From: Leisingera sp. NJS204
Lineage (GTDB): Bacteria; Pseudomonadota; Alphaproteobacteria; Rhodobacterales; Rhodobacteraceae
Assembly (NCBI RefSeq): GCF_004123675.1
Contig: NZ_CP035417.1
Span: 921,501-985,500, forward strand
Direction: 5' to 3'
Length of the DNA: 64,000 bases
Position numbers and translations under genes: made by a program. Under the pieces are notes generated by a model that searched no databases, was not told the DNA's origin, and saw nothing but the letters and a program-made list of their open reading frames with translations. Shown here piece after piece: positions 1 through 64,000 of the stretch; within the stretch, counting starts at the first letter, position 1; every line of letters begins with the position of its first letter.

Positions 1-446
1 CCCTCGTCGAACATCCGGAGGCTAAGCTTGACGGCCTCGGCGAAGTTCAGCGCATTCCGCACCGCCTGATAAAGCTGTTCAACCGCGGGCAAGGCCGCCT
101 GAAGCACCTCCGCAGCCGGGGTGACTGACTTGCATGTGTCGAACGCCTCCGCGCAGCCGATCAGCTGCGCGCGCGGGATCGCGACCTGTTCCGCGGTTGT
201 CCCTGCGGCGATCTCCATGCGTATCTCGGCGAGCACGGTATCGAGGTTGTATGCGAGATCCGGGGTGATGCTATCCTCCTCGTCGAGAAATTCGACCAGT
301 TCCTCGACAGCAGTCCGTTCGGGCTCGCCGAGATGCGGCAGCACGCGTGAGATCAGGTGCTGTTGCATGCCTTCCCGGTGGTCCAGCACCAGCCGGGTAA
401 GCTCAACCTGCTGCTCCAGCAAGTTCTTCTGCGGTGCATTGTTCAT
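1..446 (-). CDS. Hypothetical protein, partial (C-terminus off the window)
   Basis: The reading frame opens with ATG at 446 and is still open at base 1, so the C-terminus lies outside. About 148 residues are visible, beginning MNNAPQKNLLEQQVELTRLV. They are rich in Leu, Glu and Ala, look almost entirely helical, and show no signal peptide, membrane segment or catalytic motif that I recognise. The ATG overlaps the TGA of the upstream PemK-like gene (ATGA at 446-443), so the two are probably translationally coupled. Position next to a PemK-like protein makes a partner or antitoxin-like role conceivable, but the order (after the toxin-like gene) and the size are unusual for a MazE-type antitoxin, so I give no function. 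Confidence 0.7.
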   Translation of the reverse strand, partial: MNNAPQKNLLEQQVELTRLVLDHREGMQQHLISRVLPHLGEPERTAVEELVEFLDEEDSITPDLAYNLDTVLAEIRMEIAAGTTAEQVAIPRAQLIGCAEAFDTCKSVTPAAEVLQAALPAVEQLYQAVRNALNFAEAVKLSLRMFDE

Positions 447-1000
447 TGCTGCACCGCCTTTCCGGCCGGAAGGGGCCGCCGCGGCACGCGCCGCTCGACG
501 GTGAAGCTCTGGCCGCGAACTGACTTCCGCCGGTGATGCCGCTGCATGCGATGTTCCGCTGCGATGTCGCGTTCTGCGTGAATGCGCCCGCGCACCGCGT
601 TCATCGCCTCGAACGGCGAGCCATCGAGTCGGCCAAGGACCGGTGACCCGTGGTCTTTGGAGATCGCGAAGCCCCTGTGCGTCAGCGGCACCAGCAGGCG
701 GCGGGCGCCGACGAAGCGGGTCGGCTCGTGAAGCCCGGCGGACAGGTAATCCGCCCGGCGGCGAACGTGCACCTCGTAGCCGACATTGGAACGGCGGCGT
801 GAGCTGGTGCCGTAGGCAAGAAGTGCATACCGCTGCCTTCCGTGCTCCTCGATGTCGAGGACGAGGCAGGGCCGCGCCTTGGGGTGGCCGCTGTGTTCCT
901 CGCCGGGGAGAGGAAAGCGGAAAGAGACGATGTCGCCGGGCGAGATGTGGTCCCGCCAGGCGGCAGTCATCGTAAGGTTCGTCTGAATTGCGTCGAGCAT
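443..1000 (-). CDS. PemK/MazF-like domain protein
   Basis: A 185-residue protein. I chose the ATG at 1000 because an AAGGAG ribosome site sits just upstream; the frame stays open to 1420 but that part reads as low-complexity non-protein. Residues about 15-70 resemble the PemK/MazF barrel: ISPGDIVSFRFP, then KARPCLVLD, then a strand pattern ending LAYGTSS. PemK/MazF proteins are ribosome-associated or free endoribonucleases, but this protein is longer than a classical MazF (about 110 residues) and has a basic Arg/His-rich tail (residues about 130-185). The stop overlaps the start of the next gene. Either a toxin-like nuclease or a house-keeping SH3-like relative is possible; the fold call is moderate and the activity unproven. 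Confidence 0.55.
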   Translation of the reverse strand: MLDAIQTNLTMTAAWRDHISPGDIVSFRFPLPGEEHSGHPKARPCLVLDIEEHGRQRYALLAYGTSSRRRSNVGYEVHVRRRADYLSAGLHEPTRFVGARRLLVPLTHRGFAISKDHGSPVLGRLDGSPFEAMNAVRGRIHAERDIAAEHRMQRHHRRKSVRGQSFTVERRVPRRPLPAGKAVQQ

Positions 1001-1366
1001 GTCGGCTCCTTGTGTAGTTGAATGACCGACGCGTCCGGCCTTCCCCTTTCCTGTCGGCCGGGGCCTTCTGCCGTGCGCGTCACAAGGCGCGCGCACGGCA
1101 GGAGGAGCTGGCCCTGCCCCCCCCGTGCTGCCAATCTGCCTTGCGGTGTTGGGGAGAGCGTCGAGAGGGAGCCCCTCTCGACCCCGCCGGGGGGCGAGCG
1201 GAGATGGGTTCGGGAAGAGGTGCGGAACGTTCTTTCCGGGAGGGGGAGGAGGTTTGGAGGAGAGCGCGGAGCGGCATCCTCCGGGAGCCATGGGGTCCTG
1301 GGGCAGTGCGGAACGAAGCCCCGGGCCTGTCGGGAGACGCCAGGGGGTGCAGGGGGGGTGGCGAAC
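1001..1366. other. Gene-free G+C-rich interval
   Basis: Several overlapping open frames cross this stretch but all are Pro/Arg/Gly-rich artefacts of high G+C. The only structure I see is a perfect 8-bp stem with a 3-base loop at 1162-1180 (CGAGAGGG / CCCTCTCG). It precedes the PemK-like gene and abuts the IS5 element. Confidence 0.5.
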
Positions 1367-2416
1367 GGCGCTGTTGCACAAATCAGCTGATGAGCGCAGT
1401 TCCCCTTTCCCCGAACGCACTTATCCCAGGGCCATGGTGACCGGGATGCCGAGGGCAGTGAAGCGGTTCATGACCGCCGCACGGATCTGAACTTCGGCAA
1501 CCTGGCGGTCGAAGTCGCGGGACATCAGCCTCTGTCCGAGCAGCTTCACGCAGTTCATTTTCGTCTCCACCCTGCTTCGTCGGTGGTAGCCGCTCCAGTT
1601 CCGCCACAGCGTCCGACCAAGATGCTTTGACGTCCGCAGGATCTCGTTCCGCGCCCGGGCTCCTGCCGTGTCCGGCTTCCAGGGCCTTGCGTTGCGGCGG
1701 GGCGGGATGATTGCTGCCGCTCCGCGGTCGGCGACGGCGTCATGGCAGGCGCGCGTGTCGTAGGCACCGTCCGCTGTCACGGTGGCGATCTCCTGATCCG
1801 GAGGGATCTGGGCAAGCAGGCCCGGCAGCATCGGCGCGTCGCCGACATTGCTGGAGGTGACCTCGACCGCCCGGATCTCCAACGTTTCCTCATCAATCCC
1901 GAGGTGGATCTTGCGCCAGACCCTTCGTTTCGAGCCGCCATGCTTGCGCGTGTGCCACTCGCCTTCGCCTTCCACCTTGATGCCGGTGCTGTCTACGAGC
2001 AGATGCAGCTGCCCCTTGGAACCGCGATACGGGATGGTCACGTTCAAAGTCTTTTGGCGACGTGACAGAGTGCTGAAGTCCGGCACGGACCAGCCCAGCC
2101 CGGACAGTTCGAGTAGGCTCGCCACGAAACCGGTCGATTGGCGGAGCGGCAGCCCGAGGAGGGCCTTGAGGGTGAGGCAGGCCTGGATTGCAGCGTCGCT
2201 ATAGGCCTGCTGACGGCCACGGCGCCCCGACGGAATGGCTTCCCACTGCATCGAGGGGTCGAACCAGACGGTCAGCGATCCACGCTGCCTCAATGCTTGA
2301 TTGTAGCTTTGCCAGTTGGTCGTCTTGTAGGTAGTCTTCGGAGGTCTGCTCATGCCTTCCGGCTACTACATTGGATTCACGAGGTGAATCCCTCACCCCT
2401 TTGTGCAACAAGGCCC
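1367..2416 (-). mobile_element. IS5-family insertion sequence, copy 1 (apparently intact)
   Basis: Imperfect terminal inverted repeats flank one transposase gene: left GGCGCTGTTGCACAAA at 1367, right (reverse complement) GGGCCTTGTTGCACAAA ending near 2416. These resemble the ends of a related but disrupted element at 28471-31071. Exact ends are uncertain by a few bases and I could not assign a target duplication. The element cuts off the 5' part of the gene remnant that follows at 2417. Confidence 0.8.
1421..2353 (-). CDS. IS5-family DDE transposase
   Basis: 310 residues, the usual length for this group, with no frameshift. The N-terminal DUF4096-like region (TTNWQSYNQALRQRGSLTVW) is followed by the DDE catalytic core: VDSTGIK (first Asp, about residue 118), ADGAYDTR (second Asp, about 195) and the YHRRSRVE block with the catalytic Glu (about 264). 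It catalyses cut-and-paste transposition of its own element. Unlike the related gene at 28535-31016, it carries none of the small hairpin insertions described elsewhere, which makes it a useful intact reference for locating them. Confidence 0.92.
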   Translation of the reverse strand: MSRPPKTTYKTTNWQSYNQALRQRGSLTVWFDPSMQWEAIPSGRRGRQQAYSDAAIQACLTLKALLGLPLRQSTGFVASLLELSGLGWSVPDFSTLSRRQKTLNVTIPYRGSKGQLHLLVDSTGIKVEGEGEWHTRKHGGSKRRVWRKIHLGIDEETLEIRAVEVTSSNVGDAPMLPGLLAQIPPDQEIATVTADGAYDTRACHDAVADRGAAAIIPPRRNARPWKPDTAGARARNEILRTSKHLGRTLWRNWSGYHRRSRVETKMNCVKLLGQRLMSRDFDRQVAEVQIRAAVMNRFTALGIPVTMALG

Positions 2417-3279
2417 CTGCGCCTCACACAATAAATGTAGAGGAGCGCCTGCGTGCGAAGCTTTTTGATGGCGATCCAACAAGCCAAGCGGAATACATAG
2501 CGCGTGCTCTCTCGCCTACGAACGGCGCTCTTTCACTTGACCCCGCTCGCGCCATTGAAATGTTCGATTGTCTTGCCGAATGGCTGCCTGCGCCTCTTCC
2601 CGAGCAGGACCCTATGGACAGGATATTCGGGCGCGACCTCAAGCGAGAGAGAGAGCAAAAAAGGCGGGCGATATCTGAAGCACTCGGCAATCTATGCTGG
2701 CATCTCGATGACAATGATCGCACGCCTGAGCGATCAGAGATTCTACTTTCATTTGTGCAAAATACAGGCTCGGAGGAAGCGATTGCCGGAGGCCTTGCCT
2801 TTCCAGATCACCCCGAAATTGTCAGATCCCTAAGACGCCTCGCCTCTACAGGGGGCTATCGGCAGACGTATGCATTCTCAAGTGCGATTACGGCCGCAGT
2901 GCGTCGTGGGCGTGCCATACCACGCGAGTTAGTCGACGCGACGGTTACGGCTACCACCTTCTAGCCGCCGGCGGCTATTCATGTCCTTCTAAGATTGGGC
3001 AAAACTCTTGCGGAGGCCGAACTTTTAGGGGATGCGGACGTGGCCAGCTTCGAGTCCGTGCTCGACGATCTATTCACTCGACTTGATTATTCAGCGTTAA
3101 ATGAGCCCGGCATCACCTCGATCCAGACCATGATTTCAGCATCCCTCACACGGGCCGCCGCGGTGAGCCTCGCGGACGCTCTCGGCCGTAAAGGTGCTAC
3201 CAGGGATGTGATCGACCGATGGCGAAGGTGCGCCGATACCGATCCGCTTCCTGAAGTCCGCCATGCTCTGGAGAACTGA
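2417..3279 (+). pseudogene. 3' remnant of an unknown gene, cut by IS5 and by an in-frame stop
   Basis: One continuous reading frame runs from the IS5 edge to a stop at 3277-3279, interrupted once by TAG at 2962-2964. Both halves read as protein in the same frame (upstream ending VDATVTATTF, downstream PPAAIHVLLRLGKTLAEAEL), so this is one gene with a nonsense codon. The 5' end is missing because the IS5 element replaced it. The sequence is helical and Leu/Ala/Arg-rich, rather like a helical-repeat protein, with no motif that I recognise. The downstream half alone could restart at 2995. Confidence 0.6.
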
Positions 3280-3465
3280 TCTGATCAGTTGGCTCAAAGA
3301 TCGCGGGTCTCCGCTTGAACAGATTATGCGAAACTACTCTTAGGTGTAGGTGGCGATTTGTTTTCTTCAGGAGTGCTCGCCACGTTCAGCGCGAATGGCC
3401 GGATTGGAGAAGCCGCGCCGCAGCGAAGCGGGGTTGCGCCAACGGCATCTGTGGGTGGCTCCTGC

Positions 3466-3698
3466 ATTGCAAGTGTCTTCTGGTGATGTTCGCGGTTTTT
3501 TTGTCAGTACTGTCGTCTGTCCGGCCTGTTTATGTTTTGGCATTGCCTCCACTGGCCCTGATGAATTCCGCGAGCGAGGTTCCAATCGGCTTATCGACCT
3601 CAGAGGGCCGCTGCCGTTGCCGGAGTGTCCTTACTCTTGGTTGACTTAATTCCGCATCATCACTTCAACGTCTTGCACCTCGCAGGCAATCGGAGCGC
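3466..3698 (-). ncRNA. Candidate bridge-RNA region of the IS110/IS1111 element
   Basis: This is the non-coding stretch between the transposase stop and the inverted repeat. In IS1111-group elements the bridge RNA, which pairs with target and donor DNA to direct the recombinase, is encoded in the right-hand (3') non-coding end. Location and length (about 230 bases) fit. I have not folded it, so the RNA itself is inference. The short frames that cross it look spurious. Confidence 0.4.
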
Positions 3699-4718
3699 TT
3701 AGAACGCTGGTTGCCGGTATTCCTGTTTCTTTGTCAGCATCGCCCAGACGGCCCGGGCTGCCTTGTTTGCCTTGGCGACTGTTGCCAGCCGGAACGGTTT
3801 GCCGGCAATGATCTTGGCTGTCCAGAGATCGACCTTCTCTGGCGAACGTTTCGCCATCACAGCGCGTGACGTCATGCCCACGACCAGCAACTTGCGAATG
3901 TAGCGATCACCCTGCTTCGTGATCTTTCCAAGGCGTTCCTTGCCGCCGCTGGATTTATTGAGAGGGGTCAACCCCAGCCATGCCGCCAGATCGCGCCCTG
4001 TCTGAAACTGATGCGCGTCACCGATTGTGGCGACAATCGCCGATGCCGTGACCGGCCCAATTCCAGGCATGCGCATTAATCGGCGTGCATCTGCGTTCAG
4101 CATTGCGTGTTGCTCGATCATCTTGGAATAGCCAGAGATGCGTTCGTTCAGGCCGATGAATTGGTAGCACTGGATGCCGAGCATGCCGTTCGCGATGTCG
4201 GGCATGTCCGGGTGATCACCGTCATGGTGACGCCTTGCAAAAGCCGTAACTGCTTCGATCCCAATCGGCAAAATATGCCCAAACTCGCGCAACAGGCTAC
4301 GGATCATGTTGGCCAACTGGGTGCGTTGCCGGACTGCCAAATCCCGGGTGCGATGGATCGACAAAATAGCCTGTTGATCTTCAGTCTTGATCTCAACAAA
4401 CCGCATGGTCGGGCGTCTGACGGCCTCACAAATGGCCTCAGCATCAACGGCATCGTTCTTCCCGCGCTTCACGTAGGGTTTGACGTAGCTGGCAGGCATG
4501 AGCTTCACGTCATGGCCAAGCTTGCGCAGCTGGCGGCCCCAATGGTGGGACGATCCACAAGCCTCCATGCCGACAACACAGGGTGGAAGCGTCTCAAAGA
4601 AGGCAAGCAGCTTCCCGCGTTTTATGGCCCTATTGAAGATGACCCGGCCATTCTCCGAAATGCCGTGTACTTGAAATACATCCTTGGCCAGATCAAGGCC
4701 GACTGTTTTAACTGTCAT
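3699..4718 (-). CDS. IS110-family DEDD transposase/recombinase
   Basis: 339 residues. The N-terminal RuvC-like DEDD domain starts GLDLAKDVFQVHG (first Asp about residue 9) and includes VGMEACGSSHHWG and KNDAVDAEAI. The C-terminal Transposase_20 domain has MPGIGPVTASAIVATIGDA and AAWLGLTPLNKSSGGKERLG, with the conserved serine in the SSGGK block. Together these give the RuvC-Tnp architecture of bridge-RNA-guided recombinases. The frame is intact and of normal length. It is probably expressed from its own 5' end; no other gene is in the element. Confidence 0.92.
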   Translation of the reverse strand: MTVKTVGLDLAKDVFQVHGISENGRVIFNRAIKRGKLLAFFETLPPCVVGMEACGSSHHWGRQLRKLGHDVKLMPASYVKPYVKRGKNDAVDAEAICEAVRRPTMRFVEIKTEDQQAILSIHRTRDLAVRQRTQLANMIRSLLREFGHILPIGIEAVTAFARRHHDGDHPDMPDIANGMLGIQCYQFIGLNERISGYSKMIEQHAMLNADARRLMRMPGIGPVTASAIVATIGDAHQFQTGRDLAAWLGLTPLNKSSGGKERLGKITKQGDRYIRKLLVVGMTSRAVMAKRSPEKVDLWTAKIIAGKPFRLATVAKANKAARAVWAMLTKKQEYRQPAF

Positions 4719-4901
4719 TGGGTGGCTCCTTTCCTAGCAGTCATTGATAACTGCACTTTGGCACATTCGATGCCGGTGGAGCAGGAGCCACCCACCTCAT
4801 CCGGACTGGGCCGATCAGGTTCCGAAGGGCGAAGACGGTTCGCAACTTTGCAGCGGCAGCTTCCTGCGCAAAGGTGCCGTTAGCTGTGCGCTATCATGGG
4901 T

Positions 4902-5456
4902 TTATATGATTGCGGAGAGGGCAGGTAGGATACGGCGGTTGCCTGCTCCCGCAACCAACTTCAGAGAACTTTCCAAGTCGGCGTCACCACCCAGGGATTT
5001 TCCGTGCGGCTTGCCGATCAGTTCCAGAAGATCACCCAGCATCTCGAAGTCGTGGCTACGCTCGTCTGCGTTCCAGGTGATGATGACCTGATCCAGGAGC
5101 GCATGCAGCTCATCACTGGCGCGGCCTGCAACGCCTTCGTCGGAAAGGGTGTCGGTGATATTTGCGATAAAGTCCCTATAGAGGGCGGGAAGATCCTCCG
5201 GCAGCTCAATTGGCGCAGGCACCAGGGCTTCCCGTTCAGCTCGTCGCCTTTCAAGCTTCGCATCAACAGCGTTTAGCTCACTGATGATGGCGTCGGAATG
5301 CAGACCGTTCTTCACCGCGCGCAGGAGGTTCGCGCGATCCTGTTCGAACTGTTTTGTCTCCTGGTCAAAGAGGCGCATCGCATCGCCTCTTGGGTGGGGC
5401 AGCATGAATATCCTTTCAATGGAAGTAGTCGGCGCGTCCCGCCGAAGGCGGGCCAT
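4902..5456 (-). pseudogene. C-terminal fragment of a serine recombinase
   Basis: About 165 of the 184 open codons match the coiled-coil and C-terminal part of large serine recombinases: an FEQDRANLLRAV...AVDAKLERRRAE helical stretch, then a conserved tail ending GNRRILPALSAII. The N-terminal catalytic domain (YARxS motif) and zinc ribbon are missing; the upstream sequence instead belongs to an IS21-type istA end. The last 50 bases and the 3' flank recur with about 85-90% identity by eye at 36987-37083, another recombinase 3' remnant. The open start may have come from the IS21 side, so a fusion peptide cannot be excluded, but an active recombinase can. Confidence 0.7.
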
Positions 5457-5692
5457 GTGTAACAGGCGCCCCTTTGGGGGCGGCGGATGTTGGGGTGGGT
5501 GATTGCAGGCTCCTCCGCGGCGCGGGTGCCGGGCTTGCGTTCCAGCCCGTTCTTCAGGATCGAATGGACCGATGAATAGGAACGGGCGTTGATCTCGAGC
5601 GCCCGCTTGCAGGCGGCGTCGAGGCGGTCTGGACGTGTCGCGGTTTGATGCCGCTCCTTTGATAGCATTTATTGCAGCAAAGGAGACGAACT

Positions 5693-5968
5693 ATGGGACT
5701 GAAACGGACAGAAGAATTCCGGGCCGATGCGGTGCGGATTGCGCTGACGAGCGGGCTGAGCAGGAAGCAAGTGGCCTCTGATTTGGGTGTTGGCCTTTCG
5801 ACCCTGAACAAGTGGATCACAGCGCATCGCGACACCGAGGTGGTATCCGACAAAGACCTCGACCTTGCCCGAGAGAATGAACGGCTTCGACGGGAGAACC
5901 GCATTCTCAAGGAGGAGAGGGAGATCTTAAAAAAGGCAACGCAGTTCTTCGCGGGCCAAAAGCCATGA
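5693..5968 (+). CDS. IS3-family OrfA (HTH DNA-binding protein)
   Basis: 91 residues from ATG 5693, preceded by AAAGGAGACGAACT. A helix-turn-helix of the transposase-8 type (RADAVRIALTSGLSRKQVA) is followed by a leucine-zipper-like helix (ARENERLRRENRILKEEREI). OrfA binds the element ends and forms the fusion transposase with OrfB. The stop overlaps the ATG of orfB (ATGA, 5965-5968), so coupling rather than a -1 shift may join them. The frame is intact. Confidence 0.88.
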   Translation: MGLKRTEEFRADAVRIALTSGLSRKQVASDLGVGLSTLNKWITAHRDTEVVSDKDLDLARENERLRRENRILKEEREILKKATQFFAGQKP

Positions 5969-6275
5969 GGTTCAGGTTCATCGAAGAACACACTGATACC
6001 TTCAGCGCCAAGCGGATGTGCAATGTGCTGGATGTCAGTGAGCGCGGTCTACGGGCCTATCGCAGCCGCCCGGCCAGTCAAAGGCAGCGCACTGACATGG
6101 TCGTTCTGGCGCATATCAAGGAACAATCTCGCCTCAGCCTGGGCAGTTATGGCCGCCCACGGATGACCGAGGAACTGAAGGAGTTGGGCCTGAACATTGG
6201 CCATCGTCGCGTCGGGCGTTTGATGCGTGAGAATGGCATCCGTGTCGAACGATCTAAGAAATACAAGGTGACGAC

Positions 6276-6317
6276 CATTGCCCGGCAGACGATTGCGAAG
6301 CAATCAGCCGAGAGGGG
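6276..6317 (+). repeat. Class-1 hairpin micro-insertion (copy A)
   Basis: Constant left part CATTGCCCGGCAG, perfect stem GATTGC / GCAATC with loop GAA (6291-6305), constant right part CCGAGAGGGG. It interrupts orfB between VTT and DSN and adds an estimated 41 bp, shifting the frame. Same orientation as the host gene. Confidence 0.8.
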
Positions 6318-6649
6318 GACAGCAACCACGCCTTCAACATCGCACCCAATCTGCTGAACCGGGATTTCTGCGCAGATGCGCCCAATCAGAAATGGGCAGG
6401 TGACATAAGTTACGTGTGGACGCGCGAGGGCTGGCTCTACCTGGCGGTGATCCTTGATCTGCATTCCCGGCGGGTGATCGGTTGGGCCATCAGCAATCGG
6501 ATGAAGCGGGACTTGGCGATCCGGGCGCTGAACATGGCTATAGCCTTCAGATCACCGCCTATGGGCTGCATTCATCATACGGATCGTGGATCGCAATACT
6601 GTTCTCATGACTATCAGATAATCCTGCGACAACACGGGTTCAGCGTGTC

Positions 6650-6689
6650 CCCCTCTCATGCATGTAAACATGCACTGCCGGGGCAGTGG
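6650..6689 (-). repeat. Class-1 hairpin micro-insertion (copy B)
   Basis: Reverse orientation to the host gene: CCCCTCTC, then stem TGCATGT / ACATGCA with loop AA (6659-6674), then CTGCCGGGGCAGTGG. It adds 39 bp in frame (13 codons, no stop) to orfB just before MSGKGNCYDN. The constant hairpin has one extra G compared with the other copies. Confidence 0.8.
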
Positions 6690-7183
6690 ATGAGCGGCAA
6701 GGGAAATTGCTACGACAACTCGGCGGTCGAAACGTTCTTCAAAACGATCAAGGCAGAGCTGATCTGGCGAAGGTCGTGGCCAACGCGTAGGGCCGTTGAA
6801 CTGGCCATCTTCAACTACATCAATGGCTTCTACAATCCGCGACGGCGGCACTCAGCATTGGGCTGGAAAAGCCCCGTCGCATTCGAACGGAAAGTGGCCT
6901 AAACGAGCACTTGGAGCGGCACGAAAACGGGACACGTCCAGATCCGCCGGCAGCGGCTTCAGGGCGGGCCTGTCCAACTGATCGAACAGCTGCCGGCGGC
7001 TCGCGCCAAGGTGGCGGGAGACCTTGCTGTTGAGCCTGTCCAGCAACGGGCGGATGGCGGCATTTACTTCCTCAAGGCTAAAGAATTGCCGGTTGCGCAG
7101 CCGTGCCAGGATCCAGCGTTCGACCAGCAGGACAGCGCTCTCGACCTTCGCTTTGTCTCTTGGTTTGCGCGGCCTCGCGGGCA

Positions 7184-7226
7184 GTGAGCCCGTGAAGGCG
7201 CCACTGGTTCAAGCCCACTGGCGAAC
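7184..7226 (+). repeat. Class-2 hairpin micro-insertion (copy H) in istA
   Basis: Plus-strand order: GTGAGCCCGTGAAGG, then CGCCACTGG ... CCACTGGCG (9-bp near-perfect stem around TTCAAGC), then AACGG. It resembles copies at 29628 and 45058. It sits in reverse orientation to istA, adds about 39 bp between DTAV and LPARP, and brings the TGA at 7209-7211. Confidence 0.6.
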
Positions 7227-8016
7227 GGCAGTATCGTAGTGCGCGGCCAGATCCGCGCAGGTGCGGTTGAGCTCGGGATCGTAGAAACGGGCTTTGTTGA
7301 CGCCGGCCCGAAGATTATCGGGTACAACTTGAGCGGTCACACCGCCAAAAAAGGAAAAGGCCCGCACGTGGCTGGAGATCCAATCCGGCAGCGTCTGGGT
7401 CCAGGTCGCCTCGGCGAAGGTGAAGTTGGAAGCACCGAGGGTAGCGACAAACAGCTGCGCCGCGCGGACCTCGCCGGTCTCGGGGTCGATCACGTCAATC
7501 GTGGCACCGGCATAGTCGACAAACAGCCGCTCGCCTGCGGGATGGCGCTGGCGCATGACCGGCGACAGCTTACCTTCCCAGCAGGAATAGAGGTCACAGA
7601 AACGGCTGTATCCGTAGCCATCGGGGTGGGCCGCGCGGTACTCCTCCCAGAGCAGGGAAAGCGTGACGCCCTTGCGCCGCAACTGCAGGTGGACATAGGA
7701 CCAGTCCGGTTGAGAGGCGCGCCGGGCTGCCTCCCGGGCAGTGCGCGGATAGAGGTGTCGTTCAAGCTCGCTGTCCGACATCTCCGCTGGCAGCGGCCAG
7801 CTTAAGCCTGCCTCATGAGCGCGATCCAGATACCCTTGCAGCGTGGTGCGGCCAATCGCCAAGCTCGACGCCATCTGGCGGGTCGATAAACCCTCGGCTG
7901 AAAGTCGCAGTACGTCTCGTATCTTCCGCATCGGTAATCTCTTCATCGTGCTTCCTTCGGTCGGGAAAACCGAAAGGGAGCGAGTTGAAAGGTGCCTCGC
8001 AGCTGGGCGTCAGAAG

Positions 8017-8109
8017 GGTGGCCGGATGTTCCGGATTCAGTGGCCGGAAAAAATCGGAATCAGTGGCCGGATGTTTTTGGAATGGGTGGCCGGATCAAAC
8101 TGGAATACG
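8017..8109. repeat. IS21 terminal repeat array
   Basis: Four tandem imperfect repeats of about 22-23 bp, each beginning TGGCCGG and containing GGAT or GGAAT (for example TGGCCGGATGTTTTTGGAAT), end at TACGCA near 8109. Multiple end repeats of this type are the transposase-binding sites of IS21-family elements. They sit just upstream of istA and mark the 5' end of the element. Confidence 0.75.
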
Positions 8110-8146
8110 CAGCCAGGGCCTCAGACCGCAGATCCTTCACTTCAGG

Positions 8147-9378
8147 TGAATTAGTCTCGATGTGATCTGACACCGCCCCCATTTTTTCAAATTGGATTGG
8201 GGGCGGTGGTTCCCTTGAAGGGAGATGGTTGTCCGTTTTGATGGTGGTGCCAACCAAACCATCGAAACGAGGAAACCACGATGTTGAATACTACCGACAA
8301 GATCATCAAACACAAAACCGGCCTGCTGAATCTGGCCGAGGAACTGGGGAATGTCTCGAAAGCCTGTCAGGTGATGGGCTATAGCCGGGATACTTTCTAT
8401 CGCTACAAGTCAGCCGTTGAAGAAGGCGGCGTGGAAGCGCTGTTTGAGCGCACCCGGCGCAAGCCCAATCTGGCAAACCGGGTGGACGACGCGACCGAGC
8501 AGGCCGTCATCAAATCCGCCACTGATTTCCCGGCCTACGGTCAGGCCCGCACTTCGAACGAGTTGCGTAAGCTGGGTGTCTTCGTCTCACCCTCGGGTGT
8601 CCGGTCGATCTGGCTGCGGCACGATCTGGCGAACTTCAAGGCCCGGCTGAGGGCGTTGGAAGCCAAGGTGGCCGAGGACGGCATGATCCTGACCGAGGCC
8701 CAGGTGCAGGCGCTGGAGAAGAAGAAGCTCGACGATGAAGCCTGCGGCGAGGTGGAAACAGCCCATCCCGGCTATCTGGGATCACAGGACACGTTTTATG
8801 TCGGCACCCTCAAGGGCGTCGGGCGGGTCTATCAGCAGACTTACGTGGACACCTATTGCAAGGTGGCGCATGCCAAGCTCTACACCACCAAAACACCGAT
8901 CACCGCAGCCGACCTGCTCAATGACCGAGTGCTGCCATTCCATGACGAGCACGACCTGCCGGTGCTGCGGATCATGACAGATCGCGGGACGGAATACTGC
9001 GGGCGCGTCGACAAACACGATTTCCAGCTCTTCCTGGCGATCAACGATATCGACCACACCAAAACCAAGGTGAAATCACCGCAGACCAATGGCATCTGCG
9101 AACGGTTTCACAAGACGGTGTTGCAGGAGTTTTATCAGGTCGCGTTCCGCAAGAAGCTCTACGACAGCATCGAAGCCTTGCAGGCCGATCTGGACGAATG
9201 GCTGCACCACTACAACCACGAGCGCACTCATCAGGGCAAAATGTGTTGCGGCAGAACGCCGTTTCAGACCATGATCGAGGGCAAAGAAATCTGGAAGGAA
9301 AAGTTTCTGAACCAAACTTGACCTGACAGACGCCGCCGGAAAAACGGCCAACTGTCAGATCACATCGGAACCACTACA
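8147..9378 (+). mobile_element. IS481-family element, copy 1 (complete)
   Basis: 1232 bp, starting TGAATTAGTCTCGATGTGAT and ending in GGAACCACTACA; the inner GATGTGATCTGACA is a perfect inverted repeat. It is flanked by a 7-bp target duplication, CTTCAGG, at 8140-8146 and 9379-9385. By eye it differs from copy 2 (37095-38326) at one synonymous base only (9305 T, C in copy 2). It is inserted in an IS3-type orfA. Confidence 0.93.
8281..9321 (+). CDS. IS481-family DDE transposase (copy 1)
   Basis: 346 residues with an N-terminal winged HTH (GNVSKACQVMGYSRDTFYRY) and an rve integrase core. The core has GSQDTFYVGTL and YVDTYCKVAHAKLY (first Asp region), IMTDRGTEYCG (second Asp) and TNGICERFHKTVLQEF (Glu). 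The frame is intact, with GAGGAAACCACG before the ATG. It moves its own element by a cut-and-paste or copy-out reaction. It is identical in protein sequence to the gene at 37229, which suggests recent activity. Confidence 0.94.
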   Translation: MLNTTDKIIKHKTGLLNLAEELGNVSKACQVMGYSRDTFYRYKSAVEEGGVEALFERTRRKPNLANRVDDATEQAVIKSATDFPAYGQARTSNELRKLGVFVSPSGVRSIWLRHDLANFKARLRALEAKVAEDGMILTEAQVQALEKKKLDDEACGEVETAHPGYLGSQDTFYVGTLKGVGRVYQQTYVDTYCKVAHAKLYTTKTPITAADLLNDRVLPFHDEHDLPVLRIMTDRGTEYCGRVDKHDFQLFLAINDIDHTKTKVKSPQTNGICERFHKTVLQEFYQVAFRKKLYDSIEALQADLDEWLHHYNHERTHQGKMCCGRTPFQTMIEGKEIWKEKFLNQT

Positions 9379-9385
9379 CTTCAGG

Positions 9386-9641
9386 CGATGTCGCCTGCCG
9401 GGGCCGTATCGCCGGACAGACGGCGTTTCCCTGCTTCGAGGAACTCCTTGGACCAGCTGTAATACAGGCTCCCGGAAATGCCTTCGCGCCGACACAGTGC
9501 CGAAATGCTTTCCTCACCTCGAAGGCCGGCCAAAACAATGCGGATCTTCTCCTCCGCCGAATAGGCCTGACGGATCTTGCAGCGGATGCTCTTGACCAGC
9601 TGGTCAGCCGCGGCTTTGCTGGTTCCGGATTTCTTGTTCAT
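9386..9641 (-). pseudogene. IS3-type orfA, cut by IS481 and IS21
   Basis: Start ATG at 9641 with GGAGTGAAG upstream. The visible product is an HTH OrfA (KIRQAYSAEEKIRIVLAGLR, SALCRREGISGSLYYSWSKE, FLEAGKRRLSGDTA). The remainder of the gene (PEVKDLRSEA) lies beyond IS481 at about 8110-8146, where the IS21 end interrupts it again. A one-base frame discrepancy just before the IS481 junction suggests the gene was already damaged. No orfB is present. Confidence 0.75.
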
Positions 9642-9896
9642 CTTCACTCCTTGACGGTTACGATGAACCAGAAATCCTCCGTTGTTCAAATCCTCAAATC
9701 TGTCCCACAGGTGCTGACGTCAGACACCTTTGTGGATCGTTGCAGACCCACCTTGGCACAGTGATGCCGTCGGGGGCGGTCACATCATCAGAGCCTCATG
9801 GAGAGCAATGCCGGAAGCCTGCATGGAGGATCCTTTTTGCGGGCCTCCCCCACTCTTGGGGAGGGGGAGACCGGCTGATTGCAGGCATGTCCCGGA

Positions 9897-10949
9897 TTAA
9901 AGGGGGCAAACCTTGATACCGGACTGAAAGGCGGTCCCCAACAGAATCTTGTCCTTATATGGGGCTGCAACGCTGACTGAGGACTGCAGAGAGCCGTCAT
10001 TCTCCAGCATCAGCTTGCTGTCCCCGGTGGCCGGATCAACGCGGTAGACCTGGAAGGGTGACAGTGCGCTGGCATCTTTGATGTGGCCGTCAAAGGCCAT
10101 CAGGTTCAAGTGGCTGGCCACCCAGAGGCTGCCGTCTTCGGCAACACTGATATTGTCAGGTGCTTCGCCAACAGAGATTTCGCGCACCAGGGTCAGAGTG
10201 TTTGTGACCGGGTCACGTTTGAACTCCTTCAGGACGCTTTCGCGCATGGCGGTTGCGTAAACGGTTTTTCCTTCGTCGATTGTAGCCACGCCATTAGCAA
10301 AGGCCATGGGCGCGGAAAGGGAGACCTCACCCTGATCGTAAACGGAAACATCGGCAATTTTCTGGGCCAGCATCATTTCGACGAGGTTGGCAAAGTTACC
10401 GAACCTGCCGCGGTCGTTGCTGAAATAGACGGTGTTCAAGTCAATGGCTGCCAGATCGTTGGGGGAACGGATGCCGCTGTTCTGATAATGCTCTACAAGA
10501 TTCAGCGTATTTTCGCGCACCTCAAACACAAAGATATCATGCCCGGCAGCGGGATCGGTTGCGCTGCGGTGGTTTAGTGCAAAGAGATACTGGGTTCCAC
10601 CGATTGTTTTCAGGTCAACTCCATGGGGGAAAAACGGAACAGCTGCATCCAGACCGGTTACGTTCATTTCGGTCAGAGAGTTGCTGCCATCCAAGTCCAG
10701 CCGGTGGATTGCGCCGGTGGCGATATCCCCGGCCATACCTGCACGCCTGTCTAGTGAGGAAATGAACGCAACCCCAGCGTCATAGTCGATTGCTAGGTCT
10801 TCTGGGCCTGCCATATCGCCGACACTGGTGCAGGCGGCGTCATATTGTGTTGTGATGCTGTTGAATGCACCCATCGAGGACATGAGTGCTGCACCGCCTA
10901 CCCCTGAAAGGGCGATAACCGCAGTTCCGATTAAAAGCCAGCGTCGCAT
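9897..10949 (-). CDS. Paraoxonase/SMP-30-like beta-propeller hydrolase, exported
   Basis: 350 residues from ATG 10949, which has AAAGGA eight bases upstream; an earlier in-frame ATG lies inside the preceding gene. The N-terminus MRRWLLIGTAVIALSGVGGA is a signal peptide or anchor. Propeller features of the PON/arylesterase group are seen: GPEDLAIDYDAGVAFISS, FPHGVDLKTIGGTQYLFALN, SPNDLAAIDLNTVYFSND and GEAPDNISVAEDGSLWVASH, containing the Asn/Asp Ca2+-ligand positions. Such enzymes hydrolyse lactones and aryl esters in the periplasm. It is the last gene of a minus-strand pair (10949 lies 5 bases short of the upstream stop). The substrate is unknown. Confidence 0.75.
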   Translation of the reverse strand: MRRWLLIGTAVIALSGVGGAALMSSMGAFNSITTQYDAACTSVGDMAGPEDLAIDYDAGVAFISSLDRRAGMAGDIATGAIHRLDLDGSNSLTEMNVTGLDAAVPFFPHGVDLKTIGGTQYLFALNHRSATDPAAGHDIFVFEVRENTLNLVEHYQNSGIRSPNDLAAIDLNTVYFSNDRGRFGNFANLVEMMLAQKIADVSVYDQGEVSLSAPMAFANGVATIDEGKTVYATAMRESVLKEFKRDPVTNTLTLVREISVGEAPDNISVAEDGSLWVASHLNLMAFDGHIKDASALSPFQVYRVDPATGDSKLMLENDGSLQSSVSVAAPYKDKILLGTAFQSGIKVCPL

Positions 10950-10953
10950 ATTT

Positions 10954-11778
10954 TTATCCTTTGAGTTGATTGTCATGTACAGGCAGTGCGTAGCGAGTAG
11001 CTGCCAAGATGATGGATTTGATCACGGGAACATGCTCGGGCTTGGCTGGTGCATAGAGCATGAGAAAGGTGTCTGTGGGGAAGATACGCTTGAAACGCGC
11101 CATCGAATGCAGTTCACCCCAGCCTTTGTCTATGACCTGTTTGGCGTCGCTGGGACTTAGTATTGTGTGCATAGAGCCGTCCGATGGGTGGAAGTGCCCT
11201 ATTTCCCCTTCCTTGCCGGTTGCTGGATTGCCGCCATCAACATCCTGCAGCCAGATCGCCTGATTGTGCTTTTCGTGACGGCTGAGCTTGTACTGGAGGC
11301 GGGCCGCATTCTTCGCGACGATATCGTCGAAGGCTGCGGAGAGATCACTCATTGTTGCGGTGTCTGGAAACTGGTCGATCTGGCGGTGTGGCACTGCGTG
11401 CGGCGCAACAGTCGGTCGCGGCATATCCCGGCCCGGCAGGCAATCCAGATAAGCGACATCAGCCTCACTGCCCAGCCTGGAAGAAAAGACGGATTGGTCC
11501 AGAGGATCTCCGGCCAACGGCCGCATTGCGGTCACTGTAAGCCAGCCGCGCAGATTAGAAGGGAGGCCTCCTTCACCTAGTGCGATCCAGGCGCGGTAAT
11601 CCGCTATACAGACAAGGATTAGGGCGATCGTACCCAAGATCAGAGCGGCAGCGCCAAAGATCCAGCTCACAATTGCTGCTTCATCATTTAGCCAGCCTAG
11701 AAAGCCGTGGCAGGTTTGAAGAATGCCCAAGGCGGCCAGGATCAAACCGGCCAGCCATAGCGTAATGTTCACCCGCAT
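10954..11778 (-). CDS. Membrane protein with luciferase-like (DUF5519-type) domain
   Basis: 274 residues. Two or three N-terminal hydrophobic segments (ITLWLAGLILAALGILQ, IVSWIFGAAALILGTIALIL) are followed by a soluble domain whose core HFHPSDGSMHTILSPSDAKQ and KGWGELHSMA matches the small domain annotated as luciferase/DUF5519 in many proteobacteria. That domain has no proven enzymatic activity in most members. It is co-transcribed with the paraoxonase-like gene. Function remains unknown. Confidence 0.6.
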   Translation of the reverse strand: MRVNITLWLAGLILAALGILQTCHGFLGWLNDEAAIVSWIFGAAALILGTIALILVCIADYRAWIALGEGGLPSNLRGWLTVTAMRPLAGDPLDQSVFSSRLGSEADVAYLDCLPGRDMPRPTVAPHAVPHRQIDQFPDTATMSDLSAAFDDIVAKNAARLQYKLSRHEKHNQAIWLQDVDGGNPATGKEGEIGHFHPSDGSMHTILSPSDAKQVIDKGWGELHSMARFKRIFPTDTFLMLYAPAKPEHVPVIKSIILAATRYALPVHDNQLKG

Positions 11779-11878
11779 TTCATACCTCCCTTTGGAACGT
11801 CTTAGTAACGTCCCTAGGGATATCTCATGCCGATCAGCTCACCATGTGCCAGAAGTTCAGATGTCTGGTTCAACTGGC

Positions 11879-12931
11879 TCAAAACTTGCTAAGTGAGTTG
11901 CGGTATACGCCAGGGGATATGCCGAAGTTGCGGCGAAAGGCTTTGGACAGGTTGCTGGAGTTTTCGTAGCCCGCCCGATATGCGATTTCGTCCAAGGACA
12001 GGGTCGTAGAACGCAGTAAGTCGCGGACAACGCCAAAACGCTGCGCGTTCTTGACGGCTAGAAAAGTCTCTCCCTTTTCACCCAGCCGTCGCTTCAACGT
12101 CGCAGGCGAGACCCCAAGAAGCTCTGATGCGGTCTCAATTGTGCTGCCTTTGAAGCCGGTCTTGTGGATTGCCCAGCCAACACGGCCAACTATATCCATT
12201 GTTTCCGGCGGGAGGGACAGTTCTTGCCTCAATTTGGAGACTGCGGCGGAGTTGATTTGTTTCCCGCCTGACCTTACCCGCAGTCGCATCATGGCCAACG
12301 GAAGGCTGAAGTAACTTTCTTTGTGGTTAAAGACTGTTCTGGTTCCAGGCGGCAGATATGCGGTCCATCCATCTTCGCTCGGCGCAGGCCAGACCAAAAA
12401 AATAGTGTCACTCAACTCGGTTCTGGATGTGCCGGTCAAGGTGCGGCTGATCCATGCCATGTTGACCAGGCTGGCAATAGTGTGGAACTGGACAACACGA
12501 TCTGGAGTATTGCGATTACCCGATTTGATCAGAATATCGAAGGTTTCCGTATCACGCCGGGTTTGCAGGACCTGGCTGCCACCGGTGCGCGTGGAAAAGA
12601 ACTCTGGCAGATATTCATAGGCCTTGGACAATCGGGTAGCGCTGCGCAGTGTAAGACCGAACATGCCATGAGGTTGGAGGCTCAACAGTCGACCGAATTT
12701 CCAGGGCAGCAGCGGATCTCCAGTAGCGGCGCAAAGATTGCCTGCCAGAGTACTGTAACTGTCGCTGCGGATATACCGGGGTTGGGACAGCAGATCAGGA
12801 ATCGTAAGCCCGGTTCCCGTCAGCAGAGTGCTGGCGGGAACCCCTTGGTCCGAGGCAAACGTTATCAGGAGCTCGGCGTATTCGAAGGGCAGGGAAAAAT
12901 CCCCAATGCCCACACCAGTATTCTGTGCCAT
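11879..12931 (-). CDS. AraC-family regulator (OruR-type)
   Basis: 350 residues from the ATG at 12931 (MAQNTGVGIGDFSLPFEY); no clear ribosome site. An N-terminal Arabinose_bd-type domain (FASDQGVPASTLLTGTGL, LPWKFGRLLSLQPHGMFGLT) precedes a C-terminal double HTH: ASELLGVSPATLKRRLGEKG and LSLDEIAYRAGYENSSNLSK. Domain order and length fit the OruR/ArgR-type AraC group. A paralogue lies at 31660-32727 on the other side of the island. It probably controls neighbouring catabolic genes in response to a small organic ligand. Confidence 0.85.
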   Translation of the reverse strand: MAQNTGVGIGDFSLPFEYAELLITFASDQGVPASTLLTGTGLTIPDLLSQPRYIRSDSYSTLAGNLCAATGDPLLPWKFGRLLSLQPHGMFGLTLRSATRLSKAYEYLPEFFSTRTGGSQVLQTRRDTETFDILIKSGNRNTPDRVVQFHTIASLVNMAWISRTLTGTSRTELSDTIFLVWPAPSEDGWTAYLPPGTRTVFNHKESYFSLPLAMMRLRVRSGGKQINSAAVSKLRQELSLPPETMDIVGRVGWAIHKTGFKGSTIETASELLGVSPATLKRRLGEKGETFLAVKNAQRFGVVRDLLRSTTLSLDEIAYRAGYENSSNLSKAFRRNFGISPGVYRNSLSKF

Positions 12932-13010
12932 CGGCCGAGACACTAGCCAGATAGGCTTTTTCAGACAAGAGCGATGAGTACCGGAAGCGGGCAAGGGAAT
13001 TTCATGATTT

Positions 13011-13883
13011 TCAGGTGATTGTAAAGGAGTGGCTGCCCAGCCATTCGGCGTCAGCTTCAATCACATCTCCTGGCTTCAGATAGTCAGAGTTTGCCTTCCC
13101 GGCAGAGACCATAGCGCCGATCAAAAAGCGGGCGGGTAGGGCTCGGGCGATCTGGCGCTTGAGGCGGTTGACCTTAAAGGTCACCCCTGCCGGAGTTCCG
13201 GTTACCAGCAGGTCTCCGGCGTTGAGCCTGCGGCCGGGGGCAAATCGTGCGGCATGGGTCAACAGCTCTCTGGGTGTGTAAATGAGGCTGCTGACCGGTT
13301 CCTTCTGCCGCGTCTTACCGTTAACCTTCAGGTGCAGCGTCACATCCGGGAATTTGTCGCGAGCGTCCTCGTCGGGCACCCAAAGCGTATCGGCTGTGGG
13401 AAAGAACCCGTCGAAGCTTTTGCATTCAGTCCAACAGGGCAGTCGGCTGTCGCAAAGCTGGCCAAACAGCTGCACCGTTCTTGTGGTGACGTCATTTGCC
13501 AGAAAATAGCCAATCCTGGGCAGTGGCGCACCTGCTTCAAGATCTTGAAGCTTGCAGTCCTCGAGAATCTGAACACCCAGTTCGATTTCATAGTCGAGCA
13601 TCGGGCCGATCTTGTCGCGCAAAGGCTCAACCTGATCCCGGATTGCTGGTTCAATCTTGAAAGTTGCCTGCAGCATTTCGTCAATACTGGGTGTCTTGAC
13701 GGTTTCCTGGTTCACTACAGGAGTTCCGTGCTTCAGGAAGATGACTGGTTTTTCCGGAATGGTCTCGGCGGTTTCGCGTATGTGGTCGGCATAGGCGAGA
13801 CCGAAGGCGTAGGAAAAAGCAGCTTCACTTTGGAATTTCGACAGTTGGCCATGGCTGATGTCGCAAACTGGGGCCTTCTTCAT
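13011..13883 (-). CDS. Fumarylacetoacetate hydrolase (FAH)-fold protein
   Basis: 290 residues. The C-terminal FAH domain shows DYEIELGVQI (metal-ligand Glu residues), FLANDVTTRTVQLFG, KSFDGFFPTADTLWV, YTPRELL and AGDLLVTGTPAGV. Family members hydrolyse C-C bonds in ring-cleavage products or decarboxylate oxo-acids, using Mg2+ or Mn2+. The GTPAGV block and metal-site acids look intact. The gene reads away from the TetR gene (265-bp divergent spacer) and ends just past the AraC start, so it may be co-transcribed with it. A second, exported FAH-like gene lies at 25907. Confidence 0.82.
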   Translation of the reverse strand: MKKAPVCDISHGQLSKFQSEAAFSYAFGLAYADHIRETAETIPEKPVIFLKHGTPVVNQETVKTPSIDEMLQATFKIEPAIRDQVEPLRDKIGPMLDYEIELGVQILEDCKLQDLEAGAPLPRIGYFLANDVTTRTVQLFGQLCDSRLPCWTECKSFDGFFPTADTLWVPDEDARDKFPDVTLHLKVNGKTRQKEPVSSLIYTPRELLTHAARFAPGRRLNAGDLLVTGTPAGVTFKVNRLKRQIARALPARFLIGAMVSAGKANSDYLKPGDVIEADAEWLGSHSFTIT

Positions 13884-14148
13884 CGGATGGTCTCTTTCAC
13901 TGATAGCGATGTTTCATGGATATGCCGGTGAATTTGGCTCCTGACGGAAGGCTTGTGTAGGCGCGAAACGATCAGCGTTATGGTGATTTTGGCGCAGGTG
14001 CCGGTAAATGCAGTCAGGTGGCAGAAGTGCAGTGAGACTGCAGGAGCATTGGCGGCAATCGCACAGCTGCCTGCAGTAGCAGGGAATTGACACGGCGGGG
14101 TAGCCGCCCGACAAGGGCGGTCGACAGTGTTTATTCTGAGGCGGTTTT

Positions 14149-14760
14149 ATGAAGTTCGACAGGGCATCAGCACCACGCAGCCAGATATTAAAGGCAACAA
14201 AGAGTCTGCTGCAAAAGGGCGGAGTCACGGCGGTGTCTATGCGCTCTGTCGCTGGTGTCATCGGTGTATCGCAGATGATGCCCTACAAGCATTTTCCGAG
14301 CAAAGATCATATCCTGATGGAGTTACGCCTCGAGGCGTTTGAGAGCCTGACAAAACAGATGCGCAAGGCACAGGGCACCACGGAGGATCCATACGATGCA
14401 TTGGTACAGGTAAGCCGGGCATACGTGCTGTTTGGCCTGGCGCATCCAAACGAATACCGCCTGATGTTCGACCCCTGGGAGTTTGACGCCTATGAGCGGA
14501 TTCTCAGTGACTTTGGTGAATCCGCCAATCGGGAATCGCTGAGCTGGCAAGTGAATCTGGACGTGGTTTCCGCGTTTTGTGCTGCGGAAAATCTGCCGGT
14601 TTCACCGAATGCAGCGGCGCATTGGTTATGGTCGTCCCTGCATGGGGCGCTGCAGCTTCACCTGTCGCGAAAACTTGTTTTTAATATTGATATACAAGAA
14701 CTTGCGGACATTATCTGCCGGTCTGCTCCGGCGTCGATAAGGGCTATGCAGTTGGATTGA
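14149..14760 (+). CDS. TetR-family transcriptional regulator
   Basis: 203 residues with a GAGGCGG ribosome site. The N-terminal TetR HTH is clear: SQILKATKSLLQKGG, SMRSVAGVIGVSQMMPYKHF, PSKDHILMELRLEAF. The C-terminal ligand domain (residues about 75-200) is of the TetR_C group and has Trp and His positions consistent with a small hydrophobic pocket. It faces the FAH gene divergently and lies upstream of the transporter and redox operon, so it is the most likely local repressor. No certain operator was identified in the 265-bp spacer. Confidence 0.88.
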   Translation: MKFDRASAPRSQILKATKSLLQKGGVTAVSMRSVAGVIGVSQMMPYKHFPSKDHILMELRLEAFESLTKQMRKAQGTTEDPYDALVQVSRAYVLFGLAHPNEYRLMFDPWEFDAYERILSDFGESANRESLSWQVNLDVVSAFCAAENLPVSPNAAAHWLWSSLHGALQLHLSRKLVFNIDIQELADIICRSAPASIRAMQLD

Positions 14761-14839
14761 CGCTACGTCCCGGGAGAACTGGCTAGGTTATTTTTGCCCT
14801 TCAGGTTTACAGTGTAATCCTAATATGAAGGAGGAGCCG

Positions 14840-15715
14840 ATGGACATCGGGGCAATCATCACCAGCATCGCGCTTGCCGGGTTAGTGTCGGTCATGTTTT
14901 CCATGGGAACGTCGCTGTCGGCGGCCGACTTTCTACGCGTTTTGCGGCAGCCCAAAGCGCTTTTTCTGGGCATCACCGGACAGATCCTGCTTCTGCCGCT
15001 GGCGGCTGCAGGTATAGCTATTGCCATGGACCTGTCCCCGGCGGCTTCAGTGGGGTTAATGGTCATTGCGGCTTGCCCGGGAGGGGCGCCATCGAATGCT
15101 GTTTGCGCTGTTGCCCGTGGGGATGTCGCGCTTTCGGTGTCACTGACAGCGGTTGCCAGTGTTCTGGCCTTTCTGACCGTGCCTTTCATAATCGGACTGG
15201 GAATTGAGTTCTTCTTGGGCGAAAGCACGACGCTGCACCTGCCGTTCTGGGAAACGGCGTTTCGTATATTTCTGACGACGTTCTTGCCGGTTGTGAGCGG
15301 GATCGTGGTGGGAGCTGTGGCCCCTGAGTTTGCAGTCAAGGTCCGCCGGCCGATGTTTATCAGTGGCTTCGTGACCATTCTGATCACGTCCCTGTTGTTT
15401 GTGGCTGGCCGTATGCATCTGATTTCAGCGTTTGATGCGTTTGATGCGTTTGGCGCGGTGGTGGTGCTGAATGTGCTGATGATGGGGCTTGCCTTCGTAC
15501 TTGGGCGGATGGCCCGCCTGAAGGAAGATGAAACCCGCGCGGTGACCGTCGAAGTCGGGATGCAGAATATCTCCATGTCGATCGTGGTCATCATGGGAAT
15601 CTTGAACGCACCTGAGCTTTTGGGACCAACCTTCTTCTACCTGCCTTGGGCCTATGTCACCGGCTTAGGCTTTGCTTTCCTGGTCCGCAAGCTCCGTGCT
15701 CCGGCGCTGGCCTGA
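14840..15715 (+). CDS. Bile acid:Na+ symporter (BASS/SBF) family transporter
   Basis: 291 residues from ATG 14840, where AAGGAGGAGCCG gives the ribosome site; an ATG 15 bases upstream is part of that site. Eight to ten hydrophobic segments are visible, with the family cores VIAACPGGAPSNAVCAVARGDV and VEVGMQNISMSIVVIM, which form the two crossed discontinuous helices near the Na+ sites. BASS proteins import bile acids, steroid sulfates, pantoate or other organic anions with Na+. Position just before the dienoyl-CoA-reductase-type operon suggests import of the compound that operon degrades. The substrate is inferred only. Confidence 0.85.
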   Translation: MDIGAIITSIALAGLVSVMFSMGTSLSAADFLRVLRQPKALFLGITGQILLLPLAAAGIAIAMDLSPAASVGLMVIAACPGGAPSNAVCAVARGDVALSVSLTAVASVLAFLTVPFIIGLGIEFFLGESTTLHLPFWETAFRIFLTTFLPVVSGIVVGAVAPEFAVKVRRPMFISGFVTILITSLLFVAGRMHLISAFDAFDAFGAVVVLNVLMMGLAFVLGRMARLKEDETRAVTVEVGMQNISMSIVVIMGILNAPELLGPTFFYLPWAYVTGLGFAFLVRKLRAPALA

Positions 15716-15799
15716 GCAGCCTCGGGAACAAACCTCGCCACTGAATCGTAACATCTTCGTTTGCGCTGAAGCGTTCGAAGACTGCCGAAGAGAAGCAAG

Positions 15800-17875
15800 A
15801 TGAAATATCCACTGACATTTGAGCCGATTGAACTGGGGCACGTCACTCTGCCCAACCGGGTCATCATGGGGTCCATGCACACAGGCCTGGAAGAAATTGA
15901 CCAGACAGGTGAGCGGATAGCAGCCTTTTATGCGGCGCGCGCGCGCGGCGGCTGCGCGCTTATCGTGACTGGAGGCGTTGCTCCGAACGAAGAAGGCAGC
16001 ACCGGTATTCCCAGCAAGCCAGACAGCTACGGGCGGCTTGACTCACCAAAATCCCTGGCGATTCACCAGCGGGTGACACAGGCGGTGCATGATGAAGGCG
16101 GCCGCATTCTATTGCAGATCCTGCACACCGGCCGGTATTCCTACGCGCCTGGATCTGTTGCGCCATCAGCAATTCAGGCACCGATTTCAGCGCATGTGCC
16201 TCGCGAGCTGACAGGTGCGGATATCACTCGGACGATCCATGACTTCGCCAAATGCGCCCAGCGGGCCCAGAAAGGTGGGTACGACGGTGTCGAGATCATG
16301 GGTTCAGAAGGTTACCTGATCAACCAGTTCATTGCGCAGCGCACCAATCACCGCACCGATGAATGGGGCGGCGCCTATGAGAACCGTATCCGTTTTCCTG
16401 TTGAAATTGTACGCCAGACCCGCGAGATGGTCGGCCCGGACTTCATCATCATGTTCCGCCTATCAATGATTGACCTGGTTGAGGGTGGTTCCGACTGGGA
16501 AGAAGTGGTGCAACTGGCCAAAGCGCTGGAAGAAGCCGGTGCCACTGTCCTGAACACCGGAATTGGCTGGCACGAGGCCAGAGTGCCAACTATTGCACAG
16601 GCCACGCCCCGGCAGGCCTGGTCCTGGGTGACCCGGCGTATGATGGGAGAGGTTTCGATCCCGCTGATCACCTCGAACCGGTTCAATGCACCGGATCAGG
16701 TGGAAGAGGCCCTACGCGATGGCCATGCGGATATGGTGTCGATGGCGCGCCCGTTTCTGGCGGATGCGGATTTCATGAATAAGGCCCTCGATGGGGATGA
16801 GGCGGCCATCAATACCTGCATCGCCTGCAACCAGGCCTGTTTGGACCATATCTTCAGCATGAAGACCTGTTCCTGTCTGGTGAACCCGCGGGCCTGTAAC
16901 GAAACGCGTTTTGCCACGACCCCTTCGGACAAGCCGCAGCGGATTGCCGTTGTGGGGGCAGGCCCTGCGGGCATGAGTTTTGCATGCGAAGCGGCGGAGC
17001 GGGGCCATCAGGTTGTTCTGTTCGATGCTGAAAAGAAGATTGGCGGGCAGCTGAACATTGCGCGCAATGTTCCGGGGAAAACCGAATTCGATGAAACCGT
17101 GCGCTATTACGGCAACCGGCTTGAACGCGCTGGTGTGGAGATCCGGCTTGGCACGCGGGTTGGATTGCCTGATCTGGAAGCCGGATTTGATCAGGTGGTT
17201 CTGGCCACGGGGATCGAGCCGCGCGCCTTGGACATTCCCGGCGCAGATCACCCCAAAGTGTGCAGCTATATCGACATTCTGACCGGGCGTGTGGTCGCGG
17301 GAAAACGCGTGGCAGTCATCGGCGCGGGCGGCATCGGTTTTGACACGTCAGAGTTTCTTCTGGTCGCGCCAGGGCATGACCATGCCCATGTTCCCTCTTT
17401 CATGCGGAAATGGGGTGTGAACCCTGGCTGGGGGCAGGGGGAAGGCGGCTTGCGCGGCGGGCTCGCGGAGGCGCCGGCACCGGATGCTCCGTTCCGGGAT
17501 ATCACTTTGCTGCAGCGCAAAACAACGCCGCCGGGTGCAGGGCTGGGCAAAACCACCGGCTGGATTCACCGCGCTGAGATGAAGCTGGGAAAGGTGCGGA
17601 TGCTGGGCGGGGTTCAGTATCAAAAGGTTGATGACGCGGGGCTGCATGTGGCCGTGAATGACCAAAGTGAAGTTCTGGACGTCGATACGGTTGTGGTGTG
17701 TGCAGGCCAGCTTCCCAAGCGGGATCTGCTGGAGGGGCTGCAGGCTCGCGGGATCCCGGCGCACCTGATCGGGGGCGCCGATGTGGCTTCCGAACTCGAT
17801 GCAAAGCGCGCCATTCAGCAAGGGCTGACACTGGCTGAGAGCCTGAGCAAACCCCAGGCCCAGGCATGCGCCTGA
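15800..17875 (+). CDS. NADH:flavin oxidoreductase / 2,4-dienoyl-CoA reductase-type enzyme
   Basis: 691 residues, normal for the FadH/BaiCD/BaiH group. An old-yellow-enzyme TIM barrel (residues about 1-335: PNRVIMGSMHTGLEE, QILHTGRYSY, YDGVEIMGSEGYLINQF) is followed by a 4Fe-4S cluster (CIACNQACLDHIF...CSCLVNP, about 340-365). Then come FAD (VVGAGPAGMSFACEAAERG, about 385) and NADH (VIGAGGIGFDTSEFL, about 505) domains. Such enzymes pass electrons from NADH through FAD, Fe-S and FMN to an enone or dienoyl-CoA. First gene of a tight run (spacers 29, 4 and 25 bp). BaiCD/BaiH-like steroid enones are one possible substrate class. Confidence 0.88.
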   Translation: MKYPLTFEPIELGHVTLPNRVIMGSMHTGLEEIDQTGERIAAFYAARARGGCALIVTGGVAPNEEGSTGIPSKPDSYGRLDSPKSLAIHQRVTQAVHDEGGRILLQILHTGRYSYAPGSVAPSAIQAPISAHVPRELTGADITRTIHDFAKCAQRAQKGGYDGVEIMGSEGYLINQFIAQRTNHRTDEWGGAYENRIRFPVEIVRQTREMVGPDFIIMFRLSMIDLVEGGSDWEEVVQLAKALEEAGATVLNTGIGWHEARVPTIAQATPRQAWSWVTRRMMGEVSIPLITSNRFNAPDQVEEALRDGHADMVSMARPFLADADFMNKALDGDEAAINTCIACNQACLDHIFSMKTCSCLVNPRACNETRFATTPSDKPQRIAVVGAGPAGMSFACEAAERGHQVVLFDAEKKIGGQLNIARNVPGKTEFDETVRYYGNRLERAGVEIRLGTRVGLPDLEAGFDQVVLATGIEPRALDIPGADHPKVCSYIDILTGRVVAGKRVAVIGAGGIGFDTSEFLLVAPGHDHAHVPSFMRKWGVNPGWGQGEGGLRGGLAEAPAPDAPFRDITLLQRKTTPPGAGLGKTTGWIHRAEMKLGKVRMLGGVQYQKVDDAGLHVAVNDQSEVLDVDTVVVCAGQLPKRDLLEGLQARGIPAHLIGGADVASELDAKRAIQQGLTLAESLSKPQAQACA

Positions 17876-17904
17876 ATGCAAAGTCCGACATGAGGAACGA
17901 ACAC

Positions 17905-19422
17905 ATGACTGATTATGATGCGATTGTCATTGGTGCAGGCAACAGCGGCCTGACCGCCGCTGCGGGCATGCAGCGCAAGGGGCTGCGGACGCTTCTGCTT
18001 GAACGGCATAATATCCCTGGCGGATGCGGGACGTCTTTCGTGCGGGGAGAATTCGAGTTCGAGGTCGCGCTCCACCAGCTGAGCGGGATGGGATCTGATG
18101 ATAACCCTTTTGTTCTGCGCCAGACATTTGAGGAACTTGGCGTGATGGATAAGGTTGATTTTGTCGAGGAAGGCGAAATCTACCGGTTCTGCGTTCCGGG
18201 CAAGGTGGATGTCACGCTGCCTGCAAGCATTCCTGGGATTGTTGCGGTGTTGAGCCGCGAGTTTCCGGAGGAAGCCGGGAAAATCCGCGATTTCATGAAG
18301 GTCTGCGGACAGCTGACACATGAATATTATGTGCTGTTCCCGCGGGCCAAGGCATCAAAAGACCCGGAAGAATTGGAGCAGCGCTGTCCCAATGTCGTCA
18401 AATACGGAGTACGCACAGCGCGTGATGTGCTGGATGAGTTTTTTGCGGATGAGCGTCTTAAGGCAGCGTTGGGTGCATATTGGCCGTATCTAGGGCTACC
18501 CCTGGATGAGCTGCCTTTTGTCGAACTGGGGCCAATGTTCTTTCTCTATGCCGAATACCGCCCCTACCACATGCGGGGCGGGTCGCAGGCGATGTCCAAC
18601 GCGCTGCTGGACAGTTTTATGGAAGCGGGCGGTGAAGTGCGGTTCAATACTGCGGCGCAAACCATCCATACCAATGATGGCCGGGTCTGTGGGGTGACCA
18701 CAGAACATGGAGATCGCTTCAGCTGTAACCATGTGGTTTCAAATTCAAGTTCGATCCATACGTTCAACGAGTTGCTGGATTGGGATGAGGCTCCAGAACA
18801 GGTGCAGCAGATATTCCGCCACAGCCGGATCGGGGTCTCGGGGTTCATTGTCTATATGGGGCTTGATGTTTCGCCGGAGGAATTGGGCGTGACCGCCGCG
18901 TCCAACTTTATTTGCTCTGATCTGGACGACCGTGTGGTTTTTGAAACAGCCAACGCGCTGACAGATCCGGCCGGCTGCCTGTTCACCTGCTACAACTATG
19001 ACGACCCGTCCTTTGCGCCGGACGGAAAGTCGATGATCGGGCTGATGTGTGCCCAATACGCCGCCCCATGGGAGGCGATGGACCCGGAAATCTATTTTGA
19101 TGCGAAATATGACTTTGCAGAGCGCCTGATCGCGCTGGCGGAACAGGTCTATCCGGGGTTGAAAGACCATATCGAAGAGGTCGAGGTCGCCACTCCATTG
19201 ACGGTTATGCGCTACCTCAACACGCCTGGCGGCGCGATTTACGGCTTTGATCAGAACGCGTTGGAAACCCCGGTGTTCCGCGAACGCCTTAGAGGGCCAG
19301 AAGGCCTTTATCTTGCAGGGGCCTGGAGCGGTCCGGGCGGATTCCAGCCAACCTATATGGCTGGGCTGTCTGCGGCGAACACTGTCGTGCGCAACAACAC
19401 TCAACTACTGGCTGCGGAGTGA
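17905..19422 (+). CDS. FAD-dependent oxidoreductase, CrtI/retinol-saturase type
   Basis: 505 residues from ATG 17905 (GAGGAACGAACAC upstream). An N-terminal Rossmann fold, DAIVIGAGNSGLTAAAGMQR, and GGCGTSFVRGEFEFEVALHQLSG match the phytoene desaturase/all-trans-retinol saturase group, as does the C-terminal GAWSGPGGFQPTYMAGLSAA FAD-binding block. These enzymes saturate or desaturate conjugated C=C bonds in lipophilic substrates. Lying 29 bp after the enoate-reductase gene and 4 bp before the Fe-S reductase, it probably works in the same redox sequence. The ABA4-like gene downstream also fits an isoprenoid-like substrate, but no carotenoid pathway genes are present. Confidence 0.82.
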   Translation: MTDYDAIVIGAGNSGLTAAAGMQRKGLRTLLLERHNIPGGCGTSFVRGEFEFEVALHQLSGMGSDDNPFVLRQTFEELGVMDKVDFVEEGEIYRFCVPGKVDVTLPASIPGIVAVLSREFPEEAGKIRDFMKVCGQLTHEYYVLFPRAKASKDPEELEQRCPNVVKYGVRTARDVLDEFFADERLKAALGAYWPYLGLPLDELPFVELGPMFFLYAEYRPYHMRGGSQAMSNALLDSFMEAGGEVRFNTAAQTIHTNDGRVCGVTTEHGDRFSCNHVVSNSSSIHTFNELLDWDEAPEQVQQIFRHSRIGVSGFIVYMGLDVSPEELGVTAASNFICSDLDDRVVFETANALTDPAGCLFTCYNYDDPSFAPDGKSMIGLMCAQYAAPWEAMDPEIYFDAKYDFAERLIALAEQVYPGLKDHIEEVEVATPLTVMRYLNTPGGAIYGFDQNALETPVFRERLRGPEGLYLAGAWSGPGGFQPTYMAGLSAANTVVRNNTQLLAAE

Positions 19423-19426
19423 AACC

Positions 19427-20590
19427 ATGAGCACAAAATCCACACTGAATGTGATTGCCGCCTATGACAAGGTCTGCGCCGAGAAGGCTGAACTGGCCCA
19501 CGAAGGCAGCAACTTTGCCGCAGACCGGAATGCGGTCGCGCGGCAGATCCGCAAATTGCACCCCAAGCGGCTGACCCTGACTGTTGGTGAAATCATCCGC
19601 GAAACCCCGACGGCGTGCAGCCTGCGCTTGCTGAGCGATGATGGCTCACCGCTGCCTCCGTTTCAGGCAGGGCAGTACATCAATTTGTTTCTGACTGTCG
19701 ACGGAGTTGAGACGGCCCGCCCGTTTGCCATTTCGTCCGCGCCGCAAAGCCGGGACTATTATGATGTGACGGTTCGCAGTGTGCCCGGCGGTTTTGTCAG
19801 CCCCTATATGGTCGGCGAGATGTTCGAAGGCCAGATCTTGCAAAGCTCCGGCCCGATGGGTTCCTTCTACTACAATCCGTTGTTCCACGGGGGGGATCTG
19901 GTTTTCCTGGCCGGCGGGTCCGGTGTTGCGCCGGCAATGAGCATGATCAGGGATATCATAAACAAGAAGCGCCCGCTGAACTTCCACCTGATCTATGGTT
20001 CGCGCAGCACGGATGACATCATTTTCCGGCAACAGCTGCAGACACTGGCAGAACAGCATGACTTCCTGACCGTTGATGAGGTTATCTCTGAACCAGACGC
20101 GGATTATACTGGCCACACCGGATATCTCAGCGCGGAAATGGTCCAGCGTCTGACCGGCGATGTTGACGGCAAGATGTTTTATCTTTGCGGCCCGAACGCC
20201 ATGTATGACTTCTGTAAGCCGGAATTGGAAAAACTGGGAGTGCCCGGCCGGCGCGTTCGGATTGAAGCAAACGGGGCGCCGCCAGCGCCGCAGAAACTGA
20301 CCGGCTGGCCGCAGGGCCTTGAGACCAGTAAAGAAGTCACTGTTACCGTGCGCGGCCGGGGACAGTTCAAGATGCCCGTTGGCGAGCCGCTGCTGAACGC
20401 GATGGAGCGCAACGGTTACCAGGCGGAAAATGCCTGCCGTTCTGGTGAATGCAGCCTGTGCCGGGTCAAGGTCTTGTCGGGCGATGTATTCAACCCGCCG
20501 CAATCCCACCTGCGCAGTTCTGACCGCACGTTTGGCTGGACGCACGCCTGCGTTGCCTTTGCGCTCAGCGATATTGAAATCCTGATTTAG
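19427..20590 (+). CDS. Ferredoxin-NAD(P)H reductase with C-terminal 2Fe-2S domain
   Basis: 387 residues from ATG 19427, four bases after the previous stop; the earlier in-frame start lies within that gene. Order: a 55-residue N-terminal extension; an FAD domain (FQAGQYINLFLTVDG, RPFAISSAP); an NAD(P) domain (VFLAGGSGVAPAMSMIRDI, FYLCGPNAMYDFCKPEL); and a plant-type 2Fe-2S domain with CRSGECSLC and a last Cys in THACVAF. This is the electron-transfer partner layout of class IA/IB oxygenase or demethylase reductases. It may feed electrons to one of the neighbouring flavoproteins, since no oxygenase is in the window. Confidence 0.85.
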   Translation: MSTKSTLNVIAAYDKVCAEKAELAHEGSNFAADRNAVARQIRKLHPKRLTLTVGEIIRETPTACSLRLLSDDGSPLPPFQAGQYINLFLTVDGVETARPFAISSAPQSRDYYDVTVRSVPGGFVSPYMVGEMFEGQILQSSGPMGSFYYNPLFHGGDLVFLAGGSGVAPAMSMIRDIINKKRPLNFHLIYGSRSTDDIIFRQQLQTLAEQHDFLTVDEVISEPDADYTGHTGYLSAEMVQRLTGDVDGKMFYLCGPNAMYDFCKPELEKLGVPGRRVRIEANGAPPAPQKLTGWPQGLETSKEVTVTVRGRGQFKMPVGEPLLNAMERNGYQAENACRSGECSLCRVKVLSGDVFNPPQSHLRSSDRTFGWTHACVAFALSDIEILI

Positions 20591-20615
20591 GAAAAATGAT
20601 AAGGGAGGAACGAAC

Positions 20616-22334
20616 ATGCCAACCACGGAAACACTCGCAGAAAGCACTCGGCGCATCGATGGGAACAGTCGTTGGTGGGACCGCTCATACACAGCTGCAC
20701 AGGCCGCATATGATCCGAACGCGCGGCGCTATGCACATGTTTCAGACATTCTCTTTGACACGGTAAAGGCGTTTCCTGATCGTGTTGGCTTTTCTCTAGT
20801 GCTGCCTGGCGGGCAGTGCCTGGACAAGACATATGCGGAAATCGGTCAAGCTGCAGAGGCGGTGGCCGCCTACCTGCGCGAAGATTTGGGCTTGCAGCCC
20901 GGGGATGTTGTCGCGGTACAGTTGCCGAATTCACTTCACTACCCGGTTGTTTTGTTTGGTGCGCTGCGTGCCGGTCTGACGGTGACCAATCTCAATCCGC
21001 TCTATACCCCGCGCGAGATCGCCCATCAGCTTCGGGATTCCGGCGCCAAAGTCTTATTCGGGTTCAATCTGTTTGCGGCCCGGCTTGCCAAGGCGCTTGA
21101 AGATGTTCCAGTTGACAGGGTGATTGTTGCGGCTGTCTGGGATTTTTTTCCGCAGGAAGTGTCGTCTCAGCTGGAACACTACCTTCGCAATGTGGCCAAA
21201 CAGGTACCGGACGTTCCGTTCGACCATGAGAATTTTGCAGACGCTCTGGAAACGGGCGGCCGCCATCGCGGCAAAGACTGCTTGGCAGAGGGCAAGGACT
21301 GCTCTGCGCCGGCTTTCATACAGTATACTGGTGGCACAACCGGGGCCAGCAAAGGTGCTGAGCTGACACATGACAATGTCGTACACGTCCTTGAAATGCT
21401 TGAATGCAGCGTCCGGGACGCGCTGGACCCAGACAGGCAGAACTCAATTCTTACGGTCATCCCATACTACCATATCTTCGCGCTGATCGTGAACATGATG
21501 TTGTTCACCTCCCAAGGCGGGCGCAATATCCTGATCCCGAACCCAAATCCGGTTTCCAATCTCAAACCCGCATTTGAGAACTACCGAATAGACTGGCTGA
21601 CCGGAGTTGACACGCTGTTCAATGGGCTGATGGCACAGGACTGGTTCCAGGAGATGAAGCCTGAAATCGAGCTTGCGATCGGCGGCGGCACAGCGTTGAG
21701 GGAGGATACGGCGTCGCGCTGGCAGGCGGCGGTTGGTCCGATCGCCGAAGGGTACGGAATGACGGAGTCTACCTGTATCATTGCGATCAGCCCGTTTGAC
21801 GGCCGCGGCAAGCCAGGCACGGTCGGCTTCATTGTGCCCGGTCTAGATGCCAAGATAACCGATGAGCAGGGCAATCCAAGGGGCATCGGTGAACCCGGCG
21901 AATTGCATGTAAGGGGACCAAATATTGCAACCGGGTACCGCAATCAGCCGGAAGCAGGCGGCGAGACGTTCCAGGACGGCTGGATGGCGACAGGGGATGT
22001 CGTAACAATGGACGCTGATGGCTACGTTACAATTGTCGACCGCAAGAAGGACATGATTCTGGTCAGCGGTTTCAACGTTTACCCGAATGAGTTGGAGGCG
22101 GTTATCCAGGCGCTGCCGCAGGTCGATGAAGTGGCTGTTGTCGGCAAACCGCACAGCGAGCGGGGTGAAAGCCCTCATGCATTCATCAAACGTAACAATG
22201 ATGGCCTGACTGAGAAGATGGTGGTTGACCATTGCCGTGCAAATCTGACGGGGTACAAGATTCCGACACATGTTACATTCCTGTCCGAACTGCCCAAAAG
22301 CCCGGTGGGAAAGATCTTGCGGAAAGACTTGTAG
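20616..22334 (+). CDS. Acyl-CoA ligase (long-chain fatty acid-CoA ligase type)
   Basis: 572 residues with AGGGAGGAACGAAC upstream. ANL-superfamily motifs: A3 P-loop YTGGTTGASKGAELTH (about 236), YGMTES, a WMATGDVV region, and the C-terminal hinge and lysine (DRKKDMILVSGFNVYPNE; SPVGKILRKDL). It activates a carboxylic acid to acyl-CoA via acyl-AMP, in the cytoplasm. It is last in the run that starts with the dienoyl-CoA-reductase-type gene, so the imported organic anion is probably converted to a CoA thioester before reduction. The closest recognisable type is FadD-like, but chain length or ring preference cannot be read. Confidence 0.9.
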   Translation: MPTTETLAESTRRIDGNSRWWDRSYTAAQAAYDPNARRYAHVSDILFDTVKAFPDRVGFSLVLPGGQCLDKTYAEIGQAAEAVAAYLREDLGLQPGDVVAVQLPNSLHYPVVLFGALRAGLTVTNLNPLYTPREIAHQLRDSGAKVLFGFNLFAARLAKALEDVPVDRVIVAAVWDFFPQEVSSQLEHYLRNVAKQVPDVPFDHENFADALETGGRHRGKDCLAEGKDCSAPAFIQYTGGTTGASKGAELTHDNVVHVLEMLECSVRDALDPDRQNSILTVIPYYHIFALIVNMMLFTSQGGRNILIPNPNPVSNLKPAFENYRIDWLTGVDTLFNGLMAQDWFQEMKPEIELAIGGGTALREDTASRWQAAVGPIAEGYGMTESTCIIAISPFDGRGKPGTVGFIVPGLDAKITDEQGNPRGIGEPGELHVRGPNIATGYRNQPEAGGETFQDGWMATGDVVTMDADGYVTIVDRKKDMILVSGFNVYPNELEAVIQALPQVDEVAVVGKPHSERGESPHAFIKRNNDGLTEKMVVDHCRANLTGYKIPTHVTFLSELPKSPVGKILRKDL

Positions 22335-22605
22335 CCAGAACTCTCCCGGTGCAGCTTTAGCGGTTCCTGACGCAAGACGGCCCGCGCCTTGCGAGCCGTC
22401 ATTGCACGGCAGCGTTCATGCGGCACCGCCCCGGGTATTACATGGCTGCCAAATTGATCGCTGTCGCGGCCATATTTCCGTGTGCATGGTTTCTCGGCAT
22501 CTGTCGCAGGAATGAGCTTTCAGATGTTTGCTCTGAACAAGATCGTGGAAGGCTGTAGAAGCTGAAGTACCATAGAGGCCTGGCCTAAAACAGGAGACGT
22601 TGGGT

Positions 22606-23064
22606 TTGACGCCTGAAGCGCTTTTTTCGCATTCCAGCAGCCTTGCAACAGCCGGTTGGGTCATTCTGGTTCTTGGTCCGCGCAGTATCGGCTGGCTGAA
22701 CCTGTTCCCGCGGCTGCTCATTCCTGCAATCCTTGCAGCGGTTTACACGGCGGTCGCCTTAAGCCGCTTTTCCGAAACCGGGGGGGGATTTGGCAGCCTC
22801 GCTGACTTTACTGTGTTCATGACGAACGAGTGGGGCTTGCTGGCGGGCTGGGTGCATTACCTGGCATTTGACCTGATTGTGGGCTGCTGGGCCGCTGCAC
22901 GGCTGGATGTCGCCGGTGTCACCCGAATTGTTCAGGTGCCTGTTTTGATATTGGTTTTCATGCTGGGGCCGATTGGCTATTTGCTGACCATCCTGATTGT
23001 CTATGGCCTCAGCGGATCTGCATGGCTTGAAAAACAAGCCACCGCGGAAAGGACGATCTTGTGA
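22606..23064 (+). CDS. ABA4-like (DUF4281) membrane protein
   Basis: About 152 residues from a TTG start (22606; TTG at 22600 is the alternative, only 3 bases after CAGGAG). Four hydrophobic segments and the motifs GGFGSLADFTVFMTNEWGLL and HYLAFDLIVGCWAA are those of the family named after plant ABA4, which is needed for neoxanthin formation. Bacterial members have no assigned role. The stop overlaps the GTG start of the next gene (GTGA), so they are co-translated. A 265-bp spacer separates it from the acyl-CoA ligase. Confidence 0.7.
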   Translation: MTPEALFSHSSSLATAGWVILVLGPRSIGWLNLFPRLLIPAILAAVYTAVALSRFSETGGGFGSLADFTVFMTNEWGLLAGWVHYLAFDLIVGCWAAARLDVAGVTRIVQVPVLILVFMLGPIGYLLTILIVYGLSGSAWLEKQATAERTIL

Positions 23065-23876
23065 CAGGCTCTAAAGAAGCTGACCGTCGGGAAAACTATC
23101 GGAATTGCTCCCGGTTCCGAGTGTTGACCGTCTTTTCCTTGGCGCTGATGGTAATTTGCGGGCTGTGGAGCTTCGCTGATCACCGGTTGGTGGATGGCAC
23201 ACCGGTTTGGGGGAAGCCTATGAAGTTCGCGTTCAGCTTCGCGGTCTTTTTCGCCACGATAGAAGTCTTCGAGAGTTTTATGTCAACTCGACTGCGCCGT
23301 GGGAAGCCGTTACAGATCGCGTTTGGCGTGATGTCGGTCTGCTTTCTGGCAGAAATGGCCTATATCTTCTATCAGGCCGCGATGGCGGAGCCTTCGCACT
23401 TTAACTTGAGCTCTCTGTTTCATACCGTGATGTATTCGGGCCTGATGTTCGCAAGCGCGATATGCATTTTGATTGTCAATCTGTACATTGCCTGGCTTAT
23501 CAAACACGACCATGAGGCCCACATATCTCCGGTTCTGCGGGAGGCGGTTTGGCTGGGCGGCCTTTTGACCTTCTTGCTTACAATGATTGTGGCGATTTAT
23601 CTCAGCGCTCAGGATGGGCATTTTGTCGGAGCGCATCCAGAGGGAGCGCCAACCTTGCCTGTTTTTGGCTGGTCCCGCGTCGCCGGTGATTTGCGGCCCG
23701 CGCATTTTCTCTCGCTTCACGCTATGCAACTGCTGCCACTTATTGCGTTTGCATTGAACCGCAGGGGCAGCCTTGGACGGCGCAGCCTGTTTTGCTGGAG
23801 TGCGCTATACGCAGTCTTCACAATGGCGGTTTTCTGTCAGGCACTCATGGGCTATCCCCTGATACCCCTTGCATAA
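23061..23876 (+). CDS. Seven-helix-like integral membrane protein, unknown
   Basis: 271 residues from GTG 23061, which overlaps the stop of the ABA4-like gene. About seven hydrophobic segments are visible (FSLALMVICGLWSF, FAFSFAVFFATIEVFESF, SGLMFASAICILIVNLYIAW, AVWLGGLLTFLLTMIVAIYL and others). A conserved-looking RPAHFLSLHAMQLLPLIAF stretch near the C-terminus has several His residues. I do not recognise the family with confidence. Coupling to the ABA4-like gene suggests they form one unit in the inner membrane. Confidence 0.7.
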   Translation: MTGSKEADRRENYRNCSRFRVLTVFSLALMVICGLWSFADHRLVDGTPVWGKPMKFAFSFAVFFATIEVFESFMSTRLRRGKPLQIAFGVMSVCFLAEMAYIFYQAAMAEPSHFNLSSLFHTVMYSGLMFASAICILIVNLYIAWLIKHDHEAHISPVLREAVWLGGLLTFLLTMIVAIYLSAQDGHFVGAHPEGAPTLPVFGWSRVAGDLRPAHFLSLHAMQLLPLIAFALNRRGSLGRRSLFCWSALYAVFTMAVFCQALMGYPLIPLA

Positions 23877-24001
23877 AGTGCCGGATAGGATCGGGGTGAG
23901 GCTGCTCGTTGTCGGACGCAGGGGGGAAGCGATACTACGGTGATTGAGGCAGGTAGGGGCAGGGGTGCCGGTGGCTCTGGCGCACAGGCTCCAGCTTGCA
24001 A

Positions 24002-24829
24002 TCATATTTTGTGCCGCAGTTCGCTGTATTTACGTCGGCTGACTGGAACGTTATCTCCGTTGGACATCTCGCAGGCATAGGCGCTGCCAACACGTTTGAT
24101 TCCCTTAGCGTGCTTGAGATTCAGCCAGTGTGACCGGTGGCATTGAAGGCCGGTGAACTCCTCGAGCGCCGCCACACTTTCGGCAAATGGCTGTTTTATC
24201 AGCACTTTCCCGTCGGCAGTGATAACATTTACATAATGCCCCTGGGCCTCAATCCGGATCAGATCATTGCCTAGGTTGTGGGGCACGTTAGGCAGCGCGC
24301 TTCTCAGCATAGGTTCGGTGGCGGGGAAGGCTGCCAATAGCTTGCGGTGCTCACGGACGGCGGCTGCGAGTTTGCTGGCGGCAATAGTGAAAAAAGCGCT
24401 GCAGACCACAGCGGACAGGCCAACTGAAGTAAACTCATCGAAGAGGTTTTGTATGATACCGCCTGGGGGGGCGCTGAAGGTGCCCGAGAACCATTGGTCG
24501 AGCAGCAGTGACACAGGCGATAGCAGGACTGGAAGACAGAGTGTACCGGCAGTGAGAGAAGGTGTCCTGCCAAGGCCGAGCCGGACGCATAGCATAGCGG
24601 TGCCCAAGACGATCCCGATGGAAAGGAAGAAATGGATAAACCAGGAGGCGGCTGCCGCGAGATAGCTCAGTTCTGCAGTTGGCTGCGGGGAAAAACTGGT
24701 CAGGATCAGCGCTGCTGCAAACGAGAGGGAGGCGGCATAGGCCCAAAGCCGCTGCCAGCTGATGCCGCTCAGGCCGAAGAGGGACAGGGCGATATTCATT
24801 CCTCCCTGCGATCCAGAACTCAGCTGCAT
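24002..24829 (-). CDS. Membrane-anchored LytTR-family transcription regulator
   Basis: 275 residues. Four N-terminal hydrophobic segments (residues about 10-140; RLWAYAASLSFAAALILT, AASWFIHFFLSIGIVLGTAML) are followed by a C-terminal LytTR DNA-binding domain: NDLIRIEAQGHYVNVITADG, LIKQPFAESVAALEE, GLQCHRSHWLNLKH and NGDNVPVSRRKYSELR. There is no response-regulator receiver domain, so it probably senses a membrane or envelope signal directly. It is divergent from the MipA/OmpV gene, and LytTR-type direct repeats lie between the two (24902-24946). Confidence 0.85.
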   Translation of the reverse strand: MQLSSGSQGGMNIALSLFGLSGISWQRLWAYAASLSFAAALILTSFSPQPTAELSYLAAAASWFIHFFLSIGIVLGTAMLCVRLGLGRTPSLTAGTLCLPVLLSPVSLLLDQWFSGTFSAPPGGIIQNLFDEFTSVGLSAVVCSAFFTIAASKLAAAVREHRKLLAAFPATEPMLRSALPNVPHNLGNDLIRIEAQGHYVNVITADGKVLIKQPFAESVAALEEFTGLQCHRSHWLNLKHAKGIKRVGSAYACEMSNGDNVPVSRRKYSELRHKI

Positions 24830-24901
24830 AACCTAGCCTCCTTAGGTGCCGGTAGGATGCTCAACTTTTCCAAATCTATATAGGTGTAAACGCTGAATCT
24901 T

Positions 24902-24946
24902 GAACGGTCGACGTACGACCGTCCGTACCTTTTGGCGACCGTTCAT
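24902..24946 (+). promoter_or_regulatory. Candidate LytTR-binding repeats
   Basis: ACCGTTCAT (24938-24946) matches the LytTR half-site consensus, and ACCGTCCGT (24918-24926) is an imperfect copy 20 bp upstream, the spacing known for LytTR operators. An inverted copy (ACCGTTCAA on the minus strand, 24902-24910) faces the regulator gene. The position between the divergent regulator and MipA/OmpV genes supports control of both. Confidence 0.55.
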
Positions 24947-25057
24947 GCACAATAACAGCGGATCAGGGAATTCAGTATTTTCTGGGCTGCCATACGGAGA
25001 GATGCCTTTGCCAAGCGCAGCCTATGCGCTTGAGAATGATCATCAAAAGGTTTCTCC

Positions 25058-25837
25058 ATGTCTCAGTCTCTTAGGGCTCCTCTCGCCCTTGCCGCCGCAG
25101 CTACAGCACTCTTAGGCGCACCCGCCCTGGCCGGCGAAAAGAACCTCACAGGCGTTATCGGTCTGGGCACGTCCTACGGCCCAGAGTTTTCTGGTTCCGA
25201 TGAGTCTTCAGCCTCGGCCTTCCCGATCATCAGTCTGGAATGGGGCGAGCGCTATTTCTTCGATGACCGCGGGTTGGGGTTTTACGCCCTGCGGAACCAG
25301 GGTGGCTCTGGGCTGTCTGCGGGTCTGGCAATCGGATATGATTTTGACGAACGGATCGCCTCTGATGACTCCCGGCTGACAGGGCTGCGCGATGTCGAAG
25401 CCGGCGCAATGCTGACAGCGTTTCTAGAATATGATCTGGGGTTCGCTGATTTCGGGCTTGCGCTGAACCGAGGGTTGGAAAGCGCAGGCCATGAAGGTAC
25501 GCGCGCAACAATGAGCCTGGAATTCAACGGACAGGTCAATTCGCGTCTCTCACTCTCTGCTGCCCCCTATCTCGTTTGGGCCGACAGCTCTTATTCTCAG
25601 GCGTTTTATGGCGTTAGCCCGTCCGAAGCAGCTGCTTCGACGTTTGCCGGATTTGCGGCCGGCTCCGGGTTTGAACGGGTTGGTGTCGAACTGCAGGCCA
25701 CTTATGCCCTGAATGACCGTACTGGCATTTTTTTGGGGCTGAACCACGCGGAACTGGTGGGCGATGCCAAAGACAGTCCGGTCACCTTTGACTCGGGGCA
25801 AACCGCGATTTCGACCGGCATCTACTTCCGATTCTAA
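25058..25837 (+). CDS. MipA/OmpV-family outer-membrane protein
   Basis: 259 residues with a cleavable signal peptide (LAPLALAAAATALLGAPALA-type, cleavage after residue about 24). The mature part has the alternating pattern of an outer-membrane barrel and MipA/OmpV features: GVIGLGTSYGPEFSGSDES, FPIISLEWGERYFFDDRG, LGFYALRN, and a terminal aromatic residue (STGIYFRF). The family scaffolds murein enzymes or acts as a porin-like protein. Control by the divergent LytTR regulator is likely, and passage of hydrophobic or anionic compounds would fit the surrounding cluster. Confidence 0.85.
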   Translation: MSQSLRAPLALAAAATALLGAPALAGEKNLTGVIGLGTSYGPEFSGSDESSASAFPIISLEWGERYFFDDRGLGFYALRNQGGSGLSAGLAIGYDFDERIASDDSRLTGLRDVEAGAMLTAFLEYDLGFADFGLALNRGLESAGHEGTRATMSLEFNGQVNSRLSLSAAPYLVWADSSYSQAFYGVSPSEAAASTFAGFAAGSGFERVGVELQATYALNDRTGIFLGLNHAELVGDAKDSPVTFDSGQTAISTGIYFRF

Positions 25838-25853
25838 AACGTCGGCACGCGGT

Positions 25854-25875
25854 CGGCCTGGCGGCAGCCAGGCCG
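25854..25875 (+). terminator. Hairpin after the MipA/OmpV gene
   Basis: Perfect 9-bp stem CGGCCTGGC / GCCAGGCCG with loop GGCA, 17 bases past the stop codon. No T-run follows, so it may stabilise or partly terminate the transcript rather than act as a classical terminator. Confidence 0.45.
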
Positions 25876-25906
25876 GTTGCCTGCGGCGAAATCACTGGAG
25901 GCTTTA

Positions 25907-27133
25907 ATGAAACGTATTCTCTCCGCGGCTGCGGCTATGTGTGCAGCCGTATTGCTCTGGGCTTTCTTGCTTGACGATGATCCTGCGCGCATGAACCAGA
26001 TCACCACGGATGGGCAGATCGTTCAGCCTGGTGTCCTGCCGGCTGGCAAGGCAATTACCATGGCTCAGGCGCAGGGCAGAAATGGCCAGGCGATCCCGCT
26101 TCTGGTTGTCGGGATGACGCCTGATAACGTGACGGCTGTCGACCTAACCCGGTATGGCGGAGCGCCGGATACGGATCTTTTTCGCGTTTTTGATCAGGTC
26201 GGAGAGGAGACGTTAAAAACGCTGTTGCAACAGGCCCAGGGCACAGATGTAGCCGCGGGATTGCTGGGTGAGTACAGCTTCGATGTGTTGAAGCCCGCTG
26301 CGGGCGGGGGGGATTTGCATATTGGAAGCGGAACGAATTTCCCCGAGCATGCGGAAGAAACCCTCAGTTCGTCGGTCTTCAACTTTCCCAAGTTCGGCGT
26401 TGCGACACCGCCAGTTACCAGCGTGGCTTTGCGCGATGGCGTGCTGCTGGATTATGAAGTGGAACTTTGTGTCCGGTTCGATCGCGACATCAGATCATTT
26501 GCAGACTTCGAAGCCGCTCGGAAAGGCTTCTTCCTGTGCGGGGATTTTACCGATCGCGGTACGCTGCTGCGGATGATTGATACGGGGAACTTTGATTCCG
26601 GGTCCGGGTTCAGCGATTCAAAAAGCGGAGAAGGCTTCTTTCCCAGCGGGCCCTTCCTGGTCATTCCGGCAGAGTGGCAGAAGTTTGTGACTGATGAACG
26701 CATTCAGACGCTGCGAAACGGTGTAATCCGTCAGGACGCTTTTGGCGCAGAGATGATTTTGGGCTTTGATGATCTTGTACAGAAGGTTCTTGGGGACACG
26801 GCTTCCACACGATTTGTTTACAAAGGCTCCAATCACCGGTTGGTGCGGGACGAACAGATCGCCGAGGGGCAAGGCCTGATGTCCGGGACACCGGAAGGCG
26901 TGATCTTCATGCCGCCGACAGCGCGCCAGATCGTGCGTGGAGTAGTCAGGTATGTTGTTTCGGGGGCCGTCTTCAAGGCAGCAAATCCTTACGACGCGAT
27001 CATCTCATCTGTTGTCACTGATGAGCAGGAAGCCGGGCGGTTTCTCATGCTAGACGAAGAAGTATCATATCTCTCTTCTAGTATGGGAAAAATCACCATC
27101 GCTGTGACCTCCCCGGCAGGGCAGGGGACATAA
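25907..27133 (+). CDS. FAH-fold protein with export signal
   Basis: 408 residues from ATG 25907 (GGAGGCTTTA upstream). The N-terminus MKRILSAAAAMCAAVLLWAF is a signal peptide or signal anchor, which is unusual because FAH-fold enzymes are normally cytoplasmic. The body shows FAH features: DYEVELCVRFDRD (metal acids), CGDFTDRGTLLRM, GEGFFPSGPFLVIPAEW, and GQGLMSGTPEGVIFM. Activity may be hydrolytic on a C-C or lactone-type bond in the periplasm. It follows the MipA/OmpV gene by 69 bp. A cytoplasmic paralogue is at 13011. Confidence 0.75.
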   Translation: MKRILSAAAAMCAAVLLWAFLLDDDPARMNQITTDGQIVQPGVLPAGKAITMAQAQGRNGQAIPLLVVGMTPDNVTAVDLTRYGGAPDTDLFRVFDQVGEETLKTLLQQAQGTDVAAGLLGEYSFDVLKPAAGGGDLHIGSGTNFPEHAEETLSSSVFNFPKFGVATPPVTSVALRDGVLLDYEVELCVRFDRDIRSFADFEAARKGFFLCGDFTDRGTLLRMIDTGNFDSGSGFSDSKSGEGFFPSGPFLVIPAEWQKFVTDERIQTLRNGVIRQDAFGAEMILGFDDLVQKVLGDTASTRFVYKGSNHRLVRDEQIAEGQGLMSGTPEGVIFMPPTARQIVRGVVRYVVSGAVFKAANPYDAIISSVVTDEQEAGRFLMLDEEVSYLSSSMGKITIAVTSPAGQGT

Positions 27134-27465
27134 CAAGGATGTGGCCAGAGCTGTGGTTCTGGCCGCTTAAGTTGTCCGGCTGCGGACGGGTGCTTGTTGG
27201 TCGGGACTGTAATGCCGACCTGTCGAAGATGTCTTGATCACCAAAGGGATTTGCCGGGGCACCCGGTGAAGACCGTCGCGAGATCAGTTTTGATAAACTG
27301 AACGGGTGGCGAGATGCCGCCACCCATCGCGATAGATACCCGAACATTTCCCTAGGCCATGTTGACAAATGCGGAGCCAAAGGCGGATAGAAGTGATGTC
27401 AATGAAGCCCAGGAAGCTTTCAGCAGTCTTGTCATAGCGGGTTGCGACGCGCTGGGCATTCTTTA

Positions 27466-28018
27466 GTATCCACTCACTGGAGCAAACCCTCCGGCTTCCA
27501 GCCGGATCCGCTTAAGCGTGAAAGCTTCCTGTTATGCACTTACCCTCCGGAAAATGAGCCGCAGCCGGGTCGAAGGATCATTTTCCGGAGGGTAAGCGCA
27601 TGCAATATGATACCGGCGAACACTGCGTTTTCTACCACCGCTACCATATCGTATGGTCGACCAAATACCGCTACAAAGTGCTGCGCGGGGCATTGCGCCT
27701 GCGGGTGCGCGACATTTGCCGCCAGGTCTGCGCCGAGAACGGGGTCGCCATCTTGCGCGGGGTGCTGTCGAGCGACCATGTGCATATGTTCGTGTCGGTA
27801 CCGCCGAAACTCGCCATCTCCGAACTGGTGCGCAAAATGAAGGGCCGTTCGTCTTACCGGGTGCAACGGGAATTCCCTGCGATCCGCAGGCGCTACTGGG
27901 GCTGCCGGTTCTGGGGCCGCAGGTATTTTTCAACCATCAAAGGCGCCATCACCGAAGACATCATGCTTCAGTACCTGGAAAATCACATTGCCGATCCTAC
28001 CGGCGCCAGCCGGCAGTC
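27466..28018 (+). mobile_element. IS200-type (HUH) insertion sequence
   Basis: About 553 bp inserted in an IS5-type transposase gene; removing it rejoins the host reading frame, which fixes the ends within about two bases. There is no target duplication, as expected for single-strand HUH transposition. It carries only tnpA. The left part holds hairpins, one of which covers the tnpA ribosome site. Confidence 0.8.
27539..27596 (+). promoter_or_regulatory. Long hairpin hiding the tnpA ribosome site
   Basis: Perfect 19-bp inverted repeat, arms CTTACCCTCCGGAAAATGA (27539-27557) and its complement (27578-27596), with a 20-base loop. The second arm contains the GGAGGG ribosome site of tnpA, so the transcript should block its own translation. 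This matches the known post-transcriptional silencing of IS200. Confidence 0.75.
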
Positions 28019-28064
28019 GTTCAGTTTGTTGAAGCATCGCTCAACCATGTTGCGCAGCCGGTAA
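27600..28064 (+). CDS. tnpA: IS200/IS605-family TnpA (Y1 HUH transposase)
   Basis: 154 residues. The HUH motif is DHVHMFVSVPPKL and the catalytic Tyr lies in MLQYLENHI near the C-terminus; FYHRYHIVWSTKYRYKVL is the usual N-terminal strand. The enzyme cuts and rejoins single-stranded DNA as a dimer. The last 16 residues (QSFSLLKHRSTMLRSR) are encoded by flanking IS5 sequence, because the element's right end comes before a stop codon. Expression is probably very low because the ribosome site sits in a hairpin. It could also act in trans on short hairpin-bearing sequences. Confidence 0.88.
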   Translation: MQYDTGEHCVFYHRYHIVWSTKYRYKVLRGALRLRVRDICRQVCAENGVAILRGVLSSDHVHMFVSVPPKLAISELVRKMKGRSSYRVQREFPAIRRRYWGCRFWGRRYFSTIKGAITEDIMLQYLENHIADPTGASRQSFSLLKHRSTMLRSR

Positions 28065-28884
28065 AGTCTGTGATCTACACCCACGCGCATCTTGCGGGTC
28101 TTGCGCATTGGAATTTGAGTGAGGATGTCGCGCTCATCCATGGTTTTCCGCATACGGTCAGCATCATAACCCCGGTCTGCTAGCAGCACCTTGGGCTCCG
28201 GCAGGTTGTCGGCCATGACCAGGTCGACAACCGAGATAACCCGACGTTTGGCCCGGTGTGATTTCCGTTCTCATTGGCAGGCCATGCGCGTTGACGCGAA
28301 GGTGGATCTTGGTCGTGAACCCACCTCGTGAGCGGCCAAAACCCTGTCGAGGAGTCCCCCTTTAGCGCCCGTTGCCTCATGATGGGCGCGAATGACGGTG
28401 CTATCGACCATTTGCAGGGCCTCTGGGACGGCCCCGTTCTGGTTGAGGGCATCCATAATGTCCTCCTAAAGGGCCTTGATGCAAAAATCGGGCGAGGGAT
28501 TCACTGCGTGAAACCAGCATGCTAGCTGTGAGCCATGAGCAGTTGGGCCGCTAGGAAGTACAAGACCACGAACTGGCCGGCTTACAATGAGGCACTAAGG
28601 CGGCGCGGTTCGCTGACGGTGTGGTTTGATCCCGACATGGTGTGGAGACCTGCGCCGACGGGACGGCAGCCGAGCTTCAGCGATGCCGCAATCCAGACCT
28701 GCCTGACGATGAAGGTGCTGTTCGCGATGCCGTTGCGACAGACGGCTGGGTTCGTCGAAAGCCTCCTGCGGCTGGTCGGGCTGGACTGGCCGGTCCCGGA
28801 CTTCAGCCCCTTGTGCCGTCGCCAGCGGAAGCTGAACGTGGCTATCCCCTACCGTGGAGGGAAAGGCCCGCTGAACCTGTTGAT

Positions 28885-28927
28885 CCCCTCTCGTGACATC
28901 ACTGCGTGATGCACTGCCGGGCAGCGG
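28885..28927 (-). repeat. Class-1 hairpin micro-insertion (copy C)
   Basis: CCCCTCTCGTGA, stem CATCAC / GTGATG with loop TGC (28897-28911), then CACTGCCGGGCAGCGG. Reverse orientation to the host gene. It adds about 41 bp between LLI and DSTGIK, shifting the frame next to the first catalytic Asp. Confidence 0.82.
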
Positions 28928-28979
28928 ACAGCACCGGGATCAAGGCCGAGGGCGAAGGTGAGTGGAATGCCCGAAAGCC

Positions 28980-29019
28980 CCCCTCTCGCACATGCCATGC
29001 ATGTGCTGCCGGGCAGCGG
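28980..29019 (-). repeat. Class-1 hairpin micro-insertion (copy D)
   Basis: CCCCTCTCG, stem CACATGC / GCATGTG with loop CAT (28989-29005), then CTGCCGGGCAGCGG. Reverse orientation to the host gene. It adds about 38 bp between ARK and GGSKRR, 53 bases after copy C. Confidence 0.82.
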
Positions 29020-29056
29020 GTGGCTCCAAGCGGCGCATCTGGCGCAAAATACACAT

Positions 29057-29099
29057 CCCCTGCCCGTCAGGGTCATGCACAGCATGATCCCGCGAGGGG
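29057..29099 (+). repeat. Class-1 hairpin micro-insertion (copy F)
   Basis: CCCCTGCCCGTCAGGG, stem TCATGC / GCATGA with loop ACA (29073-29087), then TCCCGCGAGGGG. Forward orientation. It adds about 40 bp between KIHI and DEET. The ends are slightly diverged (CGCGAGGGG for CGAGAGGGG). Confidence 0.72.
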
Positions 29100-29356
29100 A
29101 ATTGATGAGGAAACTGGAGTTCGCCCCTGTTTCCGGACAGTTTGATTATTGACCCTATGCGGCAATTCTCCAAGTCATGGTTTCGTATGCTTGCGCGGGT
29201 GTTTGGCAGCCGATGGCGGAATGACGCCGTTGGCGATTGTAGAAGACCTCTTTGTATTCGAAGATCGCAGCCTTTGCCTGGGCACGCGTTTTGAAGCGCT
29301 CCCGGTGAACCAGTTCCTTTTTCAGGGACGCAAAGAAACTCTCCATCGGTGCGTTC

Positions 29357-29414
29357 TGCGCCTTCAAATGGTCCCCCAGACCATTTGATCCGCTGGTGCG
29401 GACCAGCTTGAACT
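29357..29414 (-). repeat. Class-3 double-hairpin insertion (copy J)
   Basis: On the gene strand: hairpin GCTGG-TCCGCA-CCAGC, then GGA, then a perfect 10-bp stem TCAAATGGTC / GACCATTTGA with loop TGGGG, then AGGCGCAG. It adds about 57 bp in frame (no stop) between GECL and NAPMES of orfB. Confidence 0.65.
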
Positions 29415-29627
29415 CCAGGCATTCTCCGGTGCGGCTCATGGATTGCGTGATGCGTGCCGCCCTAAGCAATTTGCGGTATTCTCCGCCTGCATATTGCACG
29501 CCGCGGTCGCCATGGCGGATGAGCCCTGGTACCGGGCCGCGGCGCCCAAGGGCCATGTTCAAGGCATCACAGCACAGTTCCGATCGCAGATGATCGTCCA
29601 TGGCCCAGCCCACGATTTCACGCGTGG

Positions 29628-29672
29628 CATTCGACCATTGTTCTCGAACCAATGGCGAACAAGGTCTCATTC
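29628..29672 (-). repeat. Class-2 hairpin micro-insertion (copy I)
   Basis: On the gene strand it starts and ends with GAATG; inside are GACCTTGTTC and GAACAATGGTC (a 10-bp stem with one bulge) around CGCCATTGGTTCGA. It adds about 38 bp and shifts the frame of orfB. It aligns along its whole length with copy K at 45058. Confidence 0.72.
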
Positions 29673-30145
29673 CTTGATGGCAGCCACGTAGAGCCAGCCT
29701 TCAGCGGTGTCGGCATAAGTGATGTCAGCGAGCCGAACACGGTTCGGAACGGTGCAATCGAACTGTTGCTCCAACAGATTTGGTGAGGGTTTGAGGCTGT
29801 GATTGCTGTCTGTGGTGCGCCGCTTTCGACGCTTGTACAGGCACGGTGAGACATTGTTTTCACGCATTATTCTGGCCACGCGCCGCTCCGAAACGTCCTC
29901 GCCATCGGCTTTCAGATCCTGGTGGCCCCGCTTTGCCCCATATCGTTTTTTGCTTTGAGTAAACGCCGCTTTGATCTTTGGCAGCAACGCGGCGTCCCGG
30001 GTGTCCCGCAGCTTTTGCCGCTGATCCCGGGCAGGTTGCGGCTGGACAAAGCCGTAAAACCAGCTGCGCGCAACGCCAGCAATGCGACAGAGCTGAGCGA
30101 TCGGCTAAACAGTCTTGCGGGCAGCGACAAATGCATGTTTCGCGT

Positions 30146-30442
30146 TCATGTCTTCGCTGTCCTTGAGGCGAAAAAAGCGGAAGCCTTGTGGAGGATCCCA
30201 TTTTCCAGCTTCAAACGTTTGTTTTCCTTCCGCAGACGATCCAGTTCCGCTGCATCCGCCTGCTGCCTGCGCAGCGCCGCCATTGATCCTGCCGCTTCGG
30301 CCTCCAAGTGCCAGGTCTTCAGCTGGGAACTCGTCACACCCAGTTCCCTGGTCACGCCACATTGTGTGGCACCAGGCTTATAAAGCCGGCCAACAGCTGC
30401 GGCTTTGAATTCATCTGTGAACGTTCGTCTCGATTGTCCCAT
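30146..30442 (-). CDS. IS3-family OrfA
   Basis: 98 residues: HTH (RRTFTDEFKAAAVGRLYK, CGVTRELGVTSSQLKTWHLE) followed by a zipper-like helix (DRLRKENKRLKLENGILHKA). The frame is intact. The stop overlaps the ATG of orfB. With orfB broken, this protein could still bind the element ends. Confidence 0.85.
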   Translation of the reverse strand: MGQSRRTFTDEFKAAAVGRLYKPGATQCGVTRELGVTSSQLKTWHLEAEAAGSMAALRRQQADAAELDRLRKENKRLKLENGILHKASAFFASRTAKT

Positions 30443-30827
30443 TCCATGCTCCTTCCGTGGACAGGGGTAAATTACCCCGGTGTCCGGGAACAGGGACGAA
30501 GTTCAAATGCTGGAGGTCAGAGCCGTTGCGATCACTGGCAGCAATATCGGCGACGCCCCCATACTACCGGAACTGCTGGACCAGACCGGAGCGGATCAGG
30601 ACATCGCGCCGGTCACAGCCGACGGGGCCTGCGGCACAAGAAATTGCCACGAGGCAATCGCTGCCCGAAATGCTGCCGTTGTCATACCGCCACGCAAGAA
30701 CGCAAAGCCTTGGAAACCAACGAGTCCCGGCGCCGTCGCCCGCAACGAAGCGCTGCGAGCCTCGAAGTACTTGGGCCGTGCCGTCTGGCGACGGTGGAGC
30801 GGCTGCCACCGCCGGAGCCGTGTCGAG

Positions 30828-30878
30828 ATATGAGGAGGATCAGAAAAGGATCCGGGGGATCCTTTTCCCGACGATTGG
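30828..30878 (+). repeat. Class-3-like hairpin insertion (copy G)
   Basis: GAGGAGGATCAG, then a perfect 10-bp stem AAAAGGATCC / GGATCCTTTT with loop GGG (30844-30866), then CCCGACGATTGG. It adds about 45 bp between HRRSRVE and MNCIKLLG of the IS5 transposase and brings a TGA. It shares GGATCA and the G-rich loop with copy J, but grouping the two is tentative. Confidence 0.55.
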
Positions 30879-31098
30879 ATGAATTGCATCAAACTCCTTG
30901 GCCAATCCTTGATGGCACGAGACTTCGAACGCCAAGTCGCCGAGCTGCAGGTCCGTATCGCCGTGCTGAACGGCTACACTGCGCTTGGCATACCTGTTAC
31001 GCGGCCCGTGGGATAAGTCCGTCCGGGGAAAGGGGAACTACGGTCAAACCCCGATTTGTGCAACAAGGCCCAACAGAGCCATTTCACGATACGAACAT

Positions 31099-31524
31099 TT
31101 AATAGGAATGGGCCGAAGTTGCGGCCTTTCTTCTTAAGGAGAAAAAAAGTACCGCAAGGCCTGAAAAGAATAACGTGATTTGTGGGACGTGGATCATATA
31201 CGCGCCATTTGGTGAGATGGAGTCGCCCCATACTTCACTAATTCCACCTGTTGACCAGCCAAAGGTCCAAGCGACCCAAAAGGGGATTACGACTATTGTG
31301 CCAAGAATTGATACACGTCGCCAGTCTTGAAGGGTTTGGGCCTTGAATGTGAAGTAGATAGTGATAGATGCGAGCGTCAGGCCAAATGTCACCTCACGTA
31401 TGAAGTGGTTCTTCACATAGTCAGCGATCAACGGTGTCGAAAGGGACGTCGGGATAAACTGAGAATATGCAATGAACATGAACGATATTCCGCTGATGAT
31501 CAGTATGCGTCCTAATAGTGTCAT
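31099..31524 (-). CDS. Small four-helix membrane protein, unknown
   Basis: 141 residues from ATG 31524 (GGGAGAAAAAA upstream). Four hydrophobic segments: GRILIISGISFMFIAYSQF, REVTFGLTLASITIYFTF, VSILGTIVVIPFWVAWTFGW and VPQITLFFSGLAVLFFSL. A DSISPNGAYMIHVPQ loop precedes the last helix. I do not recognise the family. Base composition is clearly more A+T-rich than the neighbours, suggesting separate acquisition. It lies immediately beside the IS5 end (31071) and divergent from the AraC gene. Confidence 0.65.
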   Translation of the reverse strand: MTLLGRILIISGISFMFIAYSQFIPTSLSTPLIADYVKNHFIREVTFGLTLASITIYFTFKAQTLQDWRRVSILGTIVVIPFWVAWTFGWSTGGISEVWGDSISPNGAYMIHVPQITLFFSGLAVLFFSLRRKAATSAHSY

Positions 31525-31659
31525 ATTTTTTTCTCCCTGATATTTTATTTGTGAAGGAAATTTGATCCATTCACAACTTCTCCTCATTTATCATCATAGC
31601 GGTTTTTTCTGGTCTGGTGACGAGGTTGACTTGGCTCTGCGGCATGGTTAAGAAAGCTC

Positions 31660-32727
31660 ATGAATAGAGCTACGCAGACCGGTGCCGCAATAGGAAAAGG
31701 CGAGTTCCTGATCTCTGCGGATTACCTTGGGTTGTTGATATCGTTTTCAGCAAAATACGGCGTTTCACCAGAGTCTTTGTTTTCCAATTCGGATGTTTCA
31801 TTAACTGACTATTTGTCCAGGCCGCTCTTTGTGCGGAGTGATACGTATAACGGGCTAATCGACGAGCTTGTGGGCGCCTCGCGCGATCCGTTGCTGCCGT
31901 GGAAATACGGCAAGGCCATCAGTGAGCTGTCCCATGGAGCCGTCGGTCTAGCGCTTCAGAGTTGTGCCACATTGCAACAATTCTTCGATCTTCTGCCGAT
32001 GTTTTTTGCGACCCGTGCGGGTTACGCCCAATCCGTCTCTGTCAGGGTCGCCAAAACCCGCTGCGAAATTGTTGTCCGTTCGTCAAAACCCGATGCTCCC
32101 GGACATATCGTGCGGTTCAATACTATTGCCAGCCTGATGGCATTTGCCTGGATGAGCCGCCGGTTGACAGGAACCGAAACAGGATTTCTGGATGAGGAGT
32201 TGCAAATCTCCTGGCCCGATCCCGGGTTGGAGATTCCGGCTGATTTGCTGCCGCCGGGTACAACGGTCAGTTTCGAACAGCGGGAGAACCTGATTTCGCT
32301 GCCTAAGACCCGGCTGCATACGCGGATCGTATCCAGCAGTCCCAGTTTGATGGATGCAGCTTTGCGCCGCTGTGAGGTGGAAATGGAGGCGCCACCACCC
32401 AATTCGGGAGTGGTGGAGAAGGTGCAGTGGATGTTCCGGAAGACAGAACCGGAGCTGCCTACGCTTGAGGCAACGGCAAGCCGTCTTGGTGTTTCGCCCG
32501 CGACATTGAAGCGGCAGTTGAACAGCCAGGGGACCTCCTTCATTAAAATCAAGAAACAGGTCAGGTTCGACCGGGTCACCGGGCATCTTCTGCTTGGCAA
32601 TCTGTCGATTGACCAGATTGCTGTTCGCACTGGATTCAGCGATGCCAGCAATCTGTCAAAGGCGTTCAGGCAGTATTTCGGGGAAACCCCCGGCCAGTTC
32701 CGGGAGCGGCATAGGCTGCTGGATTAG
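31660..32727 (+). CDS. AraC-family regulator (OruR-type), paralogue
   Basis: 355 residues. The N-terminal Arabinose_bd-type domain (KYGVSPESLFSNSDVSL, LPWKYGKAISELSHGAVGLA) and C-terminal HTH pair (ATASRLGVSPATLKRQLNSQ, LSIDQIAVRTGFSDASNLSK) are colinear with the regulator at 11879. The two share LPWK-GK/R, HGxxGLxLxS and the HTH residues. It is convergent with the hydrolase/flavoprotein operon and probably controls it. Confidence 0.87.
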   Translation: MNRATQTGAAIGKGEFLISADYLGLLISFSAKYGVSPESLFSNSDVSLTDYLSRPLFVRSDTYNGLIDELVGASRDPLLPWKYGKAISELSHGAVGLALQSCATLQQFFDLLPMFFATRAGYAQSVSVRVAKTRCEIVVRSSKPDAPGHIVRFNTIASLMAFAWMSRRLTGTETGFLDEELQISWPDPGLEIPADLLPPGTTVSFEQRENLISLPKTRLHTRIVSSSPSLMDAALRRCEVEMEAPPPNSGVVEKVQWMFRKTEPELPTLEATASRLGVSPATLKRQLNSQGTSFIKIKKQVRFDRVTGHLLLGNLSIDQIAVRTGFSDASNLSKAFRQYFGETPGQFRERHRLLD

Positions 32728-32803
32728 AGCGCGGCAGGCCGGGGATTTTGCCGATTGTGCCCGGTTCCCAGCACAGCTGGCAAGAACACCGGGAGGGTGC
32801 GGT

Positions 32804-33609
32804 TTAGGCGTAAAGAAACCTTTGCATGGTTGCGGCCACATCTTCCGGAGCTTCCAGAACAGCGTTGTGGCCGACTGGCAATTTGGTGACAGAGGCTTGC
32901 GATGGCATACGGGAGAGAAGATGTTCGGAGCGGGCTGCGTCCATTGCCGGATCCTGATCACCATAGATCACCAGACAGGGAACATTGCGTCCGTTCAGGC
33001 AGTCCGACAGGTCTTCGCGGTATTTCATGACGCTGAACAAAACAGGTTTGAGCGCCTTGTAGTCCAAGAGGTGCAAATAGTTGCGCAGTTTGCTCACCAG
33101 CATATGGTCGTCTTCGGCTGCGGACTTGGACAAGAGCGCCTTTGTCAGCGCGCCTTCGAAGTTCTTGACGCCGAAGCGGGCCAGCAGGCGCGGAATAATC
33201 GAGAACATGATTTTCTCGGAGGTTTTGGGACCGGATGCGCAGGTGTTCATCAGAATCAGGCCATCGCAGCGGTCGGCAAAATGTTTGCAGAAGGATTGCG
33301 CAACAAAGCCTCCCCACGACAGGCCGACAATTGTACAGCTCGGCAGCGCGTGGTGGTCCAGTATCTCGCGCAGAGCGACGCTGCAATCTTTGATTGAGAA
33401 CAGTTTCTGCGGGGCATCTGAGCCGCCGTGGCCGGGGGGTCAATGACCAGAATGTTGTAGTCGGGGATAAAGGCCTCAAGGATCGGATCCCACATGGTTC
33501 CGTCGAAAAACATGCCGGGCCAGAAGGTCAAAGTCCCCTTGGGGTTAGGCGAACGGCTGATCGCCACGGCCATGCTGCCCAGGCTTGTCTGGATTTGCTC
33601 TTTGATCAC
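32804..33609 (-). pseudogene. Alpha/beta hydrolase with a one-base frameshift
   Basis: GTG start at 33609 overlaps the stop of the flavoprotein gene (GTGA). The first frame reads LTFWPGMFFDGTMWDPILEA and NILVIDPP; after a C6 tract (33434-33439; G6 on the plus strand) the alpha/beta hydrolase continues one frame over with GHGGSDAPQKL, the nucleophile elbow VGLSWGGFVAQSF (Ser), a late Asp in VIYGDQDPAMDA and a His in VGHNAVLEAPEDVA. Adding one base gives exactly 269 codons. The complete catalytic triad suggests recent inactivation, slippage (phase variation) or a sequencing error in the homopolymer. Confidence 0.8.
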
Positions 33610-35246
33610 GTTACTGTCTCCGCTTGGTAGGTCGCGTTAATGGCCGAGGCGGCTTTCATCGCGTTGTAGATACATAGAGATAGGAAGGTTCCTTCCAAAG
33701 AACGCCTCCCGTTTACACCGCCGCCGCCGAAACCGCTGGCCTCGCCAACGGCATAAAGACCGTCAATGGCAGATCCGTCAGACCGCAGCACGCGTGAGGA
33801 CAGGTCCGTGTTGATCCCGCCCAGACTTTTACGTGTGATCAGGTGCAGCCGGATTGCCACGAGAGGCCCCGCCGCCGGGTCCAGGATGGGTTGACCCCGG
33901 CAAATCCTAAGCCGGTCGCCTTTCCATTGGCGCAGGCCGACAATACGGCGAACCTGGTCGTCGTTGACCTGGCCGTCACTAGCTGTAAGCTGGCGGTCAT
34001 AATCGGTCAGTTCGGCTTCCAGAACTGCTTTGTCGATCCGGTTATGGCCGCTTAATCGGTTCATGCTCGCAACGAGCTCATCCAGAGTGTCGGCGGTAAT
34101 GATGTCCCGGCTGCGGGGTTCTATCTGCTTCAGAAAGTCATCAGGAACACGCAGCAGATTGGCTAGGAACGTGAGTTTGCGTTCGTCCCGGATAGCCGTA
34201 TTAAAGATGGCTCCGGAGATATTGAGCTCTCGCTTGGCAATTTCCCAGTTCATCACCTGCCAGGTGTAACCGTGGTCCTGCTCACAGACCCGCTGGCACA
34301 GATGGCGGGTGTCGAACCCGGAAACCAGTGGCATCGGGCCAATACGACGCCCATAGCAGTTAGCCCAGAGCCCGGACCGGGGCGGGATCAGACTGGCACC
34401 ATGCTTGGGGTCCATGCGATCGGAATAGGGGTGATGAATTCCGGCGGCATAATTCCAAAACGCGTCCAGATGCGTTACATTAGCAGATAGATCTTCGGCC
34501 GCCACGCGATGCAGCTTGCCATCGGAATATTCGTGCGAGCCATTAAGGATGTAGTCCGGCACCTTGGGCCAATTGTTCGGCCAGAGGCGGCGAACCTCCT
34601 CCTCGCTGCCTGTTACGCCACCGCTAGCGATGACTATGTCCCGGCCGTGAAAACGGCGTTCGATACCATTGTTTTCAGCAATGCAGCCGATGACCCTGCC
34701 GTTTTTGTAGATGAACTGCTGCACATCGTGGTGGAACACCAGCGTCAGCTTGCGGCGCTGCTTGTGGCGCATCAGGCGCTGTACCAAGAGCCGGGTCAGC
34801 TTTTCCGATGACCCCCACATGATGTGGTATCTTGGTACCGAATTGCCAGACGTGTAGTCGCCCCGCTCCACCCAGCCGGGCGCCGGTAGAAAGCGGATTC
34901 CCAGCTCCTTGGTGAGCCATTGATAGACTGTATCAGAGCCTTCATTGATATAGGAAAGCGCCCATTTTTTTTGCCAAACATCTTCTGGGCCGAATTCGGC
35001 TGCGTGCAGCCAGTCACGGGTGGCGAGTTCCTTGGAATCCTTGATCCGGTTGCTCCGCTGGATGGGCGTGCCGGTAAACCACATGCCGCCGAATGCTTCA
35101 TAAGCCTGACCGCCGAGTTTTGAGGGCGTGCCCCGTTCCAGAATGGCTACCGACCGGCCGTGGTCCAGCAATTCAAGTGCCGTGACAATCCCGGCGATCC
35201 CTCCACCAATAACCACGGCGTCAAAGTGTCTGGGAAAGGGATTCAT
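33606..35246 (-). CDS. FAD-binding dehydrogenase (KstD/fumarate-reductase type)
   Basis: 546 residues from ATG 35246 (GAGAGGCG upstream). N-terminal FAD fold FDAVVIGGGIAGIVTALELL with GGQAYEAFGGMW, and a C-terminal block GGINTDLSSRVL...GLYAVGEASGFGGGGVNGRRSL typical of FAD_binding_2 dehydrogenases, the group that includes 3-ketosteroid dehydrogenases and flavocytochrome c subunits. The long middle (residues about 80-470) is the capping/substrate domain. It overlaps the hydrolase start, so the two are co-translated. A substrate such as a ring ketone is plausible but unproven. Confidence 0.8.
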   Translation of the reverse strand: MNPFPRHFDAVVIGGGIAGIVTALELLDHGRSVAILERGTPSKLGGQAYEAFGGMWFTGTPIQRSNRIKDSKELATRDWLHAAEFGPEDVWQKKWALSYINEGSDTVYQWLTKELGIRFLPAPGWVERGDYTSGNSVPRYHIMWGSSEKLTRLLVQRLMRHKQRRKLTLVFHHDVQQFIYKNGRVIGCIAENNGIERRFHGRDIVIASGGVTGSEEEVRRLWPNNWPKVPDYILNGSHEYSDGKLHRVAAEDLSANVTHLDAFWNYAAGIHHPYSDRMDPKHGASLIPPRSGLWANCYGRRIGPMPLVSGFDTRHLCQRVCEQDHGYTWQVMNWEIAKRELNISGAIFNTAIRDERKLTFLANLLRVPDDFLKQIEPRSRDIITADTLDELVASMNRLSGHNRIDKAVLEAELTDYDRQLTASDGQVNDDQVRRIVGLRQWKGDRLRICRGQPILDPAAGPLVAIRLHLITRKSLGGINTDLSSRVLRSDGSAIDGLYAVGEASGFGGGGVNGRRSLEGTFLSLCIYNAMKAASAINATYQAETVT

Positions 35247-35588
35247 GGAGCGCCTCTCAAGCAATGCGGCTAGTAATTTCCACCGTGATTGAGAGAGTGG
35301 CGATCTTAGCCACATGGTTCGAGAGCGAAAGAGATCAACTGTTTGGTTAAAGGGGCGCAGATTGCAGGCCTGACGTCGGGAGCGAATGCGCGATGCAGAT
35401 TACACTGCCGCCATGAATGGCGCGTCTTGATAGGGTGATGGATGAGCTATTGGCATTCTGCACGCAGCCGTAGTTCGTGTATTCGCACCAGTGGCAGGCC
35501 GGCGTGGTGCTCAGCCCCCTGAATACTGGATCGTTCAGAGCTGGAGTTTTCCGCTAAATTTCCCTGGCTGAGAGAGGTGCGGAATCGC

Positions 35589-35855
35589 ATGAGAGCTCCG
35601 AAGTTCACAGAGGCACAGAAGGCGTTCATCCTGAAGCAGGGCGAGCAAGGAACGCCGGTCGCGGAGATCTGCCGCAAGGCCGGGATCAGCCAGGCGACAT
35701 ACTTCAACTGGAAGAAAAAATACGGGGGCCTTCTGCCGGACGAGATGCGCCGGCTGAAAGCGCTTGAGGACGAGAACATCCGGCTGAAGAAGATTGTGGC
35801 GGACCTGACGCTGGACCGGGAGATGCTTCAGGATGTCATTCGGCGAAAGCTCTGA
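35589..35855 (+). CDS. IS3-family OrfA
   Basis: 88 residues from ATG 35589. HTH: TEAQKAFILKQGEQGTPVAE and CRKAGISQATYFNWKKKY, followed by a coiled helix (RLKALEDENIRLKKIVADLT). Near the 3' end the sequence CGAAAGCTCTGA contains an A3G slippery run just before the stop, the usual -1 frameshift signal that fuses OrfA to OrfB in IS3 elements. Confidence 0.87.
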   Translation: MRAPKFTEAQKAFILKQGEQGTPVAEICRKAGISQATYFNWKKKYGGLLPDEMRRLKALEDENIRLKKIVADLTLDREMLQDVIRRKL

Positions 35856-36731
35856 AGCCTGGCCGTTTGCGCGAGATTGTCACCGGGATGTGCGTCGATT
35901 GGGGTGTATCGATCCGGAAGGCTTGTGGGGCCATCTGCTTCGACACATCCACCTACCACTACAAGTCCCGGCGGACCACTGCCCGGCAGGGCATCGCGCG
36001 GCGATGTCCCGAGAGGGGACCAGGCTGCCGTCGAACGGCGGATCAAAGAGATCGCAGAAACGCGTGTGCGCTATGGCTACAGGCGCGTCCATGTGCTTCT
36101 GACACGGGAGGGGTGGATCATCAATATCAAGAAGACCCGCAGGATTTACAACGAGTTGGGGCTGCAGCTCAGGAACAAGCACCCAAAGCGCCGGGTGAAG
36201 GCAAAGCTCAGAGAAGACCGTCAGGAAGCCGTTGGGCCGAACGATGTCTCGGCGATGGACTTCGTTCACGACCAGCTCGCCCTGGGCAGGAGGTTGCGTA
36301 TCCTGACCGTTGTCGACACGCATTCCCGGCTCTGCCCTGCGGCCGATCCGCGCTTCACCTATCGGGGCGAAGATGTTGTGCAGACGCTCGAACGGGTCTG
36401 CCGGCAGATCGGCTACCCCAAGACGATCAGAGTCGATAACGGCAGCGAGTTCATCTCGCGGGACCTCGATCTATGGGCCTACGCCAACGAAGTTACCCTC
36501 GACTTCTCACGGCCTGGAAAGCCCACGGACAATAGCTTCATTGAGGCGTTTAACAGCAAGCTCCGGGCGGAATGCCTGAACGCCCATTGGTTCATGAGCC
36601 TTGCAGATGCCCGCGAAAAGCTGGAGGATTGGCGTCGGCACTACAATGAGGACAGACCCCACAGCGCAATCGGATACAACGTCCCGATTGCCATGCATTA
36701 TCCCGATGGCGTCACCAGCCCGTCATCGTGA
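35846..36731 (+). pseudogene. IS3-family OrfB with a micro-insertion
   Basis: Entered by -1 frameshifting from orfA: LKPGRLREIVTGMCVDWGVS and YHYKSRR, then a class-1 insertion (35976-36017) that shifts the frame. The rest is intact: DQAAVERRIKEIAETRVRYG, the DDE residues in NDVSAMDFVHDQLA (first Asp), IRVDNGSEFISR (second Asp) and NSFIEAFNSKLRAE (Glu), and WRRHYNEDRPHSAIGY. Removing the insertion would restore a full-length transposase. Confidence 0.85.
35976..36017 (+). repeat. Class-1 hairpin micro-insertion (copy E)
   Basis: CCACTGCCCGGCAG, stem GGCATCGC / GCGATG(T)CC with loop GCG (35990-36009), then CGAGAGGGG. Forward orientation. A GGACC on each side looks like a short duplication. It adds 40 or 43 bp between KSRR and DQAAVERR of orfB. 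Confidence 0.82.
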
Positions 36732-36753
36732 CAGAGCCGGAAAAACCCAGCTC

Positions 36754-37033
36754 CCGGCGGTCCAAGGTTGGGGTTCAGAGCAGAAAGCCTCGGCAATATG
36801 ACACCGGCCGGTGTCTACTTCGGTCGCAGCGGCGGCATTCTGAAGGAAAGGAGAACCATCAAGGAAAAAACACTGAAACAGCGACGCTTGCTCAATCTCG
36901 GGCGCGCTACTTAAGATCAAAACCGATGCGCCAGGCCGTCCTAAATGCTGTCAGCTCAAACGGACCACTTCATTTGATAATGGACACCTGCGCAAAGCTG
37001 CCGTTAGGTGTGAGTCACCATGCGGTTAAATGA
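36754..37033. other. Intergenic stretch without a recognisable gene
   Basis: About 280 bp between IS3 element 3 and the recombinase remnant. No frame here reads as protein and I see no repeat except that the final 45 bases (from 36987) are similar to the 3' flank of the recombinase fragment at 4863-4901. Confidence 0.5.
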
Positions 37034-37083
37034 TTGCGGAGAGGGCAGGTAGGAAACGGCGGTTGCCTGCTCCCGCAACCAAC
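37034..37083 (-). pseudogene. 3' tail of a second serine recombinase
   Basis: The last 16 codons (AGAGNRRFLPALSAII) of a recombinase related to the 4902-5456 fragment; the stop codon and 3' flank also match. It is cut on its 5' side just before IS481 copy 2 and the complete recombinase at 38328, whose C-terminus is different. Confidence 0.65.
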
Positions 37084-37094
37084 ACTAATTAACC

Positions 37095-38326
37095 TGAATT
37101 AGTCTCGATGTGATCTGACACCGCCCCCATTTTTTCAAATTGGATTGGGGGCGGTGGTTCCCTTGAAGGGAGATGGTTGTCCGTTTTGATGGTGGTGCCA
37201 ACCAAACCATCGAAACGAGGAAACCACGATGTTGAATACTACCGACAAGATCATCAAACACAAAACCGGCCTGCTGAATCTGGCCGAGGAACTGGGGAAT
37301 GTCTCGAAAGCCTGTCAGGTGATGGGCTATAGCCGGGATACTTTCTATCGCTACAAGTCAGCCGTTGAAGAAGGCGGCGTGGAAGCGCTGTTTGAGCGCA
37401 CCCGGCGCAAGCCCAATCTGGCAAACCGGGTGGACGACGCGACCGAGCAGGCCGTCATCAAATCCGCCACTGATTTCCCGGCCTACGGTCAGGCCCGCAC
37501 TTCGAACGAGTTGCGTAAGCTGGGTGTCTTCGTCTCACCCTCGGGTGTCCGGTCGATCTGGCTGCGGCACGATCTGGCGAACTTCAAGGCCCGGCTGAGG
37601 GCGTTGGAAGCCAAGGTGGCCGAGGACGGCATGATCCTGACCGAGGCCCAGGTGCAGGCGCTGGAGAAGAAGAAGCTCGACGATGAAGCCTGCGGCGAGG
37701 TGGAAACAGCCCATCCCGGCTATCTGGGATCACAGGACACGTTTTATGTCGGCACCCTCAAGGGCGTCGGGCGGGTCTATCAGCAGACTTACGTGGACAC
37801 CTATTGCAAGGTGGCGCATGCCAAGCTCTACACCACCAAAACACCGATCACCGCAGCCGACCTGCTCAATGACCGAGTGCTGCCATTCCATGACGAGCAC
37901 GACCTGCCGGTGCTGCGGATCATGACAGATCGCGGGACGGAATACTGCGGGCGCGTCGACAAACACGATTTCCAGCTCTTCCTGGCGATCAACGATATCG
38001 ACCACACCAAAACCAAGGTGAAATCACCGCAGACCAATGGCATCTGCGAACGGTTTCACAAGACGGTGTTGCAGGAGTTTTATCAGGTCGCGTTCCGCAA
38101 GAAGCTCTACGACAGCATCGAAGCCTTGCAGGCCGATCTGGACGAATGGCTGCACCACTACAACCACGAGCGCACTCATCAGGGCAAAATGTGTTGCGGC
38201 AGAACGCCGTTTCAGACCATGATCGAGGGCAAAGAAATCTGGAAGGAAAAGTTCCTGAACCAAACTTGACCTGACAGACGCCGCCGGAAAAACGGCCAAC
38301 TGTCAGATCACATCGGAACCACTACA
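37095..38326 (+). mobile_element. IS481-family element, copy 2 (complete)
   Basis: 1232 bp, nearly identical to copy 1 and in the same orientation. It has its own 7-bp target duplication, ATTAACC, at 37088-37094 and 38327-38333. The duplication includes the stop codon of the downstream recombinase, so that gene remains intact. Confidence 0.93.
37229..38269 (+). CDS. IS481-family DDE transposase (copy 2)
   Basis: 346 residues, identical in sequence to the product at 8281-9321, with the same HTH (GNVSKACQVMGYSRDTFYRY) and DDE residues (IMTDRGTEYCG; NGICERFHKTV). The one nucleotide difference near the 3' end is synonymous. Confidence 0.94.
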   Translation: MLNTTDKIIKHKTGLLNLAEELGNVSKACQVMGYSRDTFYRYKSAVEEGGVEALFERTRRKPNLANRVDDATEQAVIKSATDFPAYGQARTSNELRKLGVFVSPSGVRSIWLRHDLANFKARLRALEAKVAEDGMILTEAQVQALEKKKLDDEACGEVETAHPGYLGSQDTFYVGTLKGVGRVYQQTYVDTYCKVAHAKLYTTKTPITAADLLNDRVLPFHDEHDLPVLRIMTDRGTEYCGRVDKHDFQLFLAINDIDHTKTKVKSPQTNGICERFHKTVLQEFYQVAFRKKLYDSIEALQADLDEWLHHYNHERTHQGKMCCGRTPFQTMIEGKEIWKEKFLNQT

Positions 38327-38327
38327 A

Positions 38328-39965
38328 TTAACCTGACATATCAAAAGCTTCGGATCTACCATCCGGGGCCTTCTTCGTGTTCGGGCCTTCCGCACCCGCC
38401 GCCAGCCGCAGCAGCCCCGCCAGATCCCCCTCCAGCGTCAGATCCAGGCCAGTACCCTCCGCCGCGGGCGTCAGCACGATCCGCTCCACCAATGCGCGCA
38501 GCGCTTCCTTGGCCTCTTCCATGCCTCCGGCGGAGCCAAGGCCCTTGATCAGCCGTGACACCCGTTCGCGGTAGGCCTCCGCCATCGACGGGTGAAACAC
38601 CACCGTGTCCGGGGCAGGGGTCTGCTCCAGCTCCCGCTCCAGCTGCTGGCGCCGCGTGTCGAGCTCGATCATCCGGCCCTTCACCTGGTCTACGGGAATG
38701 CCCGCAATGATCGCATCCACCAGCTTCTGGTGGTCCCGTTTGGCGCGGGCCAGCGCCTGTTCCTTTTCCTTGCGGTTCCCGGCGGCTGCGGCCTTCAGCC
38801 GGTTGCGCTCGGCAGTGTATTCTTCGCAGAAGACCTGCACCGCATCCGGATCCATCAGGTGGTTCGCCAGTGCATCCAGCACCCGGGCTTCCAGGTCGGC
38901 CTGCTTGATCGTGCGCTTGTTGCTGCAGACCGCGTCCCCTTTGTTCCGCGCCGGGGAACAGCCGAAGCTGTCCTTGGAGATCTTGGCAAAGCCGCCGCCG
39001 CAGCCACCGCAGGCCATCAGTCCGGAAAACAGCGTCTTCGGGCGCCGCCGGTCCCCGACGGGGACATTGGTGCCTGCGGTCTTCAGGTCGCCCTGGCGGG
39101 CCTGGACCGCATCCCAGAGATCCTGGCCAATGATCCGCAAGTTCGGGACGTCGGTGACCGTCCAGTCACTTTCCGGGTTCAGCCGCGAGATGCGCTTGCC
39201 GGTCTGCGGATCCTTCACGTAGCGGAGCCGGTTCCAGACCTGCCGGCTGATGTAGAGCTCATTGTTCAGGATGCCGGTGCCGCGCTGGCGGTTGCCGTGA
39301 ATGGTGGAGGCACCCCAGTGGCGGCCGGACGGGGCAGGCACGCCTTCAGTATTGAGCGCCTCTGCGATCTTCTTCGGCGAAAGCCCGCGGGCGTAGTTCG
39401 CGAAGATCCGGCGCACGGCATCTGCCTCTTCCGGGTGGATCTCCCGCTCGCCGCGGATCAGTTCGCCGCTGGACGTGAGTTGCGGCTTCATGCGGTAGCC
39501 GTAAGCTTTGCCACCCGCGGATTTGCCCTCCAAAGCGCGCCCCTTCAGGCCGCGGCGGGTTTTGTCGGCGAGATCCTTGAGCTGCAAGGCATTCATCGTC
39601 CCCTTGAGCCCGATATGAATCTCCGAAATCAGACCTTCCGAGAGGGTCCCGATCGGGAGGCCGTTGAAGCAAAATTCCTGGTAGATGTGGGCGATGTCGG
39701 CTTGGTTGCGGCTTAGACGGTCGAGGGCTTCCGAGACCAGCACATCGAAGGTGCCGCCGCGCGCATCGCGGAGCAGGGCCTGCATGCCGCTGCGCATAAG
39801 GCTGGCACCGGAGATAGCGCGGTCGGAATAGGTGGCCACGACCTCCAGCCCCTGGGCCTTGGCGTAATCGGTGCAACCGCGGATTTGGTCTTCGACAGAG
39901 GCGTCGCGTTGCAGGTCTGTCGAGTAGCGGGCGTAGATGGCTGCTCTGAGCCTGGGCTGGGACAT
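38328..39965 (-). CDS. Large serine recombinase (resolvase/integrase)
   Basis: 545 residues from ATG 39965; the frame is open further upstream but the start of the recognisable domain (MSQPRLRAAIYARYSTDLQR) fixes it. The catalytic Ser is in YARYSTDLQ, with EALDRLSRNQADIAHIYQEF and a complete resolvase fold. The recombinase domain follows (GYRMKPQ...RRIFANYARGLSPKKIAEAL), then a zinc ribbon with CGGCGGGF and paired Cys near 330-360, then a coiled coil (RNRLKAAAAGNRKEKEQALA). It catalyses integration, excision or inversion at att sites. The stop lies in the IS481 target duplication, so insertion just missed the gene. It probably mobilised the 38-44 kb segment. Confidence 0.9.
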   Translation of the reverse strand: MSQPRLRAAIYARYSTDLQRDASVEDQIRGCTDYAKAQGLEVVATYSDRAISGASLMRSGMQALLRDARGGTFDVLVSEALDRLSRNQADIAHIYQEFCFNGLPIGTLSEGLISEIHIGLKGTMNALQLKDLADKTRRGLKGRALEGKSAGGKAYGYRMKPQLTSSGELIRGEREIHPEEADAVRRIFANYARGLSPKKIAEALNTEGVPAPSGRHWGASTIHGNRQRGTGILNNELYISRQVWNRLRYVKDPQTGKRISRLNPESDWTVTDVPNLRIIGQDLWDAVQARQGDLKTAGTNVPVGDRRRPKTLFSGLMACGGCGGGFAKISKDSFGCSPARNKGDAVCSNKRTIKQADLEARVLDALANHLMDPDAVQVFCEEYTAERNRLKAAAAGNRKEKEQALARAKRDHQKLVDAIIAGIPVDQVKGRMIELDTRRQQLERELEQTPAPDTVVFHPSMAEAYRERVSRLIKGLGSAGGMEEAKEALRALVERIVLTPAAEGTGLDLTLEGDLAGLLRLAAGAEGPNTKKAPDGRSEAFDMSG

Positions 39966-39990
39966 GGCGGTGTTCTCCGGTGGTTTGATG

Positions 39991-40170
39991 TTAACCGGGA
40001 GAATTGCCGTCCCGGTGGTCGGTGCGGGCTGCCTCGCGGGCGAGGGCGCGCAGGAGTCCGTGAAGTGACGCGCGGGTGCAGGCGTCCTGCCGGCAGGAGC
40101 CGTTTTGCGGGCGGCCGGGTGTTTCCGGCGCCTGCTGGCATTCGGCATGTCTCTTCCGGTCCCGTGCCAT
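39991..40170 (-). CDS. Small basic protein upstream of the recombinase
   Basis: 59 residues from ATG 40170 with GGAG about 10 bases upstream; its stop lies 25 bases before the recombinase start. The C-terminal helix ASLHGLLRALAREAARTDH resembles small proteins often seen beside recombinases in Rhodobacteraceae. Function unknown; the coding call rests on position, ribosome site and that helix. Confidence 0.45.
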   Translation of the reverse strand: MARDRKRHAECQQAPETPGRPQNGSCRQDACTRASLHGLLRALAREAARTDHRDGNSPG

Positions 40171-40497
40171 TGGCCGAGGTCTCCTGTCTCCGGTGGGCGG
40201 TGGCCGCCCGCGTGCGCTGATGGAGACAGTTTACTGCGCCGGATTGGGTTGGATCGACCCGGGTTGTAACCCTGCGGAGACGGAAATTGTGGATAAGGGC
40301 CTCGAAATACGGAACTTTCCCTCTGCAGAGGGAGCTGGGCAGGGATGCGGGCATGGACCGCCCCGGCGTGGCTTTGGGGCAAAACCTTTCCGGGAGGGAA
40401 TTATCCGGATTTTGGACCAACCGGAGTCTGCGCCGCGGGAGTTTGCACAAAACATTGTGCAAATCCGGTGGCTGGGCCGCTTGATTGGCGGGCGAAT
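40171..40497. other. Upstream region of the recombinase unit
   Basis: About 327 bp between the FtsH-like stop and the small recombinase-associated gene. No protein-like frame. It holds short inverted repeats (for example CCCTCTGCAGAGGG at 40319) and is a plausible place for a recombinase att site or promoter, but I cannot identify either. Confidence 0.4.
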
Positions 40498-42720
40498 CTA
40501 CTGGTCCAGGACCGGCTCTGGACCATTTTTGCGCGGCACCTCGCGCAGCCAGCACTTGATGGCCTCGCCGTCAAACTCCCTTTTTCGAACTAGAACCGAG
40601 GCCATTTCTTTGAGCAAGTGCTTGTAGGGGTACAACAAAGCACGGGCAACGTCTTCGGCATGGTCGAGCCGGTCCTGCAGGCGTTTGCGCTCGCCTTCCG
40701 ACAGGCGGGCAAAGTCTGGCGGCCCGAGCCAGGCGTTGCCGATGGCCCCAAGCCCCAGTTCAAAATCCATCGCCAGGACCATCCGCGCAGCCTGTGCCAA
40801 ATCGGACGTTGCGCCCCCGCCGGCCCCGGCAGAAACAACCCCGAAGATGAGCCGCTCCGCCGCCCGCCCTGCGAGGTGGATAGACAGCTGGCATTCAAAG
40901 TCTGCCGGCAGACCCGCGTTCGGGGGAACATCCCGCTCGATTGTGCCGCCAGATGGAGACAGGCTGATCCGCGTGATCGTCTCGCCGTAGCTCCACGAGG
41001 TGATGGCGTGACCGACTTCATGAATGGCGATGCGGTACAAGAGGTCGTGGTTCTCCTCCTGTGCCATGACTTGCAAATGGCGGCGCAGAAGCTGCAGGTC
41101 GAGCGGGCAGCCGCTGTGCCGGGCCTCACTGCGGGCTGAGCGCACCGCCGCGTCCACGTCGGCAGCGGTTTTGCCAATGCAGTCCCGCGCCAGCTCCAAC
41201 ATCGCATCCTCGGGGAATGCGTCCTGCAGCCGTTCTGCAAGGAGGTGCTGCAGCATCGCCATGCTTGGCAGCGGCATCTGGATCTTGATGTCAAACCGCC
41301 CGGCTCTCAGCACCGCGGGGTCGAGGTGCTGTGGATGGTTGCAGGCACCAACCACCATAATCCCTGCCTCCCGGCTGATGCGGTCCATCTGCTCCAAAAA
41401 ACCAGCAACCACTTGGCGCCTGTAGCTGGCACTGTTGTCGCCGGCACTGTCGCGGGAACCGATCGCGTCGATCTCATCGATGAAAAGGATACAGGGCGCA
41501 TTCTTCCGGGCTTCATCGAAGCTTTTGCGCATGGCGTGCAGCAGGTTGCCCAAATGACCGGCGCTTTGCCACTCGGCGCAGCTGGTCTCGACGCAATTGA
41601 CAGCGGCGCTCCGGCCCATCGCGCGGGCGAGGTGGCTCTTGCCGGTGCCCGGCGCGCCAAAAAGCAGCAAGGAGTGCGGGATCTCATTCCAGGCCACTTC
41701 GCCTTCGGCCCAGAGCCGCAGGTCCGCAACCAGTTGCCGGGCGGTGTCATAGGCTGGGCCGATGCCGGTGATCTCTTCCCTCGGCGTGTAGGCTTCGGGT
41801 GGCGAAGCGGCAGCGGCAGCAAGCGCCTGGGACAAGCGCTGCGCCATCTTCTTCGCTGTGGGCGCACGCAGGGCGAAAGACAGTGCGGGGGTGGAGAGCT
41901 CATGCAACTGGCCGTTCGGGGGCAGCGCCGCGCGGGCGGCGGCTTCATCAATGCGGCCCGTCCGGCTGTGGGTCTGACGCAGCAGGGCGATCAGAAAATC
42001 CGCGTCCGCTTGCGGCAGTGTCAGCTGATGACAGTGCTCCGCCACCAGCGGCGCTGGCAGTGCCATCTCATCCGGCAGGCAGATCCACAAAGGCTGGCTG
42101 TGCGCCAGGCCTTTGATGATGAGATCCTGCAGTTCATCGAAGTGTTGCTGTTCAATCGCACCATCGCGGGCACTGGGGACAGCGAGGGTCACGCGCTGAG
42201 GCAGCTGCACCTGGCGCCGGGCGTCATAGGCCTGCCAGCCCGGCGGCAGCAGGGCGTGGTTGAGGAGATTTTCCATACTTGAATACCCGCAGCGAGGAAC
42301 GTTGCGCAGGATCAGCACGGTGCCGCGGATTAGCTGCGCGTCCACCGCAGCCGGGGAGCCGAAGGCCGCGGCGATCCGCAACAGCAGAAGCAGCCTGTCT
42401 GGGGGCAGGTCTGTGGCCGGCAGCCAGCGGCCCACGTCATCACATGCGTATGGGTCGGCGCCTTCCTGCTCCAGCGCTTCCCAAAGATCCGGAGGCAGAT
42501 GCCGCGCGTCCGGCTGCTCGCTCAGATGGTGCAGCAAAGAATGGGGCTGTTCCGGTGCTGGGGGCACAAGCGGCTCCTCGGCGCCAGCACTGCCGTCTGG
42601 TGCGTCTTCTTTGAGTGTCTTGCGCCGCGTTTGCTGTAGCTCTTCACAGTAGAGATGATAGCGGCGGGCGCAGTCTTCGGCGAACTGCCACCAATCGGGG
42701 CGCGCGGGGGAGTGGTTCAT
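40498..42720 (-). CDS. Soluble FtsH-like AAA+ / M41 metalloprotease
   Basis: 740 residues from ATG 42720 (AGGAGGCTTGCC upstream). Residues 1-320 are a domain I do not recognise, with no membrane helix, unlike FtsH. The AAA+ domain follows: Walker A GAPGTGKSH (355-363), Walker B CILFIDEID (410-418), sensor region VVGACNHPQHLDPAVLRAGRFD. The C-terminal M41 zincin domain has the zinc site HEVGH (567-571) and the third ligand Asp in GGGATSDLAQAARM (about 640). It should be an ATP-driven protease in the cytoplasm. It is last in an operon with the GIY-YIG and unknown genes, 89 bp after the former. FtsH relatives lacking the membrane anchor are uncommon and sit in mobile or defence contexts. Confidence 0.88.
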   Translation of the reverse strand: MNHSPARPDWWQFAEDCARRYHLYCEELQQTRRKTLKEDAPDGSAGAEEPLVPPAPEQPHSLLHHLSEQPDARHLPPDLWEALEQEGADPYACDDVGRWLPATDLPPDRLLLLLRIAAAFGSPAAVDAQLIRGTVLILRNVPRCGYSSMENLLNHALLPPGWQAYDARRQVQLPQRVTLAVPSARDGAIEQQHFDELQDLIIKGLAHSQPLWICLPDEMALPAPLVAEHCHQLTLPQADADFLIALLRQTHSRTGRIDEAAARAALPPNGQLHELSTPALSFALRAPTAKKMAQRLSQALAAAAASPPEAYTPREEITGIGPAYDTARQLVADLRLWAEGEVAWNEIPHSLLLFGAPGTGKSHLARAMGRSAAVNCVETSCAEWQSAGHLGNLLHAMRKSFDEARKNAPCILFIDEIDAIGSRDSAGDNSASYRRQVVAGFLEQMDRISREAGIMVVGACNHPQHLDPAVLRAGRFDIKIQMPLPSMAMLQHLLAERLQDAFPEDAMLELARDCIGKTAADVDAAVRSARSEARHSGCPLDLQLLRRHLQVMAQEENHDLLYRIAIHEVGHAITSWSYGETITRISLSPSGGTIERDVPPNAGLPADFECQLSIHLAGRAAERLIFGVVSAGAGGGATSDLAQAARMVLAMDFELGLGAIGNAWLGPPDFARLSEGERKRLQDRLDHAEDVARALLYPYKHLLKEMASVLVRKREFDGEAIKCWLREVPRKNGPEPVLDQ

Positions 42721-42809
42721 GGCAAGCCTCCTGTGAACAGGCAAAAGGGATCGCTCGCCCAGCGGGGCCGGGCGGAAAACAGGTCGGAAATTGAAGGGGA
42801 GGGAGGCGC

Positions 42810-43714
42810 TTAGCTGTCTTCTTCCGCCTTGATGGCGTCGAGCATCGCGAAGATCACCTGGCACACATCCGGAAAATAGACCTCACTTTTGACCCTCAAT
42901 TCATCTGCGTAGAGGTCTGGCGGCGCGACGCTGTCGGGGTGCTCTGCCTTCAGCCGCGCATGCAGGCCTTTCTCAATTTGCACAGCTGTGTGGCCGGAGC
43001 TGATGGGAACTGTCCGCAGGACCTGCGCCTCCGTCTCCTTGGTCTTCAGAAGTTGGTGGTAAAGGCGGGAGACGGGATCGCGGCTGTAGCCGAGTTTGAT
43101 CAGCTTGGCACCTTTGGCGAGTTTAAGCTTCATGACGTAGAGAAAACTTGGCGCACTGCTCCAGCCCTCGCCGCAGTTGCTGCATTGAAACCGGCCAGTC
43201 TGCATGTTGGCACGGGCAATCCGCTGAACATGGCCGCAGGCCTGGTGCTGGTACAGGCGGTAGTTCTGGTTCCTGTTCGGATCCGGTTCGATCAGCTCCC
43301 AACCCTGCGCGGAGGCTTCTTCTTGCTCCTTCTGCTGTTGGCAGAGTTCGCAGCGTACGTCGCAGGTCCCGGCGGCAGCTCTTTTGATCAGTTCGAACTG
43401 CCGTCGCAGCCGGTGGCCGCAGTTCGCGATGTAGATGCCATGATGGCGGCTTTGCGGATCGCGGCCTGCCCACTTTAGACCTGCGGCCTCGGCATCGGCC
43501 TGCCACCGGTCTTGAATGCAGTGCGGGCACTGCGGCTGGTTGTTCATGAGAACAAAGATCTTGCTGGCGTGTGTCCGTCGGCAGGTGTGGCAGGACAGGA
43601 GCAGGTGATAGCGGTCCTTGATGCGCTGGACGATTTTGAAACCTTTTGCGCTGGCGGCGGCGCGCCAGTGGGGATGGACCGTTTGCGGGAAATGTTCGCA
43701 GGTTGAGTGGGCAT
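42810..43714 (-). CDS. Zinc-ribbon / GIY-YIG nuclease-like protein (early frameshift)
   Basis: Best read as one gene from ATG 43714 (GGAGG six bases upstream, MPTQP) with one base missing near 43700; adding it gives 301 residues. Without it, the frame could start at 43547 (245 residues). It contains repeated zinc-knuckle units: CEHFPQTVHPHWRAAASAKG...LSCHTC, then PQCPHCIQDRWQADAEAAGL...CELC, then a third with CSNCGEGW. A T5orf172/MUG113-type GIY-YIG domain follows (FLYVMKLKLAKGAKLIKLGY, DPVSRLYHQLLKTKE, HTAVQIEKGLHARL, catalytic Glu candidate in the last). It would be a DNA endonuclease or DNA-binding protein. Operon with its neighbours. The frameshift could be real or a sequencing error. Confidence 0.72.
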
Positions 43715-43854
43715 GGCAGCCTCCGCATAGGCAAAAATGGACAGGGCAGGCGCCGGAACTGGCGCTTGCTGAAACTTCAGAAATGGCATGGCTGAGCCGG
43801 GCGCAGCGGCGTGTCCGCCGCGGGCCGGGTCAGAAGAATGCTGGGATGGTGGGC

Positions 43855-44346
43855 CTAGTTGGGCAGAAAGTTCTGCGCTTCAGCCGCCACAGAGAGTTCG
43901 ATGAGAGCGTTCATCTGTCGCGTGCCGGTCTGCAGCAGGGCCTGGCAATCACCATCTTCGACGGTGAACAGCTCCAGGTTCTCATGGAACAGCTGCTGAA
44001 ATCTGAGAGCCTCTTCCGGCCCCGTGGACTCGATGAGGAAGTGCAGCAGCATGCTCATGCGCTGCATTGGCAAATCTTCGGCACTGACCATCTGTGCGGT
44101 CAGGATGTCGCCGCTGAGTTTAAGGCAATCCTGCCATTTGGCTTCTGCGGCCTCTTGGATATCGGTGGACGCGGGATCCCAGGACAGCGCGTGCGACAGA
44201 TCACGCTCCAAATTTGGGGCTTCGTCCACTGCCTTAGTCAGCGTGTCGAAAGTTTGGGTGACGAAGGTGGGGCTGTCATCTGCGGCTGATGCGGGCCACA
44301 GAGCTTTTGCCGCGCCGAGGCGCGTGATAACGGGGATGGTAGTCAT
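43855..44346 (-). CDS. Hypothetical protein (first gene of the FtsH-like operon)
   Basis: 163 residues from ATG 44346 (AAGGAGACCAAT upstream). Acidic and mostly helical (FVTQTFDTLTKAVDEAPNLE, QRMSMLLHFLIESTGPEEAL); no known motif, signal or membrane segment. It leads the minus-strand operon with the zinc-ribbon/GIY-YIG gene (140 bp downstream) and the FtsH-like protease, and is divergent from a small ribbon-helix-helix gene. It could be an adaptor or substrate of the protease. Confidence 0.7.
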   Translation of the reverse strand: MTTIPVITRLGAAKALWPASAADDSPTFVTQTFDTLTKAVDEAPNLERDLSHALSWDPASTDIQEAAEAKWQDCLKLSGDILTAQMVSAEDLPMQRMSMLLHFLIESTGPEEALRFQQLFHENLELFTVEDGDCQALLQTGTRQMNALIELSVAAEAQNFLPN

Positions 44347-44379
44347 ATTGGTCTCCTTAGCCGAGATCAGTGTGGTTAG

Positions 44380-44412
44380 GGCGAGGTAAGAGGTTCCAGC
44401 TCTTGCCTCGCC
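44380..44412. promoter_or_regulatory. Inverted repeat between divergent genes
   Basis: GGCGAGGTAAGAG (44380-44392) and CTCTTGCCTCGCC (44400-44412) pair at 12 of 13 positions around a 7-base spacer. A second palindrome, TGATGCCATCA, lies at about 44428-44438. Lying between the operon and the ribbon-helix-helix gene, they are good operator candidates. Confidence 0.5.
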
Positions 44413-44467
44413 TGAACAATGTGCGATGATGCCATCATGATGTCAGCATCAAAATGGTAATATCGGA

Positions 44468-44626
44468 ATGGCCCCTCCCAAGAAAGACACAGAAGCGCTA
44501 ACGCTCAGATTGTCGCGAGAACTCATAAATGCAATCGATGACCGACGTCGTCTTGAGCCTGATCTCCCAACCCGTCCGGAAATGATTAGGCGCGCATTGG
44601 TTGACTGGCTGGAGAAAACAAGCTGA
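44468..44626 (+). CDS. Ribbon-helix-helix (CopG-like) DNA-binding protein
   Basis: 52 residues, MAPPKKDTEALTLRLSRELI through EMIRRALVDWLEKTS. The beta strand ALTLRLS, first helix RELINAIDDRRRLEP and second helix TRPEMIRRALVDWLEK are the complete RHH fold used by CopG/MetJ/antitoxin repressors. No strong ribosome site is seen. It is divergent from the FtsH-like operon, with inverted repeats in between, and likely represses that operon and itself. No toxin gene follows it. Confidence 0.68.
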   Translation: MAPPKKDTEALTLRLSRELINAIDDRRRLEPDLPTRPEMIRRALVDWLEKTS

Positions 44627-44808
44627 TCGGCAACAGGCTACGGAAGCGAAACACCCTTCTGCCATTTAAGATTATCGAGAAACAATAAGTCATCCCAGGC
44701 CCCCGGCAGGGCGGGTCCAGCAGGCTTCTGGCCGCAGGAAGCATGTTTGGGCGGAGCCCGGACTGCGACCGAGGAGGGGATCGAAGGGGGTATCCCCCTC
44801 GCGAACTG

Positions 44809-44850
44809 GTAAGTTGCAATTCCGGGGCCCAGCCCGGGATTGCAACTTAC
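44809..44850. repeat. Large inverted repeat, 18-bp arms
   Basis: GTAAGTTGCAATTCCGGG (44809-44826) and CCCGGGATTGCAACTTAC (44833-44850) pair at 17 of 18 positions with a 6-base centre. A smaller G/C hairpin (GGGG GTAT CCCC) lies 20 bases upstream. No T-run follows on either strand. It might be a recombination or replication site or a transcript end of a lost gene; the surrounding 44627-44947 has no convincing gene. Confidence 0.5.
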
Positions 44851-45017
44851 CTAGTGAGTACAAGCCTCACAAAAACAAAATAAGTCTATCGGGATTTTCG
44901 TCGTCTTCGCGGAGACTCGGATCAGAGAAGCAGATCCGAGCAGCAAGATGACCGTACAGCCCAAGTTCACCCAAGCCCAGCCCGTAATTCTTGATGAAGC
45001 ACCGGTTGTGCTGCGCT

Positions 45018-45963
45018 TTGCAGGCTTGCCCGCGCCGATCGCCGACATTGCCTGCCAGAATGAGCCATTGGAACGCCATTGGTCCGAGAGACAATGGCGA
45101 ATGCGGCGGTCTATGGCTTGCTGTTCAAGGCATCGGCCCAAACACTCCTGACCATCGCTGCCGATCCAAAACATCTTGGTGCGAAGATCGGCATGACATC
45201 GGTGCTGCACACCTGGGGATCAGCGATGACGCATCACCCGCATGTGCATGTCATCGTGCCAGGGGGCGGGCTGTCGCGCGATGTTGGCCGCTGGATCGGT
45301 TGCCGCCCAGGGTTCTTTCTGCCGGTGAAGGTCCTGTCCCGGCTGTTCCGGCGCTTGTTCCTTGAAGGGCTGGCCAGACTGCACAAGGCCGGGAAGTTGG
45401 CATTCTTTGGCGATTTGGTGGGACTGGCCGATCCGGATACCTTCGCCGCCCATCTCTCACCGCTGCGCAAAACGGAATGGGTGGTGTATGCCAAGCCACC
45501 CTTCGGCGGGCCGAAAGCGGTGCTGGCCTACCTGAGCCGTTATACGCACCGGGTCGCAATCTCCAACCATAGGCTCGTCCGCGCGGATGCCAGCACTGTT
45601 GCCTTCCGATGGAAAGACTACCGTATCAAGCGCGCAGACCGCATGAAGGTGATGCGATTGCCGACGTCCGAATTCATCCGCCGGTTCCTGATCCACGTCC
45701 TGCCCTCCGGCTTCCATCGCATCCGGCACTCGGGCTTTGTGGCTAACGGCATCCGTCGCGACAGGATCGCGAAGATCAGGCGCTTGCTGAATGCAGAGCC
45801 AGAGCCCGATCAAACGCCGGATGAGGCAGCCAGCGCCGAATGCGATGTTCAGCCCGCGCACCAGCCTTGCCCGAAATGCGGCGGTGCCATGATCGTTATC
45901 GAAACCTTTCTGCGCGGCCAAACACCCAAATCCCGGGCACCACCATGGGAGGACGCCGCATGA
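45018..45963 (+). pseudogene. IS91-family transposase, N-terminally truncated, with a micro-insertion
   Basis: Recognisable from LPAPIADIACQN onward, so about 120 N-terminal residues including the zinc-finger are lost. A class-2 insertion (45058-45103) shifts the frame, then AAVYGLLFKASAQTLLTIA, the HUH motif HHPHVHVIVPGGG, and the Y2 region AVLAYLSRYTHRVAISN (catalytic Tyr residues), to the C-terminal CPKCGGAM zinc pair. IS91 enzymes perform rolling-circle transposition. The expected origin end should lie downstream, perhaps near 46300, but I could not define it. Confidence 0.8.
45058..45103 (+). repeat. Class-2 hairpin micro-insertion (copy K)
   Basis: Begins and ends with GAATG; inside, GCCATTG pairs with CAATGGC around GAACGCCATTGGTCCGAGAGA. 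It aligns along its length with copy I at 29628 (shared CGCCATTGGTYCGAGA and ACAATGG). It adds about 38 bp between IACQN and AAVYG of the IS91 transposase. Confidence 0.72.
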
Positions 45964-46430
45964 CCAGCCCAACCCGATCGGCCTCGCAACGAAAAGACAC
46001 CGAACCAGTCAGTGCGGCCATCTCACCAAATCATGCGCGGCATCAGGCCTGTAGCCTCATGACGAGAGGCCGTCCAATCAAGCCGTGTCGGGAAATGAGG
46101 CTCGCATACACCGCTCGTCGTCACGCAACCGTTTGCTCTCAACGTTCGACACCGCGGCTGTAACCCACAATCCCCATAGACCCAAAACAGCCCGCGCTTT
46201 CCTCCTTGTCAGATTTGTCGCCGCTGCAGCTCACGCTGAACAGCAGCCACAAACCTTAGACAGAGCGCCATTTCGCTGCGGCTGCGCCAATGACTGCTCT
46301 TGAACACTGGGTCATGTTGATAAATGGCACAGGCAGAAAAGTGCTTTGGCTGTTTCTGCCTGTGCCAGTGGCGGGTATGAAACCGCCACTGGTATCGCTC
46401 CTGGGCACCAGAAAACTCTTAAGCCGGTAC
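45964..46430. other. IS91 3' flank and hairpin-rich interval
   Basis: 467 bp without a protein-like frame. The first 340 bp are probably the IS91 right end. The last part contains the paired hairpins described at 46325-46392. Confidence 0.45.
46325..46392. repeat. Two abutting perfect hairpins
   Basis: Hairpin 1: 15-bp arms TGGCACAGGCAGAAA (46325-46339) and complement (46353-46367). Hairpin 2: 10-bp arms CCAGTGGCGG (46365-46374) and CCGCCACTGG (46383-46392). They share CCA, so only one may form fully at a time. They lie just past the end of the minus-strand DUF3726 operon and may terminate it, although no T-run is present. Confidence 0.55.
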
Positions 46431-47165
46431 CTAGGCTGGGCCAGCCCCTGCCCGGGATTTGTCATCCGAAAGCACCAGTATCGGCCAAGCAGCTGCATTC
46501 AACGCGGACCAATGGTCTGAAGACACAGAGATGCCACGCTCCAGCGACTGATCATAATTGGCCGCCAGCTGCGCTGCGGTGACTTCGAACCGCTGCAGTT
46601 CTGGATGTTCGGCCTGCCTGGTAACGGCATCGGCCAGCAGCGCAGCCTGGGTGGTGCAAACTATGAACAGCGCGGAAGCCTCTTTGCCGGCTCCGGCCTG
46701 TTCCACACGCCAGTAGTTGGGGAACACCGCGCCGCTTTCGAAGCTAGCACCATGCATGCCAATCTGATCGCTCCAGTAGGCTCCGATATAGACGCCCTTC
46801 TGGGCCACGAGCGACAAGCTGCGCAGGATCAGGCCGGGGTCGCGGCAATTGGCCAGTTCCACAATGGCAAAGCCTGTTTCCTGCGCCTTGGCAAAGGCGA
46901 GATCAGACGCGAGGGAGCCGTGCTCACAGACTTCGGCGCCGCCCGCGTCAATAACTGCGAGCCCTGCGTTTTCATAATCCAGCCGAGGCGCCACGCCGCC
47001 TTTGGGGGCTTCGGGCGGCAGCGTGATGCGCTCAATCCCGCCCAACCCGCACATGTGCGACCAGGTGATCAGCTGTGCAGCATCCTCATAATCTCCGGTC
47101 TGATGCCCGGCACCTTCATAAGCGCGTGACAGCGCCGCGATCATTTCGTTGCGGGAAACTCTCAT
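46431..47165 (-). CDS. DUF3726 family protein
   Basis: 244 residues. The N-terminal motif MRVSRNEMIAALSRAYEGAG and DYEDAAQLITWSHMCGLGGI are diagnostic of DUF3726, a family common in roseobacters with no assigned activity. The ATG overlaps the stop of the preceding gene (ATGA, 47165-47162), so they are co-translated. It lies last in a LysR-headed minus-strand unit. No signal peptide or membrane segment. Confidence 0.78.
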   Translation of the reverse strand: MRVSRNEMIAALSRAYEGAGHQTGDYEDAAQLITWSHMCGLGGIERITLPPEAPKGGVAPRLDYENAGLAVIDAGGAEVCEHGSLASDLAFAKAQETGFAIVELANCRDPGLILRSLSLVAQKGVYIGAYWSDQIGMHGASFESGAVFPNYWRVEQAGAGKEASALFIVCTTQAALLADAVTRQAEHPELQRFEVTAAQLAANYDQSLERGISVSSDHWSALNAAAWPILVLSDDKSRAGAGPA

Positions 47166-48862
47166 GCCCGGACCTCCTCCATTTGGGGTTTCAGCGGCAG
47201 GAACCAGCTATCGTATGTCTGGCCGATGTCCTCGATCACCGGGGCGCCTTGGTACATAGTGTTGCGCACCCACAGTTTGGAGCGCGGGTCGAATTTACTG
47301 ACGCCGAAGAACGCCAGCTTACACCGCAGCATGTCCATCGGGCGGATGTCGCGGCTGGCCAGATTGGCCCGGATTTCCGCGTATTTGTGGCGGGACATGG
47401 TTTGAATGCGGCGCACGATGCTTTTCATCGTCGGCCGGCGCAGCAGGAAGTGGACCACATCGCTGTCGGGGCTTTCCGCCAGGTCCTGTATCAGCAGATC
47501 ATAGCATTCGCGTACCCGGCGCCCGATCGGCAGCGGCATCTGCTTTTCCACCCCTGGATCGGCCCCGGCAAAACCCAGCCGCGGCTCAAGCTTTTCTTCC
47601 GAGCGGTACCAGAATGCATCGGTCTCAGTGGCGTCAGAAAAATCGATCTCCAGCGCCCAGCCGTACCGGGTTTCGATCAACTGCCGCAGGGCTACAGTGC
47701 TCATCTCCGGATCAATCACTGGGTTGGGAATTGCTGCAAAACTGTCTTCAAGATCATTGACCAGTTCCGGGTGGATCTCCAGGCAGATGGAGTTAACCAA
47801 TTCCTGAGTTTCCAGGCTCCAGACATCGCGGGCGTGATCCGTCAGTTCCGACCAGGTTGTCAGCTGATCGCCTGTCCCGGCCAGCCAGCTGTCCACCTCA
47901 CTTAGTTCCGCAATCAGTACCTGGTTGCGGTCGATCTGCTCGGCGTCGCTGGTGTGGCTTTCGCCGAAGTGCTGCTTGGCACGGCTGACCAGATCGTGGA
48001 ACAGACTGATGCGCCAAGCGGTCGGAGCCGCCTTGTGCAAGACTTGCGCCAGCGCAGTTTCGCGCATTTCCACCCATTGGCTGAACAATTCTCCATGGTT
48101 GATCAGATATGGCGCCATGCCCAGGCCCGTGGAATTGCCGATGCCAAAGAACCGCTTCAGCCGACCGTCCAGCAACACCGCGGTATCCGGCGCGCGGGAT
48201 TTGGCGACATGATCCACCTGGTCCAGACTGAACTGGCGCAGCATGAAGCAAATGAACATTTCCGGTGCAAACGGGCGGTTGAAATCCGGAAACTTCGCCC
48301 GGACCTTGTTCCAGTCCGCCATGCCCAGCTTGCCGCTGCCGTAAACCGCCGTTGTCCGGTAAAGATAGCCGACTTCGGCAATGCGCTGCGCATCGGGCTG
48401 GCGGCCTGCGCTCAACTCTTCCAGAACATAGCTGAACAGCCGGGAAGAACGGTTGGCCCGCGACAGGCTGAACACCCGCGCATCAACTCGGCCTGCTTCC
48501 TGTTTCGGCACATTGCGGCGCAGATCCTCCAGCCAAACATCATCCACCAGGCCTTCGCAAAGCGCCATGGTCAGATCCCAACTGGTTGCAATGACCCGGT
48601 CATTGCGCTCCTCATCAGGCAATTCGGTGGAAAACAGCACAAAGCTGAAAACCCCATTGGGCGTTCGGATTTCATAGATGGCCGTGCCGTAGCCCTCCGG
48701 GTCCAGATCAAACAGCCGGCGGCTGATGTCCCATTCTTCCTTCATGATCCGTCGCACCAAAGTGCGCATGAAGCTGAGCGTCGAAGAATGCAGCGACCCC
48801 AGGCGTTGCAGATCCATGACCTCCGCCTCCGGCCGCATCCTTTCGGTAAGTGCTGTGAGCAT
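47162..48862 (-). CDS. Conserved hypothetical protein, partner of DUF3726
   Basis: 566 residues from ATG 48862, which has GGGAGGG seven bases upstream. Soluble and mixed alpha/beta; I see no nucleotide-binding, catalytic or membrane motif that I can name. Long stretches such as RFFGIGNSTGLGMAPYLINH and RHKYAEIRANLASRDIRPMD look conserved. It lies between a LysR regulator and the DUF3726 gene, overlapping the latter, which suggests they form one functional unit. Function unknown. Confidence 0.78.
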   Translation of the reverse strand: MLTALTERMRPEAEVMDLQRLGSLHSSTLSFMRTLVRRIMKEEWDISRRLFDLDPEGYGTAIYEIRTPNGVFSFVLFSTELPDEERNDRVIATSWDLTMALCEGLVDDVWLEDLRRNVPKQEAGRVDARVFSLSRANRSSRLFSYVLEELSAGRQPDAQRIAEVGYLYRTTAVYGSGKLGMADWNKVRAKFPDFNRPFAPEMFICFMLRQFSLDQVDHVAKSRAPDTAVLLDGRLKRFFGIGNSTGLGMAPYLINHGELFSQWVEMRETALAQVLHKAAPTAWRISLFHDLVSRAKQHFGESHTSDAEQIDRNQVLIAELSEVDSWLAGTGDQLTTWSELTDHARDVWSLETQELVNSICLEIHPELVNDLEDSFAAIPNPVIDPEMSTVALRQLIETRYGWALEIDFSDATETDAFWYRSEEKLEPRLGFAGADPGVEKQMPLPIGRRVRECYDLLIQDLAESPDSDVVHFLLRRPTMKSIVRRIQTMSRHKYAEIRANLASRDIRPMDMLRCKLAFFGVSKFDPRSKLWVRNTMYQGAPVIEDIGQTYDSWFLPLKPQMEEVRA

Positions 48863-48969
48863 GTATTGCCCTCCCATTTCAGTCCTGCGCGTTCGCAAAC
48901 AGCTTTGGCCGGGAAGGGGAGCCAAGTAAAATTTGAAGAATCGAAAGACTTATAAGCCGGGCAAATAAA

Positions 48970-49932
48970 TCACCCCCCGGTAACGGATGCCTCAACAGTC
49001 CGGTTCGGAAACCGCGCGGAAATCTGCCGTGCCTGGCCCTGCAGATACTCCAGAAAGCTCTGAGCCACAGAGGACAGCGGGCGGTCTTTTGCCACCACCA
49101 GCTGAAGCTCCCTGTACAGAGTTGGCGCCGACAGGCTGCGGTAGACCAATGCCGGGTTCAGATAATCCGGTGCCGCCAGCGCCGGCACCGCAGACACCGC
49201 TTCGCCGCTTTCAATCAGCCCGGCCAGCGCCGCCATCGTCAGCACCGTGAAATCGGGGCTGGTCACAGAGGCCGGCAACCCCTCACCCGCCTTGGTCAGA
49301 CGGCTGACCCCGGTATCCTCGGCCATACCGGCAAACGGCAGACCGTCGAGGCAATCCCAGGTCAGCGGCTCAGTGCGGCGCGCAAGTTCCTGGGTGTTGC
49401 GGCAGATCAGCCCAACCTGATCGCGCAGAAACGGCAGATAGGTCAGCCTGGGATCATCAGACCAGCTGCTCGACAACCCGAAATCGGCACGTCCTTCCAG
49501 CACCTGCGCCTCCACTCCGCGCGCGTTGTCGTCCTGCAAGTGGATCTTTGCCTGCGGCATCTCTGCCGCAAAGCCACGCATCGCTGGCGGTAAAATCCGC
49601 ACCGCCGCCGAAGGCAGCACCGCCACCCGCACCCGATTAAGCTGATCTTGCGCACTCGCCCGCACTGACAGGACCGAGGCTTCGACATCGTCCAGAATCT
49701 TCTCTGCCTTCGGCAGCAGCTCCTGCCCTTGCGCAGTCAGCTCAACCGACCGGGTGGTCCGCTTAAGCAGGGACACGCCAATAATTTCCTCAAACTGCTG
49801 AATACTCAGCGTAAGTGCCGGCTGCGACACCGCCAGATTTTGCGCGGCCCGACTGAAGGAGCCGCACCGAGCCACCGCAACAAAAGCGCGAAATTGTTTG
49901 AGAGACAGGTTACGGGCGATTTTTGTCTTCAT
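48970..49932 (-). CDS. LysR-family transcriptional regulator
   Basis: 320 residues. N-terminal HTH: LSLKQFRAFVAVARCGSFSR, AAQNLAVSQPALTLSIQQFE. C-terminal periplasmic-binding-protein-like effector domain (VAVLPSAAVRILPPAMRGFA, DFGLSSSWSDDPRL). It reads in the same direction as the two genes downstream (107-bp gap), so it may be autoregulated with them and activate the operon on binding a small carboxylate or amine. Confidence 0.9.
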   Translation of the reverse strand: MKTKIARNLSLKQFRAFVAVARCGSFSRAAQNLAVSQPALTLSIQQFEEIIGVSLLKRTTRSVELTAQGQELLPKAEKILDDVEASVLSVRASAQDQLNRVRVAVLPSAAVRILPPAMRGFAAEMPQAKIHLQDDNARGVEAQVLEGRADFGLSSSWSDDPRLTYLPFLRDQVGLICRNTQELARRTEPLTWDCLDGLPFAGMAEDTGVSRLTKAGEGLPASVTSPDFTVLTMAALAGLIESGEAVSAVPALAAPDYLNPALVYRSLSAPTLYRELQLVVAKDRPLSSVAQSFLEYLQGQARQISARFPNRTVEASVTGG

Positions 49933-50589
49933 TCCTGGAACCTATTACTTGCCAGCCAAACACTGAATGGGAAAAAATGCCTGCGTCGCTGGGGCGGAAA
50001 GCCGGAGTTGACCACAGACGTCAATTAGTTTGGCTCATTAAGTCTTTCTGCAGGGGAAGGCCACGATCACGGCCTGAACATTCCTACCTGAACTGGCCCA
50101 CTGCACGGTGTAGTATCACGACTTCAACTCCGCTGCACGTTGCATGAATGGTCGAGATCTCCGCTGAACCGCAAAGCGGCTTTCCATGCCAGCACAGAAA
50201 AATCTTCCACTTTGCTTGTGCCACACAATTTTGACAGGTCCGGTGTGGGCTCTTCCTACTCTTTCGCCGCGCCAGGTGTGAATGGCCGATCCCCGAACAA
50301 GGGCCGTTCGCCTGGTTGGGCTTGGACTGGCAGTGAGCGGGACAATCCTGCCCTTCGCTGCTAATGCGCAGTTCTTGCTGCACTTGCGAGGATTTTTTCA
50401 GGCCGGGTGGGGCGGGTCTTTCTTCGCAAACGCGAAACATTCCCCGAGATCCGCGAAGGCGGTCATTGACTGCCATGCTGCTTGCAGCGAACACCATCTG
50501 CACGCAGGCTTCAATTAGATGGAAGCGCGCCGTGAGGGACGCATACAGCTCAAAGAGCTGCCAATCAGAAGCACTTTCCAGATTGAAAA
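49933..50589. other. 657-bp interval without a supported gene
   Basis: Upstream of the LysR gene and beyond the GntR stop. Short frames exist (for example 50282-50518) but lack ribosome sites and family features. Sequence is of ordinary composition with no large repeat; it probably holds the LysR promoter near 49940. Confidence 0.5.
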
Positions 50590-51330
50590 CTACCTCCTGA
50601 CGATGGCATGCGCGGTGAATTCCGCGAGTTCGCCGCGCCAGATCTGGCGGCCGAAGCAGAATGGCTTGCCGTCCTTACTGTAAATCACCTGCTCAAGCTC
50701 GATGCCGGCATTGTAGGTCGGCAAGTTTAGTAATCCCGCCTCCTGTTCATTCAATGCGCGCATCCGGATCGTGATGTCACCGGAATGCGGCGGCACGTTG
50801 TATTCCCGCTCCATCAGCACCGTGGTCGACTGCTGCAGATTGTGGTCGAACAGGCCGGGGAACAGGCTGGCAATGGCGTATTCTTCTTCGACAAAGGCGG
50901 GGTGGTCCTGAAGCAGGAACACCCGGGTGTATTTGTACAGCGCCGTTCCTTCGGGCACGGCCAGCTTTGCGGACAAGACCGCATCTGCTGCGGCCATCTG
51001 CTGGGAGACCACCTTGATCGTCAGGCCGGGCCCGTCCTGGCCGAGCAGGGCCGAGAGGCTGACAGTTTGGCTGATGTCATAAGCCACCCGCTGCGGCGAC
51101 ACGAATCGGCCGCGGCGCCCGGAACTGTAGGCGAGGCCTTCCATTTCAACCGCAAGCAGCGCGCGGCGTGCGGTCATTCTGCTGATGCCAAACTGCTCTG
51201 CGATGGCTCTTTCCGAGGGTAGAGCCGCGTGAACGGGCAGGGCACCGCTGCGGATTTGCTCCCTCAGATGATCAATAACCATCTGAAAAGCTGGTGTTTT
51301 CTTTCTCTGTTCCAGATCGTTTTTCATCAT
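50590..51330 (-). CDS. GntR-family regulator with UTRA domain
   Basis: 246 residues from ATG 51330 (ATGATG; no strong ribosome site). N-terminal winged HTH (LREQIRSGALPVHAALPSER, AIAEQFGISRMTARRALLAV) and a C-terminal UTRA ligand domain (LYKYTRVFLLQDHPAFVEEE, ALNEQEAGLLNLPTYNAGIE). This is the HutC-type subfamily, which responds to pathway metabolites. Two identical 14-bp palindromic boxes lie in the 158-bp divergent spacer (51356-51387), so it almost certainly controls the operon starting at 51489. Confidence 0.9.
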   Translation of the reverse strand: MMKNDLEQRKKTPAFQMVIDHLREQIRSGALPVHAALPSERAIAEQFGISRMTARRALLAVEMEGLAYSSGRRGRFVSPQRVAYDISQTVSLSALLGQDGPGLTIKVVSQQMAAADAVLSAKLAVPEGTALYKYTRVFLLQDHPAFVEEEYAIASLFPGLFDHNLQQSTTVLMEREYNVPPHSGDITIRMRALNEQEAGLLNLPTYNAGIELEQVIYSKDGKPFCFGRQIWRGELAEFTAHAIVRR

Positions 51331-51356
51331 GATGCAGCAGTTCCGCAAATTTTCTT

Positions 51357-51386
51357 TGGTATATACCAGATTGTTGGTATATACCA
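51357..51386. promoter_or_regulatory. Twin GntR operators
   Basis: Two identical palindromes TGGTATATACCA at 51357-51368 and 51375-51386, extended to TTGGTATATACCAG in both, centred 18 bp apart. The palindromic (T/A)-core form is that of GntR/HutC operators. They sit close to the GntR start and upstream of the divergent operon, fitting joint repression. Confidence 0.8.
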
Positions 51387-51488
51387 GCTCCAGGGGCTCT
51401 GTATCCTGAGTGCATGGCGTGGCCATGGTTTGCAAGGGAGGGGCTGGGGGAGCGGGGCAGAAATCCCGCGGGTTTTGGAGGCAGGCCC

Positions 51489-52271
51489 ATGAATTTGGCG
51501 CCGGATATTCAAGCACTGCAATTCACCAGTGACGGGGGGCTGGGCAGCGTGGCCCGGATTGGCCTGATCGTTCTGCAATCGGATCAGACTCTGGAGCATG
51601 AGCTGTCGGGTGTTCTGCGGCGGCCCGGGGTGGCGCTGTATCACGCGCGGATCCCCAATGAGATGGAAGTCTCCGGCGATACGCTGCGGAAGATGGAGGC
51701 GGACCTGCCTACGGCGGCGGCGCTGCTGCCTGCTTCGTTCGAACTGGACGCCATCGGCTATTGCTGCACGTCGGGGGCAACGATGATCGGCGAGGCGCGG
51801 GTGGATGCGATCCTGCGCAGCGTTCATCCGGCGGCAAAGACCACCAATCCGCTGACCGCCTGCAAGGCGGCGCTGAGTGCGCTGAAGCTGAAGCGGATCG
51901 CGCTGATTACCCCTTATGCCGTCGAGGTGACTGAAGGCATGCGGGACAATTTGGCTGCCGCTGGGTTCCAGGTGAACGCAGTCGGCAGCTTTAACCAGAG
52001 CGACGATTTCAAAGTGGCGCGGATTTCCTCGCAGAGCATTCTGGAGGCGATCAAGGAGATCGGCCGCCGTGCGGATTGCGACGGCGTATTTGTGTCCTGC
52101 ACCAGCCTGCGGGTCATGGAAATCCTGGCGGAGGCCGAGAAGGCCATTTGCAAGCCGGTCCTGTCCAGCAATCAGGTCACGGCCTGGCATCTGGCCAGGC
52201 TGGCCGGCATCGGAGACAGCATCGCCGGGGCAGGCATGCTGTTTCACACCCAAATGAAGATGGACAACTGA
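51489..52271 (+). CDS. Asp/Glu racemase-fold protein (maleate isomerase/EutA-like)
   Basis: 260 residues from ATG 51489 (GGAGGCAGGCCC upstream). The two-Cys active-site pattern is present: YCCTSGATMIGEAR (first Cys, about 98-99) and GVFVSCTSLRV (second Cys, about 205), in the arylmalonate-decarboxylase/maleate-isomerase/EutA branch. Such enzymes racemise, isomerise or decarboxylate small carboxylates or cyclic ureides. First gene of the GntR-controlled run, one base before the next start. A second member is at 61314. Confidence 0.82.
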   Translation: MNLAPDIQALQFTSDGGLGSVARIGLIVLQSDQTLEHELSGVLRRPGVALYHARIPNEMEVSGDTLRKMEADLPTAAALLPASFELDAIGYCCTSGATMIGEARVDAILRSVHPAAKTTNPLTACKAALSALKLKRIALITPYAVEVTEGMRDNLAAAGFQVNAVGSFNQSDDFKVARISSQSILEAIKEIGRRADCDGVFVSCTSLRVMEILAEAEKAICKPVLSSNQVTAWHLARLAGIGDSIAGAGMLFHTQMKMDN

Positions 52272-52272
52272 G

Positions 52273-53454
52273 ATGACGGCAGAGATGCACCCCGCTGCGG
52301 AGCGCGGGTTTACCACACAGGAGTTTGAGCAGCGAACCGCGGCAGCCCAGAAGATCATGGCGGGCCTCGGGCTGGATGCGCTGCTGCTGACCACCGAACC
52401 GGAAGTGCGTTATTTCACCGGCTTCGACACCATTTTCTGGCTCAGCCCGACGCGGCCCTGGTTCGTGGTGATCCCGGCCAAGGGCGCGCCGGTGGCGGTG
52501 ATCCCGGAGATCGGCGCACCCAGCATGGCGCTGACCTGGATTTCCGATATCCGCACCTGGCTGGCGCCGCAGCCGCAGGATGACGGTATCTCGCTGCTGG
52601 CGGACACCTTGCGGGAACTGATGCCCAGCGGCGGCACCCTGGGGGTGCCGATGGGGCATGAAACCCATGTGCGGATGCCAGCAGTGGACTTCGTGAAACT
52701 GCAGGAAGCCCTGGGCGGTATCCGCCTGGCTGACGGCACCGATGTTGTCCGCAGCCTGCGGATGGTGAAATCCGCATCTGAAATTTCCAAAATCGCGCGT
52801 ATTTGCAGTATCGCGTCTTCTGCGTTTGAGGATCTGCCGAACCAGGTCCAGGCAGGCGACACCGAGCGTCAGGCCTTTGCCAAGTTCAAGATCAGCCTGC
52901 TGCAGCACGGTGCCGATGATGTGCCGTATCTGGTGGGCAGCTCCGGCCCCGGCGGATTTGCGGATGTGATCAACAGGTCAAGCGACCGGGTGATTGAGAA
53001 CGGCGATATGCTGCTGTTGGACACCGGTTCGCTGTGGGGCGGCTACAGCTGCGATTTCGACCGCAACTATGCCTTTGGCCATGCCTCGGACGCAGCCAAA
53101 CAGGCCTATGACCTGGCCTGGCGCGCGACCGAGGCCGGATTGCAGGCGGCACGTCCCGGCATCACCACCACGGACCTGTGGGGCGTCATGGCCAAGGTGC
53201 TGGAGGACGGCGGCTGCAGCGGCCATCAGATCGGGCGCATGGGCCACGGTCTGGGCATGCAGGTCACCGAATGGCCGTCGCTGATGGCGGGCGACAATAC
53301 TGTAATCGAGGAATGCATGGTGCTGACGCTTGAGCCAGGTTTCGCCTTTGGCGGCGGCAAGATGATGCTGCACGAGGAAAACATCGTCATTCGCGCCGAT
53401 GGCGCCGAACTTCTGTCCCGCCGCGCGCCGCGCGAGCTGCCAATCATTACCTAA
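52273..53454 (+). CDS. M24 (pita-bread) metallohydrolase, Xaa-Pro-peptidase-like
   Basis: 393 residues. All five metal ligands of the M24 fold are present: Asp in LLLDTGSLWG, Asp in CDFDRNYAFG, His in MGHGLGMQV, Glu in VLTLEPGF and Glu in LHEENIVI. Members cleave C-N bonds in Xaa-Pro peptides, ectoine (DoeA/EutD) or related amides. The gene is second in the GntR run and precedes an N-demethylase-type flavoprotein, so an amide or cyclic amidine bond of an N-methylated compound is a reasonable target. The second M24 gene (60171) lacks these ligands. Confidence 0.85.
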   Translation: MTAEMHPAAERGFTTQEFEQRTAAAQKIMAGLGLDALLLTTEPEVRYFTGFDTIFWLSPTRPWFVVIPAKGAPVAVIPEIGAPSMALTWISDIRTWLAPQPQDDGISLLADTLRELMPSGGTLGVPMGHETHVRMPAVDFVKLQEALGGIRLADGTDVVRSLRMVKSASEISKIARICSIASSAFEDLPNQVQAGDTERQAFAKFKISLLQHGADDVPYLVGSSGPGGFADVINRSSDRVIENGDMLLLDTGSLWGGYSCDFDRNYAFGHASDAAKQAYDLAWRATEAGLQAARPGITTTDLWGVMAKVLEDGGCSGHQIGRMGHGLGMQVTEWPSLMAGDNTVIEECMVLTLEPGFAFGGGKMMLHEENIVIRADGAELLSRRAPRELPIIT

Positions 53455-53472
53455 CACATGGGATCCGATCAC

Positions 53473-55929
53473 ATGAAAAAAGACCTTCCCTCCCATGCCC
53501 AGGTTGTCATTATCGGCGGCGGCATTCATGGCTGTTCCGTTGCCTATCATTTGGCCAAACAGGGGCTGACGGATGTGGTTCTGCTGGAGCGCAAGCAGCT
53601 GACCAGCGGCACCACCTGGCACGCGGCCGGGCTGGTCGGGCAGTTGCAGGGCAGCCATGCCACAACCGCTTTTGCCAAATACGGCATCGAGCTGCTGCAG
53701 GAGATCGAGGCAGAGACCGGCCAGAATCCAGGCTACCGGCGGTCGGGGTCGATCTCTATTGCGGTGAATGACGAACGGATGGCGGAGCTGAAACGCAAGG
53801 CGGATTTCGCCAAGCTGCACGGGATCGAGGCGCATTATCTGGAAACGGCGGAAATTCAGGAGCGCTGGCCGCTGATGAACCCCGATGGTGTTCTGGGCGG
53901 CATTTACATGCCCAGCGACGGATCGGCCAACCCGGTGGATCTGACCTCGGCCCTGGCCAAGGGCGCGCGGATGCGCGGCGCGAAGGTTTTTGAAAACATC
54001 AAGGTCGAAGAGGTGCTGACCCGCGGCAATAAGGCGGTGGGTGTTCGCACCGATCAGGGCACCATCAGCGCCGATTACGTGGTGAACTGCGGCGGCATGT
54101 GGGCGCGGGACCTGGGCCGGCAGAACGGCGTTGGCGTGCCGCTGCACGCCTGCGAGCATTACTATCTGGTGACCGAGGCCATCGAGAACCTGCCCAGCGA
54201 CCTGCCGGTGCTGCGCTCCTATTGCGATGGCACCTATTGGAAGGAAGACGCGGGCAAGCTGCTGTTCGGCTTTGCCCATTTCCAGGCCAAACCCTGGGGC
54301 ATGAAAGGCATTTCCGAGGACTTCGAGTTCGACAGCCTGCCATTTGTCGAGGAAGATGTGATGGAGGTGCTGGAACTGGCGATGAGCCGGGTGCCGCTGT
54401 TGCAGGAAACCGGCATCCGCACCTTCTTTAACGGGCCGGAAAGCTATTCCTATGACGGGCGTTTCATTCTGGGGCAGGCGCCGGACATTTCGAACTATTT
54501 TGTGCTGGGCGGGGTGAACTCCACTGGTATCCAGTCCGGTTCCGGCGCAGGCCGGGCCGTTGCGCAATGGATCATCGACGGTCACCCGCCGATTGACCTC
54601 AGCGAAATGGACCCCAAGCGCTGCGAGGAGTTCCAGGCGCGTGACCCTTATCTGCAGGAACGCTGCCCGGAAACGCTGGTGCTGACCTATGCGATGCATT
54701 GGCCGAACCGCCAGCGTGATACCGTCCGCAACCTGCGCCGCACGCCGTTCTACCACCCGATGAAGGCCCGCGGCGCCTGTTTCACCGAGGCCCAGGGCTG
54801 GGAACGCCCCGGCTGGTTCGCGCCAGAAGGGGTGGAGCCGAAGTATGAATACAGCTTTGGCCGCCAGAACTGGTTCCCGCATGTGCAAGAGGAGCAGAAG
54901 GCTGCGCGTGAAGCTGTTGCGATGATCGACTACACCATGCTGGGCAAGCTGATGGTCGAGGGCCGCGACGCCGAAAGCTTCCTGCAGCGGGTCTGCACCA
55001 ACAACATGGCGATGGCCAATGGCCGGGTTGCCTATACGCTGATGCTGAACGAGCGCGGCGGCATTGAAAGCGACGTCACGGTGGCGCGTCATGGGGACGA
55101 GAGCTTCATGGTGATGAGCTCGATCTCGCACACTAGGCGCGACTATCTGCATCTGCGCGATCTGATCTGCGAGGATGAGGACGTGCGGCTGCGCGATGCG
55201 ACCTCCGCATATGGGGTGCTGGGCGTCATGGGGCCGCAGAGCCGGGCGCTGCTTGAGGCGGTCAGCGATGCGGATGTCTCGCACGCGGCGTTCCCGTTCA
55301 ACAGCCTGCGGCATTTCCACATCGGCCACGCACCGGTGTTTGCGCAGCGTCTGTCCTATTCCGGCGAATTGGGTTGGGAGATTTTCATCACCCCGGATTT
55401 TGCCGAGCACGTGTTCGAAGTTCTGATGCAGGCCGGTGAACAGTTCGGCATCCGCCTAATCGGCGGCGAGGCGCTGAATGCGCTGCGGCTGGAAAAGGGC
55501 TTTGTCCACTGGGGCCACGACATGGCCTATACCGAGGCGCCGCATCAGATGGGCATGGAGTTTGTCTGCAAGGTCAAGAAGCCCATCCCCTTCATCGGGC
55601 GCGACGCCTATCTGGCGCGCAAGGCGGAAAACAAGGGGCCGTTCCTATGTTCGGTCAAGCTGCGCGACCCGGAACCGCTGCTGCATCACAACGAACCTGT
55701 TCTGCGGGACGGCAAGATTGCGGGCTACGTGACCGCCGGCGCCTGGGGCCAAACGGTCGGGGCGGCTGTCGGCCTGTGCCTGCTGACCCTGCCGGAAGGC
55801 GAAATTGGCAAGGCAGCGGTGGAGAACGGCCAATTCACGGTCCTGGTCGAGGGCAAAAGCATCGAGGCGGATGTCAGCCTGACACCGTTCTATGACCCGC
55901 AAAGCAAACGGATGCTGTCCAGCGCCTGA
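53473..55929 (+). CDS. FAD/GcvT-domain N-demethylase (dimethylglycine/sarcosine dehydrogenase-like)
   Basis: 818 residues from ATG 53473 (ATG 53458 is an alternative). N-terminal DAO domain: VVIIGGGIHGCSVAYHLAKQ, and SGTTWHAAGLVGQL, where the His is the usual site of covalent FAD attachment. An FAO_M linker follows (YYLVTEAIE, FNGPESYSYDGRFILG), then a C-terminal GcvT folate-binding pair (MLGKLMVEGRDAESFLQRV; ERGGIESDVTVAR; YSGELGWEIFI). Such enzymes oxidise an N-methyl group and pass the C1 unit to tetrahydrofolate. It ends the first catabolic block before the ABC transporter. Confidence 0.88.
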   Translation: MKKDLPSHAQVVIIGGGIHGCSVAYHLAKQGLTDVVLLERKQLTSGTTWHAAGLVGQLQGSHATTAFAKYGIELLQEIEAETGQNPGYRRSGSISIAVNDERMAELKRKADFAKLHGIEAHYLETAEIQERWPLMNPDGVLGGIYMPSDGSANPVDLTSALAKGARMRGAKVFENIKVEEVLTRGNKAVGVRTDQGTISADYVVNCGGMWARDLGRQNGVGVPLHACEHYYLVTEAIENLPSDLPVLRSYCDGTYWKEDAGKLLFGFAHFQAKPWGMKGISEDFEFDSLPFVEEDVMEVLELAMSRVPLLQETGIRTFFNGPESYSYDGRFILGQAPDISNYFVLGGVNSTGIQSGSGAGRAVAQWIIDGHPPIDLSEMDPKRCEEFQARDPYLQERCPETLVLTYAMHWPNRQRDTVRNLRRTPFYHPMKARGACFTEAQGWERPGWFAPEGVEPKYEYSFGRQNWFPHVQEEQKAAREAVAMIDYTMLGKLMVEGRDAESFLQRVCTNNMAMANGRVAYTLMLNERGGIESDVTVARHGDESFMVMSSISHTRRDYLHLRDLICEDEDVRLRDATSAYGVLGVMGPQSRALLEAVSDADVSHAAFPFNSLRHFHIGHAPVFAQRLSYSGELGWEIFITPDFAEHVFEVLMQAGEQFGIRLIGGEALNALRLEKGFVHWGHDMAYTEAPHQMGMEFVCKVKKPIPFIGRDAYLARKAENKGPFLCSVKLRDPEPLLHHNEPVLRDGKIAGYVTAGAWGQTVGAAVGLCLLTLPEGEIGKAAVENGQFTVLVEGKSIEADVSLTPFYDPQSKRMLSSA

Positions 55930-56093
55930 GGGCGCCTGGCACCAAGGAGGAGTTCACGGTCCTGATGCACATCCCCGGTGTCCCGCTCTCATCACCGGCT
56001 CAAGCTCAGGACCGTGGCAATGGAGACGCCGCCCCAACCAAACAGCAGGCGCGAGTTCCAAATCGAAGACAGGTTAAATTCTGGGAGGAAACC

Positions 56094-56936
56094 ATGACTT
56101 ACAAACTACTCAACACTTTGGGCGCAGCGGCAGTTGCAACCGTGGTCAGCTCGATTGCGGCGCTGGCCGGGCCGATTGATGACAGGATCGCCGCGGGCGA
56201 GCCGCTCCGCATCGGCTTCTCCAACATTCCGATCTGGGGCTACCCTGACGAAAATGGCGACGCCAAGGGCTTTGTGAACGAGATCGCCATCGATATCTTG
56301 AAAAAAATGGGCCACGAAAGCGTCGAGGCGACCGTAACCGACTGGGGCGGGCTGATCCCGGGGCTGCAGGCCAACCGCTATGATATGATCACCGGCGGGC
56401 TTTATATCCTCAACAGCCGCTGCGAGAATATTTCCTTCTCCGAGCCGATTGCCCAGTCCGGCGACGCCTTTATCGTTCCGGCCGGCAATCCCAAGGGTAT
56501 CCAGACCTATCAGGACATCCTGGCTGCAGAAGCCGTACTGGCTGCAGGTTCCGGCTACAACACCGTAGAAGCCGCCAAGAAGGAAGGGTTGACCGACGCG
56601 ATGATCATGCAGGTGCCGGGGCCGACCGAGATGCTGGCCGCAGTTAAGGCAGGCCGCGCAGATGCTGCGGGCATGACCTATTTCGAAGCGGCGCATCTGG
56701 CGGAAAGCGATGAGGCCGTCGACGTGACCGACCCCAGCGCCCTGCCGGAATGGACGCTGAACTGGGTCGGCGTCGGCTTCCGCGACGCTGACAGCGATTT
56801 CCTGGCAGAGTTCAACACCGCGCTGGCGGAATACATCGGCTCTGAGGAGATGATGCAGACCGTCGCAAAATACGGCTACACCGAAAGCACCCTGCCCGGT
56901 GACAAGACCACCGAATGGACCTGCGCCAACCGCTGA
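56094..56936 (+). CDS. ehuB: Ehu-type solute-binding protein
   Basis: 280 residues from ATG 56094 (GGGAGGAAACC upstream). The signal peptide MTYKLLNTLGAAAVATVVSS is cleaved near residue 26. The mature SBP_bac_3 domain begins PLRIGFSNIPIWGYPDENGD and has VTDWGGLIPGLQANRYDMIT and CENISFSEPIAQSGDAFIVP, the pattern of the ectoine/hydroxyectoine binder EhuB. It should capture a small zwitterionic solute in the periplasm and deliver it to the permeases encoded next. The substrate may be a related compound, since the ectoine-degradation genes eutBC/doeB are not in view. Confidence 0.8.
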   Translation: MTYKLLNTLGAAAVATVVSSIAALAGPIDDRIAAGEPLRIGFSNIPIWGYPDENGDAKGFVNEIAIDILKKMGHESVEATVTDWGGLIPGLQANRYDMITGGLYILNSRCENISFSEPIAQSGDAFIVPAGNPKGIQTYQDILAAEAVLAAGSGYNTVEAAKKEGLTDAMIMQVPGPTEMLAAVKAGRADAAGMTYFEAAHLAESDEAVDVTDPSALPEWTLNWVGVGFRDADSDFLAEFNTALAEYIGSEEMMQTVAKYGYTESTLPGDKTTEWTCANR

Positions 56937-57002
56937 TCCGAATGTGCGGCGGATCCCTGAGGTCCGCCACATGCAAATCTCCTCGTGCCATACGGATTAC
57001 AG

Positions 57003-57668
57003 ATGGGTTTCTATGATTTCCTGATCCAGTACTGGCCGCGGCTTCTGACAGGGACGGGCGTCACCTTGGCCCAGTTCCTGCTCGCTGCGGTGATTGGAAT
57101 CGCGATCTCGCTCTGCATGGGCCTGATGAAACTGTCGCAGAACGCGCTTATGCGCGGCGCGGCGGTGACCTATATCGAGATTTTCCGCGGTACCTCGCTG
57201 GTGGTGCAGCTATACTGGATTTTCTTCGTGCTGCCGCTGTTCGGTCTGACGATCGAAAAATTCACCGCAGGATACCTGGCTATCGGCATGAATATCGGCG
57301 CTTACGGCGCCGAGCTGGTGCGCGGTGGCATTCTGTCAGTGCCCAAGGGGCAATGGGAAGCGGCGCTGGCGATCAACATGAGCCCGGCGCAGCGGATGCG
57401 GCGGATCATCCTGCCGCAGGCGCTGGTCAGCATGCTGCCGCCCTGGGGCAACCTGATGATCGAGCTTTTAAAGGGCACCGCGCTGGTGTCGCTGATCTCC
57501 GTTGCCGACCTGATGTTCGAGGCGCGGCAGATCAATGCCTCCACCTTCCTGTCGGCGCAGGTCTTTGGCGCGGCGCTGGTGGTCTACTATGTGCTGGCCC
57601 GCTTTCTGGTGACGCCGTTCATGCGCTGGCTGGAACGCCATATGGCGCGCAAGATGGGGAGGGCGTAA
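57003..57668 (+). CDS. ehuC: Ehu-type ABC permease
   Basis: About 221 residues from ATG 57003 (a GTG at 56985 is possible; neither has a strong ribosome site). Five membrane segments and the HisM-type EAA loop (GQWEAALAINMSPAQRMRRI, ILPQALVSMLPPWGNLMI). The YIEIFRGTSLVVQLYWIFFV helix is typical of polar-amino-acid permeases. It pairs with the next gene to form the transmembrane channel. Confidence 0.82.
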   Translation: MGFYDFLIQYWPRLLTGTGVTLAQFLLAAVIGIAISLCMGLMKLSQNALMRGAAVTYIEIFRGTSLVVQLYWIFFVLPLFGLTIEKFTAGYLAIGMNIGAYGAELVRGGILSVPKGQWEAALAINMSPAQRMRRIILPQALVSMLPPWGNLMIELLKGTALVSLISVADLMFEARQINASTFLSAQVFGAALVVYYVLARFLVTPFMRWLERHMARKMGRA

Positions 57669-57671
57669 TCC

Positions 57672-58337
57672 ATGTTTGACTGGCAATGGGACTTTACCTG
57701 GGAAATCCTGCCGCGGCTGGTCTACGCCACCGGCAATACGCTGATCGCTGCCGGGGCGGGCTATGTGATTGCGGTGGTGCTGGGGCTGATGCTGGCGCTG
57801 GTACAGCGCACACCGTCCAGGGCGGTGACCTTCACAGTGCGCGAGTTTGTGGAGTTCATCCGCTCCACCCCGCTGATCCTGCAAATCTTCTTTGTGTTCT
57901 ATGTGGGGCCGCAGTTCGGGATCCGCCTCAGCCCTTGGATGTCGGGGATGATCGCGATCGGCCTGCACTATGCCTGCTACCTGTCGGAGGTTTACCGCGG
58001 CGGCATCGAAAGCGTGCCGAAAGGCCAGTGGGAGGCCGCCATTGCGCTCAACATGACCACCGCGCAGAAATACCGCCGGGTCATCATCCCGCAGGCGATC
58101 CCGCCCGCGCTGGCCGGCATGGGCAACTATCTGGTCGGCATCTTCAAGGACACGCCGATGCTGTCGGTGATCGGGGTTGCCGAGCTTATTCATACCGCCA
58201 ATTCCATCGGGTCTGAGAACTACCGGTTCCTGGAACCCTATACGATGGTTGGCATCATCTTTCTGGCAATCTCCCTGCCGGCAGCGGGCCTGATCCGGCT
58301 GTTCGAAGGGTATGTGCGCCGCAAACTGGGACTGTAA
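57672..58337 (+). CDS. ehuD: Ehu-type ABC permease, second subunit
   Basis: 221 residues, three bases after the previous stop. Polar-amino-acid permease features: FVEFIRSTPLILQIFFVFYV, EAA loop GQWEAAIALNMTTAQKYRRV and IIPQAIPPALAGMGNYLV. It forms a heterodimeric pore with the preceding subunit. Inner membrane. Confidence 0.84.
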   Translation: MFDWQWDFTWEILPRLVYATGNTLIAAGAGYVIAVVLGLMLALVQRTPSRAVTFTVREFVEFIRSTPLILQIFFVFYVGPQFGIRLSPWMSGMIAIGLHYACYLSEVYRGGIESVPKGQWEAAIALNMTTAQKYRRVIIPQAIPPALAGMGNYLVGIFKDTPMLSVIGVAELIHTANSIGSENYRFLEPYTMVGIIFLAISLPAAGLIRLFEGYVRRKLGL

Positions 58338-58339
58338 CG

Positions 58340-59155
58340 ATGCTGGACAAGACTGGCTTTCCGCTTGAAATCACCGGTGAAGACACGCCGATGGTGAGCT
58401 TTCGCAAAGTGAACAAATCCTATGGGGCGCTCACTGTGCTGGACGATCTCGATCTCGACGTCGCGGCAGGGGAAATGGTCTCGATCATCGGTCCCTCCGG
58501 CTCGGGCAAGACCACCGTGCTGCGGATGCTGATGACGCTTGAGCAGATCAACGGCGGGGTGATCTATGTGGACGGCAAGCCGCTGACGCATATGCCCAAG
58601 GGCGGCCAGCTGGTGCCTGCAAGCGAACGCCACCTGCGCAGCCGCCGCGCTGACATCGGCATGTGTTTCCAGCATTTCAACCTGTTCCCGCATATGACCG
58701 CGCTGGAAAACTGTATGGAGGGGCCGGTGCAGGTGCTGGGCCTCTCCAAGGCCGAGGCGCGCGACCGCTCAGAAGAGCTGCTGGAGATGGTCGGCATGAT
58801 CTCCAAGAAGGACCAGCACCCCTCGCGGCTGTCGGGCGGCCAGCAGCAGCGGGTGGCGATTGCGCGGGCGCTTGCGATGCGGCCCAAGGTGATGCTGTTT
58901 GACGAGGTGACCTCTGCCCTCGATCCGGAGGTGATCGGCGAGGTGACCAATGTGATCCGCAAGCTGGTGTCGGAGCATAACCTGACCATGCTGATGGTGA
59001 CCCATCAGATGGGCTTTGCCCGCGATATTTCCGACCGGGTGTGCTTCTTCTATGGCGGCCGGATCGAGGAGCAGGGCCCGCCGACCCAGCTGTTCGGCAA
59101 TCCCCAGCGCGAGCGCACCCAGCAGTTCCTGAGCGCGGTGCGGGAAGCGGTCTAG
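58340..59155 (+). CDS. ehuA: Ehu-type ABC ATPase
   Basis: 271 residues, two bases after the permease stop. Walker A GPSGSGKTT (about residue 54), Q-loop MCFQHFNLFPHMTALEN, signature LSGGQQQRVAIARALA, Walker B VMLFDEVTSALDPE and H-loop VTHQMGFA. It energises import by hydrolysing ATP on the cytoplasmic face. A 20-residue insert around PKGGQLVPASERHL before the Q-loop is typical of EhuA-like proteins. Last gene before a convergent LysR gene. Confidence 0.88.
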   Translation: MLDKTGFPLEITGEDTPMVSFRKVNKSYGALTVLDDLDLDVAAGEMVSIIGPSGSGKTTVLRMLMTLEQINGGVIYVDGKPLTHMPKGGQLVPASERHLRSRRADIGMCFQHFNLFPHMTALENCMEGPVQVLGLSKAEARDRSEELLEMVGMISKKDQHPSRLSGGQQQRVAIARALAMRPKVMLFDEVTSALDPEVIGEVTNVIRKLVSEHNLTMLMVTHQMGFARDISDRVCFFYGGRIEEQGPPTQLFGNPQRERTQQFLSAVREAV

Positions 59156-59159
59156 GTCT

Positions 59160-60038
59160 TCAGACCGGGATGCCTGCATCCCGCAGCAGGCTGCGGGTCT
59201 GTTCGCTGAGCAGGCCCGTGCGCCAGATCACGAAATAGCTGCGCCCGGTTATCAGCTGGTAGTCCTCCAGCGGCACCAGCCGCCCGGCGTCGATCTCGAA
59301 GCGCAGCACATCGGGGCAGCCAAGCGCCACCCCGCGGCCGCGGATGGCAGTATCCAGCGTGCTGCCGTATGAGCCCAGGTTGACCTTGGCGGCCTGCGCA
59401 ATTTCGGCAAAGCCGGTCAGTTCGGCGAAATCGTCCCAATTCACCCATTTCGGGGTCAGCTTGTCGAAATCAAGCAGGGTCGCCGCCGCCAGCCCGCCTT
59501 TGCGCTGCGCCTTGGCGGGGGAGGTCACGGGCATCCAGCGCTCCGCGAACAGGAGCGAGCCGTCCCAGCCTGCCGGGATGTCCTGGCCGTAATAGATCAG
59601 CGCATCCGCCTCCAGCGCAAACAGGTCGGCGTCCTTGTCGGAGGCGGTGAGAGTGACCGGCGCGGCATCGCTGCTCAGCAGGTATTCATTGATCCGGGGC
59701 GTTAGCCAGTATTGCGACACGGCGACATTGGCCGCCAGCGACAGCCGGGCGCCGGTGCTGGCGCGGCGCAGCTGGTTCAGGCATGAATGCAGGTAATCCA
59801 GCGCTTCGCCGGAATTGGCCGCCAGGATCTTGCCGTTGCGGGTCAGCGACAGGTTGCGGCCGCGGCGGTTCACCAGGGTCATGCCCAGCCAGTCCTCAAG
59901 CACTTTGATTCGCTTGCTGACCGCGGCTTGGCTGACATTCAGCTCCTCTGCCGCGCGGGTGAAATTGCCGTGCCTGGCAACCGCTTCGAAGAACAGGAGA
60001 TAGTCGAGGGGCGGCAATGCGCGGCGGTAGTTTTTCAT
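59160..60038 (-). CDS. LysR-family regulator (GcvA-like)
   Basis: 292 residues. HTH: PLDYLLFFEAVARHGNFTRA, AEELNVSQAAVSKRIKVLED. The effector domain follows (LSLAANVAVSQYWLTPRINE). Its HTH style is that of GcvA/AmpR-type regulators. It faces the M24/sox run divergently with a 132-bp spacer containing inverted repeats and ends convergently with the ABC ATPase, so it probably activates the second block. Confidence 0.9.
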   Translation of the reverse strand: MKNYRRALPPLDYLLFFEAVARHGNFTRAAEELNVSQAAVSKRIKVLEDWLGMTLVNRRGRNLSLTRNGKILAANSGEALDYLHSCLNQLRRASTGARLSLAANVAVSQYWLTPRINEYLLSSDAAPVTLTASDKDADLFALEADALIYYGQDIPAGWDGSLLFAERWMPVTSPAKAQRKGGLAAATLLDFDKLTPKWVNWDDFAELTGFAEIAQAAKVNLGSYGSTLDTAIRGRGVALGCPDVLRFEIDAGRLVPLEDYQLITGRSYFVIWRTGLLSEQTRSLLRDAGIPV

Positions 60039-60072
60039 AACTTCTGGTTATCACAATTCCGGACCGAATGTC

Positions 60073-60112
60073 ACTTTGTAAAGTGCGGTTTTGGCCATAG
60101 CATTTGGGCCAA
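60073..60112. promoter_or_regulatory. Candidate LysR operators
   Basis: Perfect palindrome ACTTTGTAAAGT (60073-60084) and inverted repeat TTGGCC-N10-GGCCAA (60091-60112) lie between the divergent LysR and M24 genes. Spacing and symmetry fit LysR recognition and activation sites. Confidence 0.5.
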
Positions 60113-60170
60113 GGCCCAAGCTGCGGCAAGGTTTTGCCGCGCGGCTCTCCATAACCTACAGGGAAATCCG

Positions 60171-61313
60171 ATGTTCACTGAGCGACTGTCCCGTTTCCAG
60201 AAAAACCTTGCCGATGCCGGCATCGATGTGGCGCTGATCACCGATGACGACAACGTCTATTACCTGACCGGCTATTACGATTACCTGCATATGGAGTTCG
60301 GCCGCCCGACCATTCTGGTGGTGCCCAAGGACGGCGGGACGCTGCTGATCACCCCGACCATCGACCTCAACAGCGCCAAAGCGGCGGCGCGGGTGGACCG
60401 GGTCGCGGCTTGGAATGACGGCATGGGCAACGAATGGCGCGAGGAACTGCCCGCGGAGGTCCGCAATGCCGGGTTGGTGGGGATCGAACCAGGCCATATG
60501 CCGCCGCCGGTGCGCGCCTATGTGAACGATCTGGTGGCGGCGGAAAAGATCATCAGCGCGACGCCGATCCTGAACCGGATGCGGATGATCAAATCGCCGC
60601 AGGAGCTGCAGCTGGCGCGCCACGCGGGCGAGGTGGCCACCGCGATGATGAATGCGGGCCGGGCCGCAATTGGCGACGGGGTGGCAGAGTTCGAGGTGGC
60701 GATTGCCACTAGCCAGGCGGGCACCCGCAAGGCGGCAGAGCTGCTGGCGGCGCACTACGACGATGGCGACATGTCGCCCAATACCCATTTCCTGCAGATC
60801 ATGGCCTCGGGCAAGGACATCATCAAAACCCACCACCGGGCCTCGACCCGAATCATGCGGCGCGGCGAGCCGGTGTTTCTGTGTTTCTGCGGCATGACCA
60901 ATTTCCACCGTTTCAAGCTGGGTTTCGACCGCACCTTCTGGATTGGCGAGCCGGATCCGGCGCAGGTGGCGGTCTATGAGGTTGCCGCAGCCAGCCAGAA
61001 GGCGGCGCTGGAGGCGCTGCGTCCGGGCGTCACCGCGGAAAGCGTGCATGCGGCCTATGCTGAGGTGATCCAGGGGGCGGGGCATGAATACCCGTTCCGC
61101 TGCGGCCGGGCGACCGGCTTCAGCTTCCTGGAGGCGCCGCAGCTGGTCACCGGCGACACCACCATTATCCAGCCCGGCATGGTGCTGGCGGTGGACGGGT
61201 CGGTCTCTGTCGATACGTTCCGCGCCCAGGTGGGCGACAGTTTCATCATCACCGAGGACGGCTGGGAGCAGCTTACCCAGCATCCGAAATCCGTTGAGGA
61301 GGTCATTCTGTAG
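60171..61313 (+). CDS. M24-fold protein lacking metal ligands (creatinase-like)
   Basis: 380 residues from ATG 60171 (AGGGAAATCC upstream). The Creatinase_N domain (FQKNLADAGIDVALITDDDN, LHMEFGRPTILVV) and M24 C-domain are present, but the five metal sites are replaced: FLCFCGM for the first Asp, LGFDRTF for the second, CGRATGFSF for the His, AVDGSVSVD and RAQVGDS for the Glu pair. A KTHHRAS motif supplies His residues instead. Creatinase itself is a metal-free M24 enzyme that turns creatine into sarcosine and urea, and sarcosine-oxidase-type genes follow here. Creatinase-like activity is inference only. Confidence 0.78.
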   Translation: MFTERLSRFQKNLADAGIDVALITDDDNVYYLTGYYDYLHMEFGRPTILVVPKDGGTLLITPTIDLNSAKAAARVDRVAAWNDGMGNEWREELPAEVRNAGLVGIEPGHMPPPVRAYVNDLVAAEKIISATPILNRMRMIKSPQELQLARHAGEVATAMMNAGRAAIGDGVAEFEVAIATSQAGTRKAAELLAAHYDDGDMSPNTHFLQIMASGKDIIKTHHRASTRIMRRGEPVFLCFCGMTNFHRFKLGFDRTFWIGEPDPAQVAVYEVAAASQKAALEALRPGVTAESVHAAYAEVIQGAGHEYPFRCGRATGFSFLEAPQLVTGDTTIIQPGMVLAVDGSVSVDTFRAQVGDSFIITEDGWEQLTQHPKSVEEVIL

Positions 61314-62108
61314 ATGTTCCAGCCAGGCCAGATTATCCAGTCCAAGCCGCGCACCCCGGAAATGGATGCCGGGCGGTTCCACCGCGCCAAGCTCGGCTTT
61401 ATCCTGATGTCCACCGACCCCTCAGCCGAGGGCGATTTCTGGGACATGGCGCCGGAGGGCGTGGCGGTCTATGTCACGCGGCTGAAGACCGACGACCACA
61501 CCACGACCGAAACGCTCGCCAAACATATCGAGCATATGGCCGATGCCGCGGCGCGCATCCAGCCGGAGGCCAGGCCTGATGTGGTCAGCTACAGCTGCAC
61601 CTCCGGCTCCATCGTGATCGGCGAGCAGCGGGTCATGGCGGAGATCAAAAAGGGCGCGCCCTGGGCGCAGCCGATGTGCCTGGTGCAGGGGGTTCTGGAT
61701 GCGCTGAACGAACTGGGCACCAAGAAACTGGTGGTCGGCACGCCTTATCTGGATGACATCAACACCGCCGAGGCGGAGTTTCTGGTCGAGCGCGGCTTTG
61801 ATGTGCTGGACATTCAGGGGCTCAATATCGCCAGCGGCTGGGACATGGGGCTGGTGACGCCGGACTACTGGAAGAAATTCGCGCTGGAGATCGACCAGCC
61901 GGAGGCCGATGCGATTTTCCTCAGCTGCGGCGGTGTGCGCTCGCTTCCTGCGGTCGAGGAAATCGAGCAGATCACCGGCAAGCCGGTCATCACGTCGAAC
62001 CAGGCGCAATTCTGGTCCTGCCTGCGCCGCGCCGGGATCATGGATGAACTGGAGGGTTTCGGCCAGATCTTCAAACACCAGGGACGGGTGCTGAAACCCA
62101 CCGCCTGA
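61314..62108 (+). CDS. Asp/Glu racemase-fold protein, second copy
   Basis: 264 residues, starting directly after the previous stop. Two-Cys site: VVSYSCTSGSIVIGEQR (first Cys) and AIFLSCGGVRSLPAVEEI (second Cys), with VVGTPYLDDINTAEAEFLVE and KPVITSNQAQFWSCLRRAGI. Same arylmalonate-decarboxylase/maleate-isomerase/EutA branch as the protein at 51489 but clearly diverged, so the two probably act on different steps or isomers. Confidence 0.82.
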   Translation: MFQPGQIIQSKPRTPEMDAGRFHRAKLGFILMSTDPSAEGDFWDMAPEGVAVYVTRLKTDDHTTTETLAKHIEHMADAAARIQPEARPDVVSYSCTSGSIVIGEQRVMAEIKKGAPWAQPMCLVQGVLDALNELGTKKLVVGTPYLDDINTAEAEFLVERGFDVLDIQGLNIASGWDMGLVTPDYWKKFALEIDQPEADAIFLSCGGVRSLPAVEEIEQITGKPVITSNQAQFWSCLRRAGIMDELEGFGQIFKHQGRVLKPTA

Positions 62109-62130
62109 GGCCCCTTAAAGACCTGAAAAA

Positions 62131-63402
62131 ATGACCCGTTTTTCCGCATGGAATGTCTTTTGGCAGGGGATGTCCGGCCAAAGGGGGTGGAGCCGTCAGT
62201 GGCGCGACCCCGAGTCCAAGCCCCATTACGATGCCGTCATCGTGGGGGGCGGGCTGCATGGGCTTGCCACCGCCTATTACCTGGCCAAGACCTACGGGCT
62301 GCGCAATGCCGCGGTGCTGGAGAAGGGCTGGATCGGCGGCGGCAACGCCGGGCGCAACACCACCATCGTGCGCTCCAACTATGCGCGTCCGGGCAACCGG
62401 CAGTTCTATGAGCATTCGCTGAAACTGTGGGAAGAGCTGAGCCACGAGCTGAACTATAACGTGATGTTCAGCCAGCGCTCCCATATCGCGCTGTTGCACA
62501 GCCCCGGCGCCATCGACGCGGCGGCGCGCAATTACAACACCCTGCGCCGCACCGGCACGCCCGATGCGGAGATCTGGGGGCTGGAGCAGCTGAAACAGGT
62601 GGTGCCGCATCTGAACTATGCGGCTGGCGCCCGCTTCCCGGTGATGGGGGCGGCAGTGCAGAAGCGCGCGGGCACCGCCCGCCATGATGCGGTGGTCTGG
62701 GGCTATGCCCGCGCCGCGGACCAGCTGGGCGTGGACATCCTGCAGAACTGCGCGGTGACGGGGGTGGAGCGCGACGGCGGCCGGATTACTGCGCTGGAAA
62801 CCACGCGGGGCCGGATCACCGCCGGCAAGGTCGGCTTTGCGGTTGCAGGCAATACCTCGCGGCTGTGGAGCATGGCCGGGCTTGGCCGCCTGCCGATTGA
62901 ATCCCACAAGCTGCAGGCCTTCGTTTCGGAGCCGCTGAAGCCCCTGCTGGATCAGGTTATGGTCTTCGGCATGGGCGGCGCGCATTTCTATATCTCGCAG
63001 TCGGACAAGGGCGGCATGGTCTTTGGCGGTGATCTGGACTGGTACACATCCTATGCGCAGCGCGGCAACCTCCCGATCGTGCAGGATGTGGCAGAGGCGG
63101 CGATGTCGGTGATGCCCTGCCTGGGCCGGGTCAAGCTGCTGCGCCATTGGGCCGGGGTGGTCGATATGTCGATGGACGGCAGCCATTTCATCTGCCGGAC
63201 ACCTTTGGACAATCTCTATCTCAACACCGGCTGGAACTACGGCGGCTTCAAGGCGACGCCTGCCGCGGGCTGGTGGTTCGCTGATCTGATCGCCAATGGA
63301 CGGCCCGCGCCGATAATTGCGGATTTCGACCTGAAACGCTTTGAGCGGGGCTTGCAGATCGACGAGCGCGGCGCCGGCCCCGACCCTAAGCTGCACGGAT
63401 GA
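62131..63402 (+). CDS. soxB: Sarcosine oxidase beta-subunit-like flavoprotein
   Basis: 423 residues. DAO fold: YDAVIVGGGLHGLATAYYLA, with GWIGGGNAGRNTTIVRSNYA and the C-terminal NTGWNYGGFKATPAAGWWFA characteristic of SoxB. In heterotetrameric sarcosine oxidase this subunit carries the FAD and covalent-FMN interface and oxidises the N-methyl group. Followed by soxD and soxA in the usual order. Substrate may be sarcosine or another N-methyl amino acid. Confidence 0.85.
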   Translation: MTRFSAWNVFWQGMSGQRGWSRQWRDPESKPHYDAVIVGGGLHGLATAYYLAKTYGLRNAAVLEKGWIGGGNAGRNTTIVRSNYARPGNRQFYEHSLKLWEELSHELNYNVMFSQRSHIALLHSPGAIDAAARNYNTLRRTGTPDAEIWGLEQLKQVVPHLNYAAGARFPVMGAAVQKRAGTARHDAVVWGYARAADQLGVDILQNCAVTGVERDGGRITALETTRGRITAGKVGFAVAGNTSRLWSMAGLGRLPIESHKLQAFVSEPLKPLLDQVMVFGMGGAHFYISQSDKGGMVFGGDLDWYTSYAQRGNLPIVQDVAEAAMSVMPCLGRVKLLRHWAGVVDMSMDGSHFICRTPLDNLYLNTGWNYGGFKATPAAGWWFADLIANGRPAPIIADFDLKRFERGLQIDERGAGPDPKLHG

Positions 63403-63413
63403 GGAGCTGAGCC

Positions 63414-63698
63414 ATGACCCGGATTTCCTGCCCCTTTTGCGGTCCGCGCGACCATGCCGAGTTCAGCTATGGCGGCGATGGCTCGATCACATACCCGGCG
63501 CTTGAGGCGCCCATGCAGGACTGGCACGACGCGGTGTTCCTGCGCGAAAACATCTGTGGCTGGCAGGTGGAGACCTGGCAGCATCTGCATGGCTGCCGCA
63601 TGTGGCTGAAGGTGGAGCGGGACACGATGACCCATGAAATCCGCAGCGTGGCCCCCGCCCATCCGGGCCTGGCCGCCGCGCTGGAGAGCGGGCTATGA
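63414..63698 (+). CDS. soxD: Sarcosine oxidase delta subunit
   Basis: 94 residues. Zinc-binding signature CPFCGPRDHAEFSYGG at the N-terminus and WQHLHGCRMWLKVERDTMTH in the middle (third Cys), as in SoxD. It is a structural subunit that holds the complex together. The stop overlaps the soxA start (ATGA, 63695-63698), so they are co-translated. Confidence 0.9.
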   Translation: MTRISCPFCGPRDHAEFSYGGDGSITYPALEAPMQDWHDAVFLRENICGWQVETWQHLHGCRMWLKVERDTMTHEIRSVAPAHPGLAAALESGL

Positions 63699-64000
63699 CC
63701 GCGCGGCGGCTGGGCCAGGGCGGACGGATCGGCCGGAGCAAGCCGCTGGAGTTCCGTTGGGACGGCAAGGCGATGCGGGGCTATGCGGGCGATACGCTGG
63801 CCTCGGCGCTGATGGCCAATGGCGAGCGGGTGCTGGGCCGGTCTTTCAAATACCACCGCCCGCGCGGGATCATGTCGGCGGGGGTGGAGGAGTCGGGCGC
63901 CATCGTCACACTTGGCAGCGGCACCCGGGCGGAGTCGAACGTCAAGGCCACCATGCAGGAGCTGTTTCAGGGGCTGGAGGCGCGGGGCCAGAACGCCTGG
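63695..64000 (+). CDS. soxA: Sarcosine oxidase alpha subunit, partial (3' end off the window)
   Basis: 102 residues are visible. The N-terminal ferredoxin-like domain of SoxA is recognisable: GYAGDTLASALMANGERVLG, RSFKYHRPRGIMSAGVEESG. The full subunit (about 950-1000 residues) should carry an NAD(P)/FAD fold and a C-terminal GcvT domain. A soxG gene would be expected next. Confidence 0.87.
   Translation, partial: MTARRLGQGGRIGRSKPLEFRWDGKAMRGYAGDTLASALMANGERVLGRSFKYHRPRGIMSAGVEESGAIVTLGSGTRAESNVKATMQELFQGLEARGQNAW

What the first reader, a model, noticed from the sequence alone, without database searches (positions are those of the whole stretch)
6276..36017. Class-1 micro-elements: constant ends around a hypervariable near-perfect hairpin
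Six copies (6276-6317, 6650-6689, 28885-28927, 28980-29019, 29057-29099, 35976-36017) share CCACTGCCCGGCAG on one side and CGAGAGGGG on the other, with mild drift. Between them lies a stem of 6-7 bp that pairs perfectly or nearly so in every copy, yet the stem sequence differs each time (GATTGC, TGCATGT, CATCAC, CACATGC, CATCGC, TCATGC). So the pairing is conserved and the sequence is not. Each copy is an extra 38-43 bp inside an otherwise recognisable transposase gene, in either orientation. I know of no named family with this pattern; Rickettsia palindromic elements are a loose analogy.
Basis: partly seen in the sequence, partly recalled or inferred. Interest (0 to 1): 0.92.

Follow-up and report, generated by a model that had tools for sequence, protein, structure and literature searches.

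The report
Mobile DNA hairpins inside transposase genes
Marine Roseobacter bacteria carry many copies of a roughly 41-letter DNA hairpin that sits inside the genes of other jumping DNA, with fixed ends and a stem whose letters keep changing while still pairing; my searches found neither a description of it nor the enzyme that moves it.

Summary
All six copies are present, and a covariance model finds 78 matches (E<=1) in this genome, and matches in 20 of 21 genus and 56 of 149 sampled family genomes. The unit is C-R-CTGCCCGGCAG / variable stem-loop / CGAGAGGG, usually 41 nt (34-47). Pairing covaries strongly (94.6% of cells paired; 94 cells changed on both sides against 29 shuffled) with few G-U pairs, which points to DNA. 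184 of 266 distinct contexts have an empty homologue: 116 show a clean insertion, 44 one base fewer; no target duplication is seen. The target resembles CATC^G. 177 of 266 contexts match transposase or integrase proteins, of unrelated IS families, in both orientations. Stems are associated with insertion sites (identical in 18/155 same-site divergent pairs, 0.8% background), yet show no guide-like match to the target.

Best reading: a new family of non-autonomous mobile DNA hairpins that ride on insertion sequences, moved in trans, probably as single strands, by an unidentified enzyme. Y1 (IS200/RAYT) and Y2 (IS91) transposases were tested as mobilisers without a satisfactory fit. Whether site patterns reflect repeated gains or repeated losses is unresolved.

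The parts
6276..6316 (+). hairpin element, 41 nt, stem GATTGC/GCAATC; in IS3-type transposase gene at KVT^TDSNH
6650..6688 (-). hairpin element, 39 nt (short class plus two extra bases), stem TGCATG/CATGCA; adds 13 codons in frame to the same transposase (VS^MSGKG)
   Evidence: boundaries inferred from the family, no close empty site
28886..28926 (-). hairpin element, 41 nt, stem CATCAC/GTGATG; at LI^DSTGIK of an IS5-type transposase
   Evidence: empty homologue L065 at 92.8%
28981..29018 (-). hairpin element, 38 nt, stem CACATGC/GCATGTG; same IS5-type gene
   Evidence: empty homologue L065 at 91%
29058..29098 (+). hairpin element, 41 nt, drifted ends (CCCTGCCCGTCAG, CGCGAGGG), stem TCATGC/GCATGA; same IS5-type gene
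35977..36017 (+). hairpin element, 41 nt (or 40, one G ambiguous), stem CATCGC/GCGATG; near the start of an IS3-type transposase
   Evidence: empty homologue L212 at 83.7%
5630..6941 (+). host IS (1312 nt, ends TGGACGTGTC...GACACGTCCA), IS3-type (HTH_21, rve); 8 copies found in the genome, each with both elements, no empty copy found
28535..29130 (+). host IS5-type transposase (DDE_Tnp_1_5) interrupted by three elements; 3' limit approximate
35833..36731 (+). host IS3-type transposase (HTH_21, rve, rve_3)

Best explanation
This is a family of very small, non-autonomous mobile DNA elements, each a single hairpin of about 41 nt. SHOWN: constant 5' end (C-R-CTGCCCGGCAG), variable stem-loop often with a conserved bulged T, constant 3' end (CGAGAGG with one or more further G); insertion without target duplication, clean or with one base fewer at the junction, at a short target like CATC^G; hosts mainly transposase genes of unrelated IS families; wide spread in Rhodobacteraceae, including plasmids. 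INFERRED: the folded single strand is recognised by an enzyme acting in trans that joins it into the target; copies then spread mainly by riding on IS and by horizontal transfer. Stem letters change in concert because one arm is copied from the other in hairpin or cruciform DNA, so pairing is kept while sequence drifts. Most insertions break the transposase frame, so carriers are probably moved by transposase supplied in trans. The enzyme was not identified.
For: Empty sites: of 184 contexts with an empty homologue, 116 have zero net junction indel (111 without any gap within 18 bases), 44 lack one base (missing base G 17, T 14, C 8, A 5; 37 of 44 within 3 bases of the junction), 13 have one base more, 11 differ otherwise. 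A plasmid IS30 transposase in Sulfitobacter SK025 is empty at 98.6% identity to the filled IS30 of S. pontiacus. Target logo from 35 own-genome sites: C 26/35, A 22/35, T 22/35, C 30/35 ^ G 27/35; C^G in 173/266 contexts, CATC^G in 45/266 against about 2 per kb per strand in the DNA held. DNA-level pairing: 115 cells changed on both sides against 10 on one, G-U in 12 of about 571 paired cells. Both orientations: 55 sense, 98 antisense of 153. No Rfam match at the elements in 6 loci. Carrier genes are damaged: 8 of 22 filled IS5 rows free of stops and off-site frameshifts against 6 of 8 empty rows (p 0.10, not significant).
Against: No mobilising enzyme was found. Y1_Tnp occurs in 6 of 21 genus genomes and not in the one with 94 copies. 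Y2_Tnp tracks copy number (Spearman 0.73; partial 0.56 given a rough IS-load proxy) but is missing from 8 of the 20 genomes with elements, and the IS91 ends examined are not alike. RVT_1 does not track. The two-element IS3 has 8 copies and another IS 9 copies, all filled, with no empty copy found; this needs transposase in trans or a harmless insert. Stems at one site resemble each other across diverged IS, which random insertion would not give. One base is missing at about a quarter of the junctions, so insertion is not always exactly clean.
Confidence: 0.5

Rival explanations
1. Reversible hairpin: elements entered particular transposase sites long ago, are inherited with the IS, evolve their stems in place, and are repeatedly lost cleanly, so that the transposase can be switched back on.
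For: Same-site divergent pairs have identical stems in 18/155 against 0.8% background; stem distance 5.66 against 8.13, 0/5000 permutations as low. In one IS5 family orientation is fixed at each of three sites (11/11, 11/11, 9/9) and one variant is common at two of them (CCTTG start 6/11; TG..CA stem 8/11) across genera, scattered on the tree, while near-identical IS are empty. Some end features at a site are shared by different stems (CGAAAGGG with two stems; one base fewer with two stems).
Against: In the shallow clade of ten rows a few gains need fewer events than many losses (by inspection). Filled rows are if anything more damaged than empty ones (8/22 against 6/8 free of damage). At the third site no single variant prevails (4 and 3 of 9), and the CCTTG start also occurs at another site. 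No excision enzyme known.
Confidence: 0.2
2. Elements mobilised by IS91-like Y2 (HUH, rolling-circle) transposases.
For: Copy number correlates with Y2_Tnp number, rho 0.73. IS91-type insertion without target duplication beside a short target (recalled). Some genus IS91 left ends have a hairpin followed by AGGGG.
Against: 8 of the 20 genomes with elements have no Y2_Tnp match; the IS-load proxy itself correlates at 0.67; the ends seen lack CRCTGCCCGGCAG, though several ends are only limits of BLAST alignments.
Confidence: 0.12
3. REP or IS200/IS605-like elements moved by a Y1 (RAYT) transposase.
For: Single hairpin, no target duplication, short target, many copies.
Against: Y1_Tnp in only 6 of 21 genomes, none in the genome with 94 copies; no GTAG or CGTC tag; mostly inside transposase genes.
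Confidence: 0.08
4. RNA-level intervening sequence or translational bypass signal that leaves the transposase functional.
For: Multi-copy IS carrying frame-breaking elements with no empty sibling found; a hairpin is present in either strand.
Against: Both orientations occur although the ends are not symmetric; G-U pairs rare; empty DNA copies abound; filled rows not better preserved than empty ones.
Confidence: 0.04

Closest known systems
REP / REPIN elements with RAYT; GTAG- and CGTC-tagged palindromes (PMC3733652: passages seen)
   Same: small single palindromes in many copies, non-autonomous; CGTC repeats are common in Alphaproteobacteria and lack a known transposase
   Different: no GTAG/CGTC tag, constant palindrome CTGCCSGGCAG beside the stem, mostly inside transposase genes of unrelated IS, Y1_Tnp absent from 15 of 21 genus genomes
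IS200/IS605 family ends (recalled)
   Same: hairpin, short target on the 5' side, no target duplication
   Different: no encoded transposase; no larger version recognised (five candidates not pursued); Y1_Tnp not tracking
IS91 / ISCR (recalled)
   Same: no target duplication; copy numbers correlate across the genus
   Different: ends differ; absent from 8 of 20 carrier genomes
Rickettsia palindromic elements (recalled)
   Same: palindromic insert inside coding genes
   Different: RPEs are longer and inserted in frame in many kinds of gene; here 31 of 184 in frame and hosts mostly transposases
Yeast mitochondrial GC clusters / byp elements (recalled)
   Same: tiny hairpins, some inside genes
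   Different: other kingdom; a bypass mechanism is not supported here

Membership tests
REP/RAYT | GTAG or CGTC unpaired tag at one end | tested here: not met
   ends are CRCTGCCCGGCAG and CGAGAGG(G) in 58 + 20 aligned rows, allowing drift; rows were chosen partly by these ends
REP/RAYT | mainly extragenic | tested here: not met
   177 of 266 contexts match transposase or integrase proteins within 600 bases, 153 with the match at or within 150 bases of the site
REP/RAYT | Y1_Tnp (RAYT) in the carrier genome (that RAYTs fall under PF01797 is recalled) | tested here: not met
   6 of 21 genomes with PF01797; the genome with 94 copies has none at E<=1e-5
IS200/IS605 | no target duplication, short target at one end | tested here: met
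IS200/IS605 | mobilised by a Y1 transposase | tested here: inconclusive
   presence does not track; a lost or distant enzyme is not excluded
IS91/ISCR | ends like those of resident Y2 elements | tested here: not met
   13 copies inspected, 16 stretches scanned for the motifs; some ends only approximate
IS91/ISCR | Y2_Tnp present in carriers | tested here: inconclusive
   rho 0.73, but absent from 8 of 20 carriers
DDE MITE | target-site duplication | tested here: not met
   160 of 184 empty sites show zero or one base fewer, 13 one base more
Rickettsia palindromic element | in-frame insertion into protein genes | tested here: not met
   31 of 184 net lengths divisible by 3, fewer than one third, p 7e-7
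Known structured RNA | match to an Rfam family | tested here: not met
   no match at the elements in 6 loci at E<=1; one unrelated weak match elsewhere in L018
Guide-directed insertion (considered) | stem sequence correlates with target sequence | tested here: not met
   mutual information and 6-nt windows within permuted range, 100 site clusters, 41-nt class only

The most novel reading that the evidence does not exclude
A dedicated, still unknown single-strand recombination system inserts and cleanly removes these hairpins in transposase genes, so that they act as hyperparasites or off-switches of insertion sequences; a transposase site keeps its own hairpin lineage while the stem letters turn over by arm-to-arm copying.
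Probability: 0.22. Interest if true: 0.92.

Novelty: new variant of a known kind. Interest (0 to 1): 0.75.

Why it matters
If right, it adds an unusually small mobile DNA unit whose hosts are other mobile elements, and one that can be studied by sequence alone because many filled and empty sites exist. It makes testable how DNA hairpins keep pairing while changing sequence, what single-strand enzyme inserts them, and whether transposons in a major marine group are shut off, and perhaps on again, by hairpin gain and loss. It also suggests that a number of Roseobacter transposases left unannotated as pseudogenes carry a defined insert rather than random damage.

Tried and rejected
Rejected or unsupported: (1) normal coding segment or artefact: empty homologues and copies across the genus exclude it. 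(2) Self-splicing or bypass: both orientations, asymmetric ends. (3) Stem as guide to the target: no signal. (4) Net length never divisible by three: an early impression from few sites; 31 of 184 are. (5) Loss of a terminal G as the general cause of the minus-one junctions: on recount the missing base is G in 17 of 44 only. (6) Intact host frames in filled IS5 rows: on recount 8 of 22 are free of stops and off-site frameshifts, against 6 of 8 empty rows; I lowered the reversible-switch odds from a first 0.25 to 0.2, the bypass odds from 0.05 to 0.04 and the novel case from 0.25 to 0.22 for this. (7) Gene conversion between IS as source of same-site variants: no imported differences seen by eye within about 45 nt at one site, but near-identical donors cannot be excluded. 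(8) Reverse-transcriptase mobiliser: RVT_1 does not track. (9) Larger autonomous copy: among 210 distinct left ends in the 1.62 Mb held, 19 lacked a right end by my pattern; most of these show a drifted right end by eye, and five have a CGAGAGGG 169-1674 bases downstream that I did not pursue. (10) Phage carriage: 2 weak partial hits in 50,697 records. (11) Host naming by Pfam was incomplete because frames were guessed: of 30 own-genome flank proteins gave a transposase or integrase family, one of them (rve in L086) under its cut-off and one (Y1 in L002) lying beside the site rather than around it. (12) Literature: 9 full-text searches showed no description of this family; only listings and starts of abstracts were seen, plus passages of PMC3733652; most subscription papers are not held.

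From the sites, four own groups and the two chance loci were dropped, leaving 161, merged to 126. From 293 contexts (copies with under 150 bases of flank dropped) those with at least 88% flank identity were merged to 266; L159 and L218 remain among them. Element identity is inflated because the ends are fixed by the detection pattern. Large searches use stricter filters, so their counts are lower bounds. The IS-load proxy scored at most 14 candidates a genome. Searches scored 40 of 42 and 40 of 54 candidates, so a missed empty copy is possible.
Full report
OBSERVATION. The six segments are present. In one orientation they read C-R-CTGCCCGGCAG, a stem-loop, and CGAGAGGG. The long class has 2 + 6 paired bases, a 3-base loop and a bulged T before the last two pairs, and is 41 nt; the short class lacks the bulge and is 37 nt; lengths from 34 to 47 nt occur. 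The exact start CCACTGCCCGGCAG occurs 15 times in the genome, reversed control 0. Model R1, built from seven copies, gives 78 matches at E<=1 in the genome, grouped into 42 sites.

COVARIATION. In 58 distinct 43-base rows 94.6% of stem cells pair, against 69.5% in shuffles; 94 cells change on both sides, against 29; all eight pairs show double change; the score is 0.555 against 0.133, none of 500 shuffles as high; slid structures pair in 27 to 53% of cells. Twenty short-class rows give 94.3%, 21 double changes, score 0.493 against 0.168. Adding both sets, 115 cells change on both sides and 10 on one side, and G-U pairs are 12 of about 571. RNA helices usually show more G-U intermediates (general knowledge), so I infer selection or templating at DNA level. 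Related rows can inflate shuffle-based measures, as the tool warns. Folding energy of single copies is not remarkable.

HOSTS. Pfam hits in frames that abut the sites are mostly transposases or integrases: rve, DDE_Tnp_1, DDE_Tnp_1_5, Transposase_mut, IstB, IS66, IS110, IS240, Tn3, phage integrase; a TraG-D_C and an RNase_H domain also appear once each. Of 266 distinct contexts 177 match one of 18 such proteins by tblastn within 600 bases, 153 of them at or within 150 bases of the site; 38 more are linked only by ORF similarity, a looser criterion. Among the remaining 51, one group of 20 includes an rve protein and one of 7 an IstB protein. L093, L097 and L111 look intergenic by eye. Orientation to the gene is mixed: 55 sense, 98 antisense; one per site cluster and length, 41 and 72, p 0.005.

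INSERTION. Homologues lacking the element were found for 184 of 266 contexts in the DNA held. 116 have zero net junction indel, 44 lack one base (G 17, T 14, C 8, A 5), 13 have one more, 11 differ otherwise. Close clean examples: 97.7% (L062 against L060), 97.5% (L310 against L248), 97.1% (L284 against L247); of the seven contexts at 95% or more, four are clean and three lack one base. At some sites the missing base fits a shorter terminal G run; the S. pontiacus IS30 element has a longer G run and is in frame. No target duplication is seen. Own-genome target logo: C A T C ^ G with 0.92, 0.68, 0.69, 1.27 and 0.90 bits. Net length is divisible by three in 31 of 184, below one third, so most insertions break the frame.

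SPREAD. 20 of 21 genomes of the genus have matches, 0 to 94 each at E<=0.01. 56 of 149 sampled family genomes match at E<=1e-4; of 190 sampled class genomes 6 match, three of the own family (the own genome included) and three of other families. In plasmids 108 of 72,556 records match; the ten genera named in the tally are Rhodobacterales (partly recalled), ten records of other genera are not named. Phages: two weak partial hits.

BEHAVIOUR. The window IS3 occurs in 8 copies found, every one with both elements; no empty copy was found, and two relatives at 81% and 75% exist. One of its elements is 39 nt and in frame; the other breaks the frame. Another IS is present in 9 copies, all filled. Such carriers need transposase from elsewhere or an insert that does no harm.

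SITE AND VARIANT. Among 155 same-site pairs with flanks under 88% identical, 18 have identical stems (0.8% in background), and mean stem distance is 5.66 against 8.13 permuted, 0/5000 as low. In one IS5 family of 30 distinct rows, orientation is fixed at each of three sites (11/11, 11/11, 9/9); at the first, 6 of 11 elements start CCTTG (one of the 11 sits about 20 bases further on); at the second, 8 of 11 have a TG..CA stem; at the third, two stem types share 7 of 9; CCTTG also occurs twice around the second site. States are scattered on the tree, and in a shallow clade of ten rows (93-100% identical to the query) rows are empty, singly or doubly filled. At the first site the CCTTG element recurs in six rows, while near-identical copies are empty and show no imported flank differences by eye. 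Filled rows are free of stops and off-site frameshifts in 8 of 22, empty rows in 6 of 8 (p 0.10): filled copies are not better preserved, which fits disruption rather than a silent insert. Either a variant returns to the same site, or old insertions are repeatedly and cleanly lost. The stem is not a guide. I cannot decide: descent with loss explains end features shared by different stems, gains explain the shallow clade with fewer events.

MECHANISM. Insertion without duplication at a short target and a required hairpin point to a single-strand enzyme (inference). Y1_Tnp: 6 of 21 genomes, none in G017 with 94 copies. Y2_Tnp: 12 of 21, rho 0.73 with copy number, partial 0.56 given a rough IS-load proxy, but missing from 8 of 20 carriers, and the ends of 13 copies do not carry the element's left end. 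RVT_1: no association. No larger autonomous version was recognised among 210 left ends, with five candidates not pursued. The mobiliser is open.

NOVELTY. Nine searches of open-access full text showed no description. CGTC-tagged REPs, common in Alphaproteobacteria and without a known enzyme, are the nearest class (PMC3733652, passages), but tags and location differ. I file it as a new variant of small palindromic mobile repeats rather than a new category, since its movement has not been seen directly.

Noticed in passing
window 27627-27986 (+): IS200-like Y1_Tnp gene (G000:C1:949127-949486), about 0.9 kb before the first of the three clustered elements.
   Followed up: no
window 45190-45753 (+): Y2_Tnp (IS91-like) gene, one of 11 Y2 matches listed for this genome.
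   Followed up: partly
L093 1501-1536 and L097 1501-1536 (- strand); L111 4398-4436: Short versions in apparently intergenic DNA, in L093 and L097 beside an AAATAC...GAGGCA context.
   Followed up: partly
L077 copy of the window IS, window-equivalent 6701-6743: 9 of its 10 differences from the window IS lie within 43 bases, as after gene conversion with another IS.
   Followed up: no
L072 and L073: Two IS copies share the same right flank but different left flanks, suggesting recombination between copies.
   Followed up: no
L185: A contig labelled Enemella evansiae (Actinomycetota) carries a Rhodobacteraceae-type IS5 with two elements; contamination or distant transfer.
   Followed up: no
L263 154, L059 2899, L284 2908: A CGAAAGGG right-end variant recurs, including at one IS5 site with two different stems.
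   Followed up: partly
L116, L128, L139, L205, L339: Left ends without an adjacent right end but with a CGAGAGGG 169-1674 bases downstream; possible longer or broken elements.
   Followed up: no
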